Positions 1-64,000 of a stretch of DNA of 64,000 nt are shown here, piece by piece (position 1 is the stretch's first letter; each line of letters starts with the position of its first letter). The stretch spans positions 5,373,001 to 5,437,000 of the forward strand of contig NC_092578.1 in assembly GCF_037975245.1 (NCBI RefSeq), given 5' to 3'. A model generated the notes under the pieces. It saw nothing but the letters and a program-made list of their open reading frames with translations, was not told the DNA's origin and searched no databases. A program made the translations under genes and the position numbers. The DNA comes from Apostichopus japonicus. Lineage: Eukaryota > Echinodermata > Holothuroidea > Aspidochirotida > Stichopodidae.

Positions 1-116
1 GTAACATGACTTTGAATCTGAACATTGTAAAACTATAGCCTACTTTCAAAATAGGTCATTTTAATTTAATACTGCAAACTTCATTTACTCAAACGTTGGT
101 GTGTTTGATATCCCAG

Positions 117-3100
117 GACCTTTCTGCTGTTGCCACGACCACCAGACCAGGTTTAGCTCTATGTTTACAAGTTGGCTTGGATTATACCAAGCAGCTGGTG
201 GCGGAGACTGGACTTCCTTTCATTCCGGTCCACCATATGGAAGCTCACGCTCTGACTGCACGCATGGTGGACAACAGGTAGATATTTCTGAATATTCTTT
301 CAATTATTTAATTAGTCTCCGACTCGGTTTCATTTACCGAGCATTGTCTTGATGTTGCAAGAACAATGTTTGATCCATAATGGGAAGTCTTGGAAGATGC
401 TGGTGTTAGAGAACTGAATGTGTTGTGAACCCTAGACCTTCAAATTAAATAAACGTTGTTCAAAAGAACATACCTTTTGGACATAACTTTCTAACATGGT
501 ATGCCAAATACATTTAATACATAAACTGTTAGCATGTAATGTCTGTTAAAAGTGTACAATTTCTTATCATTTTTTAGCAATTTTAAGATGCCGTCTGCAG
601 TTTGTTTTAATTGCACATTAACTTGAGAAAAATGAAGTCAGAAAGAAATCCACAGTTCATTGTATATAGAATTATGATTATAAATTTCTTCTTATGGATT
701 GCAAAATCATGTAAATTAACTTAAATTGTATATTAAATGTAAAGAGCCAGTGATTTGGAATGTTCATGGAGGATGGGAGATGGACAACGTTTGGAGACAG
801 CTGGTGGAAGAGGGATGCAAAAAATATCAATTTTTTTTTTTTTCTGACAGCGTGTCATTCCCCTTCCTGGTACTTCTGGTGTCTGGAGGACATTGCATTT
901 TAGCTCTCGCCAGAAATGTTGGAGATTTTGTTATCTTGGGTGAGACTCTGGATGGAGCACCAGGAGAGGCATTTGATAAGGTAAAAAATCTCAACAGGAT
1001 TTTATGGTGGGGGGGGGCAGTGGCGGAGTGTCCATACAGTCAGGGGGGCGGATGCCCCCCCCCCGACTTACTCAAATGGACTGCTGGCACCCTTTTCAGC
1101 TTTTTTTACCACATTTTACTTATTGCACGATTATTGACTTTTTTATTGCGCTCTCATCTACCTATTGACATTTGTCACATTTTGTTGGTGTAATTTTCTG
1201 ACAAAATGCTCTAAAGGCGGTCTTTAATTTATCCGCACTTCCGTTGTAAGAAACTATTTCCAAGCGCACGTACTTTCAACACCCATATAAACTTCCAAAT
1301 TGTCACGAATGGCGATGACACCTATTTATTCTTCATTTATCTGCAAATTAGCCAGGCCTGGAAAGGATAATTTCCGGCGATCTACGGAGTATCTTTACTC
1401 AAAAAATTTCTGTACGCTCCGTGCCAACCTGTGGTGGCACTCCGCTTAGATAGTGTCAAAGCGCCCCTACAGACCATTCTCACCCCCCTGACCAATACCC
1501 CTAGCTCTGCCACTGGGGGGTGGGGTGGGAGAAAGGGTCAGGGGGTCTTGAGTGGGGAGGCTGAGGGGTGGTGTCAGGAGGTCTTTGGAAGCACAGATGT
1601 CTACTGTTGTACTTTCTGGTCTTACTAAATGTAAGGTTGCTCGGAACACTTCATATTTTTCAACCTTTGATTGTCAGTCCAACACCTGTTTGGATCAAAT
1701 GTCAGAGATGTGACAGATCATCGTTTTCGTAGTCGGTTGATAACTTTCCAAGAAAACTTTCTCATGTTGTTACAAAATTAAAACTTGTCCTAATGAACAT
1801 CTGATAGCTGCAAATAAACTGACGATTTATCAGCCACCTAGTGATTTATGGTTACTATGGTGATAACGACCATTGACATCGACATTTCTAATTGTAATTA
1901 TGCTTTACAGATAGCAAGGAGATTGAAACTGCAAGAGCACCCTCAATGTAAAGGTATGAGTGGTGGTCAGGCTATCGAAACATTGGCAAAGGAAGGGAAC
2001 ATTCACCTCTTGGATGGCAAACATCTGTTCCGAATGCAAAGAAAAGATTGCAACTTCTCATTTATCGGGTTCAAGCAAGCGGTGTTTAGATTGATTCAAG
2101 AGGAAGAGAAACTACAAGGTACGAACACTGCAAACCTTCGAATCATTCCGTCAAAAATGGTGTTGTTTTTGTATGTCTGTCCTTCTGTCATGGCTTTTGT
2201 GACCTGCAATTATAGATATTGTTAATAACTGTGTGTATAGATGGGGCAAAAATTATATATTTAATGATAGATTGATTAAGCAGGATGTTGGAAACCCTCT
2301 CTAACTACTGTAGGTCAGGAGGTTACGATATTGAACTGCTTAAAAACAAAACTAAACGCATGATGTCATCTTTGTCTAACATGATTATTAATGTGTTCTG
2401 TCTATGATTAAATACTGTATACGTAAAATGTTTGCTATGACTGAATTTACTGAAATGATAAGTCTTATATCAATAAATCATACTGCGATTGGTGAGATAA
2501 TACTCCAAGTCTTGTGACTAAATATGACTACAGTGGGTGATCAAGTGGACTAACATTCTACCTTGTTTGCAGGTACGAGCAACATCCTTGAGAATGTATG
2601 TGACATTTGTGCCTCTGTCCAGCATCACATCACTAGACACCTGGTAACAAGAATTCTGAGAGGCATTGAATACTGCAAGATGACTGACATGCTCCCACAG
2701 GAGAAACAAATTTTAGTAAGAATTTAGTTCCATTTATTTATTTTATTTTTTACCAGGGCCATATCTCAAACTGTTTCAGCTAGATTGCTGCATGCAAGGA
2801 AATTGTTTCATACAGACCTACCTCATGGAGTAAATCTGTGGCAAAACCTCTCCCATGTACTAAAACGATGGTCCATTGATCTTCAGGCCATTATATAGCT
2901 TGCGTAGTTAAAGTGAAATAAATTTTTAGATTAGAGAATAGTATAAAATTTCAGGTAATTTGCATGCAGTGATGGTTTGGGAAGCCTATGATAATGATTA
3001 CAATCTCAAAATGAAAACAACTTAGTTAATTGAAACAATGCAGTGGTATAGTGTCTGATTGTATTCAAATCAAAGGTATACTGAGGGCAGGTGCAGATCC

Positions 3101-4504
3101 AGGATTTTAAATGGAATGGGTGTGGCCCTGAGCCTCTTTAAAGTCAACTGTTATGTAGGGGGGTCTGGTGGTCAATCCCTACCCCACCCCCACCCAAGAG
3201 AAAATTAACATTTTAGAGGTGAAATGGTTCATTCTAAGGCATACTTGTAAATTAGGTATATGTGGAAGGTTGTGGTACTAATAACTATTTACATTTTTGG
3301 GGGGTTGGAAAGGAGGGGTGTGTACACCCCACACCACCCCTAAATAAAGACATTTATCTATTGCCTATATCCTCACAGGTTGTATCTGGTGGTGTGGCTA
3401 GCAATGGTTACATAAAGCATGCACTGGGCAGGCTATGCGATCATACAAGTTATAAACTTGTATGCCCACCTCCAAAACTCTGCACGGACAACGGTATCAT
3501 GGTAGCGTGGGCCGGTATGGAACACCTTAAGCTGGGTCCTGGATTCGCAGATAATCCGCAAGAGGTCAGATTCGAGCCAAGGTAAAGTAGATTATCAATA
3601 TGAGAAAGAAAGAAAGGAGAGAAAAGCATAGGTTGGATGATCATCTCCGGTTATAGAGTTATTCCAATTATCGTCTCAGATTCGTACTGCTTGAAAATGA
3701 CCCAATTTTTTGCACGAGATGTTTAGAAAGATCGGGTATCATATGGTGTGACCTAATAATGATAATGAGATAACAAAAATGGTTTTATAGTAATGTAGAT
3801 TAATTACATATAATCAACACTTATTTCCCAGTCAGTTAAATTCCATTGTTGATTTGTTTTGTAAAATAAAGATGGTAGGATTGATGGACTTGATATTAGT
3901 GATACCCCTGATGGTTAGAGGACTTAAAGGGTGTGAAGACTCACGCACAAAGAAACGTCTCATGCCGGTAATCAGACCTTGTTTCGAATGAGGTGTAACA
4001 GAAGTGTTAGACACCACCATCGATCCCAAAAAATACACACAAAGCTTGCTACTGTCGGTAATTAGACACTAGTGTACAGTCAATACATACAACTACGGTC
4101 AATACCCACAACACAGTCTACATAGCAGGGATGGACATCTCATGTCTAGATAAAAGATAACAAGGTATCACGTTTCATTTTGTAGCGACAAGAAGAAAAC
4201 GTCATATGCAAGCCACGGAAAGTTAACTTTTTCAGAGCACTGCACGCAGGTTGGGGCGAGTCTTCGCTGCCTTTAACATATGAAACGGTGATAGAAAGAA
4301 GATGTACTATATATATTTCATAAACCAATATTTTGTTAATAAAAACATGGAATTATATTGTATGCGAGATATCGAATTATTTTATTTGGGAATGATGCAT
4401 ATTCATTTTCATATTGCAGAGAACCTTTAGGGGTTAACATCGCCAACGCGGTAGCCGAGGCTAGAGTCGACATCAAAAGATTCAAGTTCTGGACGGATGG
4501 ATGA
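117..4504 (+). CDS. OSGEPL1: OSGEPL1, mitochondrial tRNA N6-threonylcarbamoyladenosine synthase (3' six exons)
   Basis: Coding exons are 117-277, 851-980, 1911-2118, 2573-2715, 3379-3581 and 4420-4504, all with AG/GT borders and matching phases. They encode 309 residues and then TGA. The product is a Kae1/TsaD/OSGEP-family enzyme that transfers the threonylcarbamoyl group to A37 of ANN-decoding tRNAs; the OSGEPL1 branch is mitochondrial. Visible family motifs are the metal-binding HHMEAH (exon 1 here), FPFLVLLVSGGH (exon 2), MSGGQAIE and DCNFSF (exon 3), VVSGGVASN and CTDNGIMVAW (exon 5, with the conserved metal Asp). The C-terminus PLGVNIANAVAEARV matches the OSGEPL1 tail rather than OSGEP. 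About 100 N-terminal residues, including the targeting peptide, lie upstream of the window. Introns carry a hAT-like MITE (intron 2) and a TTAA MITE (last intron). The paralogue assignment rests on recalled family sequence. Confidence 0.93.
1018..1515 (-). mobile_element. hAT-type MITE, CAGTGGCGGAG family, in an OSGEPL1 intron
   Basis: The left end reads CAGTGGCGGAG and the right end CTCTGCCACTG, forming terminal inverted repeats. The interior is an inverted, diverged copy of the element at 8054-8452; shared blocks include the CCAGCAGTCCATTTGAG region and the CGGAGCG...CACCACAGG region. No protein is encoded. G-runs at both borders make the target duplication unclear. Confidence 0.7.
3924..4276 (+). 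mobile_element. TTAA-flanked MITE (piggyBac-like ends), copy 1
   Basis: The 353-bp element starts TTAAAGGGTGTGAAGACT and ends AGTCTTCGCTGCCTTTAA, so the ends are inverted repeats bounded by TTAA. Its body is repeated in opposite orientation at 61318-61668 (351 bp) and in interrupted form at 20211-20723. TTAA target use is typical of piggyBac superfamily elements; the superfamily is inferred from the ends only, as there is no transposase. It lies in the last OSGEPL1 intron. Confidence 0.75.
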
Positions 4505-5289
4505 TCAATCAAATTGAAAGTCTTCAACGAAGTTGTTGATAGAGGATGGAAATAGCAGATGACACACATCATGGATGGAGAGATTAGAGATGGGAGAAAT
4601 CAGTTCAAATGAATGTTGCTGCTCAGGAAAGGAAGGGTGCAATACATTCAGTATAGCAATGCTGCTCAATGATCAGGAAACTGAAGCCAGTTATTGTAGC
4701 AGCAACCCAACTGGACAATTGGTCATGTACTCATTAGTCTATTGATAAGGGATGACTCCCTTTCAAGTGTATTTACGAATTGTGAAAAGTCAAGATAATG
4801 GACAGTTGCAAATATTGAACAAATATTTTTTCTTGCTTTCTTTAAAGTAGGGGTGCAAGTGCAACCTTGTAACCTTTCCAAGTGGAGGGACCTTAGCCTC
4901 CCCCTCCCCCCCCCCATGGATGGAATCATGGAGGGCTCAATTTGTCCCCCCAAACCTACCACCTTGCAGAAAGAATATTCCAAAAAAAAAACAAGTACAC
5001 ACAATAACAGAATGATATGACATTTATGTACAGTACAAGCTAAGTGTTGAAAAAATTGTATACATTGTTTCAAAAGTTGCAAAATTTAGCAGCATTTTGC
5101 ATGTAATCTAAGCAACTTCCATTTTTACCAAAATTTCTCACCCCTCCCTTAGACCCCTCCACTGCTTGCTTGCTTGTAACATTAACTCAAATGAGTCAAT
5201 TTTCCATGTACAAGTATATGTTTTACACATAAATGACAAAGTAATGTTGTAATGGGTGCGAGACACTTGATTAGTTTTGATGTCTTGTC

Positions 5290-5445
5290 ACAAGACCTGC
5301 AAGTCCCAATTTATACACCTGGGTGAAGAGAGGCAACGGAGATAAAGCGCCTTGCCAAAGGACACAACGTAATGATCTGGCCAGGGCTCGAACCTGTAAT
5401 CCTTAGATCACAAGTCCACTGCCTTAACCACTTGACCGCAATGAC
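5290..5445 (-). mobile_element. tRNA-derived SINE fragment
   Basis: Read on the minus strand from about 5445, the sequence has a tRNA-like head: a box-A-like GGTCAAGTGGTTAAGGCAG, an anticodon-arm-like stretch, then box B GGTTCGAGCCCTGG. It is followed by a tRNA-unrelated body (CCTTTGGCAAGGCGCTTTAT, then CTCTTCACCCAGGTGTATAA). This is the organisation of marine-invertebrate tRNA SINEs. It is not a functional tRNA gene, because the acceptor stem does not pair. Confidence 0.75.
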
Positions 5446-6282
5446 GAAAAAGAGAAAGTACCGTGGCATACTCATGTTTATTGCAATACTTACTATTCGA
5501 TTAATCGGCAAAGATCACGCGAAGATCAGTGAAAAGTTTACTAACTAAAGAAGAAACAAGAGTTTGAAATTCCATGTTCAATGAAAATCATAAAACCTAG
5601 GAGATAATTCTCATCTCATTTGAGAAGTTACCTGGTCCTAGTAGGAGGGCAAAGGTAATCAAATGAAGAGTGTAAAATTACTTAACCCACCAAATGAAAT
5701 ACAAATTAAAAAATATTTTGTAGACACATCAGATTTGTTTATAATGAAAAATATAAGGAAAGAGATGACGCTTTTGCTTATATTTGTGGACCAATTAATA
5801 CTCTCCCTTAAATCGAAGGGAATGCAACTTCGGCGAATACCTTTTCATTTTGTTTTCTTGAGTTGACTAGTGATTGTCTATAAAATTTCATTTAAAGCAA
5901 ATAAAAGTGTCTGAAGCATACTCGCCCCCCCACGTTCCCCTTCCCCACAATAGATGAAATTGTCAGCTATTCAGTGAGAGAGTTCCACAGTTCGAATAAC
6001 TCAAAATGATACTTCCCACAAAGTTAATGACCCTTTCACAATGCTCTGAAGGATGGTGACTTTATGAATTTAACCACAACTTTAATGTTCACAATCTGTT
6101 CACAATGTGGGTGGTAGCTGGTGACAATATGAAACTACTGAACAGTAAAATTTAATCAACAAGAAAGAACTTGTTGATATAAAAAAAAAAATATTAAGTT
6201 TTTTTAAAATGATGGAAGATAATGATGGCAGCATTTTGGAATACTTTTTGTTTCAATTTTTGCATATAATTATTGATCAACC

Positions 6283-6284
6283 GG

Positions 6285-6342
<58 letters not shown>
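6283..6342. repeat. (TA)n microsatellite
   Basis: About 60 bp of nearly pure TA dinucleotides with occasional C interruptions. Confidence 0.9.
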
Positions 6343-6345
<3 letters not shown>

Positions 6346-6351
6346 TACATA

Positions 6352-6656
6352 TTTACTTTGAAGATTAAAAGAAATAATCCAGCCTGTTGGCGAAATACAG
6401 TGAGTTTCATATTATTCTCTCTCTCTTTTTGCTTTCATCTGTTTCCATAGCAACAGTACATAGCAACTAGTGAAGTAAAGAGTGTAACTTAAAAAATATG
6501 AAAATATATACTTTAAGGATTAAAAGAGAAAATCCAACCCGTTTGCGACATGCAGTGAGTTTCATATTCTTCTCTTTTTGGGGGGCTTTCATCTGTTTCC
6601 ATGGCAATAATACAAGTAACTTGTGCAGTTACGCTTACTTATAGAGTGCAACTTTA
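6352..6656 (+). repeat. two-unit tandem duplication, about 157 bp
   Basis: Two adjacent diverged copies share GATTAAAAGA, then CAGTGAGTTTCATATT and TTTCATCTGTTTCCAT at matching spacing. The first starts near 6352 and the second near 6509. No coding potential is seen. Confidence 0.7.
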
Positions 6657-7731
6657 CAACTATTACAATATAAAACGAACAATTAAATCTTATGGCATAC
6701 GCACGTATTTGGGATGACGTGTGTTAAAATAATCCATTATAAAACTATTTCTTCTCATTTCTTTCTTCGTTTTTTCATAAATGCATTTTTTTTTTGGTCA
6801 AGACCCCCATTACCAAGTTTGGGGTTGCGTATTATATAACCTTGACGACTGTTTTATTCCACTTTACAACTTTTTAAGAAACTTTATCGTAACGTAATCC
6901 GTCGAAGACTTTAAAAAAATGAAGCTGACATCAATTAAATATTGGATGGATTTTTTTTTTAAATATTCGTATATGATTTTCTGCTTTAGCCCTGAGATGG
7001 TAGACATTAAAGCCCTTATTATTTTATTCTCGAGAAGATTAAATAACGACCGGTATATTTGAATTATTACGATTTGCGTCTTTATAGAAGAAATTAAATC
7101 CAATCCCCCTTCCTTTAAAATATTCCATTGAAATGATCTACAACGAAGAATTCATCCAAAGCTAAGAAATATATCTGCTTCCTTCCTTTTGAATATATTA
7201 TGATTTAAGAATTGTTTCCGGTGCCGTTGTATAAGATGTGTGATGTCATACAGTTACTTACGTAGTAAAAACATTTCATTTTCCTTCAGGGTCGCCACCA
7301 CCATTTTCAGAGAGAGAGAGAGGGGACTAGATGGACTGGAGGGGGAGGTCTAAAGTGTCCCCCTTTTATCCTTAATTTTTTTTTGGGTAAAATGGAACTG
7401 GAATGCATAACGATGCGATAGTTATTGCAGCATTTGAAACAATTTTGTAGATTATTTTAACCGCAGAGGCATGCAGTATACACTCACTGGCGGATCCAGG
7501 GCCTTTGTTTGGGAGGGGCCAAAGTGGCATTAGAGTGATATGGGGGAGGGGTCTAAGGGGAAGGGGTGCGCCCCTCCCCTTTGGAAAATTTTCTATTGCT
7601 GAATGCCCTCAGATGCAATTTGGTGCGACAAAAGTGTACAATGGTGATGTTAATTTACTTCTAAAAAAAATGTTTCCCAGGTGTAATTTTCTAAAATATT
7701 TATAAAACAAAGTTGGGATCATCTTTCTCCA

Positions 7732-7920
7732 GGCGCGGCGGAACGGAAAATTATTGGAGGGGGGGGGGGCGCTAATGTGTGGAGACTATCTAAGCGGAGC
7801 GCCACCATCGGTTGGCGCGGAGCGTACAAGAAAATTTTGGGATATTTCAAACCCCCAGATAGCCGGAAACGGCACTTCCCGAGTGTTTTATGCTGCGAAT
7901 ACCTAGCCCTAAAGTATGGG
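7732..7920 (+). mobile_element. partial relic of the CAGTGGCGGAG MITE family
   Basis: It shares CTATCTAAGCGGAGCGCCAC, then GGAGCGTAC and the GCCGGAAA block with the element at 8054-8452, but it is diverged and lacks clean ends. Confidence 0.6.
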
Positions 7921-8053
7921 TCTCAAGCCTGCAATTTCTCAGATTGCACGTAAAAGTCTGTAAAAACATTGTAATTTGTATATTCGATGGTGTTTTAAGA
8001 GAGTAGCTATTACTCGTAGTGTACTCACAAAGACGTTTTGAGTGTAGTAAGGG

Positions 8054-8452
8054 CAGTGGCGGAGCTAGGGGTAATGGTCAGGGGGCAAGAATGGTCTGTA
8101 GGGGCGCTTTCGACACTATCTAAGCGGAGCGCCACCACAGGTTGGGGCGGAGCGTACAGAAAATTTTTGAGTAAAGATACTCCCTAGATCGCCGGAAATG
8201 ACCCTTTCCGGGCCTAGCTAATTTGCAGATAAACGGAGAATAAATAGGTGTCGTCGCCATTTTGTCGGAAAATTACACCAACAGAATATGACAAATGTCA
8301 ATAGGTATATGAGAGCGCAATAAAATAGTCAATAATCGCGAATAAGTAAAAAGTAGTGAAAAGCTGAAAAGGGCGCCAGCAGTCCATTTGAGTCCGTCAG
8401 GGGGGGGGGGGGGCATCCGCCCCTGACTGTATATATGGACGCTCCGCCACTA
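8054..8452 (+). mobile_element. complete hAT-type MITE, CAGTGGCGGAG family, 399 bp
   Basis: The ends are CAGTGGCGGAGC and GCTCCGCCACTA. The 8-bp direct repeat AGTAAGGG flanks both sides (8046-8053 and 8453-8460). It is nested inside the larger hAT-like element at 7485-9604, so it inserted later. Related copies lie at 1018-1515, 7732-7920 and 12743-12848. Confidence 0.85.
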
Positions 8453-8969
8453 AGTAAGGGGATGTTGGAGAACTGGCTGAAATGAGGCAAGTCATTAGCC
8501 TAAGACGAAGTTGTGGTACGCTTACCGGTACTCACACTCACTGCTTCCACATTTCACGGGGCGTGAAGACGCGGTTGGGTGACAATGTGGTCTATAGCCA
8601 GGGGACGGGCCGAGGGTCCCCAGCAATTACTAAAATTATTACACCTATATAGTATACGTGTGCATCGGACAAATCGACAAGTATGCATTGAAAAATGGGC
8701 AGATGCACGTTTCGGAGCCTTGGTAAATATTGGGGGGCTTATCATGCATTTGCCCCCTCAACTTTTCATTGGGAGCTGAGCCCCCCCAAGCCCCTCCCCC
8801 CCCGGTTCCGGCGCCACTGTCTTTCTCAAGAAATTTTATTTCTCATAGGTTATAAATTTCTTACAACAAGCCTGTAACTGCAAAATGGTGTTAAACTGTA
8901 AATCCTCATGCTCATACATTTACATAGCTCCCAACTCTTGAGAAGGCAAATGCTGGTTCATGCCACGAA

Positions 8970-9022
8970 TCGCCGTCCTGGGGAGGGGTATAAGGGGAGG
9001 GGGTGTCCCCCTCCCCTTTTGA
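8970..9022. repeat. G-rich palindromic repeat, also at 9678-9730
   Basis: The segment CGCCGTCCTGGGGAGGGGT leads into GGGGAGGGGGTGTCCCCCT, a self-complementary G/C hairpin. The same pair of blocks recurs at 9678-9730, and a looser version sits at 7540-7580. These are probably terminal parts of another MITE family. Confidence 0.6.
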
Positions 9023-12000
9023 TTTTTTTTTGGAATCCTGGTGATGCCTACATGTAAAATGGTGGCACTTAGAAAGGCTTTTGTCACCCAAAATTTTCTG
9101 AGAAATATGCATTTTTTTGTGTGTAACATCAATAAATTGAATAGTAGGTGATAATTCATTCTTTCCCGTGGCATGAAAATGTTCGCTGCTCGCCCCAATG
9201 AAAAGAAATATAGGCTAATTTGAGGTTCAAATGATGCTGTAAAGGAGGTTTTATACTCTATTATGCTAAATGCTACAGAAATGATGGTTGCTAAGTCAAA
9301 ATTTGATGCAAATTTTTTTATGTATACTTGACAATTACAATGCGGATTTTTCGGACGCTTGTGCCGGTCAGCGGCTTTGGGTGTTAGAATGCGGGTCTAA
9401 TTCCCGCGAATTGCGGGTCAGTTGGGAGCTCTGCATTTAATTTTAAACCAGAAAACGAAAAGGTTTAGACTAGTCTACCACTGCTATTCCTCTCGATTTT
9501 TTAAATTTCCAGTCATATGATTTAGCGGATGTTCGGAAACACTTTTTGGCTCACCTTTGGGGGGGGCCATGGCCCCCTTGGCCCCCCCCTTGGATCCGCC
9601 AGTGTATACACTATAGCTTTGTGTATAGTAATATCAGGGATGAGACTGGGCCGGGGAAAAAAATCTGAAATTTACCGATCGCCGTCCTGGGGGAGGAGTT
9701 TAAGGGGAGGGGGTGTCCCCCTCCCCTTTATAATTTCATTTGTCAGGTAAGGAGGGCTTAGATGCAAAATGGTGGACTCTAGATGGAATCTATCACATCA
9801 CGTAACTCGCCAAAAAAGTGTGGAATTTCTGCTTGTATAATTTATCCATTAGCTTTTTTGAACCAAAAAAGGCTTTTTTGCTTGCTTTGTGCTACTTGAT
9901 TCCACCACTGGTCAAATTCGGTGTTCCTTCCCTTCACAGTCCAGCATGTTCGGCCAAAAAAAAATTAAATCAAAAAAATAATAAAAAACGCGAATTACGA
10001 GAAAAAACGCGAAAATGAAAAAAAAAAAATCGGAAATCCGCGTTTCCGCTGAAGAGTCTCATGCCTGTAATATGGTGTCTGCTCATGATTACGCCGCTGA
10101 TGTTTTTTCTATTGTTTTTTTCTTTTTCTTTGGTACTTTCAAGGTCAACGTAAGCAGTGTTGAAAACTATTACAATGTCAGTATTATGTCATATTGGAAC
10201 GGTATTTTCTCTACACAGTATAGTTGTAAACAGTATAAGGTGGACTAAACATGTTTTTCCAAATTTTAGGAAATGTTTTCAAACAAGGCAAACAATCTTG
10301 CATATCCTGGGGTTCACAGTTTTTTCATATTTTGTTTTTAGCTTTCCGGTTTTAATAAAATCAAGCACGCTTTGCAAAAATAAGATGAGGTAAATAGAAA
10401 ACAAAAAAAGAGGGGGGGGGTGGTGGTAAGCAAGGTTAAAATTGTAGAATTTTAAGAACTAGTAAGCGTAAATACTTCGCAAAACACGCGTAACATTTAA
10501 AGAAATGACATGACAATAAAGGAAATGCTTTTCTCACCCAAATAGTTATTTCTGTCTAATTCGTATATAATTTCAATCCGTCAGAAGAAACAACAGCGAA
10601 ATGAACAATAAGAAACCAATACCAGTAAACAATAAAATGTTTAAACAATGAGCAGGCATTGCGGTGGGAGGAGTGTGGAACGGACGTTGCTAAGGCAGTT
10701 TCTGAACACAATGGGCGGGGGGGGGGGGGGGAGGGCACACTAGGAACTCACATACAGTGGTATTAACTCTACCATTAGCTGGTAAAAGGAAAAATCGAAA
10801 TTTTTGTGGTTCAGTTGAGAAATCCGTTCAGAATGAGTTTATGCTATATAAAGTACAGAATCCAACTTATTGAAGGAATAGGGGTTAAGGATGCGTACTG
10901 GTGTACGAAACTCAAGTAACGATACAATATGGGTTTTTCTGTTTACTTTGGTGAGCGATAGACAATCAGTGTGCTTGTATACTCACTTAAACTTGGTCAT
11001 TACAGTCGGTGTCAATGATAATTGAAACCCGCACCCACGAAAGAAAAAAATGCTAAAAAAGAATGAAAACAAACAAATAAACAAGTAAAAAAACATTTAC
11101 AATTGCAACATAAGATGGAGAAAGTGGACTTTTTAATATCCACAAAAAATATAGCCTATACCTTAAGCAAAATACCAAAGGGGCGTTTAAACACACCGAT
11201 TTGTTGAAAAGTATCACGGATATATATGTTCAGTAATATCGCGTCTACATGTTCAAAGAAGCGCGCGGATATGTTAAAAGCTAATCATTTTTTTTCTGTG
11301 TAATCTTCGTCATGCAAGTATCAAATTATGACACGTATAACTCATCATAAGTCATTACATGATACAACATGCTGATATATATGTCGACATTTCCATTGAA
11401 ACATTGTCATCTCATTTTTGTGTACGATATTTAGCCTATGAAAAGTTTGGCTCTCCTTAAAGACACAAACCTTAGTCCAAGACCCCATGCAGTATACTTT
11501 AAGAGTACGTTTTTTTTTTGCCAGAGCACTTTTAATTAATTCAGACTAGATTCCCTTTGTACATGGACTATTCATTATTGCAGCTGCGCAGTTAAGGACT
11601 TCGAGCTGTCGAGAGTACGGATGAACATACATACAGACGCGCTAGGTGATAGACTAGTTCAAGGTTTCACTTGTTTACTTTGTCCGAATGAAAAAAAAAA
11701 AGGCTACAAAAGTCAAGTTTAGGTTGACTTGAAGGTTCGAAAATATGTATCAAAAGGATCTCCTTTTCAATAATAACGAACATAATAGTATATTCTTCTG
11801 ATGATCAACTCACAGTACCGTTCCAAACGATCTGCAGCTAGTCAAGTTTCGCGGAACTAGATAGAACCAATATGAAAGCGCCCTCTCTGTCTAGTTTGGG
11901 CGATGCTGCAGAGGGAGCCCCTTTTCCATGACTTATGTTAACAATCCAATCTCTCATTAATAAAATAAAATAAAAATGGAATCCAAATAATAGAAAGCAA

Positions 12001-12178
12001 TATAAAAACCTTTTGGAAATGCCAAAAACTGAAGTAGAAAAAATAAGGAACCAAAACATTCCTTAACTATACTTACATGGGTGTCTATTATATAGAACAG
12101 CATAGATTTTACATAGAGGTATAACACTCAAGACCAGCTTTAGTGGGATCCATGGTATCTATACACATATCCACCTGG

Positions 12179-14757
12179 TCAGACCAAAGAACACCTTTGC
12201 TGTTCTACTTCGTTCTCAATGTCAACAAAGGTGTCATCATCAATATTAGGAACCGTAACAATCAGTGGCATTGTGAGCCACGTGAGGACCAGGCTGGCCC
12301 CTATGCTGGGTCACCGGGCAACCCTTAATGAAGTCGTCTTTTTAACTGAATTGAATTATGAAAATGGGAATATTTTTTATATATGTAAATGTTCCCTGGA
12401 CCCCAATTGTTTTTAGCTAATTAATCATTTAATCATTTTATTTTTAAAGGGGGTTCGTTATCCAAAAACTCGATGATTTTTCCCATGAGAGTAAAAAGTA
12501 AATTTCTGAATGTACTACTCTAATATCACAATTATAGAAAAATTGTCAATAGTATACAGTAGTAAATATGGGGGATTAAAAATTGAAAAGTAAAGGGAAC
12601 TGAAAATATGAAAGAAACTCATTCTGGGTATGTATATATATATCAACCCTTTTCCAATATTATTGTGGATGTCGATAGTCAACAAACTCTAGTCAGCCTA
12701 TGCACAGTCTACATTAAACTGACTAATCATGCTTATATGGGTAGATGAGAGCGCAATAAAAATAGTCAATAATGGCGAATAAGTAAAAAGCTGAAAAGGG
12801 CGCCAGCAGTCCATTTGAGCCCCCCTGACTGTATGGACGCTCCGCCACGGCTCGGCGGAGGTTGTTCGGTTGTTCCTATAAAAGAAATTACAAAAATACG
12901 TAATAGAATTGTTATTTTTTAATAAATTGTTTTCATATCGACAATGCAGACTTATGATCAAAATGCTTATGAAAAAATATATATACTTTGAACGGTCATT
13001 CGTTTGTACTTTTATAGGTGGTGTCGTTTAACTAACTACCGCCAAATACATTGTATGGGATATATTACGTAGAAGTGTCTCTAGCCAGTGGCGTGCACAA
13101 ATTTTCAAAAGGTGATGTGGGAAGGGGAACGAGGAAGGGCAGGGGTTGGTTCCCCTGTATTATATCATTTGTTTCTAAACCACAGATTATGTAATCCGTT
13201 GATTTGATTACATGATATCTTCATACCTTGACCTGGACATACAGGTATGGACCCAGTTGTTGTAGAGAATGCTTCTGCACCGTTAATGATTTCCATAGAG
13301 GAGGCGATAACCCGGAATTCGAAAACACCATCAGAAGCCACGATGCTCGCTGGAATGGTCACGTTCACAGCGACTTGCGTTGTCGTCATAGTAACATTCG
13401 GGAAGGCACCGATATAGCTGGAATTATCCGATATTTCTAAAATAAAATGTTCATGAAAAAAATATAGCTCTCTCAATTATCAATTCTCTTGAAGAAAACT
13501 GTTACCAGTGAATTATTATTCGATATTATCGAAAATTAAAATTAAACAAAGATGAAACCTACCGCTAATTAAGAGTGAAATAATTTCGGAATAGTCCTCG
13601 TCTCCACTGGCGACATCGATGACGACTGTAGCGGAAGAATTTCCTCCGGAAATTTTGAAACAAGTCTCTTCGATGGTAAGGATCGGTAGATCTGCTTCCG
13701 GTGTGATGGATACTGGCACATCGACACTCCTGGAGACGGTGACGCCGTCTGCGTCCGTCACTGTTGCGTTCACAGTAACAGTAAATTCGCCGGAGATATC
13801 CGGGATAGGGGTAAGAACTAAGTTTTGAGCCTGTTCAGTCGGGATAATCCAGGCCTCTCCTTCGCCTAATTCTTCTCCTATGTTTGCCTCGAACAGTCCT
13901 GCGAGATTTTCCAATCGGAGCTCAATGTCATCATCGAGAGTTGGATTCACCAGCTGGACAACCAGTGGGAACTGGAATGGCATGTCTTCCACACCGAACG
14001 CCGGTGAGAAGCCAATAATCGGTGGTTCCTTTGGTGGTGTGTCTGAATTTGTTGAAAGTTGAAATTTATACAAATGCGTGTTGATAACATAATAATTTCT
14101 TCTTTGTTTCAGATTAGAGATTACTTCATTGATTTCATAACCCTATATTTAAACTAGACTGGGTACCGAGACGGAAGTTGGCTCTCCCCCAATAAATACT
14201 TGATTAAAAACACCTAAACTAGTGGTCATTTAATTTTTTCAATGCTGTAGGCATTGTAGGTATTATTGAATGCAGGGGCGTCGAGCCAAATCGGGCCCCA
14301 TATTTTGAAGCCATGGTTTCCCTTGAGTTTATTATGAAGATGAAATTAAAATATTCTTTGACACATATTGTCTCGGGCCCTCTAACTATGCAGTTGAGTC
14401 GGGGCCACGGTGTTGTAGCTCCCTGACAAGCACCCCTCCTGTCCCCTCCTCCACGTAAGCAAACCATCTCAAGCCTGGTTCTGTATACTGTTAAGACCAG
14501 TAACTGCAGTTGCCTAGTAATGTTTTGACTGTGAACATAATGAAACCGGCGGGACAGTCCCCCCCCCCCCCAACTCCTCGGCCTGTTCTCTGTCTATCTG
14601 GGGTTTTTTGTGTCATGCTCCTGGTTTGGATAATTTAAGACTGTGTCAAACTTACCTTGGCTGCAATCGTCTCCGTAGCGGCCCTCAATACACTGACATA
14701 AGTTATTGTTAGTGCAATTACCAGCCCCAGAACAGTTGTTGACACCTGCGCAAGACA
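12179..14757 (-). CDS. C-terminal region of the giant protein: EGF repeat, cadherin-like modules, tail (exons 28-31)
   Basis: Exon 14656-14757 encodes one six-cysteine EGF repeat (CAGVNNCSGAGNC then LCQCIEGRYGDDC); the acceptor after 14757 was preferred to one 12 bp further in because it retains the first cysteine. Exon 13563-14042 encodes a cadherin-like beta segment (PAFGVEDMPF, TVTVNATVTDADGVTVSRSV) and the start of another, completed by 13227-13436 (IVASDGVFEFRVIASSM, SIPVCPG). The last exon (12179-12300) adds ASLVLTWLTMPLIVTVPN and an acidic tail ending CSLV, with TGA at 12179-12181. It fits in phase, but is supported only by splice sites and frame. If the donor at 13227 is not used, exon 30 reads through to a TGA near 13165. 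Confidence 0.68.
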
Positions 14758-17700
14758 CTGTTTGGTAACAAGGGGGAGAAAAGCAACGTTCAACTACTAA
14801 TTTACTTTCTACAGCAGAGATTTTTCTATGATAAAAAGGCCTAGACGTGATCAACACAGGCAAAAGACATGCGGAACTAGAAGAGTGTAATAAAGAAAAA
14901 TCGTTATGCAGGGAGGGGGAGGGGCAAACATGTGCACTATTTAACTTATATTGTACCGTTGCGTGGTACTGATCAACATCGTTGAACCCACGCGCTGGAA
15001 GGAAGCCTCTAGTTGCCGTGAAGTTCTGTGGTATATGACATTACCGGAGCAGTTGAACTGCTTGGAAGCGCAGTAATGAGAAATGTAAGTGTGGAATGAT
15101 ACAAATCTCTTGAGCGACGGCCATGATGGTGTACCGGCATTCTTGCATACAATTATGAAACTGTCATGGATAGACGTGCTTTAGATAAGCCGTGCTAAAG
15201 CATCAATGACGTCATCCTGAATGCCTTCATTATAGTATAGATACAGGCATATGCCAAATAGGATGATATCTTCAGTCTTTAATATATAAATAATTATATA
15301 TATATTTAGAAAATACATAGCCTAATTAAAATTGAATTGAATTTATTAATTTTTAAAAAATTAAAAAATATAATTATAAAATCACGTAGAGGTTGACCAA
15401 CCCGAGAAGTCAAGTTTCATGAGTTTTATAAATCAGACGACATTTACGCTTTTTAGTGTCTGCGTCTTCGACAAATACGGTTAGGCCCTATTAATAAAAT
15501 TACAATTCTCGATCTCCATTTTTTTTTTGTGAAAGTGTAATAACGGAACAATTTACAGAACATGGTTTGCCTAAATGATAATAAAGGATTTCAAATCAGA
15601 GATGAAAATAAACACTGAAGCGAGAGAGACAGATAGAAAGTACTAGGATAAAATCCAAATTATATGCACTGCTTGAAAGTGTGCTCATGAAGTCATGAAC
15701 TAAGATTTCAAGGAGCAATATTTAGAGCAAGAGAACTCGTGAGTTTCGGACAGCGTACAGCGAATTTGTGGGAAAGTGGGAAAGAGTGTAAGGAAAAGCC
15801 AATAATGCATAGAGAAGGAAAATGTATTATTAATAGAATCATCGTTACAACAAGATTGAGTCCTATATAGATTATGTTTAGAAAGTGATGATAGAGAAGA
15901 AATTTGATAAAACTAAGGTAAATTCCAAAATGGTCGGAATATATCAGTTTTGATTTTCTCTTTAGGCTTATATTGAACTGGAAAGGATTTGTTTTCGTTG
16001 TTTTTGTGTGAACATGCACTTACCTTCCGCGAAGGGAAAGATGACCGTCAGCGATGACGCACCCCTAGCCGCCGACCGGAAATTACCGACGTTATCTTCA
16101 GGTTGTAGGACAAGTTTATAAGTTGCACCACTAGGCACATCTAACACGACTGTCCGTTCGTTAGATGCACATGACTTCAAGAAACTGAGCTTGCCATCTA
16201 TATAGCGGAGGAAACCAAAAATGCAAGGAAGTCATTTAGTGTAAAGTATAGGTTTCTAGCGATAAAGTTGAGCTAACAAATTGAATCAATCCTCAACTCA
16301 CGACATGCACATGCAGCATTAACAACTAATTCCAAGTTTGTATTTTACAGGCCTCTGAATGCTATAATCGGAAGTAGTATCAGCCTAGTGGTAGAAGTAG
16401 GTATAGGAGACGTGAGGAGTGACGTCAATAATGTTATTTCGTTTAATACACTTTGTTAGTTTGATATGAGCCACAAAAAAAAATCAATCAAACAAAATAA
16501 GGGTTCAGTGACCCATCAGTTATGAAGAGATGGAGAGAGTGACCAAATTGAACAGGATAAAGTAATGAAATCAGGAGGAGAAGATGGAACTGGCTAGGAC
16601 ATGTGCTGCAAAAAGACAGGGCAGGCAACAAGTACATAGCCCTGGGATGGACCCCAGAAGGTTGAAGAGCAAGAGGAAGGCCTAAAACAACATGGCGGAG
16701 GACAGTAGAGAAAGAGAGGAGGAGAGCAGGCTGGAATAGTTGGAACGAAGCCAGGACAACAGCAGCGAACAGGAAGACGTGGAGGGAAGACGTCTCGGCC
16801 TTGTGTGCCTCTTGGCACAGAGAGCGTTAAGAACATGAAATATGATAATCGTAGTTCATTTCTGCATGTACATTCGTTTAACGATACATCATCACAAACT
16901 ATGAATGTCAAACGAATAGATAGTCTTGCTGCAAAACTGGAGACAATGTGCGTTTTAATTATTTATATAAAGTCTGGCAATTTTCGTGACATAACATGGT
17001 CTCATTAAGATGCGTCGAATGTTTCACTTATATAGTTTTAAGTCTACGAAATTGAAATGAATTGGTGATGATCAACGTTACCGGTATCGGAGTAAATGTT
17101 AGTAGTTTTTACACCGGCTCCTACGTCATTCAGTTCGAAAGAGAGCGCGAGAATGCCAGAGCTGATGACGTCATCGACTACACTGATATTGGATGCAACA
17201 GGAGAATCTCTGTCGATCTGATTAAAGGAAAGAGTACAAACTTGAATCAACTTGTCTTTGAAAGTTGCACTTCCTAACATAGACGGAGATGTAAAAACAT
17301 ACGAGAGATGGTAACACGTGTTATTATTTGTATACTATGAATCATATATATATATATATGATTCATGATATACAAATAATAACACGTGTTACCATCTCTC
17401 GTATGTTATATATATATATATATATATATGACTCATAAGATACAAATAAGGAGTACTGTTTTAGAAATTATATTGGAATGTTCGGTCCACCTGGGACCTT
17501 CATCAGCAAAATTGGCAGTGCCGAATGAAAAGTACAAAATGTAACAAAATTGAAAGTATGACGCTAGATAAGTGTGATTGGCACTGATGGAATTAGTACC
17601 AAATAAACCATGACTACACAGTAAGCGGATTAAGGAGCACAGAATAGGAAGAACGGATTACAAATATTTGTGGAACTAGTAGTTATTTAGTGGTCCCAAG

Positions 17701-20700
17701 TCTTTGTTGAGGCCGGTGATGTGGGACTTAATACGAATGATCCAAACCATTTCTTTCCGTACAGTTCCAGACTTGCAGTTAGAAGCAATTTAAATACATT
17801 TTAGGTTGTTGAGAGAAATTATGTGAAGATTTAAATATTCCGAAAGGAGGTATTCTGTAAAATTTTCAAGAATTGACTAAAAATCAATTCGTTATTCTTT
17901 TGATTTTTTTAGGTGTATACACGTGTAGTTTCTTTATAATATATTATACTAATTAAATATTCAACTGATGACAAAAAATGTAGATTGTCGAAAATATTGA
18001 ATAGAAATACAAATTAATGTCATTAACATATCATTTCAAATCAGAACGAAGTGTGTTGCTAGTGCATGTGCATCTCAGTATTCATACTTCTTCCGTTAAT
18101 CTTCAATGTACATTACCGTGTTAAAGATAGCTTCAGTATCAATTGGATCGTTGTTATCAAACACTATCCTAGCCTCAGCGTCAATAACGTCGTACGTTTT
18201 GGACGACGAACGAGGCCGCACAGAGTACGTCACAAAGCCTTCTCCGTCAGTTCCATTTTCCATGTTTGGTGGCAGAAAACCGATTCCGGGATCGACTGGA
18301 GGCTGACCTGTCCATATATTGGTATAAAGTATCATTTCAATGAGTTTTAATTGTCTTTTAACACTGTAGTAACACTCACATTATGGATCACTTGAAACCC
18401 TCATTACATAGGCTACCATGTAGACATTTTGACGAGGCTGTTACAAGTTTTGCCCTTTTCGGGCAAAGGAGAAGGGAAGGAAGGAAGGAAGGTAAATGAG
18501 AACCAGAGCAATGAAGAGGGGGAGGGGAGGGGTATTGGGAGTCGAAGGAGATGCAGCATGGGTGCCTTACACATGCACGACTGATTTATCTACATGATCG
18601 GTGCTTCCAAAATCTTGAATCAGGAATCAAGTCGACAGTTACAAAATCTATCAAAAGTTAGATTGGGAACGATAATTGTTTCTTGAGTCCTGGAATGGTG
18701 TTTTCAATGCCTTTTTATTTTTACTGTTTTGATAGATATTTAAAGCTCATTCATATATTCACAGGCTAGTTTCTGTTATAGCATATATAGTTGATCGTGC
18801 ACCTAATAACTTAGCCGGAGCATTTAATTACACTGACCTGTGTCAGGATTCAGTGTTTGAAGTTCCCACGTAGCTCTTCTGTTGACAAAATCGAGTCCAG
18901 CCGTAACCCGAACGACATATTCTCGATCATCGTCGAATTGAAGCGTCGTCTTAATAAAGGCAAAAGAGAAAGACAAATTATGAAGAAGAAGGAAAAATAT
19001 TAGTTCACAAAAGAAATGAGCTTACACAACAAGTGAAAATCCACTTTTCAGAAAATGACGTAACCTCGTGTGGTTATGGCGCATCAATAACATGCGACAT
19101 GATTGCCGACATGATTAGGCTGCCCTGTTTGGCATTGGATATGTACCAAAAAAACGTTCGCCCAATTTGCCATGTGAGTACGCATATATAAGAGAGGTTA
19201 TGTATGAATACTTATAACACTGACAGTTATCTTATAGTGAGCAAACAGAGAAAAGGAAAATGCGTACAGGTATGCATGATCTAAAATCTGCAGATCTAAC
19301 TTTTATTTTCGTGAGTCCTTCAGATCAATATACTTTCATGCGAATAATAATTGTAAAACCTAAACGTCATTTACTCGCAACGCGGAAAAGAACATCGGTA
19401 CGGTCAGAGCATTTAAAAAAAAAATTAATTGTGATGAAATTGCCATGATTATCTTATATTATAAAATACCTGTAATAACGAACTCGTAGAGCCGAGTTCG
19501 AATGTAAAGTTGCCAAATCCGAAATTACCCAGACGAAACGTTGCTATGTCGACATCGTCATCCAAAAATGTGTCGATGGTCACCAGTTGGGCAGGTGCCG
19601 TTGCATTTGCCATGTTTTCAAACCTTATACGATATTCAAGAGTATCGTCTGCTGCAATGAATCGTGCATCGCCGAATCCAGACGGTCCTATAATGTCATT
19701 CTGCAAATGATAGTATAAGAGTATTAACTAAAACTGTGATCCGCTCACAGATTTTCTACCGGTCATAGCTATAGTTCATAATAATGGTGGGCTTTCGTTT
19801 CAATTTGTTCGATCGTTATAGTGCTGACGTACATTGGTCAATAGTGTTGGGCTCCCGACCAACGGTATGTTGTCAGAGCTAGGAGCATATTGTAAGCACA
19901 AAATGGTCAGCTAGATTTCTATTTGTTTTGTAACGACATTCAGTTCTTAATGTAGTTTGTTGAAAAGAATTTATCTGTAGTTCTTCGAAACGACTAGGCC
20001 TATATGTGTTTTCTCTTTTCTGTAAATGTTACAGATCTTGTAGAAGAATTAAGTATATCAAAGGAAATGATGGATGTCGTTAGTGAGATCTTCAAAGCAG
20101 CAACGTTCCGATGTTGTACATCGCTTGCAAAGTCTCGAAAACGGTACACAGGAACTTAAAGCAAATTTCAACTGAATGCAAAGACTGTCAGGCTGCCTTA
20201 CTCATAGGTCTTAAAGGGCATGAAGACTTTGGAATTTTTTTGCATTTCCAGGTGGCCTCAGATGCAATTTGGTGCAATATAGCACACTTCAACACCCACT
20301 CCATTTTGTAAAGAATTTTGCATTTTCACCTGGCCTTAGATGCAATTTGGTGCTTCAAATGAGATTTTTTTCTCATTTGGAAATGAAAAAGGGGTTTTCT
20401 GACTTGCGGAGCGGGGGGGCGGAACGATACTTCCGCCCCCCATATTTTTCACTGGGGGGGCTGGCGCCCCCCAGCCCCCCCGGTTCCTACGCCCTTGCTA
20501 GTGTATACAGTCAGTACATACAGCTGCGGTCAATACCAACAGCACAGTGTACAAACGATACAGCGACGGACATCTCGGGTCCAGCTAGAGATAACAAGGT
20601 ATCATATTTCATTACTGTCTGCACATTGTAGCGACAAGAGAAAAAATTCACTCGCAAGCAACGGAAAGTTAACTTATTAAAGATGGCGGCACGCTGTTTG

Positions 20701-23700
20701 GGGCGAGTCTTCAATGCCTTTAACCATTGATTTATCCTTTAATATACTAGCACGAAGAAGAGGGAGAGCACAGCATGGGTATTAATAGAAAGTTAAAATA
20801 GTTTACGGGATCAATAGAGCGAACCCAGCGAAGTTCATCTTCAAATTCGTCTATTCCGTCGACACCCATCCTCCTCTCATCTTCTTTTTCAGGTTTCTTT
20901 CCTACAAGATACAAAATCACCATGCAACAATCATCAAATCAAGACGCCGTGGAAGACTTCATGCGTAGCCTCTTCATGCACGTTGGCTTTTTGCCCATGT
21001 ATTTGCACGGTTTTAGTTAAGCTATCCTGTCATTCTTTTGGCTCTGTTTAGAATATAATAAATGGTTTGAAATATACGCCTAATTATTACCTCCTGTAAA
21101 GAAAATATAGCATTTCCGGTGTTGACCTATATATCACTAAACCACGCAATGTCAAAAGGCAACCAGAATATTTTTATTCAAAGAGGCAATCTTTCTTAAT
21201 GATATTATTAGTAAATGTTTGCAACGTTTAAGGAACTGAGTGGTTCTTTGGTGTCAACATTTGAAAACAAAACACATTCCAAAAGTCCTGGCCACCTCGA
21301 TAGTTTGAAATAAAGATGATATTTTAACATCAATATATTAAAACATAACATGCAGTAGTTACCTGGGAACAAATGTGCTTCACCAATTTTCGCAGTAACT
21401 TTCGCCGCTGTTGACAAGTAGGATTTGGAAGTTGCTAACGAAGCTACCCCACCAATCACTCCATGGCTAAGCGTTGAATATGAATTAAATTCTGCGTCAG
21501 AAAAAAGGGCTGTCGATACATCTCCTAAAGCATTTCCGACAAACTCTTCCGTAAACTTTTGTCCTCTTTCGGAACTTACTAATCTCCGAGCTCGAGAGCC
21601 TGTTCGACCAAAGAAGCGGCGTGTGGATCTTAGAAAGTTTGAATTAAATGCTCGTGTTAATGGCACCCTCGAAACGGCATTTCGCAATAACCCATTCAGC
21701 CTCGGAGCCAACCCGACAACTTTTCCAAGCGGTACTGCACCTGTTACAGCAGCCCAAGCTGCACCTTCCCAAGTTAGGCTTTGACAGGCTACTGTTTGTG
21801 AAACTGCGTAAGTTCCTAATCCAACAACCGCTCCAATAGCAGCTTTACCAATGGCAGGTAAGAATGGTAGAAGAAACGCTAATGTTCCTTCTGGATCGAC
21901 AAAGGAATATGGATTGTTCTTTGCATAGAGGTACAAATTTCTGGGAGATCCTTCGAAACCGAAGACATCTGGTGAAACGAATCGCCCAATCTTTGCATTA
22001 TATAGGCGGGTTCTGGTAAGATAAAGCCCACTTTCTCTCAAGGATAGTACTCCGAATTGACCAGAGAACTTGAAGAGATTGTTAGATTTACCGGATCGTT
22101 GTATGATATTTCCGAATGGATCGTATGAAAATGAAGATACCACTGCACCACGTGCATCGACAATGTCTGCCACGGCTCTATAAAATAAAATATAAAACGT
22201 TCATCAACTAACCAGGGATCATTGCTACGAACATATTGTACTTCAATCATAATCAATGACAGAAGATATATGCAGGCAATTCTGCATGATAGCAAATGTA
22301 AATCCAAAGCAAACATTCACTTTCAACTTAATGTATAACGCATTGTAAGCAGTAAACTACTTTGAACTAAAGGACTAAAACAAAAAGCATTTCTGTACTC
22401 ATTATGTGTACTAAAAAAGACATCTTTTCTACCACCCGGCAGTCAGTGGCCGTTTTGCTCAATTACGCATTATACCTAATCGATCCTCTTTGGGTTGTGT
22501 GTCCCATAATGCTGTAACGTAGTCCCGGCACTGTTCTGTCCAAGGCCATTTCTCTCTTATATCATTCCAGGACGTACAACCTAGCTTCTTGAAGTACGCA
22601 TTAGATGTGTATTTTGCATGTGGAATCGGAGACACCATTAGATATCACAGATATGAAGATAGAGTGTTTGGGAGCAAATAACCCACCGTAAGAGATAGTA
22701 TACTAACCCCACGCCGTCGAAATTGTAGAAGAAAAAGTCACTCCCTTCTTGGTAGCCGACAAGACCAATGTTAGATGCATGGAAATAGTTTATTGATTTA
22801 TCTTCCGACACCTTGAAATGAAAGGCAACAAAAAGTTCACTGCTATGTCATTACGAAACAACAGGCATGAAGTAAACTGTATTCTTGGAAAAATAATGTT
22901 GACATGAAAGTAAAGGGGTGTTTAATGTCACGTAAGTTGTGTGGTGATATGATCGTTAAAAGTATCATATTATATTTTATTATATGGTGTCTTTGAGCAA
23001 AATCTAGGCTTATTTATAGTCCATGCATGGAAAAGATTTGAGCTTTGTTAACGTTTATTTAGCTGTTCTGTTCTTCAAGATCATCCAGCTTTAATGTATG
23101 CTAAATCACTGTAATGCTCCATTACTGGTTAATTGATGACCTATGTGCCCCAATAAAATGTTAATGTTCATCCATTGTCTTATGAATGATAAAAATTCAA
23201 TCGAATCATGTTCTGATTCAAATATGAAACAGAGCCCCGCGCCCACTTTTATTCTCCTCTGGGGTCCTAAGAACATTCCTGCAGTTGATATACTCTTAAT
23301 TAACATTGATAAAATAATTACCTCGATTAATACGTTCGCGTCAATTTCTCCAAACAGATCCATGTAGTAGCGTGTGCTTACCCCAGCGCAGATTGTTTCG
23401 TGTAAAACACCCATCGCGTTGTAATTATACACGCAATCTTCACCACCCATTTGGGATGATGCTGTTATCTGATTGTACACATTAAATTCATAACTAGCAG
23501 AACTGATTGTGTCTTGCATTTCAATGATATTTCCATTTTCATCGTTCATAACTGCCACGTCTCCGATCTGCTCATATTGGTTAAGACTGTTGACAACATA
23601 TGAGGTTACATCACCATTTACATCCATGGATCGACGATTACCGGCACCATCATAAGCAATGCTCACTTCATTTCCCTGAGGATCACTCCAGGAACGAATC

Positions 23701-24722
23701 TGATCAGCGCCGTCGTAGCGAACGTTCCATGTTCCCTGGGTAGTATTGATTTCTTGCCTAAGAAATCGTTGATTGTAGCCATAATCAAATTGAGAGACAA
23801 CAGTAGATCCGCAGAAATTCAAAACTCGGGTAAGAATTGATCCACCTGTCTTATAGGCATAGGATGTTTCACATCCGTTTGGAAATGTTCGCTTAGAAAT
23901 AGGACCACGCTGATCATATTCAACATTAACGAGGTTTAATCCAGTTTGCCCATCTGTAACATTGATAACGCGATTGAGCGTATCATAGGAATACTTGGAA
24001 TGGTAGCCCTCGCCATCACGGATAGCTATTCGTCTGTCCTGATCATCATAATCGTAGGTGAAGGTTTTGCCGTCTGGGTACTGCACCGTTCTTGGCGCAC
24101 CAGAAGATGTATATGTTATCTTGATAGTGCCGACACCATTTGTGGCTTCAGTCACTAAACCTCTGTCATTGTACATGAAGAATACATCATCGTCTTGCTC
24201 ATTGGCTCTTTCAACGGTAATCCCTTCCTCGTTTACTTGAAAGGATGATGTTAATCCGTTTCGATCACGCCCTCCAACCAAAAATCCGTTTTCGTCGAAG
24301 GTTCTGTTTTCAAATGTACCATCTGGATAAACAATTGATGCAGTATTCGTTTCCTCGTCAAGATTGTATTCATACCGGTTATTATTCCCATCTATATACT
24401 CAGTAAAAGGCTGGAAAGATGTTCTAGTGAATGTAATTACGTCGTCATTACCATCGTAGACACGATGGATATTTTGTTCGATATCGTACTCGCGTCTCTC
24501 GGCAACCTGAAATATTGAAGAAGAAAAAGTATTCACAATTATTTGTAGTTCATCAATGAATTGTCCAATTTAATGGTGCAATATTGTTTTTTATCAGTTT
24601 AGAGTTTATATATTTTTCAACAAAGATAAAAACAAATATTGCTAGTTGTAATATAATGAAAGTATAAATTGCTTTGGTTTATGCCTTAAAGGAAAGACAT
24701 AGCTAGACCATTAAGCTTTTTT

Positions 24723-24771
<49 letters not shown>

Positions 24772-27700
24772 GTAACATTTACATATAACATTTGTACTTG
24801 TTTACGACTATTTTTACTCACATGATCACCTATAAGAGTCGTAGAACCCCCATTGTTATCTTGAACTACCCTCACAGCACTTTCGCCTCTGATGTGAATA
24901 TAACCAGTGTTACCCGAGATATCGTAGGTGAAATCTGTAGTCAGGTTGCTTGGATAGTCGATAACATTCACTCTCCCGTCTCGCAAGTCCGTTATAATCG
25001 ACTCGGCAAAAATTTCGCCATTGGGATCCAGGACTTTCACACTATCTAAAATCCCATATGCATTGTAAGAATAAGCTGCCTTTACACCATTTGCGTCGGT
25101 AAATGATGAAACAGCGCCGTCACTTTCGTAGGTATACGATACTGTGTCGCCATTGACGCTAGCCGATAGTAGGAAGGATTCAGTAAGGTCGTAGGTATAG
25201 CTGTGTTAGAAGCATAGAACGATTATCATTACGTGAAGAAGCAAGTTGGATTGCTAGATAAGAACTGTTCTACTAGATATACGGAGTATTGTGATCAACC
25301 TATGACTGTAATTGATCGAATTATGGTTTCCGTTCTTTCAGTCAGGCCGGGTCTTTAATCACTATTGATCGCACGGAAGCCCAAGATTACATTCATTTCA
25401 ATTATTAAGAAATGTTATTTAACTAAAGATTGCAACATTAAATACAACCAATCAATTTACTGTAACATGTTCTATAACTTGAGTGGAAAATACATCTAGA
25501 AATCACACTTTCTGTCGCCTAGTTAACGCCTGTTACATTTGCAGAACCTGCAAGCGTCACTGCATTTAAATGGATTCTATGTGTTCTATTCACAGAATTT
25601 GGAAATCTGAAATTATTTGGACATTATTTTGAACTACTAACCTAGCCGAACTGTACATATTACCGCGACGGTCCCAAGCCTCTACTAGTTGTACGAAACC
25701 AGACGCAGTGTAGGATACGGTTAATGAAGAGCCAAAAGATGAAATCACTTCGACCGGTCTGTTGTCTCCATTGCACTCAAAGGTTAATCGGGTATCGTCC
25801 TCGAAGGAGGCAATGTACTTCAAGGCCAGAGTTGTGGAATCGAATGCATACAAATACCCACCTAATGCAATGGCATCAATGTAAAGGAAGTCTGAAAGGG
25901 AATCGTGAAAGATAGAGTAAGTATTAATCAAAACTTTGGGAGAAAAGGCTGTTACAGACGTTACGATATATCTTGGAGGTTATATAAACGCATTTCTATT
26001 TATATGCACCAAAAAATGTTTGGAAGTCATATAACGAAAAGTATAAAGTAACATAATATCATTTTCCTTTAAAAAAGGAATAATAACATCGTTCAGATAA
26101 GTTTCTCAACACATTCTTTCAGCGGTTCAACCACCCATCTGTAAAGTGAACCGGGCATACTCCATTAGTTAAGTAGTTATGCATATTCACCACCACCATA
26201 CTTTGTGTTTGAAAGAGAACGTCCGAGTTTCGTGGTCCATGATTAAAAGCTTGGGCATATGGCATTACTAACAGTACCTTTTATAAAGATCAAGTATACA
26301 TTCAATATGAAAATTATAAAAAAAATATGTAAGAATAAAAAGAGGCTGTAGGTGTGGATTAATTATTCCTAACGCCGTAGACTTCGTCTCAGCTTGCAGC
26401 GTGCCGTTCATTCTGCGAGCAAACATCCGAAAACTATAACACAACATTTCAGAAGTATACTTATTCCCCTCCCCCTTACCCTTTTTCTCAGAAACACAGT
26501 TTATTTGTACCTGTTCCGTTAAGAATAATGGAGCCCCTGCTGCTGGTATATGGTCCATCGTTATTCTCTCTCTCGAACTCAAAAAAATTATTTTCCTGCT
26601 CCAAGATCAAAGATGTTTCTTCCACGGATACTATCTTTAAATTCCTACGATAAAAAAGATAACAGTTTACATGGGTTCAACACATTTTAAACTTCGCGTG
26701 CAATTTTAAACAAGTACGTACAGTTCCTTACAGACTTACAATTCCTTTCAATGGACTATATGTCTATGAACTTTGGGACAATATAAAGTGCAAATGAAAT
26801 AGACAGTGCAAACGAAAATCTAACTGTATAATTATATTTTATAATCAATGACACAAACAGGTTTTCGTGGCTTTTACGTGTGGCCTAAAAGCATGCCAAA
26901 CGCAGTTGAAATTCATCTGACCAATATCACTTAATCATGTTTGTCATTTCAAAAAGGTAGCTAATTCCAAGTTGTCTAACTACAGCTATAATAAATAAGC
27001 TAAACTGATAGGATTCAGAGTTACTTCTGAGAGTCACATGGAAGGCATTTCACTTAAAATCCATAGCAGATAATCATAGCACAAGTGTTATTTTTTTTAA
27101 AGAATGGTCTTCATGATCTCAATGAATGTTACTAATCTATATGGCAAAAAAAGGTAGAAATCTAATTACCACCACAATGACTTCCAGCCTCTTCCAAATG
27201 CTCCAACAACTGCTCGACTTGACAAACGCGAGTCAAACGTTCTGGTATACTCTAACGTCAACAGCCCCTTTTCATTTCGAAGTTCCTGTATATCTACTAT
27301 GTCAACATCAACAGCACTGAGATCCCCAAAACCGTCGATTAAATCAAGTTGATATGTCATAGCCTGCTCCAACAAAGGAGCTCTGCTTCCGGTCACGGCA
27401 AGTTGGTTCAGTACATTAGACATTTGCCGCATAAAACTTGCATGAGATGGGCCTGTGGCTTCAAGAAATGTATCCCACACCCTGTTCCAGCGTTCATCAC
27501 TGTACATTAATGGACGATAAAAATCTTTGTCGTCGGCGTACAAATTTGGTATCGATTCGTCGTCAGAAGATATTGATGAAATTTTAACATTCACCGTTCC
27601 CATTGCATCCAACAACCGCACCTGAAAGGTGTACCTTGCAAAAGATCCAGGAATTAAGACACCAGCAGGGCCTTTGCTAGGAGAGCCAAAGAAAACGTGA

Positions 27701-30700
27701 GAGGGTGACCAATCAGCAGTTGGTCCTCCATTTATTAAAAGCGCTTCTCCGGGGGTTGTAACACTTAGAGTTAAAAGAGGGGAAAGGACATCTGTATTGC
27801 CGGTATTTGAAATAACAACATCAACAATGCCAACTTCAAAGGGCCTTAAACGAGTCGGATTGTTTACAGAAATTGTCGTTGTGCCCTGTGTTCCATTGAT
27901 CATTTCTAATGCTTCGGAAAATTCGGCCACGTTGTTCAGAATTAGATCAAAAGATGACCCGACGTCTGTACTTGACAGATCAAATGTTGCAAACAGTTCC
28001 TGAGAAGAAAACCGGAAGACTTCAACTGCGTCTAATTCAAATCCGGATGCCCTATTTCTAATTTTAGCATAAATGTCTTCTGGGAATACAGTCCCTTCCA
28101 CTGAAATGGTCACCATACCGAGAGGGGCGACTTGTCTTGGCTTAATGTCCATAATTTCAAACGCTGCAATTTTTGCAGAAAGCGTTATGGTAGATGGGTT
28201 GTAAGATTCTCTGTTATCTAATACACCGTTATTCTGCACTAAGAGGTAATACTCTCCTTGCCTAGTCGGAGTGAGAACGACTGTTTGGTTGGCAGAGAGT
28301 TGCCCTTGGCTTGCAGAATCAAAAAGATGCGGAGAAGCAACATCATTGAATCGAAGAAACAAGGAGTTCACGCCAAAATTAGATGTGCTTTCTAAACTGA
28401 CTATCAGGGTTTCATCAGACGGTACTGATGGAATGCGGTATGCTAAGCGCTGCATGAATTCAAGTTGGGCAGAGAGGGGTACCTCAAGTTCCAGGAGCGG
28501 TAGAGATACAATCACTACGTTGTCGTCAATTCCGATGTTGTTCTCTAAACGCAAGTCTCTTACATTGCTACGTGTTCTAACAATTGTGTATAATTCCCCG
28601 GAAGGGACGAGTGGTACTTGGGCTTCGAGTGAGACGATATCTGTGTTCAAGGGAACACTTGACAATCCATCAAGTAGAAATGAGTTACAAATACGCCCGA
28701 CTTCATAATCCATGATGCTCCATTCTTCATTATCAGACAAGTAAACCGTGTCACATTTGTAGCCCCGCACCATTTGAAGACCAAGATTTTCCACAACCCA
28801 GTCAATGGCAATCGATGCCCCAAACGAAGCTGTCACTGGAGCATTTACTGAGGTAACTGCAAGGTCAGACGAAAATCCGCCGCGTATATCAAACGTCATT
28901 TGGTCTATGTTGTTATTCTCATCCTCTTCAAATACTTCACCTCTGCTATCTATATCAACAATAAGATAGTACGTCGCCGCAGGGAGGTCGAATGGAAGGA
29001 ACACTTCTACGTTTTTCTGGAATGTGTCTCCAGACGCCAACGTTGCACTAGTGGGTGATGATGAAAGTCTAGTATCGAATGGATCAACACTTGAATCTTG
29101 GCTGAGATAAATGGCATCAATCCATGCATTCTCAATGGTTGCAGGTCCAACGTTTGTCACATTGTAGCGAAAAGTGAAAGGTTCACCAGAACCTAAATCC
29201 AAAGCGCTAGAAGATATGGCAGCTACAAGATCACCCCTTGGTCCTTCGTAGAGGTTAAACTGGCTGCTAAGTTTAACATTGTTTTCACGATTTGACTCTC
29301 GTTCCTGCAATGTCACGTCAGTAGCAACCTGAATTTGTGCCAAACCGTTCAAAGCAAAGGGGATTCTAAACCCGACAGTGGTAATATATTTGTCTTTGGT
29401 GTCTAAAACACCAATTCGTGTGGACTTTACAACTAGTTCTTCAAAGAACGGTTGAACCAGGTAAATACAATCAGTCCAAGATGACGATGTCGTTGAAGCA
29501 CCCATGTTTTGAACCTCGTAACGAATTGTGATAAATGACCCAAATGAAACATTCAAAGGAAATCCAGTTATATTAGTTACAGCAAGATCAGGTATACCAG
29601 GTTCTGGAAGCGTCAAAAGCACTCTACTTTGGGCTACAGCTGTGCCTAGTGGTAACGGTTCTCCAGGGACTAATTCGTATGTACTTGTGACAGCAACGGA
29701 TAGAGTACCAGCAGCATTTTGAGGAACTGGAAGTGTCTTGGAAGTGCTGTAAGACTGTCCAGTTTCCATCTGTCCAATAGTAGGAAAAACGCCAAGGCTG
29801 AAGGAATTGTCTGTACCCAAACCCATGTCGGAAACTATAGTAACTTCGTCATACCATTCGGATTCAGCAATCATTGTATTTCCTACATTTGTCACCCGCC
29901 AACTGACAAAGATGGCCGTTCCAGACTGTAAGATTTCCCAGCCGACGTTGGAAACCTCTAAGCTAGGCGTTGGCGGCGGATTAATGGAATATGGACCAAA
30001 GTATACTGGCGAAACAGAGACACAAACAGACTCATCCTGTTCATAAGATACGGTAAATGAGACAATACCATTCACAGTCAGTGGAAGACGAACCGAAATA
30101 TTAACTTGTAAAGAGTCACTGGGAACAAGAGCAGATGTCAATAGCACATTACGAAGAGGATGGCGTTTTTGAGATACTAACGACACAATCGCAGTTACAC
30201 TGTTGGTTAACGCTGTGAGGTTACCAACATTAACAGTAAACCATGTTAGTTTAATGTCTTCTCCTGCAGTGAAAGAGTCTAACTCATCAAATGCGTTAGA
30301 AATTGTCAAGTTACGTGTTTCCAACAGAGGTGACAAACATGGTATGGTGAGGAAAATATCGATCACGTTACTACCAGTCCCGCTTTCCAAACCATTGAAC
30401 GATGTGGTAATTTCAATCCTAATGTTTCCACTAATTTCACTCGGGATAGGAAATTCTCTATTTGCTATGTTGTAATTGGAATCTGGAAGAAGATTCGTCA
30501 TAGTAACAACGCTTTCAAGAGTTCTTCGTACGCACCTGCCATTACATTGTATCACTACCACTGTATCTATGATGCGATCGCCGCCAGTCGCCCCTGGCCC
30601 AACATTTGTTACAGTCCAGTTCAGTACGAGGACAGATTCCCCACTGATAAGGTTCAGGCTAACTGTACCATTTGCATCCGAAATTACTAAATCCGCCAAG

Positions 30701-33700
30701 CTTTGGACAATTTGCATATCCTGGGAGGCCTCGTTGTTATTCTCATATTCAAATTCAAAGACTGTATTGGTTACATCTGTCGCCACTTCAATTTGATACA
30801 TTCCAGTTGTCCATATGTCACGTACGAAGAATGTCGTCGATCTTTGATAAGACGAGGATGGAGATAAGTCTTCTGATATAAACCGATAACCAAATGTCTG
30901 CAATACTCGACCATCTGCTTGTTTTATCACCTGCAGAAGAAAATGAAATGAGATTTGATTCAGTACTGATAATCACGGCCCATGAGTGTTGCAATTACTT
31001 GTTGACGCACCTATACGTTACTTACTACACACTGAATATGGACTACATCGATGTTAGCAGAAAATGAAAGTAGAGAACAAGTCGACAGTACAAACAAACA
31101 ATACAGCTTTACTAGGAGAAATACAAGAACAAGTGTCACCTACCACTGAATCGTACCAAAAGCTAGAATCTGGAAGTCCATTTCCAGCATTTCGCACTTC
31201 CCAGCTTACGTTTACAGCTTCTCCCGATTGTGCTCTTTTAGGCTGAACAGTTACGTTGGTGACAGTGAAATCAGCAGGGGGACTCAGAATGACAGAAATA
31301 TTCTAAGGGAGTGGAAAAAATAAAGAAATGCCATTATAATTATTCTGATGACATTATTTCTCATATGAAAAAGTGTAAACCATATAGTCAGTGGTTTGGT
31401 GCTTACTGCAGGTTTTTGATAGTCTAAATGTGACGCCATTGAGGCTGACACTTAGATATGTACACCTCCATGGTAACAGTCGTACAGTGTAGGTACTTAG
31501 TAACTACTCAGAGTGGATTCATTTATCTGTTGTTGTTGTTACTATTAGTTGTTAAACTATCTTTCATTTAAACTGTTCTCTTTGACCTTAGAAAAGTTAG
31601 ACCTTCTGAACTTCACACTCACCCGAACCCCCCCCCCCCAACCTTCACCTTGTTGTGTTAGCAAGGGTAACAACATGGACTGAGTGAAATAAACAATTCC
31701 TGTACAAGTAACGGATGATTGGCAGGGATGATAACAAGACGTCGTTTTGCCAGTGAGAACCGTTATAGCAAATGACAGAATCATATTAAATTTGTGGAAT
31801 ATTGTTTCTTTTTCACGGTCTTCTTTGTGTTGCACGTATCGTGATGGACAATTGACAGGAATGGAGCACAGAAAGCCGTCTTTGCCTATACATGGTAGAA
31901 AGAAAAAAGTAGATTACCATGGAGTTCAGTTCATTGTTGTTTTCAAATACGTGCTCGTAAATAGAACTGAATACGTCAGTTTCTACGATGACTTGGAAGG
32001 TTCCAAACACACGTTCTGGGATCGTCACTGTAGCAATACCGCTGTAGCCGCTTCCAACAGAGAGGATACCGTCGTGTCTGACCGTCGCAAGTCGATGGTC
32101 TTGTCTGTCCAGAACCCCATCGGAGGAAAGGGAAATTTGATCAAACCATACGGCGCCTCTGGTGACACCAAAGCCAACATTATCCACAGACCATCTAACT
32201 TCAATTTCCAGTCCTGAAGAAGAACAATATGTGGCATAACCATTTTTGACGAAACCGATACGTATAGTTACTCAATTTTTTCAGAATTGGTGAAGAAAAT
32301 TGGCTTTCTTGTTGTTATTCATTAAAGTTCCAACACTTCAGTTTCAGGAAAACACAATTGTAACACTATTAGAGTGACTATTGGCGGTAATTAATACAAT
32401 ATTATTATCATTATGCCGATATAATCCCATGTTATATATTCCTACCTCTATACATTTTACGTTTAGGTAAGTCGACTGGAAGCTGTTTAAGGCAATGAGT
32501 GTTTTAAAATTGTTGCGAAAAGATTCAATTCAATTTATTTCTCATATGTACATAGGTCACTGGCGAAAGTAGTTGTAACAAAGAAGACAAAGAACTTACT
32601 GTTTAGATCTAGAAATATGAAGAAACTTACCAGAAAATGAAGAAGATGGTACAATTACGTCGGATACCTGTAGGTCTGGGGGTGGCGTTAAGCGTATCTC
32701 AACCGTACCGTCTGAGCGTATTAAGTTATTTGACCTATCGATGTCTTCCACTGCTCTTCTTACATCAGTTTCAACAAAAACAAAGTAGGTGCCAAACAAG
32801 TCTTCTGGAAGTATCCATGTAGAGGTCACAATATGTCCATCACCCGGATCAACAAATCTTTCCACATATTCAAAATTCGAAAATTCTAAATCAGTGGGGT
32901 CTGGTAATAACGAAAAATAGACGTAGTCTAATCGGCCAGTTCCAGGTACTCCCATTTGCCCAACATTGCTCACCTCCCATGAGATCGCAATCGCTTGGCC
33001 TGAAAACGCAAAATCTGGTATGACGATCTCACCGACAGTTAAGTCAGGAAAGCTTCGAGTGATAAATCCCCAGATAGGACTTGGTACAATCGTGACCTCA
33101 CCTGCGATAACGTATTCCACTTGCCATAGCATCCGTGCGCCATGCGGATAGGGAGAGGAGGGTCGATACATCAGTTCAGTTGTTTCTTTTGCGGGTTCCA
33201 TTGGACGTTCATCTTCATAACGCCAAATGTAAACTCGATGGCTTATTGCACCTGGATAACTAGGCCAACTTAAAAAAGCTGTCAGAGCCACATTAACTTC
33301 TCCATTAGCGGGTGATTCTGGTAACACCAGTTCAAGTATTTGGATGCGTTGTTGTGCTCCAACTACATTACCACAGTCATCCATAACCGTCCAAAATCGT
33401 GTGAATTCAGAGCCACACTGCTTCACGGCAACATCATCAGAGAAGGTAACTCGAAGAGGATGACCACAAGGGTGAAAAACCGGTGTACCGAGCTGTTGTG
33501 GGTTCAAAATATCTAACTCAGATTCCAGATTATCGTCACACGCCAGTAATCTAAAGGTTGGAATATTGATCTGCGGTGGTAAAATGATATCGATGACAAG
33601 GCTTTGACGTGAAGTAGCTGAGTTGCCTGCAGCATCGGTTGCTTTCCAAACGCGACTGATGGAACAGTCAGGTGTGAAATCGTCGACGAACGTTAGTAAC

Positions 33701-36700
33701 GGAGCAAAGTCTTGGTTATCGGTGACGATCGGAACACCGGTGATATTTGGATGAGTAGGTGCTCCACATGTTACAAAAGCGGTAGAAAGATTTGAAACAA
33801 CTGGTGCTTCGTTATCTGAAAGAAAAAGCCAGGGGTATTATATTCCAAACCATCAAGGTAGCGTTCATGCCATGCAGAAACAAAGTTCATGAAGGCAAGA
33901 TTATGCTTCTAGCCATTGTAATAGGTCACGACGTTACACGTCAGTCTTTAAGATAGGATACGTCCAAGAACTTTACCTGTTGTCATGAACCTTCTCGCAA
34001 ATAAATTGTTTACACGGCACAGCAAAAAAAAAAGATTTGTCATTAAAACATGAAAATTAGACGTCGTTGCAGTCTTTAGATAGTTATGAATCATTCGCAT
34101 ACTGCTCTGTAACGTCACTATAAAGATCGTGTTCTTAATGTTGAGAATAAAATGCTCACAAAGAAAGCACATAATCGCAACATCATTAAAACAAAGTCTT
34201 GTTACTAATCGGTGAAATCAAATGTGCGACACATTGTTTTCCTTTTAATGTTTGTCCCTTCATCTTATATACATATCGTACGAAATACGCTAAAAGAAGC
34301 CGCAATTTTGCAAGTGGAATTCAGTTCCAAGCTCAGTGAAACTGATGAACTCACCCACAATCCAGGAGATGGTGACTTCTTCACCAGTATTACCAACATC
34401 ATCGGTAGCGATCAGTGAAAATTGATACTGAATGTTATTGATCAGTCCAAATATCATGTACGGACTTGTACAAGGATGATAGTTTGGCTCAAAATTGGAA
34501 CTGTTATAACCACATACGAATTGGCAAGTGTCCCGGTAAGAAGCGCAACGGAAAGAAAGTAGTTCGTTGGTATTGTTGGAGAAATCCGTGGGCCGCATTA
34601 GTATTTCAACCTCTGGTGCAGTTGTATCTACAAGACAGATTAGATAAAACAGTTTTATCATAAATTCTGTCTGGGATTTAACGCTGTCATCGTTATTATA
34701 CGAATGATACCATTGCCGTTAAAATTTCTCCCTGCACCTTTCCAAACGATTTTTTTTTTCAAATTCCAAACATTAATTGATTAATTTCTTCTTGATATCA
34801 TTTGTTAAGTGCAGCAATGCAGCTCATATGGTAGTGAAGTTTCACTCAAAATAACGAAGGAAAAATGTCGCCAATTTTTATTTCAACTTTCTTTTGACAG
34901 ATTACCGACACTGATACGAACAAGTATCTGGAGGGGGGGGGGGGGACGAACTGCTTCGAATCAAATAAAATACATTATTTACTTTCACTGAGTGAAGAAA
35001 GCAATACTTAGTACAATGATGTTGGTCAGGGGTGCAAAGCTGCATCGTAAAGTCATTTGGCAGAATCCATTGTGTCGTTTCTCCTCTGTCCCCAGCAGTA
35101 ACACTAAGTAATCCTGTGTAATACATACCAACGAACCAAGTGGTCTGCCTAGTCGTGCCGATATTTCCAGACGTATCCGTGGCGGTAACATAAAGCGTAT
35201 GGAAACCCTCTCGTAGACTATCGCCTCGCCATGACTGACCACAAAAGACAAGACTTGTCCCACTAGGTGATGATAAGGTACAGGTGCTATTTGCTGGTTC
35301 ATTAACGCTCCATTCAATGGTAACGTTTTCATTTGATCTAAATAGTACATTGTTGAAAACAAGCACCGGGGGTGTCACATCTCCTGCGAATGACAAGTTT
35401 AAATGCTTATTTGGATGTAATGTTCCTGTCTTAACAATTCATTCATGTCCAAGGAGCAACTCCTTGCAAATACCTAACACGTAAATCATAAAACAACTGA
35501 GCACAGTCTGGGAAAAATTGTGAAGGAGCAAAGATATCTTAAGGATAACTTCCATACCAGAGCCATCATAACTTAAAGCCATGAGTTCACTAAGTGATTT
35601 ATCTACCACTTAGTTATTAAATGAAAAATGAGAGGAAGGGGAGAGGGGGGAAGGGAGGATTGTGGGTGGAGGGAAGCCTGAGGTTCCTTCTGTGAAAGTA
35701 CAAGAAGCACTTACTTATCGTGAACGTCCAGAGGGTAACGTCAGTGATTTGTGGTGATTCAACGCCACAGAATGATGTAGATTTTGCAACTCCGGGATCC
35801 ATTAGAATATAGTAGGTAAGTTTCTCTACAAGGACTCTTCGTGGGATGACAAATGCAACATTACTGTCATCGAGAAATTCAACTTGTTGAGAGAATTCAG
35901 CATCCAGTTGGTAGACGAGCGAATCAGTTTCGTCATAAACTGAAATATAGGTCGGTCTTGTGGGTCGAACAATCTATAGTGCATGTAGGCAAAACGCACA
36001 TGATTACCATAGTGAAGTGTTGGGGATCAAACTTAAGTATAGTGAATTTCACTGCTTTCATTGCTTTCGGGAAATGATGGTTTGACTATCGATAAGCTTA
36101 AAGTGTTTCAAATTGATGCAAATTAGGTTATGAATATTTTATATATCAGGACAATGAGGTTTCATATATTTAGCCTGATGTGTTCATTATGTAGTAGAAG
36201 ACGAGTGAAGCCATCAAGTCTTACCTCTTGGTCAAAAGTAAATACCACTGAAATGTCATTTGGGATGAGTAAAGCTCCATTCGGTGGTTCCAAAGATGTA
36301 AAGTTTATTTCTGGCGGATTAGCTGGAAGAGATATAACAAAGAAATATATGTTTATAGCTATACATTCATGATACAAGAACCTGTTGAATATTTGAAGTT
36401 TTATATATAATCTGTCAATACGACGCATATTAAATACATATGAAAACAGTCTTAACCTGAATGGCTTGTGAATGAAGTTTAGTTTGCTCCTATTCAGTCT
36501 TTTTTCGTTACATGTGAAAGCGACTGTGATATCAAAACAACTTACTCCCAGTGACCAAGGTGATACAGGATTGTATACCCACGGATCTGAAATGACAAAG
36601 ATATTGAAGATGTAAAAGGCATGCATTATCAAACGTTGTCTGAACATTTTAGGTTACCTCGTCGTCTTATGTTTGTAAAGAGAAATATCATGCTATTATG

Positions 36701-39700
36701 CTATGCAGTACATACTAACATGAGTAAAACAAATCAAAGAAAAATCAAACCCAGCTGGCAGATGCAATAGCTGAGCCTAACGAAGTCACATGAAGTAGAA
36801 GTATTTTTCTTTCTATTTGAGTTCGTTGGGGGGGGGGGGGGGCCTTAGCAGCGGTCTTTATCTGTTAGTTCTATAGTTATAATTGCCTTAGTCGTCACCT
36901 GATTCACAAGCGTGTATAAATCACAGTATTCCATAATAAGATAACGTAAACAATAGAAATGAGAAACAACATAACACATCCGTACAATGAAATAACTTAT
37001 AAACCGATGTAATTGACGCTGTTAAATGGACAACAACAGACACATTTTAACACATGTCACGTATATACTACATATAGGCTGCTTATAGACAATCATTTAA
37101 CAGTAGTTATAATCACTTACCAGATAGTCACGTGACTTGGTGATTTCTTGCCAATATGAGAAGAAACTTTAGATACAAGATTCTAACGAGCTGAATTGCT
37201 GGGCATAAATGGCAAGTCTTGCAGAATTGAGTAATACTTACCTATGCAAACAGGGTCGAAGGTCAAACAAACTTCACTTCTGCATAATAAGACTTATTAT
37301 GACTGTAACCAACAATTGACATTCAACGACCTTCGACCTCCATGGAAAACACAAGAGCCCAAGGGCACTATGGTTCCTTGCTTATAAAGACTAAGCTCTA
37401 TCCTAAAATTGTTATTTCCGGGTTTAATGTACACAAACAAGACGACTGCTATAAATATCACAAATCAATGATTGGCCATTTTGTTAATCTGTTGACTTTT
37501 GTTAGATTTGTTTATAGACTGTACTTAATAACTTTGGTTGCACATTTACCCATGGACAAGTTTGGTTACTCATGGACCCATAGTTTGGTTACCCATGGAC
37601 AATTACAATATGGCCACCAAAATTCAAATATTCAACTTAAAAATAACTAATACAGGTCACTGGAGGCGCTATTCCAAGGTTATGTGAGGTCAACAGAGGT
37701 CCACCTCTCAAAACCAAACAAAACCTTGACCTCTGCTAACGTTGCACATGAAGATCGCACAGGGGCCAACCATGGACAATTTTGATCAGTTTTTAGGAGA
37801 TTGAGTTTTTGACCCATAATTGACCTTTGTTGACCTTGGATCACATAACCGTTATGTTCGGAAACAATCGCTTACCCTATTCACAACTAATCCCAAAATG
37901 TCAATCATGTCGGACCCCTTGAGTGGCAGTTTCACCAGTTATTGCCAAAAAAAACCACACATTTTGAGCCATAATTGACCCTTTGGTGACCTTGGATAAC
38001 ATAACGGTTATTTTTGGAAAACTTCATTCACAACTTGTCCCACTATATCAGCCATGTCAGACTTCGTCACTGGAAGTGGTTGCAAATATTAGCATGTGGG
38101 CATTTTTTGCCCATAAGCGACCTTGAATCACCTTAGATGGCATGACGGTTTTTATGAAAAATGTTCCCCTTGATGATGTGCACTCGATCCTAAACTTGTT
38201 ATACACTCAACCCATGGACAATCATGATCGGAAGACCATTTGCGATCTGAATATGGCCACAAAAATTCAAAGAAACTAATACAGGTCACCAAATGTCAAC
38301 CTTAGGTCAAAGGTTACAAAGATGCGGGTCGACTAATGGATTACAATAGCGTAACTCCCAACCTTGAAGGACATTTCATTCTCAAGTTTTCTCAAAAATA
38401 CTAGTTTTTGACCTCTAATTGACCTTGTTGACCATGGATCACACGACTGTTTCATTTGAAAACGATCCTCTACCCTATTTACAACTAGTTCCAAAATAAC
38501 AAAACATCTCGGACCCTTTCAATCATGGGAGTTATTGCTTTGTTTATTATTTTGGTTTTTGGCCCCTAACAGACCTTTGGTGACCTTTATAGGCACCGAA
38601 AACAATAAGACACACCTTCTTACTATGGCGCATGTAAATACCAAGTTTGAGTGAAGTTCAACATTTCCTAGCTGAGTTACAGTGTACCCAAGCAAGTGTT
38701 ACAGACACACACACGCACGCCAAGTTGACTACATGTTCCTTTTGCTAAAGCAAGGAACCAAAAGGGATCATTTGCTCACCAAGGGCTACCAACATACAAA
38801 GTTTAAAGTTCAAGAAACTTCAGTTCTTGCGATATCATGCATACAAGTTTTTCAGACTTTGACCTCTGGTGACCTCAAATGACTTTGAACTCCATGAAAA
38901 ACACTAGGGATCATCTGCTTACCAAGGGCTACCTACAAACCAAGTTTAAAGTTCAAGCAACTTCCACTTCTTGAGATATCGTGCTGACAAGGGTTTCAGA
39001 CAAACTTTGGCCTCTGGTGACCTCAAATGACCTTTGACCTCTATGACAAACACTTGGGATCATCTAATTACTAAGAGCTACCAACATACTAAGTTTAAAG
39101 TTCATTCAACTTTTACTTCTTGAGATACCATGTTTACATAGTTTTCAGCATTTGACCTCTGGTGACCCCACATTACCTTGGACCTCAATGAAAACAATAA
39201 GGATCATCTAATTACTAACAGCTACCAACATACTAAGTTTAAAGTTCAATTAAATTTTACTTCTTGAGATATCATGTTTACATGGTTTTCAGCTTTTGAC
39301 CTATGGTGACCTCAAATGACATTGACTCCCATTCAAAACCATAAGGTTTACCTGCTTACAAGGGCTTTCAACACACTAAGTTTAAAGGTCATTCAACTTT
39401 TACTTCTTGAGATACCATGTTTACATAGTTTTCAGCCTTTGACCTCTGGTGACCCCAAATTACCTTTGACCTCCATGAAAAACAATATGGATCATTTGCT
39501 ATCCTAGGTCAATCCCCAGTTAAAGTTTAAAGTTCAAGCATTTTGTAATTCTTGAGATACCGTGTTTACATTGTTTTCCGCCCATGACCTCTGGTGATCT
39601 CTCAAATGACCCTTGACCTCCATGAAAAAATAGAGAACATCTACTTACTAAGGGCTACCCACATAATAAGTTTGAAATTCAGAAACTGCTACTCCTAGAG

Positions 39701-42700
39701 ATATTGTGCTTACCAAGTTTTTCAGACTTTCACCTCTGTTAACCTCAAATGACCTTTGAACTCTATACAAAACAACAGGGATCATCTACTTACTAAGGGC
39801 TACTTACACACCAAGTTTGAAGTTCATTCAACTTAAACTTCTTGAGATATCGTGTTTACGAGCCAAGCGTCACATACACACACACGCATACACACTCGCG
39901 CCATCACCGTCGCATAGATTCCTTCGGCCTTCGGCAAGGAATCAAAAAAGTACTTTCTACCTAAGGTGTGATACTGTGTGACTATGGGGTCACGGCACAC
40001 CCAACATACTTCCTTTCTATACCTAATTCTACGCGTAATGGAAAATTGAGTCCGTCACATGTAGCTTGCTTTCCAGTTGTTAATGATTTTCCCAGAAAAA
40101 TTAACATGAAGTACCTAGTATAACAAGATATAGATTGCCTTCACTACAGGGGTTTTGTTTGAGCAACGAATGCCTATATCAACCGTAATGGTGTGGATGT
40201 CTATGTCATCTACTTGAAATGCGCGAACGGAAATTACCTTTCAGGGTATCTCACGGCCTAAAACCTATAGTATATATATGCAGAGTACAACCAATAGAGA
40301 TAAAATATACTTACCCAACGTTATCACGTGGAGTGAAACATAGTATTTCCTCTACACCAATGGTTTGAGGTGTCCATGTTACATTCACATGATAGTCAGT
40401 CGGTAGGCCACCAGGATAAGGCAAGACACCTGATTTTAGCACTCCTGGTGGTGATACTGTGTCAATATCTGCAATACTGTCATAACGAGAAATATATCAT
40501 ACCTTTGTAAAATGGTTTTTATACACCTCACTGCAAATGAAATTAATAAAAATATATATATTATCATTAAATTTACTCTTTTCAGCAGCAAATCAGCTTA
40601 ATGTGTTTTCCGATCAGTTTGGGTGTTTGTAGGCGATATATTTTCGTGTTTGTATTGTGTTGTGCGTGTATTTGTTTCTCCCTTTTGTTCAGGGAGTGAT
40701 CTACTCCTGCATGCATGTCTTCCTGTCACATGACTGCTTCATGTTCTTTATACCACTTCGTTTCTGTGTGATACGATGAATCAATTGAACTGAGTATACC
40801 TGACGTCTTCAGAACCAGTTCTTGCAACAATCGGCTCATGGTAAGTACTGTTTGCAGGTACGCCTACACACGATCCCGAACTTCTTGTCGGAGGAATAAA
40901 AACAGGCTGAGAGACACACGATTCATCGCTAGAAAACAAATCAACCAGGAACTGCAAAGGTATCTCACTGAGAACCTCTGTTGAAGATTGGGTGGCAAAA
41001 TCCTTAATTTCAAGAGCAACTCCGTACAATCCAAGAGAGGTGGATGTATCGACATCCCAGACGAGTTCACAAGTTGTCTGTAACATGATTGCAGGACTGT
41101 GTAAAGAGTTGTGTTCAAGAATTACAAGGAAAACGCACGTTAGGGTATCAGTATAGGACGTTACTATATATCAGCGTGTGAGGACGAAATGGGGGGAGGG
41201 GAAGATGCCGCAAATATCAAAGTTATTTTGAATTTCTATATATTGAGTGCGACATTAAAATTATTTTAGACACAGACCAGCTGCCCCTTTATTCATGCAT
41301 ATATAGATGAAAGGGGAAAAACAAGGGTAGGTTTATTACCTCAATCACTTCGAACCCACCTCGTTAGTTCAAACACTATTTGTTTCGTGCTAATGAGCAA
41401 TTACTGTTTCAACAGTTAAGGCCAGTTTAAACTAATTCATCCATTAATTTGGGCACAACGTTAGAGATAAGATTCACAAAGACTTAAGCAATTTATCACC
41501 TAGCAAGGTGCTATAAACGCATCTCTCGGCCAAAGGGAAGCCACGTCATGGTGTAATGACATTTAATTAGAAATTAAATAACATATACTGCGTAGGGAAG
41601 GTCGTGGCCGATTGTTTCAAGATGATAATTCTGTGCACACTGCAGGTGTCGAATCGCATTTCATGTTTTAAAAGGTTAGTTAAAACTAAAGTCATCGTGT
41701 GCACTGCTTATTTAATTCCAACTGTACCCTTTTTTGCTTGTTTTGGGGGATTTTTTGGGGGTTTAGGGTGTTCCTTTTTTTTTGTAACTGGGGAACTGCC
41801 TGTAACAATACATTTGATTCTGCGTTTCCAAGTATATAATCTGGGTGTTTACTTTGTTATTACCCTTGAATAAAATACTATTCTGAACTGAAACCATGCA
41901 CTTCCTTTGCACCGTTGGAAGACAATAAAAGCGTCGGGTGTCACGGTCTACCAACGAAATCAATTACGGTAACGTAAAGTAAATGACACGCTGTATAGTT
42001 GTGAAAAGGCTTCATAACCCTTAAAAAGATACTACTTAACCTTGAATTTCGTGGTTGACAAAGACATGCAGTTACTTTTAACAACAATGATGCCTCAGTG
42101 CTCTCCATAAACCTTATTGAACCCGTCTGTTTGCTTTAATTGGTTTGAAAAAAATTGTTTACCATTCGAAACTAAAATCTCACAACAGCACAATCTTAAG
42201 CGCTATTTGTTCGTCATGCCATATAATGAAGAAAACTCCCCCCCCCCCCAACCAAAAAAAAACAAGTGTTGTATGATGAGTCCAGTACTAGGTGATAATT
42301 TCTGTAGGTGACGATATGTCATAAGGTAGAATGAAATCATAAGACTTTTTCTATTCGTTTGGTGACAACATCTTGCTTGCCGTAGATGGTGATCATACAC
42401 TAAAAGTTTCTCTACACATGCATACATATATTAATGCATACATAACACTGTTGACTGGCAGTGACTTCAATGTTGTAACTTTAACCTGAATGGTTAGCGA
42501 CCATACATACATGAAGGCATTTGCGCAACGCCACTCAGCCTAGGCCTATATATAGTCTAGAGCAGAATTTGACATATCCACCAAAACTTGTGTAACACGC
42601 ACTGCATTATAAATGAAGACCGACAGAGTGGAGAAGGAGGAGGCTCTTTTGTATACCCATGGAGCTATAAACAGCTCCATGGTATACCCAAGTACCGAAA

Positions 42701-45700
42701 CCTCGTGTTTCATTAGCCGCCGCCCATCGTGGGCGGCTATATTGTGCTTATACAAATGGCTTCTTTGTGAACAACACGGCACATCGCTGCTCACAAGACA
42801 AAAGATATTACATACTTCATTCAAGACCGCTCCTGGTAAACGGTTGCAGATACCCCCGCATCTTCTTGTGGCCCAGAAGCACCTTACGTCATCTCCATCC
42901 GGATCATTAACTGACGCAGATAAAAAGAAAATATATTGTGAAAGGTTACCCAAATATTCTTCTCTTAATAAAGTGCCGGAGAAGCTTGTGTCTTAAAAGC
43001 TTGGTTTTTTCTTAGGTTGTACGATTATGCAAACGGTGGGAAAAAAAAGGAAAATAGGAAGATAATATAGCTTTTTGACACGTTTGTCGGATTTTTTTTA
43101 ATTAGAAGTTGAGAAATATTGAATGAGCACAGTGTACATGGGGCGTAGAAGGGATAGCGACAGCAATAAGTTGATTTTACAGGGTGAGCGCAACTTATGG
43201 GAATCAATATGCTTTCGGGAAGTCATTCTAACAAGTGTTTCCACACAACACCTCATCTCTTTCAAAATGTGCACGAAATGATACGAATAATATGTCACAG
43301 CTACATTTGTAAAGAAAATCTCGGGGTGTGTAAGGTAAACACCCAAGTTTAAGAATATATTACTCCAGTTTCACAGAAACCCGTAGAGCGTTGTAACTTG
43401 TTCTTTTATTGACATAGGCCTATGCAAACGTGATATAGCTCCTGGACAGTTATAAAAATGCAAAAACAGTGCAATTTAAACTGCTCGATGTATTTAACTT
43501 ATTTCCATATTACAAAAGCTTGAGTATAGTCCTTTTGTGAGAGAACTCACGTTATCATAAATAGAAAGGCTGATTCTCGAAAATACCAACGTGTCCTTTA
43601 AACGTTAAGGCTGTGAGTATTCCCCCCCCCCCCTTCCCTCCACCCGGCCACTCTTTCTTGGGATGGAGACATTCAACATACAAAAAGTTAGTCCCAATTA
43701 TGGTAAATTTATGTTAAGATTCATTATATGTATAATGCTTAAAATGGAATATGCATTTTGAGTTGGACTACATAGTCTATAGCTTGATCACATTGTCCTC
43801 CTAAATCCAATCAATTTATTAGTTATACCCTCAATCAAGCTAATTTGCTTGTCACTGGTTTACGAATTAGTAACTGGTTTGATACATCCCACTAATTTTA
43901 ATGCATTCTTTCATTGAAAAACAAGTATGCCAATTTTAACATCTTTCGTGTGGTTGTGGTGAAAAGATTACATCTTCAGATACATGCAGGTCTTGTCTTA
44001 GAAGTTAAATAACGTACGGTACGTGGTAACGGCAGGTTTGTAGTAAATCCAACACAAAAGGACACTATTATAGTGGTTTCGCGAATATTTTATAAGTAAC
44101 CGCAGACGGAAATGCGAACCGACTATAACTGAGCCATGCAATGAAGTCAAGTTTACGTGTCTTTACAAACATAAAGTTGTTAGTAGCTGGTGTTTTGGGT
44201 AATGTAAGTATTTCGAAATAATTTGCACATAACCCAACGCATCGATTATACGTATTAAAGATATAAACTTTATGCTGGATATTAAAATGTCCTAGGAGGG
44301 TCATATCTGATTTCCTAGTCGAAATGTACAAAGATTAGGCAGATTAATGGTCATCTTCAAATATCAAAATTAAATTAAAATAAAACAACAACCATTATCC
44401 AACAGCTTATCCACTTGTGTGAGCCTGTGTACGAGAATTAACCTATCAGTATTCTGTGCTTGTATTTTGTCCCTTGCAGTTTATGATACTTGTCATTCAG
44501 CATCTGAAGAAGATCCTGGTAGGATCGAATCATCAGGCCAACTCACTTTTACAAATCTTCAAATATCATATGATAATGATATGCGGATGTGAATAAAATA
44601 CTCGGCTGTAGAATACCTCACATGCAGTAATCGAAGAATTAAAGTTGCTTTAATTTCTAAACATCTGTTAAACCAGGGAGGATTTAAAAATGAAACATGC
44701 ATGCATGCAAACCTAGCTTTCTTATTCTTTATAGGTTAAACAACAAAGCGTTTCCGAGCCTACCAGTGTTTACTTACTGGTCAAATGTAACTAGAACATT
44801 TTAATCGGTGGCTTAAAACACCTCAAAATAATTCGCATTCCGGCGCTATAAGATAAATACCATCGATGCAAATATTTCGTGAACATAGATTAAAATATTA
44901 AAGTGTTATGCAAAGTATGTTTAACGGTCCAATAATTTCTTTGACGCTCTACCAATATTAGCTTGCGAATTTAAGAAACGCGGTTTTACCTGGTATTGTG
45001 ATGGAGTTATTGCATTCACGTTGAAATCGCACAATAGGCATTGTGGTTGTAGTCGGTGATGAGTTGATACGTCCGGTGTCGTTTCGAATCGTTAAATCGA
45101 TTATGGCACCTAGATTCCAACCTGACCCACCATTTCGTAAGGAAATCCAACAGCAGCCTGAAAACCTAATGAAATCGTTCACTTACTAATGTACTCTGTA
45201 GTCAGTAATTCTGTCAGCGGTTGGGATACGCTGTTAATGGCTGGGTGCAGGGGCCCACCAAGAGGACAAAACGCTGGTGTGTGTTTAGTAAGGGGCCAAC
45301 TCAACAAAGTTGATCAGCGTTTTCAGCTATTCATGTTTTATTACAGAAAACGTATGCATCACGCTGTACGATTGATGTTAACTCGCGAGCGATTTATAAA
45401 CAGAACATGACACAGAAGCAAGGAAGAATAACATAAATAGTGCAGTAACCGTACAAAGAATAGCTATATTTGAAGCAGCAAAGTCTCAAGTTCTCCTGCA
45501 AATTGTCAAAATTGTGTAAGATAAGGAACCTTATTATCAAATCACAACATAATTGGTTTTGCCAATTAGTTTTCGCAAGTCACTGATTTTGTTTTGTTTT
45601 GCCGACCTCGGTTAACCTTAGACAGTTAGACCTGTTCATCTTAATCTGTAAAACGTAAGTAAGATCCGTTATATTACAACCTGTAGAACTATGAAACTGA

Positions 45701-47739
45701 TACTTTTTAAACTAAGACTAAAACTAGGACATGGAAAAAAAGCAAAAAGAAATTTAAAGAAGAGTAACATAAATAGTGCAGTAACAGTATAAAGTATAGC
45801 TATATATGAAGCAGCCGTTATAACTCTATTTCATCTTTACATTACGTTTCCATTGAAAACCACTGTTAGAAACTGTTAGCATATCACATCTGTTTTATAC
45901 AAAAATAAATTTGATGAAATAACGTAACGATGTTATGCTACTATATACAACGAGATTTGTTGGCTATATAATTATACTGAAAACTTATTTAATATACGCT
46001 TCAATTATTTCATCTAGTTATGTTAAATGTAATACTTACCATACTTCGAATGTTGTTGTCGAGGGCTGGTACTGAAATGAATTAATTCCAGTAGACCAGT
46101 CTTCTGTGCTACTGAAATCAGTACAGATATAAGTCAATCTCTGAGAAAGACCAAAACATGTACATGACAAGCCTCCTTCCCCAGATATTACTTCACGGTT
46201 GGCAATGCTTTCGTCAGTGCAAAAATGTCCACCAGCACTCCGTCTCCACGCCATACGGTATGAGACTTCGATCTATTCAGACAAGAAATGTAAGCATTTT
46301 GTATAAAATGTGACTACTTTAAGAAACTCACTTAACTCAGAAGAATATCTTGAACGGAAGCCCGTCTTCGAAATAAAGCTCTCCGTGTATATGATTCACA
46401 CAAGTGCAACCATTATATATTGCTACTATCTGCAGCACCGCAAGTTAAACTAGATTTATATCAGAAAATGCTTTTCCTGAAAGAGGAGTCACATAAAGTG
46501 ATGAATTCGTAATTGATACTTTATAAGTGCGGAATACATATAATTTTATTTTAACTTAATTAAAAATTTTCGTCTAGATTTATATAACATTTTCTGAAAA
46601 TGTTGAAATGATTAGGACTAATACAATAAGTTCAACTGTTTGCACCAAAATGGTAAGATATTTTCGCTTTTGTAATTAATCAATTAACGACAAAATGATT
46701 ATCTCACACAATTAAGTGATTGTCTCCTGCAAACTGCAAATTATTAAAATTTCGAAGTTTTTTTTTTAGGTTACAGTGCAAGATAAGGAACCGTATAATC
46801 AAATCACGGAGATTGTGAATTGAAGGAAATAGGTTTGGCAAATAGTTTTCGGAAGTCACTGTTTTTTTTTTGGCGACCTCGGTTAACCTTAGACAGTTAG
46901 ACCTGTTAATCTAAATGTGCAAAACTTAAGTGAGATCCGTTATATTATAGCCTGTAGAACTATGACCTTTTGCAACTGATACTTTTTAAACTACTGTAAG
47001 ACTATTAAAACTAGGACATGGAAAACTATAACTTTGAAACCTGTGGAACAATGGCTTATAAAACTAGTACTTGTCGAGCTAAGACCCTTAACTAAGACTG
47101 TTAAAACTAGGACCTGTTAAGCTAGGAATTTCAAAATTTCTGAAAACATGGCTTACAAAACTAATACTTGTGAAGCTAAAAAACCTGGAAAACTCATGCT
47201 TCCAAAACTAGGACCTGTAAAGCTAGGAACATTAAAACATGTGAGACCATGGCTTATAAAACAAATATACTTGTTAAGCTAAGACCCGTAAACTCAGACT
47301 TTTAAAACTAGTGCCTGTGCAACTAGGAAATTTAAAACCTGTGAACCCATGGCTTATAAAACAAATATACTTGTTAAGCTAAGACTCGTAAAACTATGAC
47401 CTGCTAAGCTAGGACATTTAAAGACAAATATCTTAAATTTGTTCAAATAAAAGTACTATCTTTAAGCCGTAAAGGGTGAATGTAACTATGATTGAGATTT
47501 GAGATTTTCCCGCCATTCAACAATATGGACCCTATGTGACTTAAATATGGCCTAATTTTTAAGAATAAGAGAAACAGTCACGATTCACTTACCAGTGGTA
47601 GAACATTGGTCTGATTGTTGTCTGATTGTATCAATGGCCGCCATGATATAATTCCACCTCTGAAATGAGAAGCTCCTGCCTCATTCGCGAAAAGAGATAT
47701 CCACAAAACGAAGACACATGTAACCCCACTGGACACCAT
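12179..47739 (-). CDS. giant secreted CARDB/RHS-repeat protein of bacterial-type architecture, 31 exons, about 4,045 aa
   Basis: Coding exons, 5' to 3': 47593-47739, 46040-46272, 44990-45165, 42816-42910, 40800-41077, 40315-40476, 36546-36586, 36225-36322, 35715-35973, 35129-35383, 34355-34627, 32631-33815, 31918-32213, 31144-31302, 27170-30930, 26511-26644, 25642-25891, 24822-25200, 23322-24506, 22708-22811, 21363-22177, 20807-20901, 19470-19700, 18838-18949, 18117-18307, 17082-17217, 16024-16197, 14656-14757, 13563-14042, 13227-13436, 12179-12300. Every border is GT/AG, every phase matches, and the total (12,138 bp) is divisible by three. Domain order: signal peptide; FRGGIISW domain (24-370); Ig/HYR (380-800); about nine CARDB (930-2150); RHS linker and YD barrel (2300-3160); RHS core ending DPEG near 3251; Gly/Ala-rich post-core (3255-3425); NDIIGP module (3461-3740); EGF (3742-3776); cadherin-like (3777-4005). 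No internal transmembrane anchor is obvious, so it is probably secreted. The function is unknown. The last exon and both ends are least certain. Confidence 0.85.
12743..12848 (+). mobile_element. 3' fragment of the CAGTGGCGGAG MITE family
   Basis: It shares GAGAGCGCAATAAAAATAGT and the GGGCGCCAGCAGTCCATTT block with 8054-8452 and ends at GCTCCGCCAC. The left half is missing. It lies in the last intron of the giant gene. Confidence 0.7.
16024..20901 (-). CDS. post-RHS NDIIGP beta-module of the giant protein (exons 22-27)
   Basis: Exon 20807-20901 encodes an acidic linker ending ELRWVRSIDP. The next exon (19470-19700) begins NDIIGPSGFGDARF. Joined, these read VRSIDPNDIIGPSGFG, which matches the start of a module I know from large bacterial surface proteins (DPND-hydrophobic-GP-GFG). 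Following exons keep the order of that module: YRIRFENM with ATAPAQLVTI, TFRLGNFGFGN, VTAGLDFVNRRATWELQTLN, DPGIGFLPPNMENG with GFVTYSVRPR, AEARIVFDNNDPIDTEAIFNT, DRDSPVASNI and the closing Ig-like QPEDNVGNF. The order and phases make it very unlikely that this is a separate gene. Confidence 0.85.
16572..16808 (+). mobile_element. 5'-truncated non-LTR retrotransposon, 3' end of the ORF
   Basis: The plus-strand frame reads RRRRWNWLGHVLQKDRAGNK, then LGWTPEG, a TGA stop, RARGRPKTTWRRTVE and NEARTTAANRKTWREDVSAL. This is the conserved C-terminal tail of RTE/CR1-like reverse-transcriptase ORFs (WLGHVLR, TWNPQGKRKRGRPK, WR). The in-frame TGA and the lack of any RT core show a dead fragment. It sits in an intron of the giant gene, in opposite orientation. 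Confidence 0.8.
17296..17407. repeat. near-perfect 112-bp inverted repeat (hairpin/cruciform)
   Basis: The left arm from AACATACGAGAGATGG through AACACGTGTTATTATTTGTA is mirrored on the right by TACAAATAATAACACGTGTT and CCATCTCTCGTATGTT. The centre is a TA run flanked by ATGAATCAT/ATGATTCAT. Only about two mismatches are seen in arms of roughly 50 bp. It directly precedes the retroelement-like motif at 17481-17506 and lies in an intron. Confidence 0.85.
17440..17530 (-). mobile_element. Penelope-like element remnant with degenerate hammerhead-like core
   Basis: On the minus strand CTGATGA (17500-17506) is followed by a stem AGGTCC...GGACC and then GAAC (17481 onward). This is the strand order of a hammerhead ribozyme core (CUGAUGA, stem II, GAAA) as reported in Penelope-like elements. 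One A of GAAA is missing, so it is probably inactive. The element type is inferred from this motif and the adjacent inverted repeat only. Confidence 0.4.
20211..20723 (+). mobile_element. TTAA-flanked MITE, copy 2, with internal insertion
   Basis: It starts TTAAAGGGCATGAAGACTTT and ends GAGTCTTCAATGCCTTTAA, with the same right half as the element at 3924-4276 (CTAGTGT...CAGTC, ATAACAAGGTATCA, GTAGCGACAAGA, GGAAAGTTAAC). The segment from about 20240 to 20505 is an unrelated G/C-rich insertion with a repeated GATGCAATTTGGTGC block. It lies in the intron just after the RHS-core exons. Confidence 0.7.
21363..26644 (-). CDS. RHS/YD-repeat barrel, RHS core and post-core segment of the giant protein (exons 16-21)
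   Basis: Exons 26511-26644 through 21363-22177 encode a full RHS shell. YD repeats include YTYDLTE, YSYNAYG, TYDISGNTG, DYDDQDRRIAIRDGEGY, YSYDTLNRVINVTDG, YDQRG, IAYDGAGNRRSM and YNYNAMG. They are followed by the RHS-associated core: FSYDPFGNI, FKFSGQ, SGLYLTRTRLYNAKIGRFVS, PDVFG, NLYLYAKNNPYSFVDPEG. In bacterial RHS and Tc toxins this core caps the barrel and self-cleaves near DPxG, releasing a variable C-terminal domain. Here the roughly 170 residues after DPEG are Gly/Ala-rich (GKAAIGAVVGLGTYAV, WEGAAWAAVTGAV) and then basic, like a pre-toxin linker; I recognise no toxin fold or nuclease motif. The frame continues into further beta modules rather than stopping. Confidence 0.9.
24726..24769. 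repeat. (TA)n microsatellite in an intron
   Basis: About 44 bp of TA dinucleotides between exons 18 and 19 of the giant gene. Confidence 0.9.
27170..33815 (-). CDS. CARDB array of the giant protein (exons 12-15, including a 3.76-kb exon)
   Basis: After another HYR-like stretch (DNEAPVVSNL, CGNVVGAQQ) comes a fibronectin-like segment, then about nine repeats of a roughly 110-120-residue beta module. Each has a PDL-type start, an ISWEVSNVG core, a YLSQD-like strand and an NNxxxS end. Cores visible are ISWEVSNVGQMG, VRWSVDNVGFG, VSWEVRNAGNG, LNWTVTNVGPG, LTWFTVNVGN, VSWRVTNVGN, IRYEVQNMGAS, FRYNVTNVGPA and IDWVVENLGLQ. This is the CARDB signature (cell-adhesion-related domain of bacteria and archaea). 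Exon 15 (27170-30930) alone holds over six. It ends with a PPC-like module, an IPT-like module (IMDIKPRQVAPLGM), and the RHS lead-in FGRGWKSLWW. A 3.76-kb internal exon is exceptional beside its neighbours of about 100-300 bp. Confidence 0.88.
34355..36586 (-). CDS. Ig/HYR-like segment of the giant protein (exons 7-11)
   Basis: Five short exons encode roughly residues 364-673. They contain beta-sandwich repeats of the big-domain/HYR kind: NPPEINFTSLEPPNGAL with VVFTFDQE, then DVTPPVLVF with WSVNEPANSTC and TDTSGNIG, then DTTAPEVEI with ATDDVGNTG. The DTTAP...D.GN.G pattern is typical of HYR and bacterial Ig-like modules that mediate adhesion. Exon borders fall in phase 1 between several modules, the arrangement that allows exon shuffling. 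Several NxS/T sequons are visible, consistent with secretion. Confidence 0.8.
37300..39950 (+). repeat. intronic repeat block with about seven 145-bp tandem units
   Basis: Within the 3.7-kb intron between exons 6 and 7, the motif GACCTCTGGTGACCTCAAAT recurs at 38861, 39010, 39154, 39298, 39441, 39586 and 39731, a period of 143-149 bp. Each unit also carries GGATCATCT, AAGTTTAAAGTTCA and CTTCTTGAGATA. A related but more diverged region (37.3-38.6 kb) shares TGACCTTTG-type blocks. Margins show CA-rich stretches and hairpin-like ends (GCAAGGAACC near 38745; TTCCTTCGGCCTTCGGCAAG near 39918). No ORF is supported. Confidence 0.8.
40315..47739 (-). CDS. N-terminal region of the giant protein: signal peptide plus FRGGIISW domain (exons 1-6)
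   Basis: The start ATG at 47739 opens a 23-residue signal peptide with a hydrophobic core (VFVLWISLF) and a likely AGA/S cleavage site. SHFRGGIISWRP follows directly. Exon 2 adds IEVSYRMAWRRS and a Cys-rich stretch, exon 3 GCCWISLRNGGSGW and GRINSSP, exon 4 VNDPDGDDVRCFWA and GAVLNE, exon 5 LYGVALEIKDF, exon 6 NVTWTPQTIGVEEILCF. I recall this series as an extracellular domain in uncharacterised proteins of cnidarians and amphioxus; I know no bacterial counterpart. For exon 3 the acceptor at 45165 was chosen over one 6 bp further into the exon because only it keeps phase and gives FEVWFSGCCWISL. Introns are long and repeat-filled. Confidence 0.85.
44490..44560 (+). repeat. diverged copy of the hammerhead-like/Penelope-like motif
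   Basis: It reads CTGAAGAAGATCCTGGTAGG, then ATCGAATCATCAGGCC. The same element terminus occurs in the 1.58-kb array (TGAAGAAGATCC, GGATCGAAACGTCAGGCC on its minus strand). Here the GAAA is GAAT. It lies in an intron of the giant gene. Confidence 0.45.
45476..45740 (+). repeat. dispersed repeat, second copy at 46725-47020
   Basis: Both copies share ACCTCGGTTAACCTTAGACA, GTTAGACCTGTT, GATCCGTTATATTA, CTGTAGAACTATGA and AACTAGGACATGGAAAA in the same order and orientation. They lie in the first two introns of the giant gene. The repeat family is unknown. Confidence 0.75.
46990..47420 (+). repeat. about 100-bp degenerate tandem repeat
   Basis: ATGGCTTATAAAAC recurs at 47051, 47148, 47249 and 47349. 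Between these lie variants of GACCTGTTAAGCTAGGA every 15-20 bp, so a short motif is nested in a roughly 100-bp unit. It lies in intron 1 of the giant gene, close to its start exon. Confidence 0.75.
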
Positions 47740-48024
47740 TTTGTCTGACGAGTGTACGCATGTTGAAGATATACGGATATATATATGTCTTCTTAAATTT
47801 ACAAATATTTGTACGGTCCTGTGAAATCAGTCGTGCGTGGATGAATACTTTTTAGTCGTAAAGTAGTTCGGGCCATGCGTGATTGAAAGAACTTGCTCAA
47901 CTCAACTTAATTATAAACATTACGGCTATAACTCACACCACAAGGAAGCCGAAAAGAAGGAACTTTATGTCAAAAGGCATATATATATAAATATTAACAG
48001 TTGGAAGTAGGTCTGATCAGTGGC
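47740..48024. promoter_or_regulatory. candidate promoter interval of the giant gene
   Basis: Only about 290 bp separate the start codon from the tandem array. On the minus strand there is a TATA-like run (TTTATATATATATGCC) near 47978-47995, about 240 bp before the ATG. A core promoter here is inference from position; an upstream noncoding exon is equally possible. Confidence 0.25.
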
Positions 48025-51000
48025 ATTATACGAGAGGCGCATCAATTTTTCTTCATAAGAAGTTAAGCGTTGACTATATAGGCAAACTTAAGTTTTATCA
48101 AATATGTTGAAACCGAATCCATCGAACACAACAATAATCATTACAATAGCACGAACGGGTGGTAATTCTCCCAAATTTTTAGGTTTTATTAAATTATTAT
48201 ATTTTTTTACCCAAAATCAGAACCATTATGAAGACTCAATCGACTGGGAAAAGAATGCAGGAACAATTGTTTCGAAGTAGCCGTTGGCATACTTTAAATT
48301 AATGGAAAATCAATCAGCTTATTGAATTAAAGGTGTAAACAATGGGCACGTTAAATTTCGCAACAGCTAATTAACTAATAAGTGGCGTGCCCAAAAGGAG
48401 TGAGGGAGAGAGTGGGGCATGCCCCACCTCAAACGTCAGTGGGGGGGGGATAGTTCAGTAGGGCTCTCCTTTCTTGGCATACAATAGAGAAAGATAATAG
48501 ACCGTTATACTACAACGGGTGTACACCCCCCCCCCCAACACTCCTCCGACCCCTTCCCTTTTGTCAATCTCACACAATATTTATTAGCACAACCTTGCGT
48601 TTAGAACTACTTATATAGAAATACTCTTTGGTCTAAATCTGCCTCTGAACGAACCATTTGATGTCTATTTTTATCTGGGGAAGGTCTCTCCCCCCCCCCC
48701 CACAAGTATGCAATGACCCTAGGCCAGCACCTACACCTTCATAGGATCCTGCAGAATTAACCTAGTATGGTTCTTCCATAAAGGTTAAGTCACCTACTTC
48801 AAATCAGTTGGGGGAGAACTTTGAACCCACCTCCTCTATATCTCCTTTTTCAAAATGAAATAAAACTGTTAACAAACTGCTTATCCACTAGAGAGCCTGT
48901 GTAGAAGAATGTGTAAAAGTAAGTTGGCCTGACGTTTCGATCCTATAGCAGGATCTTCTTCAACGGCTAAAAAAAGGTTCGAAACGTCAGGCCAGTTTAC
49001 TTTTACCATGGAGGTAAAAACAGAGTTTCACCTCCATGATTTACACATATATCCTGTTTAGCAATCATGTGAATGCCACTGTAAATGGCTGTTTTCCGTT
49101 ATTACTATTTATTTATTTATTGCAGAAATAAGTGTTAAAATGAACTCTTTGCATTTGCGGTTGTTCTGAAAGGACAGGCGGGTTGGAGACAAATGGCATA
49201 TTTCTTTTTAAACTTGTGATCAAGTTGCATGTAACGCAGCAACGCTAGACAACGTGATGTTTGTCACGTCATAACATTCTCGTAACTTGTCAACTAGACC
49301 AATATCATACCAATATATTTTGACGTGTTTTCAACACTTTAACAAATTTCGTCAAGATATGACGTTAGCGTTATTTCTAAATTCAATAAAAATCATATTT
49401 TTTGAAACTTTTTTCAAGTTATGTACAACGCAGCAATGTGACAGTTTTCATAAGGATGTAACTCGTCAACTCGACAAAACTATGCAAATTTGTCGTTTTG
49501 AACAAACACGAAAGAAGTCTGCCACTTAATTACTTACATGTCTACTCGATCGGAACCACCGTATGCATTTGAATGTTGTCGTTCGGACATTTTACACATA
49601 AATATATTGGCATATACGAGAGGCGCATCCAATACTTCTTCATAAGATTATACAGCGTTGACTATAGGCAAACTTTAAGTTTTATCAAATATGTTGAAAC
49701 AGAATCCACCGAATACAAAAACAACCGTTACAATAGAACGAACGGGTGGTAATTCCCCCAAACTTTTTAGGTTTTATTAATTTATTATATTTTTTACCCA
49801 ATATCAGAACCATTATGAAGACTCAATCGACTGGGAAAGGAATGCAGGAACAATTGTTTCGAAGTAGCCGTTGGCATACTTGAAATTATTGGAAATTCAC
49901 TCAGCTTATTGAATTAAAGGTGTAAACAATGGCACGTTAAATTTCGCAACAACTAATTGACTGATCAGTGACTTGCCCAAAGGGAGTGAGTCGGGGGGGG
50001 GGGGGGTAGTTCAGTAGGGGCTCTCCTTTTTTGGCATACAATAGAGAAAGATAATAGACCGTTATACTACAACGGGTGTACACCCCCTCCCCCCCCCGAC
50101 CCCTTCCCTTTTGTCAACCTCACACAATATTTATTAGTACAACCTTGCGTTTAGAACTACTTATATAGAAATACTCTTTGGTCTAGATCTGCCTCTGAAC
50201 GAACCATTTGATGTCTATTTTTATCTGGGGAAGGTCTCCCCCCCCCCCCCCCACACAAGTATGCAATGACCCTAGGCCAGCATCTACTCCTTTATAGGAT
50301 CTTGCAGAATTAACCTAGTATGGTTCTTCCATAAAGGTTTAGTCAACTAATTTAAATCAGTTGGGGGAGAACTTTGAACCCACCTCCTCTATATCTCCTT
50401 TTTCAAAATGAAATAAAACTGTTAGCAAACTGCTTATCCACTAGAGAGCCTGTGTAGAAGAATGTGTAAAAGTAAGTTGGCCTGACGTTTCGATCCTATA
50501 GCAGGATCTTCTTCAACGGCTAAACAAAGGTTCGAAACGTCAGGCCAACTTACTTTTACCATGGAGGTAAAAACAGAGTTTTTACCTCCATGATTTACAC
50601 ATATCTCCTTTTTGGCAATCATGTGAATGCCACTGTAAATGGCTGTTTTCCGTTATTACTATTTATTTATTTATTGCAGAAATAAGTGTTAAAATGAACT
50701 CTTTGCATTTGCGGTTGTTCTGAAAGGACAGGCGGGTTGGAGACAAATGGAATATTTCTTTTTAAACTTGTGATCAAGTTGCATGTAACGCAGCAACGCT
50801 AGACAACTTGATGTTTGTCACGTTATAACATTCTCGTAACTTGTCAACTCGACCAATATCATACCAATATATTTTGACGTGTTGTCAACACTTTCACAAA
50901 TTTCGTCAAGATATGACGTTAGCGTTATTTCTAAATTCAATAAAAATCATATTTCTTGAAACTTTTTTTCAAGTTATGTACAACGCAGCAACTTGACAAT

Positions 51001-53105
51001 TTTCATAAGGATTTAACTCGTCAACTCGACAAAACTATGCAAATGTTGTCGTTTTGAACAAACACGAAGAAGTCTGCCACTTAATTGCTTACATGTCCAC
51101 TCGATCGGAACCACCGTATGCATTTGAATGTTGTCGTTCGGACATTTTCCACATAAATATATTGGCATATACGAGAGGCGCATCCAATTTTTCTTCATAA
51201 GAAGTAAAGCGTTGACTATAGGCTAACTTTAAGTTTTATCAAATATGTTGAAACAGAATCCACCGAATACAAAAACAACCGTTACAATAGCCCGAACGGG
51301 TGGTAATTCCCCCAAATTTTTAGGTTTTATTAATTTATTATATTTTTTTTACCCAATGTCAGAACCATTATGAAGACTCAATCGACTGGGAAAGGAATGC
51401 AGGAACAATTGTTTCGAAGTAGCCGTTGGCATACTTGAAATTATTGGAAATTCACTCAGCTTATTGAATTAAAGGTGTAAACAATGGCACGTTAAATTTC
51501 GCAACAACTAATTGACTGATCAGTGACTTGCCCAAAGGGAGTGAGGGAGAGAGTGGGGCATGCCCCACTCCAATCGTCAGTCGGGGGGGGGGGTAGTTCA
51601 GTAGGGGCTCTCCTTTTTTGGCATACAATAGAGAAAGATAATAGACCGTTATACTACAACGGGTGTACACCCCCTCCCCCCCCGACCCCTTCCCTTTTGT
51701 CAACCTCACACAATATTTATTAGTACAACCTTGCGTTTAGAACTACTTATATAGAAATACTCTTTGGTCTAGATCTGCCTCTGAACGAACCATTTGATGT
51801 CTATTTTTATCTGGGGAAGGTCTCCCCCCCCCCCACACAAGTATGCAATGACCCTAGGCCAGCATCTACTCCTTTATAGGATCTTGCAGAATTAACCTAG
51901 TATGGTTCTTCCATAAAGGTTTAGTCAACTAATTTAAATCAGTTGGGGGAGAACTTTGAACCCACCTCCTCTATATCTCCTTTTTCAAAATGAAATAAAA
52001 CTGTTAGCAAACTGCTTATCCACTAGAGAGCCTGTGTAGAAGAATGTGTAAAAGTAAGTTGGCCTGACGTTTCGATCCTATAGCAGGATCTTCTTCAACG
52101 GCTAAACAAAGGTTCGAAACGTCAGGCCAACTTACTTTTACCATGGAGGTAAAAACAGAGTTTTTACCTCCATGATTTACACATATCTCCTTTTTGGCAA
52201 TCATGTGAATGCCACTGTAAATGGCTGTTTTCCGTTATTACTATTTATTTATTTATTGCAGAAATAAGTGTTAAAATGAACTCTTTGCATTTGCGGTTGT
52301 TCTGAAAGGACAGGCGGGTTGGAGACAAATGGAATATTTCTTTTTAAACTTGTGATCAAGTTGCATGTAACGCAGCAACGCTAGACAACTTGATGTTTGT
52401 CACGTTATAACATTCTCGTAACTTGTCAACTCGACCAATATCATACCAATATATTTTGACGTGTTGTCAACACTTTCACAAATTTCGTCAAGATATGACG
52501 TTAGCGTTATTTCTAAATTCAATAAAAATCATATTTCTTGAAACTTTTTTTCAAGTTATGTACAACGCAGCAACTTGACAATTTTCATAAGGATTTAACT
52601 CGTCAACTCGACAAAACTATGCAAATGTTGTCGTTTTGAACAAACACGAAGAAGTCTGCCACTTAATTGCTTACATGTCCACTCGATCGGAACCACCGTA
52701 TGCATTTGAATGTTGTCGTTCGGACATTTTCCACATAAATATATTGGCATATACGAGAGGCGCATCCAATTTTTCTTCATAAGAAGTAAAGCGTTGACTA
52801 TAGGCTAACTTTAAGTTTTATCAAATATGTTGAAACAGAATCCACCGAATACAAAAACAACCGTTACAATAGCCCGAACGGGTGGTAATTCCCCCAAATT
52901 TTTAGGTTTTATTAATTTATTATATTTTTTTTACCCAATGTCAGAACCATTATGAAGACTCAATCGACTGGGAAAGGAATGCAGGAACAATTGTTTCGAA
53001 GTAGCCGTTGGCATACTTGAAATTATTGGAAATTCACTCAGCTTATTGAACTAAAGGTGTAAACAATGGGCACGTTAAATTTCGCAACAACTAATTAACT
53101 GATTG
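48025..53105 (+). repeat. tandem array of a 1.58-kb unit (three full copies and a partial fourth)
   Basis: The marker CGAGAGGCGCATC occurs at 48031, 49617, 51172 and 52754, giving units of 1586, 1555 and 1582 bp and a 350-bp partial copy. Copy 1 is diverged. The distal part of copy 2 (from about 50434) and copy 3 look identical over hundreds of bases, implying a very recent duplication or an assembly duplication. Copy 2 has lost a roughly 30-bp piece near 49990. Each unit contains poly-C/poly-G tracts, a long inverted repeat and runs of CGTCAACTCGAC-like sequence. Short ORFs recur in each copy but have no recognisable domain. Confidence 0.9.
52034..52182. repeat. inverted repeats inside each 1.58-kb unit (also 48893-49042 and 50452-50600)
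   Basis: One pair is AAGTTGGCCTGACGTTTCGA and its complement TCGAAACGTCAGGCCAACTT about 45 bp apart. A second adjacent pair is ATGGAGGTAAAAAC and its complement. On the minus strand the first arm continues as TTGAAGAAGATCCTG, ATAGGATCGAAACGTCAGG, resembling a hammerhead core (CTGANGA, stem, GAAAC-GTC) with its first C changed to T. This suggests the unit derives from a Penelope-like element terminus. Confidence 0.55.
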
Positions 53106-54076
53106 CATCTGCACCCGGCGGCGTACGTCGCCAGTTTCGATTGGGTGTATAGCGGCTTCGAAACCGAATAGCTCTTTTGAAACCCCAATGCATAGGCTGA
53201 CCGAGCAACCTTTTGAAAAATACTCCAACAACACCGGCAATTTGTTTTATCATAAAGCTGTTGCATTTATAAAAAAATATATATATTTAAAAAACTGTTG
53301 CATTTATAAAAAATTAAAAAAAAAAAAAACTGTTTCTCAGAGCTCTAGTGGCGATCCAGGGGCAAAGCCATCGAAGCTGCAGCAATGTTAAGCATTTCTT
53401 GTTCTCTGGCAGCGAGTTTAAGGGTCACCAGGATTGCTTCCAAATATGCTATAAATTCAGATAATGGTCACCCATGATCAAATTTCAACAAGCAGTTTAC
53501 TGTCCACTTTATAACGTAACTTTACATTGCGACATTGAATGGTCCTTATTAACACATTCCTGAATATCTGTGAATAAAAGTAGAAGAATCAGAAACTCTA
53601 GGCAAGTATGCTGTTGTAAAATTCTAGCAATTCTTAGCGTGCTAAAAGTTTAGGGCCAATGCTGATAAACTTTTTAGCACAAAAATACATGATAGAAACA
53701 GAAATTCAATCTCTCTGGAATTAAAGTTCAAAGCCGCTGTGGATTTTCTTCCCCTTGATTTTTGCTTTATTACACTTACGTTCATCGGTGTAAGACCACG
53801 CGGAATTTGGCTACGATTTTGAGATGGCCCGGCATCGATTTGAGACCAGCTTTGATTTTCATTGCGGCGACGGGGAGGGGTGGGTACCACAATGCATCCA
53901 CCTGTCGCCTGTATGTACGCCCCTGGCTGGGTCGTATCGAGAAAACCCGTTTTACTTCGTTGTCGTTCAGTTCATTTCGCTTCAACGATCATTTGCATTT
54001 GTAGTTTAGTTACTATGTTGCTTAATTACAATATAACCAACGGATCAAAGAGATCACTATACCATGCAGCTGTCTG

Positions 54077-54139
<63 letters not shown>

Positions 54140-56173
54140 GCTACCTATTATATCGTTAAGTAAGCTACCCTGTCATGCACAGTCTATCATTGCAACACAT
54201 TCACATGGTATATATAATTTTTGGATTTCCAATAGGCTACTTCCCCCTTTGAAAATATATGCAGTCAGTCACTAAATATTGCAAAGTGTCATATTAAAGG
54301 TTCATTGGTGACATCCAGATAATCATTATACAAATTTATACGAACATCACAAACAAGCGGTTGCAACTTTCTGCTTACCCCCCCCCCCACACCCCCTCTC
54401 CATTTTACATCATAAACCAATGGAGTCTGTGTTATGCAATATGTCAAGAGTTCAACAATTAAAAGAGACCAGTCCTGTCTTGTCCTGTCTTGATCTGTGT
54501 TTGAATATGGCCTACGACGGAACATTCCTCCATCAACATGTTTGGTTCGTCTAGGAATACTCTCCTTTGCGTTGCTATGCCTTGTTTCTTTAAATTGTAT
54601 TAATAAATGTACTCCGTTGTGATTGAATGGCAGAAATAAACGAGACGAAACGAAAAATGTAAAGAGAAGGCTCCATAATTTCTTTCACTAAAATGTAAAA
54701 TATGTTTCGCTATAACCGATTGTTTCGCTCGAAGTTCCCCAAAGCTCCTCCATTCGAATGGTTCAGGATTGAATGAGATTTAATGTTGGCAAGTTACAAA
54801 CCCAGCCGGTTGAACAATGACGGAGAACAAAAAAGAAAAAAAAAATGGAAAACGTGAAAGAAAACCAAAGAATGAATAAGTGTAAGAAATCAGAATATTC
54901 AAGTTGTCTCTTCTTATTTCTTTGTCTCAACAACTGTATATAACATTTATATATAACTGGAATATTAACGTTAATCCTTTACAGTGATACATTTAATTAC
55001 TTATTGTGCCTTGCAGCTTGGTGATTTACTTCTGGTGAACATTTATGCCTTTCTTCTTCGTCTTCTGAAGACTACGGAATGTTACTCAAAATGAGATTAC
55101 AATTTAGCAACCTCAAACAAAACTAGATATATTTACCAAATGAATATAAGTGAACAAGCACTCAAATGTCACCACTATGTGCCTAAACTTTCTGAAAGCT
55201 CTTTAGATTTAATCGTCATACCCTTCCGGAAGTACCGACAGAGTTATTCCCCGATATCAGTTAAGGATCGTTTAAATTTGAGAATGTGACGGTGAAGATG
55301 AATACTTCGAGAGTGGGGAGGGGTGGTGGGAGGGGGGGCATGGGTTTAGAAGGTTAAGCATGAGTACATGTCGATTATTCGACTTTCTAGAATATTCAAT
55401 GCGACCAATGAAGTTGACCGCTCATTTAATTTAAAATCGAAGCTCAACATTTAGACGCCCAGACTAGCATGAATGACAAGCAAATAACTCATAATGTGAG
55501 GGGAAAACATCGTTATTTGAAATGCTGCTTGACTATAATGAAGGTAATGAATGAATTGTTTGTTTTGTACGATTTTAGAAATATATGGACTCAATTTTTA
55601 TCAACATCAACTCAAACAGATATGTCAGCACAAAGGAATCTGTGTTATCGTTAAAGACAGAGCAACTAGCTATCGTAAAGACTCAAGTTGAAAGTTTCCT
55701 AATCGAACGAAAACAGAAAACAGAAATGCATTAGAATAATTTAACAAAACATGTCTTCCAAGTGGTATACCAATTAACGTTGTATTTTTCGTGATTAATT
55801 TCAGCCCTCTGTTCTACTTTTTCTTCTCTCTTTTTCAAATATATTTAGTAATTGATTCAAAGAAACATACTTTGGACGGTCCAAGTGAGTTAAGTGTACA
55901 CCTCGGCTCATGCCAGAGTTGTTCGGCAAACTTGTCACAGCAAAGTTCATCATGGGTAAATTGGGAAAACACACTCGCAACAGATTTCGAGTAGGCATAT
56001 AGTCTGAAGCGGTTCATTAAATCCTTGGCATTTTTGTCATGGACCTAGATTATTAAACGGCAAGATGTAACATGTCGAACAGAGATGGATGAATCTACCA
56101 AATGAATGACCACATTGAGTATAGTGAACTATAATAGTTGTATATCTTGTCCTGTCTCTCAAACTACATAACG
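53106..56173. other. intergenic region, no supported gene
   Basis: It includes a 58-bp (TA)n tract (54079-54136), short poly-C tracts and several short ORFs without splice context or recognisable motifs. I see no RNA gene. A 200-bp open stretch near 55.8-56.0 kb has no family resemblance and was not called. Confidence 0.6.
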
Positions 56174-58676
56174 TCAGTCCATCTTTAGTGTGCGTGACAA
56201 TGCTTTCAGTCTCTGCATCAGTTGTTGCTTCTGCTGAAGTAAGTTTTCTTCCAATGCCTTTGCTTCTGAAAGAAGTTTGTCGACACGATTTGGGCAAAAA
56301 TTCTCAAATTCTTCACTCTCCCTGTTTTAGCAAAAAAGATTTTGTTTCAAATTTATTTGTACCAGATGTGATCAAGTGACATAAGGTTGTTTACAGGGAT
56401 TTACAGAAAGAGACTTAATTTTAATATTTGTCGCATCAACATGAAGTACTTCATATATTTTCAAACAATCCTCGACATTGACGGGCGTTAGGGGAAGAGG
56501 ATTCAGGGGACAGATGCCCCCACCTTGGGTGGGGGTGGAGGGCTCAGCCTGGGGATTTATTTTAATATTCATTGCAACAAAATGTATTCTTCAAGTAAGC
56601 TAAATGAAGATATTCTATATGGTCTTAGTCTGTAAAATTAAAGAGTGAAGGAGTAATCAGTGATGATGCCATGTTACGTACCTTCCTCTACACGAACTTA
56701 ATTATCATTAATGAAGTAATCACTGTGAATAACATTATATTTAGTAACAGATGGTGTTCTTATTCCAATAAAAAAGAATTTCAAGAATCTTGTTATTACT
56801 ACATGTCACTTTTAAAACAACTTTTTAACTTTGTTGTCGTTTGTACTTTTTCGTTTTCGGAAAAGTTGCATAAACAGTTGCATAAACATAATAAATCGAT
56901 GATACTCTAGCAATTATTAGATCATTCACAATTTTTTTTTAAAAAGTCCTATTGAAAACATTTGATATGACTTACTTGAAAACATGTATCCACTGAAGGC
57001 ATCCAGATTTCAAATCGTTACCAGCATCTGTTATTGCCATTGAACATATAGAAATGGGTTTGAATGAATCATTTCGTTAAATGTAACTCTTAACTGAAGA
57101 CCCTCTATTCCCCGTAGACCATACTGTCAGGCGTGTAAATCAGAATTTTATATATCGTACTTTTGTCATTTCATGGAATCGAGAAGCCAAACTTATCAGT
57201 ATCGTTACTAGTCAGTACAGAATTTCAAGATACCCCTGGAACAATCACCAACAGCGAGTTTAAGTACATGCGCCTAACCATTTTTTTGCCTTTGTTTACA
57301 TTTTCAGTGGAATCGGGAAGCAGAATTGCTATTCTGTTTTAAGAAATAAAGAGTCCCATCATTAAATTAACATAGTGTGATGTATAACTCATATTCAGAA
57401 ATTATATTATCTAATCTGACTAAACCACTGTATGTACCTTGTCACCTGTTACCTTTGTCATAATGGTTTGCCCACAGGGTCAACTCCTGACCCCTCTAGA
57501 CTCCTGCTAAGTCTGATTATCTATAATGCGTTATACTCTCTTATAAATTTACCATCATTACATATAAGTAGTCTAGATCTGGAAGCTGTGGAAGAAAGAC
57601 ATTAAAACAGCAGAAACCTACCATTTGTCTGTGTCTCCAATTTAATATTTGCGTGCAACATCACACATAGTACTCTGCGTATATACTGCACATTATGATG
57701 CAATATATTTACTTGGATATAGCAGTAATTTTTCAATGGTTCATAAACGCTCAATAAAGTTGATGTTATCTTCAAAACTGAGCACCACAAAGTTTCAAAG
57801 CTTTGAAAACAGTTTCTTCAAGTACTGGTATTCGAGCATCATGCTAAAGATCTATTTCTCTTACCTTTTAACACTGATTCAAGCATAACTTCAGATTGGT
57901 CTGGTCTCATCCTGCACAGAGATTTCTTTGCAACGACGTCATCGCCGCTGATAGATGTGTCCATTCTTTTCAGTTCTGGCAGATTAGCTCTGGAGGAGCT
58001 GTACGGTATCTTGAAATCTCCGGAGGGGCCTAATTCCATTAATGTTCTGTGATCCTGTTAGTAATGATCCAAATGATAGCTTAACAAAAGACGGAACTGA
58101 TTGGCTGTAAGGGTTTGTATCAAATCATATTTCAACTGGATGGAATTAATTATAATGATAACTTTTTTACCCATATATGCTCTCCTGACAGTCAAACTTA
58201 TATGATAAAGTTTAAAGTGATATGTTATAGTCTACGATACATATTTGGTGCTCTATTTTCACGTCATTTTCTCTACTTATTTAGTTGGTTACCCACATCA
58301 CCAGTACTTCAATGGGTAACAAGTGTCTAGTGGTACATAGTTGGAATAAAAATGAGATTACTTTTACAAATTAAGCAAACGTTACAATTTGCAAAAGATC
58401 GTCCATTGGAAGAATTCAGACTTAAAATATTAACACCTTTAAGGTTATTGCATTGAATCTGTAGCTTAGTGCACTTTCAGTTGATCCTCCAGTAGCAAGA
58501 TCGACTTAGTAATATGTCATGAAATATCCTATTGTGTATACTTTGGGGGAAGTACTAACCATGGTAGACTCTGTTGACATTTGCTCTGATAGTTGAGATT
58601 CAGTGATGGTACGGTTAGCAGTTTCATTATTTAGTTGCACCCTCTCAGAGCTGGTTTTCTTATCCATATCAAGCAT
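56174..58676 (-). CDS. TEX12: TEX12-like synaptonemal-complex central element protein, 168 aa, four exons
   Basis: Coding exons, 5' to 3': 58560-58676, 57865-58054, 56976-57027 and 56174-56321. All have GT/AG borders and matching phases, giving 507 bp. The N-terminal two thirds are Ser/Thr-rich and look disordered (KKTSSERVQLNN, ISGDDVVAKKS). The C-terminus is a heptad-like coiled coil, VDKLLSEAKALEENLLQQ then MQRLKALSRTLKMD. It aligns by eye with the TEX12 tail ([20 protein letters not shown]...), and the gene ends at the same point as TEX12. TEX12 pairs with SYCE2 to form the central-element fibre of the synaptonemal complex in meiosis. A second in-frame ATG lies three codons downstream. 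An acceptor-like site (CCATATAG) just upstream of the ATG suggests a 5' noncoding exon. The fold looks right, but orthology is only by eye. Confidence 0.6.
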
Positions 58677-61600
58677 AAGTGCTCTGTAACTTCAAATGCT
58701 ATATGGAAGAAAACAAAATGAGAGAAATCACGCATGACATAAGATCAATGAACGGGTGACAAGTTGAACATTTACTATTGAATGAAAAATTAGCCTAAGT
58801 TTACCATAATACAGGTGTTCAATTCTAAACTGTGACAGGTGGCTTCAGTCACCTATGCTGAAAACATTGTATGCATCATTAGCTCTGGACCAATATTAAA
58901 TCATGGGACAAACTTTTACCTATCAGGCTCGATCAAATGGTTAACAACTCACTGATAATGCAGTCACATGGCTAATCCTAAGATTACTTTGTTTGGTCAA
59001 CAAATAGGCCAGCCTATGTAGCCAAATTTATGTGCATTGCCTATGTCTATTTTCTTTTCTGAATTCAAGCTTCTGAATTGGGCCTAGCCTAGGCAAAACA
59101 TAGTACCAGTACGTAGCCTACTAGTAAACTGTAGTATCGCCTAGCTAGTGCAAGGAATCTTAGTGTTAGGCTATATAATTAGCTTTGTTGTCCTTTTTCC
59201 AGCATCGTCTTGTGATAGATTTTTACCGATTCACTGCTATTTCGACCGACGACAAAATCACTGTTTGCATTATTACTAAAACCAACCTAGGCTACTGTAG
59301 TGTATGACAAAGAGTGAGGTCTACCATCCGTTTTAACTTCATAATCTTAACTTACTGTGAGTGTGATGGGTGGTCAAACGTTAGGCCTAACAATACATTA
59401 GGCTAAGCTATAGGCCTTATAATTGAACAACAATGTTCGTTCGTCTGTGCCCAAGCAACCACAACAAAAATGTCTTAATATTGAATATCGAACTACTCTA
59501 CCTAAATGAATAACGTTAAAGTTGTACAGTCTAACTTACTGTAATCAATAGTACTCGAACGTTTTTACTTACAGTTACTACTACTATAGCAGGATTCCGT
59601 GGATACAAGTTAGGCCTACGAGTCTGATCTGAACGTTGGGTCAATGCACCAAGCGCAGCTCAGGCACGGTACAGACAGGTACGTAGGCACTTTCAACGTA
59701 CAGTATATGGAAGGCCAGAAGGGCTTGTGACATAAATTATGTAGCTCGAAATCCGGATACATTCCATTTGCTTTCGGATGGGACAAGCATGGACTCAAGA
59801 TATATTTTCCATTCGGATTGCGCTCACATTGTTAGACGAGAGACTCAAACATGCCCTGGGTCTCCGCATATGACACATTCATTTGCGTCCTCACAGAACA
59901 TTTACAACAATTTCATGATCGCATTAACCATCGAAACAGTGATTATATCTGTTGATTTTTAAAATACGATCACAGATACCAGTGATACCGAAATTTTGGT
60001 TCATCCCAAGCCATACCACATGCTCTGTAGAATCAACCAAACCAAATCAATGAGAATATGATTACAGGGTGTCATAGACAAAGATTATTCGGGGCGAAGC
60101 AGGGACGGCAGTGTAATCTGCTCCTCAGAAGGCTTTCTTCATAAAGTTACTAAACATAATGCGAGGTTTCTATGAACAAGTTAGCGTTGATTTAGTGATT
60201 AATTGTGGTCTTAAATAGTGAACTAGTACATCTCAGTCCATTTGGATCAATATAAAGAAAAGAGATACATGCGTACACCTACCCACACGTACTTATAAGT
60301 ATTTGTATATTTGGATCGTTAATATTAACAAGGCTTTGGCCACTGGGACCATGGGAACACGTGGCCTCTCCCATCTCATCCCCTCAATTTTTCTTCTAGA
60401 TGACTTACATTTTATAACGATTCAATTTGATATCTGCCTTTTTTTGTTGTTTTCTTCTTTATGCTGCGATATCATGGTACTAAGGTTGACTTAGATGCCA
60501 CTATTGTTTGTAGATGCTGCGGTTGAGTTTTACACAGCAGATAACCAATGTTCTTTGGTTCTCACGCAACAACGACGACTTCTTTTTCGCTTTTGGCGTT
60601 CCATACGTAATAACTATCATCAATATCAATATCGTTCAAGCTCCTTGGCCAAGTCTTACCTACTATAGGCAAGAGATGGGATTCCTAGGATCTGTGGTAC
60701 TCGATAAAACATATTTTTTTCACTCCCAAAATTATGCCTGTTTGTGATGTAACATAACAACTCCGTAACTTCTTAAGAATTCGTAAAGGCCTAGGCTAGG
60801 CCTGGCTATCATGCATAGGCCTAACTTGTTATTCCTTGACCCTACAGTATACAGTAATAATAATAGCCTATCAGTATCACTCACTCAGTTTAGCTAGGAT
60901 ATGCTGTGAATTGTTAACTTTTCAGGCCAATATGAACAATATGATTACCTGTTCAGTAGGGCAGAAGCTTATAACGTAAGGACTACTGGTCCTATAGGCT
61001 ATAGTCACAAAACTTTCCTAGCTATAGCATGCTATAATTGGAGCAAATAAAATAGCTAGTAATACTAATGGATGAATATAGACAAAGACCTTGATTATTA
61101 ACAACCACTGAGCAGTACACTGCATTTCTAACACAATTTTATTTTGAGAGAATCAGTGCAACTTTAATTAATAGGAAATTGCAAGATTTTCATGGGTGTG
61201 ACACCTACAGGAGTCAATAAAAACAATGGACTAATATCGAATTTCAGGCACGGACTCAGGAGCCAATCATATAGCTGTGTATGAAGTAGCACTCTGAATA
61301 CTTAGCATACATGTACTTTAAAGGCATTGAAGACTCGCCCTAAACCATGTGCCGCGCTCTGAAAAGGTTAACTTTTTGTTGCTTGCAAGTGAGGTTTTCT
61401 TCTTGTCACTACAAAATGCAGACAGTAATGAATCGTGATACCTTGTTATCTTTTATCTAGACCTGCTATGTACACTGTGTTGTGGGTATTGACCATAGCT
61501 GTATGTATTGACTGCAAACTAGTGTCTAATTACCGAAGGTAGCAAGCTGTGAGTGTATTTTCTGGGATCGGTGGTGGTGTCTAACACTTCTGTTACACCT

Positions 61601-61762
61601 CATTCGAAACTAGGTCAGATTACCGGCATCAGACGTTTCTTTGTGCGCAAGTCTTCACACCCTTTTAAAAAGTTAGTATCTTGAAAAGTGGAATCGCTAT
61701 ATATAGCGGCTATGATCTTCTGCCCTCGTAATAATTATATTACTTTTATTATTTTTTTTTAG
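58677..61762. other. shared upstream region of the divergent TEX12-like and METTL6 genes
   Basis: No coding sequence is supported across about 3 kb. It should hold 5' noncoding exons and promoters of both genes: the METTL6 coding exon begins at an acceptor (61761-61762), and the TEX12-like ATG exon also follows an acceptor-like site. The 59.0-59.6 and 60.8-61.0 kb stretches are unusually rich in TAGGCCTA-type motifs. A TTAA MITE occupies 61318-61668. Confidence 0.5.
61318..61668 (-). mobile_element. TTAA-flanked MITE, copy 3, inverted
   Basis: This 351-bp element starts TTAAAGGCATTGAAGACTCG and ends AAGTCTTCACACCCTTTTAA. It is an inverted copy of 3924-4276 along its full length (ACACTTCTGTTACACCTCAT, TAATTACCG, TACCTTGTTATCTTTTATCT). 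It ends about 95 bp before the first METTL6 coding exon. Confidence 0.8.
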
Positions 61763-61788
61763 ACTTCCTGAGATGTCATCTTAAACCA

Positions 61789-64000
61789 ATGGAAGAGAAG
61801 AACAAATTTCAAGATGTTAGCAGACAGAATAGTTCAAGGGAGGCGAGAGCGCTGACTGTTGAGGAAACAGAAAGACTGAAGAAAGATGATGTTTGCGTTT
61901 CAGAATTCAAACAGAATAAATTAGAGAAAGAAGCCAAGAAGAATTGGGATCTTTTCTACAAAAGGAACAGCACAAATTTCTTCAAAGATCGTCACTGGAT
62001 ATCCAGAGAATTCGCTGAACTGCTTTCAGGAGCATCCGAAAAGGTTAACTACTGTAGGAATCATAGAAAATTGGCAATACCAGTCGTTAAAATGTCATAG
62101 TTTACCATAACAAACCACAATCAGCCTGAAATGTCACCTGTAGTGTTTGGGAAACACCTTGTCTAGAAATTCCTTAAATAACAGAAAAATTCACAGTTTT
62201 CTGTTGAATTCTAGCTTGGACAGGATCAGCTGTTTCAAGGAGAAATAACTTTGCAGGGAAATAAACAACTGGTCTTTATTTTTTTTAAAGTTGGAATATA
62301 AAACCATTGAGAATAAGTTAATTGTATAAGTGGGTGTTATTGTATGTTGTCACTGTGTGATCAACTAAACAGTAATGTCAAATCAATTGTGTAGAGGTTC
62401 TCATTGCATCAGTGAAAAAGAAAAGAAAAGAGTTTGATGTGTGATGTTCATGTATAACATCACAAACAATGTTTTTCCAATTGGCCATATTTGAATAAAA
62501 TGAGTAAATTATCAGCTTTGATCTCAGCAACAGAATGAGCTATCAATATGGGATGTGTTTCTTTTTACTTGCTCCGTAAATAACGATGTTTGAAATTTTA
62601 GACATATCTGTCCTTTGATATTTAAACATTCCTTTCATTCTTTGTCAGGTTGAGCCCAGTGAAAGACTGACTCTGCTCGAAGTTGGGTGTGGAGTCGGCA
62701 ATCTCGTCTTCCCTATTTTGAAAGAAAATCCGCTTCTGTTTGCATACGCTTGTGACTTCTCACCGAGAGCCGTGCAATTTGTGAAGGTGAGGTATTAAGA
62801 AATTGATGAACAATAGTTTTGGAGATGACATAATCAGGACGTTGTTCTGTGTATGCATTGAAATTAAAACTTCAGCACGTAAGGTATATTATGGTTCATA
62901 TTGGTATCTTTAATAGGTTGTAAGAGAGGGATGGATATGTGGTGGGATTTTTGGGACAGTAGTTGGGCCACCCAGTACATAATCCTGTCAAAAGACCTGG
63001 GTGGACATGAGTCTGTTTTGACACCAATCCATGTCCACATATGTGTTAATATGTATGGTAGCGATATCCAGTGATTTAGTAATGGTACCATTACTTTTAC
63101 TTCAAAATCTTAAATTACACAAGCACTCTATAATAGCTCCCCCCCCCTCCCCAACCCCTTAAAAGTAGTTTTCAGTATTTATTATTGCAGATCAAATAAA
63201 TGAAAGCATTTTGTATTCAGATAAACATTTGGTTTGGCTAATGGCTATAAACTTAATGTATGTTCAAAATGTGCAGGAAATTACACATTACAGTAAAACT
63301 CCATCAATCGCCTGATATTGTAATATATTTATTGTAAAGGGGACATTTGTTAACATTGTGCAAACGTTAACATGGCTCAATGTTAGTCACAGTTCAGACT
63401 ATTGCATGACAAAATTGATGAGCCAGGTATGTAAAATTGGTTGTTGAAATCTTCATTTTTCTGTTAACACCATGTATTAAGTTTCTACCAAAGAACAAAA
63501 TCCAGCAATCTAAAAGAAATTTTGAAGGCAAAAATATAAGTCGTTCCTGAATCATGTATACGTAAATATGTAATGTGATATTTGTCCGTGGAGCATCCAG
63601 TGGACATAATTTGCTAACATAAAGGGTGATAACATTTCATAATTTGGTCCTGGGGAGCCCCCTACCCTACAAAATCTGGACTCTATATGATGTAATAGTT
63701 CTACTAAAAGTAATCCAAAAGTCACACGCTTTAAGTTTGGTCACATGATCTCATTTTAACTACACAGTATTACCTCATTTCTGGTCTTGTCAAATACCCT
63801 GATACAGTGATGTGTGTGTATATGATGTATGTTTGTATTTACAGTATGTATGTTTTTTATATTTGTCAGGAGAATGAAGGCTACAAACCTGATAGAATCA
63901 AGGCTTTTCAATGTGACCTGACTAAAGATGATCTGATAGAAGAAATCCCCCCTGAATCTGTCGACCTGGTTACCATGGTGTTTGTTCTGTCTGCAATTCA
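61789..64000 (+). CDS. METTL6: METTL6, tRNA N3-methylcytidine methyltransferase (5' part)
   Basis: Coding exons are 61789-62043, 62649-62786 and 63870-64000 (cut by the window end), encoding the first 174 residues of a protein usually near 280. The enzyme is a class I SAM-dependent methyltransferase that makes m3C32 in the anticodon loop of serine tRNAs, working with seryl-tRNA synthetase. Visible features are the N-terminal [13 protein letters not shown] and [20 protein letters not shown], the family block [16 protein letters not shown]-binding motif [38 protein letters not shown] and [18 protein letters not shown] followed by FQCDLTKDD fits METTL6 better than METTL2 or METTL8. The exon opens at an acceptor 26 bp before the ATG, so there is an upstream noncoding exon. 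Confidence 0.94.

Follow-up and report, generated by a model that had tools for sequence, protein, structure and literature searches.

A giant gene of Apostichopus japonicus carries a bacterial-type CARDB, RHS and DUF7619 core between animal-type ends

Introduction

That a bacterial shell can become an animal receptor is well known from teneurin. The T6SS Rhs proteins are delivered effectors that carry a toxin at their terminus. In the literature, teneurin is described as a type II protein whose EGFs lie ahead of the shell, with TTR, FN-plug and NHL domains, a Tox-GHH end and a self-cleavage motif that has been lost (PMC13018210, PMC6425310, PMC9935623, PMC3482391). PMC9935623 further reports that one Arg and two Asp are required for self-cutting in Tc- and SGS-type Rhs shells, and that teneurin is without the last Asp whereas SGS retains all three residues. 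The original prediction made for the DNA analysed here named teneurin as the known RHS/YD protein of animals; mosquito SGS1 is another, as that paper describes (PMC9935623). Here, we analyse a gene in a window of Apostichopus japonicus DNA, the window being the whole stretch of 64,000 nucleotides under study.

Results

The contig that holds the window is 20.4 Mb long, in a genome totalling 671.6 Mb, and six-frame reading showed long exon-like frames in the window. Using a splice and codon model guided by the Holothuria protein P0001, we placed a single gene on the minus strand (13227..47739; all features below are on this strand unless stated), running from 47739 to 13227 in 30 exons with 12,004 coding bases. 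All 29 introns of this model are GT-AG, the 4,001 encoded residues contain no internal stop, the exon matches to P0001 are collinear across the gene, and the stop codon lies beyond the modelled 3′ end. A chance origin is excluded, because relatives align over 3,668–3,942 residues and the gene has an intact, constrained tandem copy. The giant RHS/CARDB gene recognised in the original prediction is therefore confirmed by the open 30-exon model, the relatives and the Pfam matches. Its start at 47739 coincides with the modelled ATG, its 31 exons become 30, and its end at 12179 found no confirmation: the possible 3′ exons proposed there in 12179..12875 (one starting at 12875, the other at 12305–12179) are candidates only, and the tandem copy does not conserve the acceptor of the one at 12305.

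As to details of the model, exon 20584–20522 of an earlier version was omitted because the Holothuria junction DPND requires 20901 immediately ahead of 19700, donor 22708 was chosen over 22687 following the P0001 alignment, and exon 13436–13227 was used in place of an alternative modelled terminal exon. We dropped a low-exon-cost model as an over-prediction (310 exons), a second model that extended into both flanks, and a strong homology bonus that stretched the exons. Between 13.2 and 9 kb, where a C-terminal membrane exon might lie, the hydrophobic frames that we found were all unsupported. Elsewhere in the window, repeat units of about 1.55–1.58 kb occupy 48700–53200, upstream of the gene, and are also present beside the second copy; an intronic tandem repeat of 144 bases (7.6 copies) lies at 38759–39859; and three plus-strand exon-like frames at 720–3585 match TsaD, one of them below the Pfam cut-off.

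The encoded protein begins with exon 1 (47593..47739), which contains the ATG, a hydrophobic, signal-peptide-like start (residues 1–23, hydropathy peak 1.73) and the start of an N-terminal segment that we call the N-cap (residues 24–380, exons 1–8, 36315..47670). The scan of P0001 displayed no Pfam name for the N-cap; a profile of this segment matched 0 of 132 non-family sequences and all 22 of P0138–P0159. Big/HYR-like domains follow (residues 381–850, 33283..36314; HYR_4C 1.8e-6 and a segment profile) and make up, with the N-cap, an N-module that extends to about residue 850. Nine CARDB modules occupy residues 929–2033 (28489..33048), as indicated by PF07705, by our own segmentation, which sets module starts at 929, 1052, 1176, 1298, 1425, 1541, 1666, 1785 and 1907 with a spacing of about 122 residues, and by matches to bacterial arrays; in the big exon, Pfam itself resolves three CARDB stretches (E 1.2e-19). 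A post-CARDB stretch and a linker ending in FGRGW (residues 2034–2472, 27170..28488), which includes the helical end of the modelled CARDB exon, lead into the RHS/YD shell with its RHS core (residues 2473–3280, exons 16–21, 21808..26644), identified by Pfam, sequence search with P0001, structural modelling and fold search. The post-core segment (residues 3281–3458, 20813..21807) is the fastest-changing part of the protein. Behind it come DUF7619 (residues 3459–3640, 17212..20812; PF24595), a further Big-like domain (residues 3641–3741, 16025..17211; profile matches in 24 of the 132 sequences at E<1e-3), an EGF-like domain on a single phase 1-1 exon (14656..14745; EGF_2 0.0048, below the Pfam cut-off) and a C-terminal Big_9-like region (residues 3772–4001, 13227..14042; Big_9 0.027, also below the cut-off). 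The Pfam scan of the window covered ten ORFs at E<=1 rather than the assembled protein, and in it RHS_repeat (4.5e-13), DUF7619 (5e-8, on the NDIIGP exon) and HYR_4C exceeded the cut-off. The predicted succession of about nine CARDB modules, FGRGW linker, RHS core and NDIIGP module was thus borne out, the last (DPNDIIGPSGFG module) being DUF7619.

A host-genome search with the big CARDB exon as query recovered a tandem copy on the same strand of the contig, at coordinates about 74.5 kb lower and outside the window (C18:5346216 to 5310784). All 30 exons were matched, exon 21 over 808 of 815 bases and exon 29 over 473 of 480. The two copies are 98.7% identical in coding sequence, with no stops and one gapped codon, and are under purifying selection (dN/dS 0.36; 71.5 synonymous and 83.5 non-synonymous changes). 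The post-core segment carries 27 non-synonymous and 9 synonymous changes, a dN/dS of 1.01 compared with 0.27 over the remainder (Fisher p 0.004, on rounded counts and for a segment picked after seeing where changes cluster). This value fits a relaxed spacer and a working part equally well. The segments also differ in their identity to Holothuria P0001, which is 27.5% for the post-core, 51.8% for RHS and 75.3% for DUF7619, the most conserved of them; across four relatives, the post-core of the window protein is 17–28% identical. Outside the coding sequence the two copies are 99.6% identical over the 5′ part and about 92% identical past the 3′ end; judged from this pattern, it looks as if the copies had been partly homogenised.

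Relatives were collected by several searches. The RHS region matched 942 proteins among 7,994 scored (120 listed), and the top two among the matches listed were Holothuria leucospilota ‘Teneurin-3’, at 46% over the whole region, and a protein of Mytilus californianus. When the N-terminal 930 residues served as query (18 matches among 1,821 scored), two crinoids, Anneissia japonica and Antedon mediterranea, were recovered as well as P0123. The N-cap as query (24 matches among 1,903 scored) brought in Oculina patagonica, a coral, and P0148, and listed neither Anneissia nor P0123. As each search missed relatives that another recovered, the set of at least seven proteins besides that of the window is a lower bound, and it is uninformative about absence from other animals. 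Holothuria, Anneissia, Antedon, Oculina, P0123 and P0148 share the whole layout, as does Mytilus except that its N-cap is shortened. Identity to the window protein is 54.6% over 3,942 aligned residues for Holothuria, 34% for the crinoids, 30.5% for Mytilus and 28.9% for P0123. Instead of a private capture by one lineage, we find an old family represented in three named animal phyla. P0123 and P0148, known as proteins only, would require 12.7 and 12.8 kb of coding sequence, and their contigs are no longer than 16.2 and 14.1 kb, which leaves scant space for introns between the parts. The Holothuria record is titled ‘Teneurin-3’, yet its scan gave no teneurin domain above the Pfam cut-off. Our search of the openly licensed literature, which mostly excludes subscription journals, found no description of the family.

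The tails vary by lineage. By hydropathy, a strong C-terminal hydrophobic helix is present in three of the eight animal-type sequences, namely both crinoids and Mytilus, and was not found in Holothuria, the coral, P0123, P0148 or the 4,001 residues of the window protein, whose 3′ end is incomplete. The Mytilus helix follows a weak SEA match, the coral tail carries ShK and that of P0123 carries TSP1.

To locate counterparts of each segment, we built profiles from six animal-type sequences and ran them on 132 further sequences (P0003–P0120 and P0124–P0137), all of whose names, where given, indicate bacteria or archaea. At E<1e-3 the CARDB array matched 21 of them, the linker 42, RHS 118, the post-core 4 and DUF7619 42, while the N-cap and C-terminal profiles matched none (P0085 was borderline for the N-cap, at about 1e-3). 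Linker, RHS and DUF7619 occurred jointly in 40 of the 132 at E<1e-5, in 20 of them together with CARDB; RHS without DUF7619 is also common (76 of the 118 RHS sequences). From a scan of named genomes, the best 80 loci of a larger set were retained. Among their 126 frames of at least 700 residues, 80 contain RHS and 37 contain linker, RHS and DUF7619, distributed over Planctomycetota (13), Cyanobacteriota (9), Thermodesulfobacteriota (4), Chlorobiota (3), Verrucomicrobiota (2), Pseudomonadota (1), Methanobacteriota (1) and unassigned sources (4), and none of these 37 matches either cap at E<1e-3. Two loci titled archaeal (L044 and L046), from metagenome-assembled genomes in which binning errors are possible, encode the RHS–DUF7619 combination. 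Eight frames of the best 80 loci match the whole CARDB array (E 4e-140 or better) plus linker, RHS and DUF7619: four are cyanobacterial, three come from Chlorobiaceae and one from Pseudomonas akapageensis, and their whole-core scores of 1,250 to 1,619 bits are the best in that set. Cyanobacterial sources of the full core include Nostoc, Crocosphaera and Nodosilinea. The top match, a frame of Nostoc sp. FACHB-973 (L021, 1,619 bits), repeats the animal succession of CARDB array, linker, RHS shell and DUF7619; along it Pfam gives, in this order, Calx-beta, eight CARDB stretches, fourteen RHS stretches and DUF7619. Unlike the animal gene, it is an intronless single frame with Calx-beta ahead of CARDB and no match to the N-cap; it exits its locus after a Big-like part. 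CARDB array, linker, RHS and DUF7619 thus match bacterial single-frame proteins, and the segments do not all fall within ordinary metazoan families.

Phylogenetic analysis rested on four trees, none with animal teneurins among its sequences: RHS from 122 sequences (6 animals), linker–RHS–DUF7619 from 62 (6 animals), RHS from 42 (8 animals) and a mixture-model tree of 24 (8 animals). The animal-type sequences form one clade in all four, and the eight in the mixture-model tree do so with 100/100 support. In the 122-sequence tree the animal clade groups with 47 bacterial sequences (100), and the nearest bacterial sequence, P0093, is placed with the animals at 90, 98 and 94 in the 122-, 62- and 42-sequence trees. 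An AU test on the 42-sequence tree does not support nesting of the animals inside the bacterial DUF7619 sequences: a tree that keeps these together, with the animals outside, outscored that of the unconstrained search by 15.7 log units and is not rejected (p-AU 0.763). The bacterial DUF7619 sequences may therefore be a clade, and the trees point to no specific donor lineage. We infer a bacterial origin from the bacterial breadth, the absent caps and the module order, and not from a resolved donor. The best reading of these comparisons is that the core would have been captured before the coral–bilaterian split; transfer between animals is possible, as the branching order within the animal clade is not resolved in the 24-sequence tree.

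The N-module also occurs apart from the core. Two of the 22 further N-cap proteins (P0138–P0159), P0144 and P0148, are family members, and the other 20 gave no matches to the CARDB-array, RHS or DUF7619 profiles; the linker profile matched two of these 20 (P0150 and P0158). In most of the 20 core-free proteins the alignment runs from residue 50 of the window protein to about 820–847, ending before CARDB at 929. HYR is mostly present in P0138–P0159, two of which are named bivalve proteins, and by eye P0138, P0139, P0145 and P0158 show EGF-like cysteine stretches together with two furin-like sites, and one of the four carries SRCR. Introns are sparser in the core (14, or 1.71 per coding kb) than on either side of it, where the N part has 11 (3.99 per kb) and the C part 4 (3.71), a modest contrast between core and rest (binomial P 0.021) with segment boundaries set by us. 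All four introns of the C part are in phase 1; the corresponding figures are 4 of 14 for the core and 5 of 11 for the N part. Together these sequence patterns suggest that an N-module and an EGF-bearing tail would have been fused onto the bacterial core.

To compare the shell with solved structures, we modelled the RHS exon at 24506–23322 (395 aa, pLDDT 93.4), a single exon that forms part of the barrel. In Foldseek, bacterial Rhs proteins were best by E-value, with TMq 0.75 for 7q97 and 0.79 for three 8qja chains, and other Rhs chains ranged from 0.32 upwards; teneurins gave 0.30–0.46, the teneurin-like protein 9ifo 0.53, SGS1 0.54 and full Tc shells 0.61–0.74. The sequence search with P0001 had bacterial Rhs at the top (1.5e-24) and also reached 9pt5, titled ‘Teneurin-like protein’, as well as mosquito SGS, with no animal teneurin chain at E<=0.01. 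A model of the CARDB exon (pLDDT 76, pTM 0.37) was uninformative, with TMq 0.08–0.15 among the 50 matches listed.

Autoprotease-type residues were assigned by the rule given in PMC9935623: Arg3222, Asp3227 and Asp3251 (GRFVSPD...DPEGT, 21895..21984), with a predicted cut at 3255/3256. All three residues are present in seven of the eight animal-type sequences, P0123 having His at the first Asp. The residue preceding the predicted cut is Leu in only two of the eight, and a hydrophobic stretch directly after it is found in the window protein and four others and is missing in three. Counts of these residues by text pattern in 42 bacterial sequences were unreliable: one gave no motif in 21 of the 42, and in another 27 were readable, 19 of them with all three.

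Discussion

We consider it probable that a giant bacterial gene was captured before the cnidarian–bilaterian split, fused to animal sequence, invaded by introns and kept as a giant extracellular protein with a likely role in adhesion or recognition. An ancient horizontal capture with introns and eukaryotic ends had been proposed from the window alone, and it gains support from the bacterial core, the single animal clade and the core-free N-module. The captured gene would have comprised CARDB array, linker, RHS shell, post-core and DUF7619, and it would have come to lie behind an animal N-module and ahead of the EGF-bearing tail, gaining introns. In this protein, the CARDB array may act as a stalk that holds the N-module away from the shell, and the shell as a sealed scaffold. 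If the site is placed as in SGS1, the Rhs core may cut after Asp3251-PEGT to give halves of about 356 and 80 kDa. These would stay joined, with the post-core threading out of the shell; it must exit, because conserved domains come after it, and the teneurin linker likewise exits its shell, according to PMC6425310. Where a membrane-type helix exists, as in crinoids and mussel, the C-terminal half would anchor the protein. The hydrophobic N-terminus and this C-terminal helix may point to a type I arrangement, on hydropathy only and with the window C-terminus incomplete. By analogy, the most likely role would be surface adhesion or recognition comparable to that of teneurin, with the chain running in the opposite direction relative to the membrane. 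Defence, symbiont interaction and adhesion, the roles first proposed for the protein, are candidate functions.

Other accounts of the origin fit the data less well. Animals could in principle have donated the core to bacteria, as the root is unsettled and the AU test permits the animals to lie outside the bacterial DUF7619 sequences; this is very improbable given that linker/RHS/DUF7619 frames without caps occur in at least six bacterial phyla and one archaeal record, and that RHS so often occurs without DUF7619. The patchy list of animals and their long branches might suggest several independent captures from bacteria in separate phyla, an extremely improbable course, since the animals form one fully supported clade that recurs in all other trees and the N-cap and C-terminal profiles made from six sequences also match the coral and P0148. 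Practically no weight attaches to bacterial contamination or an assembly artefact: the core sequence is bacterial in type, but the gene has 29 introns, a 20.4 Mb contig around it, a tandem copy with every exon and relatives in other animals.

Concerning the kind of protein, the title of the Holothuria record implies an ordinary teneurin paralog. The YD shell fold is shared, the database assigns the teneurin YD-shell Pfam to P0001, though also to most bacterial sequences listed, and the single EGF weakly matches teneurin EGF models below their cut-offs, and just below in P0123 (20.9 of 24.3 bits for the teneurin-like model PF23106). However, Pfam detected no Ten_N, TTR, FN-plug, NHL or Tox-GHH in P0001, P0002, P0122, P0123 and P0144 (E<=0.1) or in the ten window ORFs (E<=1), the EGF comes after the shell, the last catalytic Asp is retained, and the P0001 search finds bacterial Rhs, 9pt5 and mosquito SGS and no animal teneurin at E<=0.01, all of which makes a teneurin paralog highly unlikely. 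The main rival to adhesion or recognition is cargo release, in which a secreted defence protein or effector would conceal a fast-changing post-core in its shell, to be cut and released like bacterial Rhs toxins or SGS1. It would account for the post-core being the sole segment with dN/dS near 1 and so poorly conserved among relatives, for the autoprotease residues in seven of eight sequences and for the SGS1-like hydrophobic stretch past the cut. We nevertheless regard it as unlikely, given that Pfam finds no toxin domain in the exon frame with most of the post-core, that the chain continues into DUF7619, the most conserved segment, and that three of the eight sequences are without the hydrophobic stretch.

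Returning to the ancient capture of a bacterial gene, a bolder version of it is possible, if somewhat doubtful: a domestication of an Rhs cocoon separate from those of teneurin and SGS, before corals and bilaterians split, yielding a self-cutting two-chain surface receptor whose 356 kDa part, with stalk and shell, would be joined to the 80 kDa tail only by a threaded, diversifying segment while shell and tail stay fixed. A separate old capture whose module order and catalytic residues are still near-bacterial would serve as a replicate for asking which features domestication always alters. The donor-type architecture persists in cyanobacteria and other phyla. The analysis also gathers proteins titled ‘uncharacterized’, ‘hypothetical’ or ‘Teneurin-3’ into one family.

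Among known systems, the shell is matched best, in sequence as in fold, by T6SS Rhs proteins (7Q97, 8H8A, 8QJA), which have neither a CARDB array nor eukaryotic caps; the A. japonicus chain does not end in a toxin, instead running on into DUF7619 and EGF, and no toxin Pfam appeared in the ten window ORFs. Mosquito SGS1 (8FJP) shares with it an animal Rhs/YD shell, the Arg-Asp-Asp residues and a post-cut hydrophobic segment, and has its own beta-propellers, lectin and carbohydrate-binding domains and Tox-SGS without a classical signal peptide, in an account that makes no mention of CARDB (PMC9935623). Pfam scans of the ten window ORFs and five relatives gave no beta-propeller or Tox-SGS names, and Pfam may hold no Tox-SGS model. 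Teneurins, which occur in animals and choanoflagellates, and bacterial teneurin-like proteins share with the A. japonicus protein an RHS/YD shell of bacterial origin within a giant protein that has EGF, and a YD shell with an Rhs core is present here as in teneurin (Pfam, one-exon model and fold match); the A. japonicus protein differs in its CARDB array, in an EGF placed C-terminal to the shell and in keeping Asp3251. This kind of protein is already known from teneurin and SGS, and the family differs from both in architecture, flanks and retained catalytic residues; besides teneurin, bacteria seem to have given animals another type of cocoon-shaped protein.
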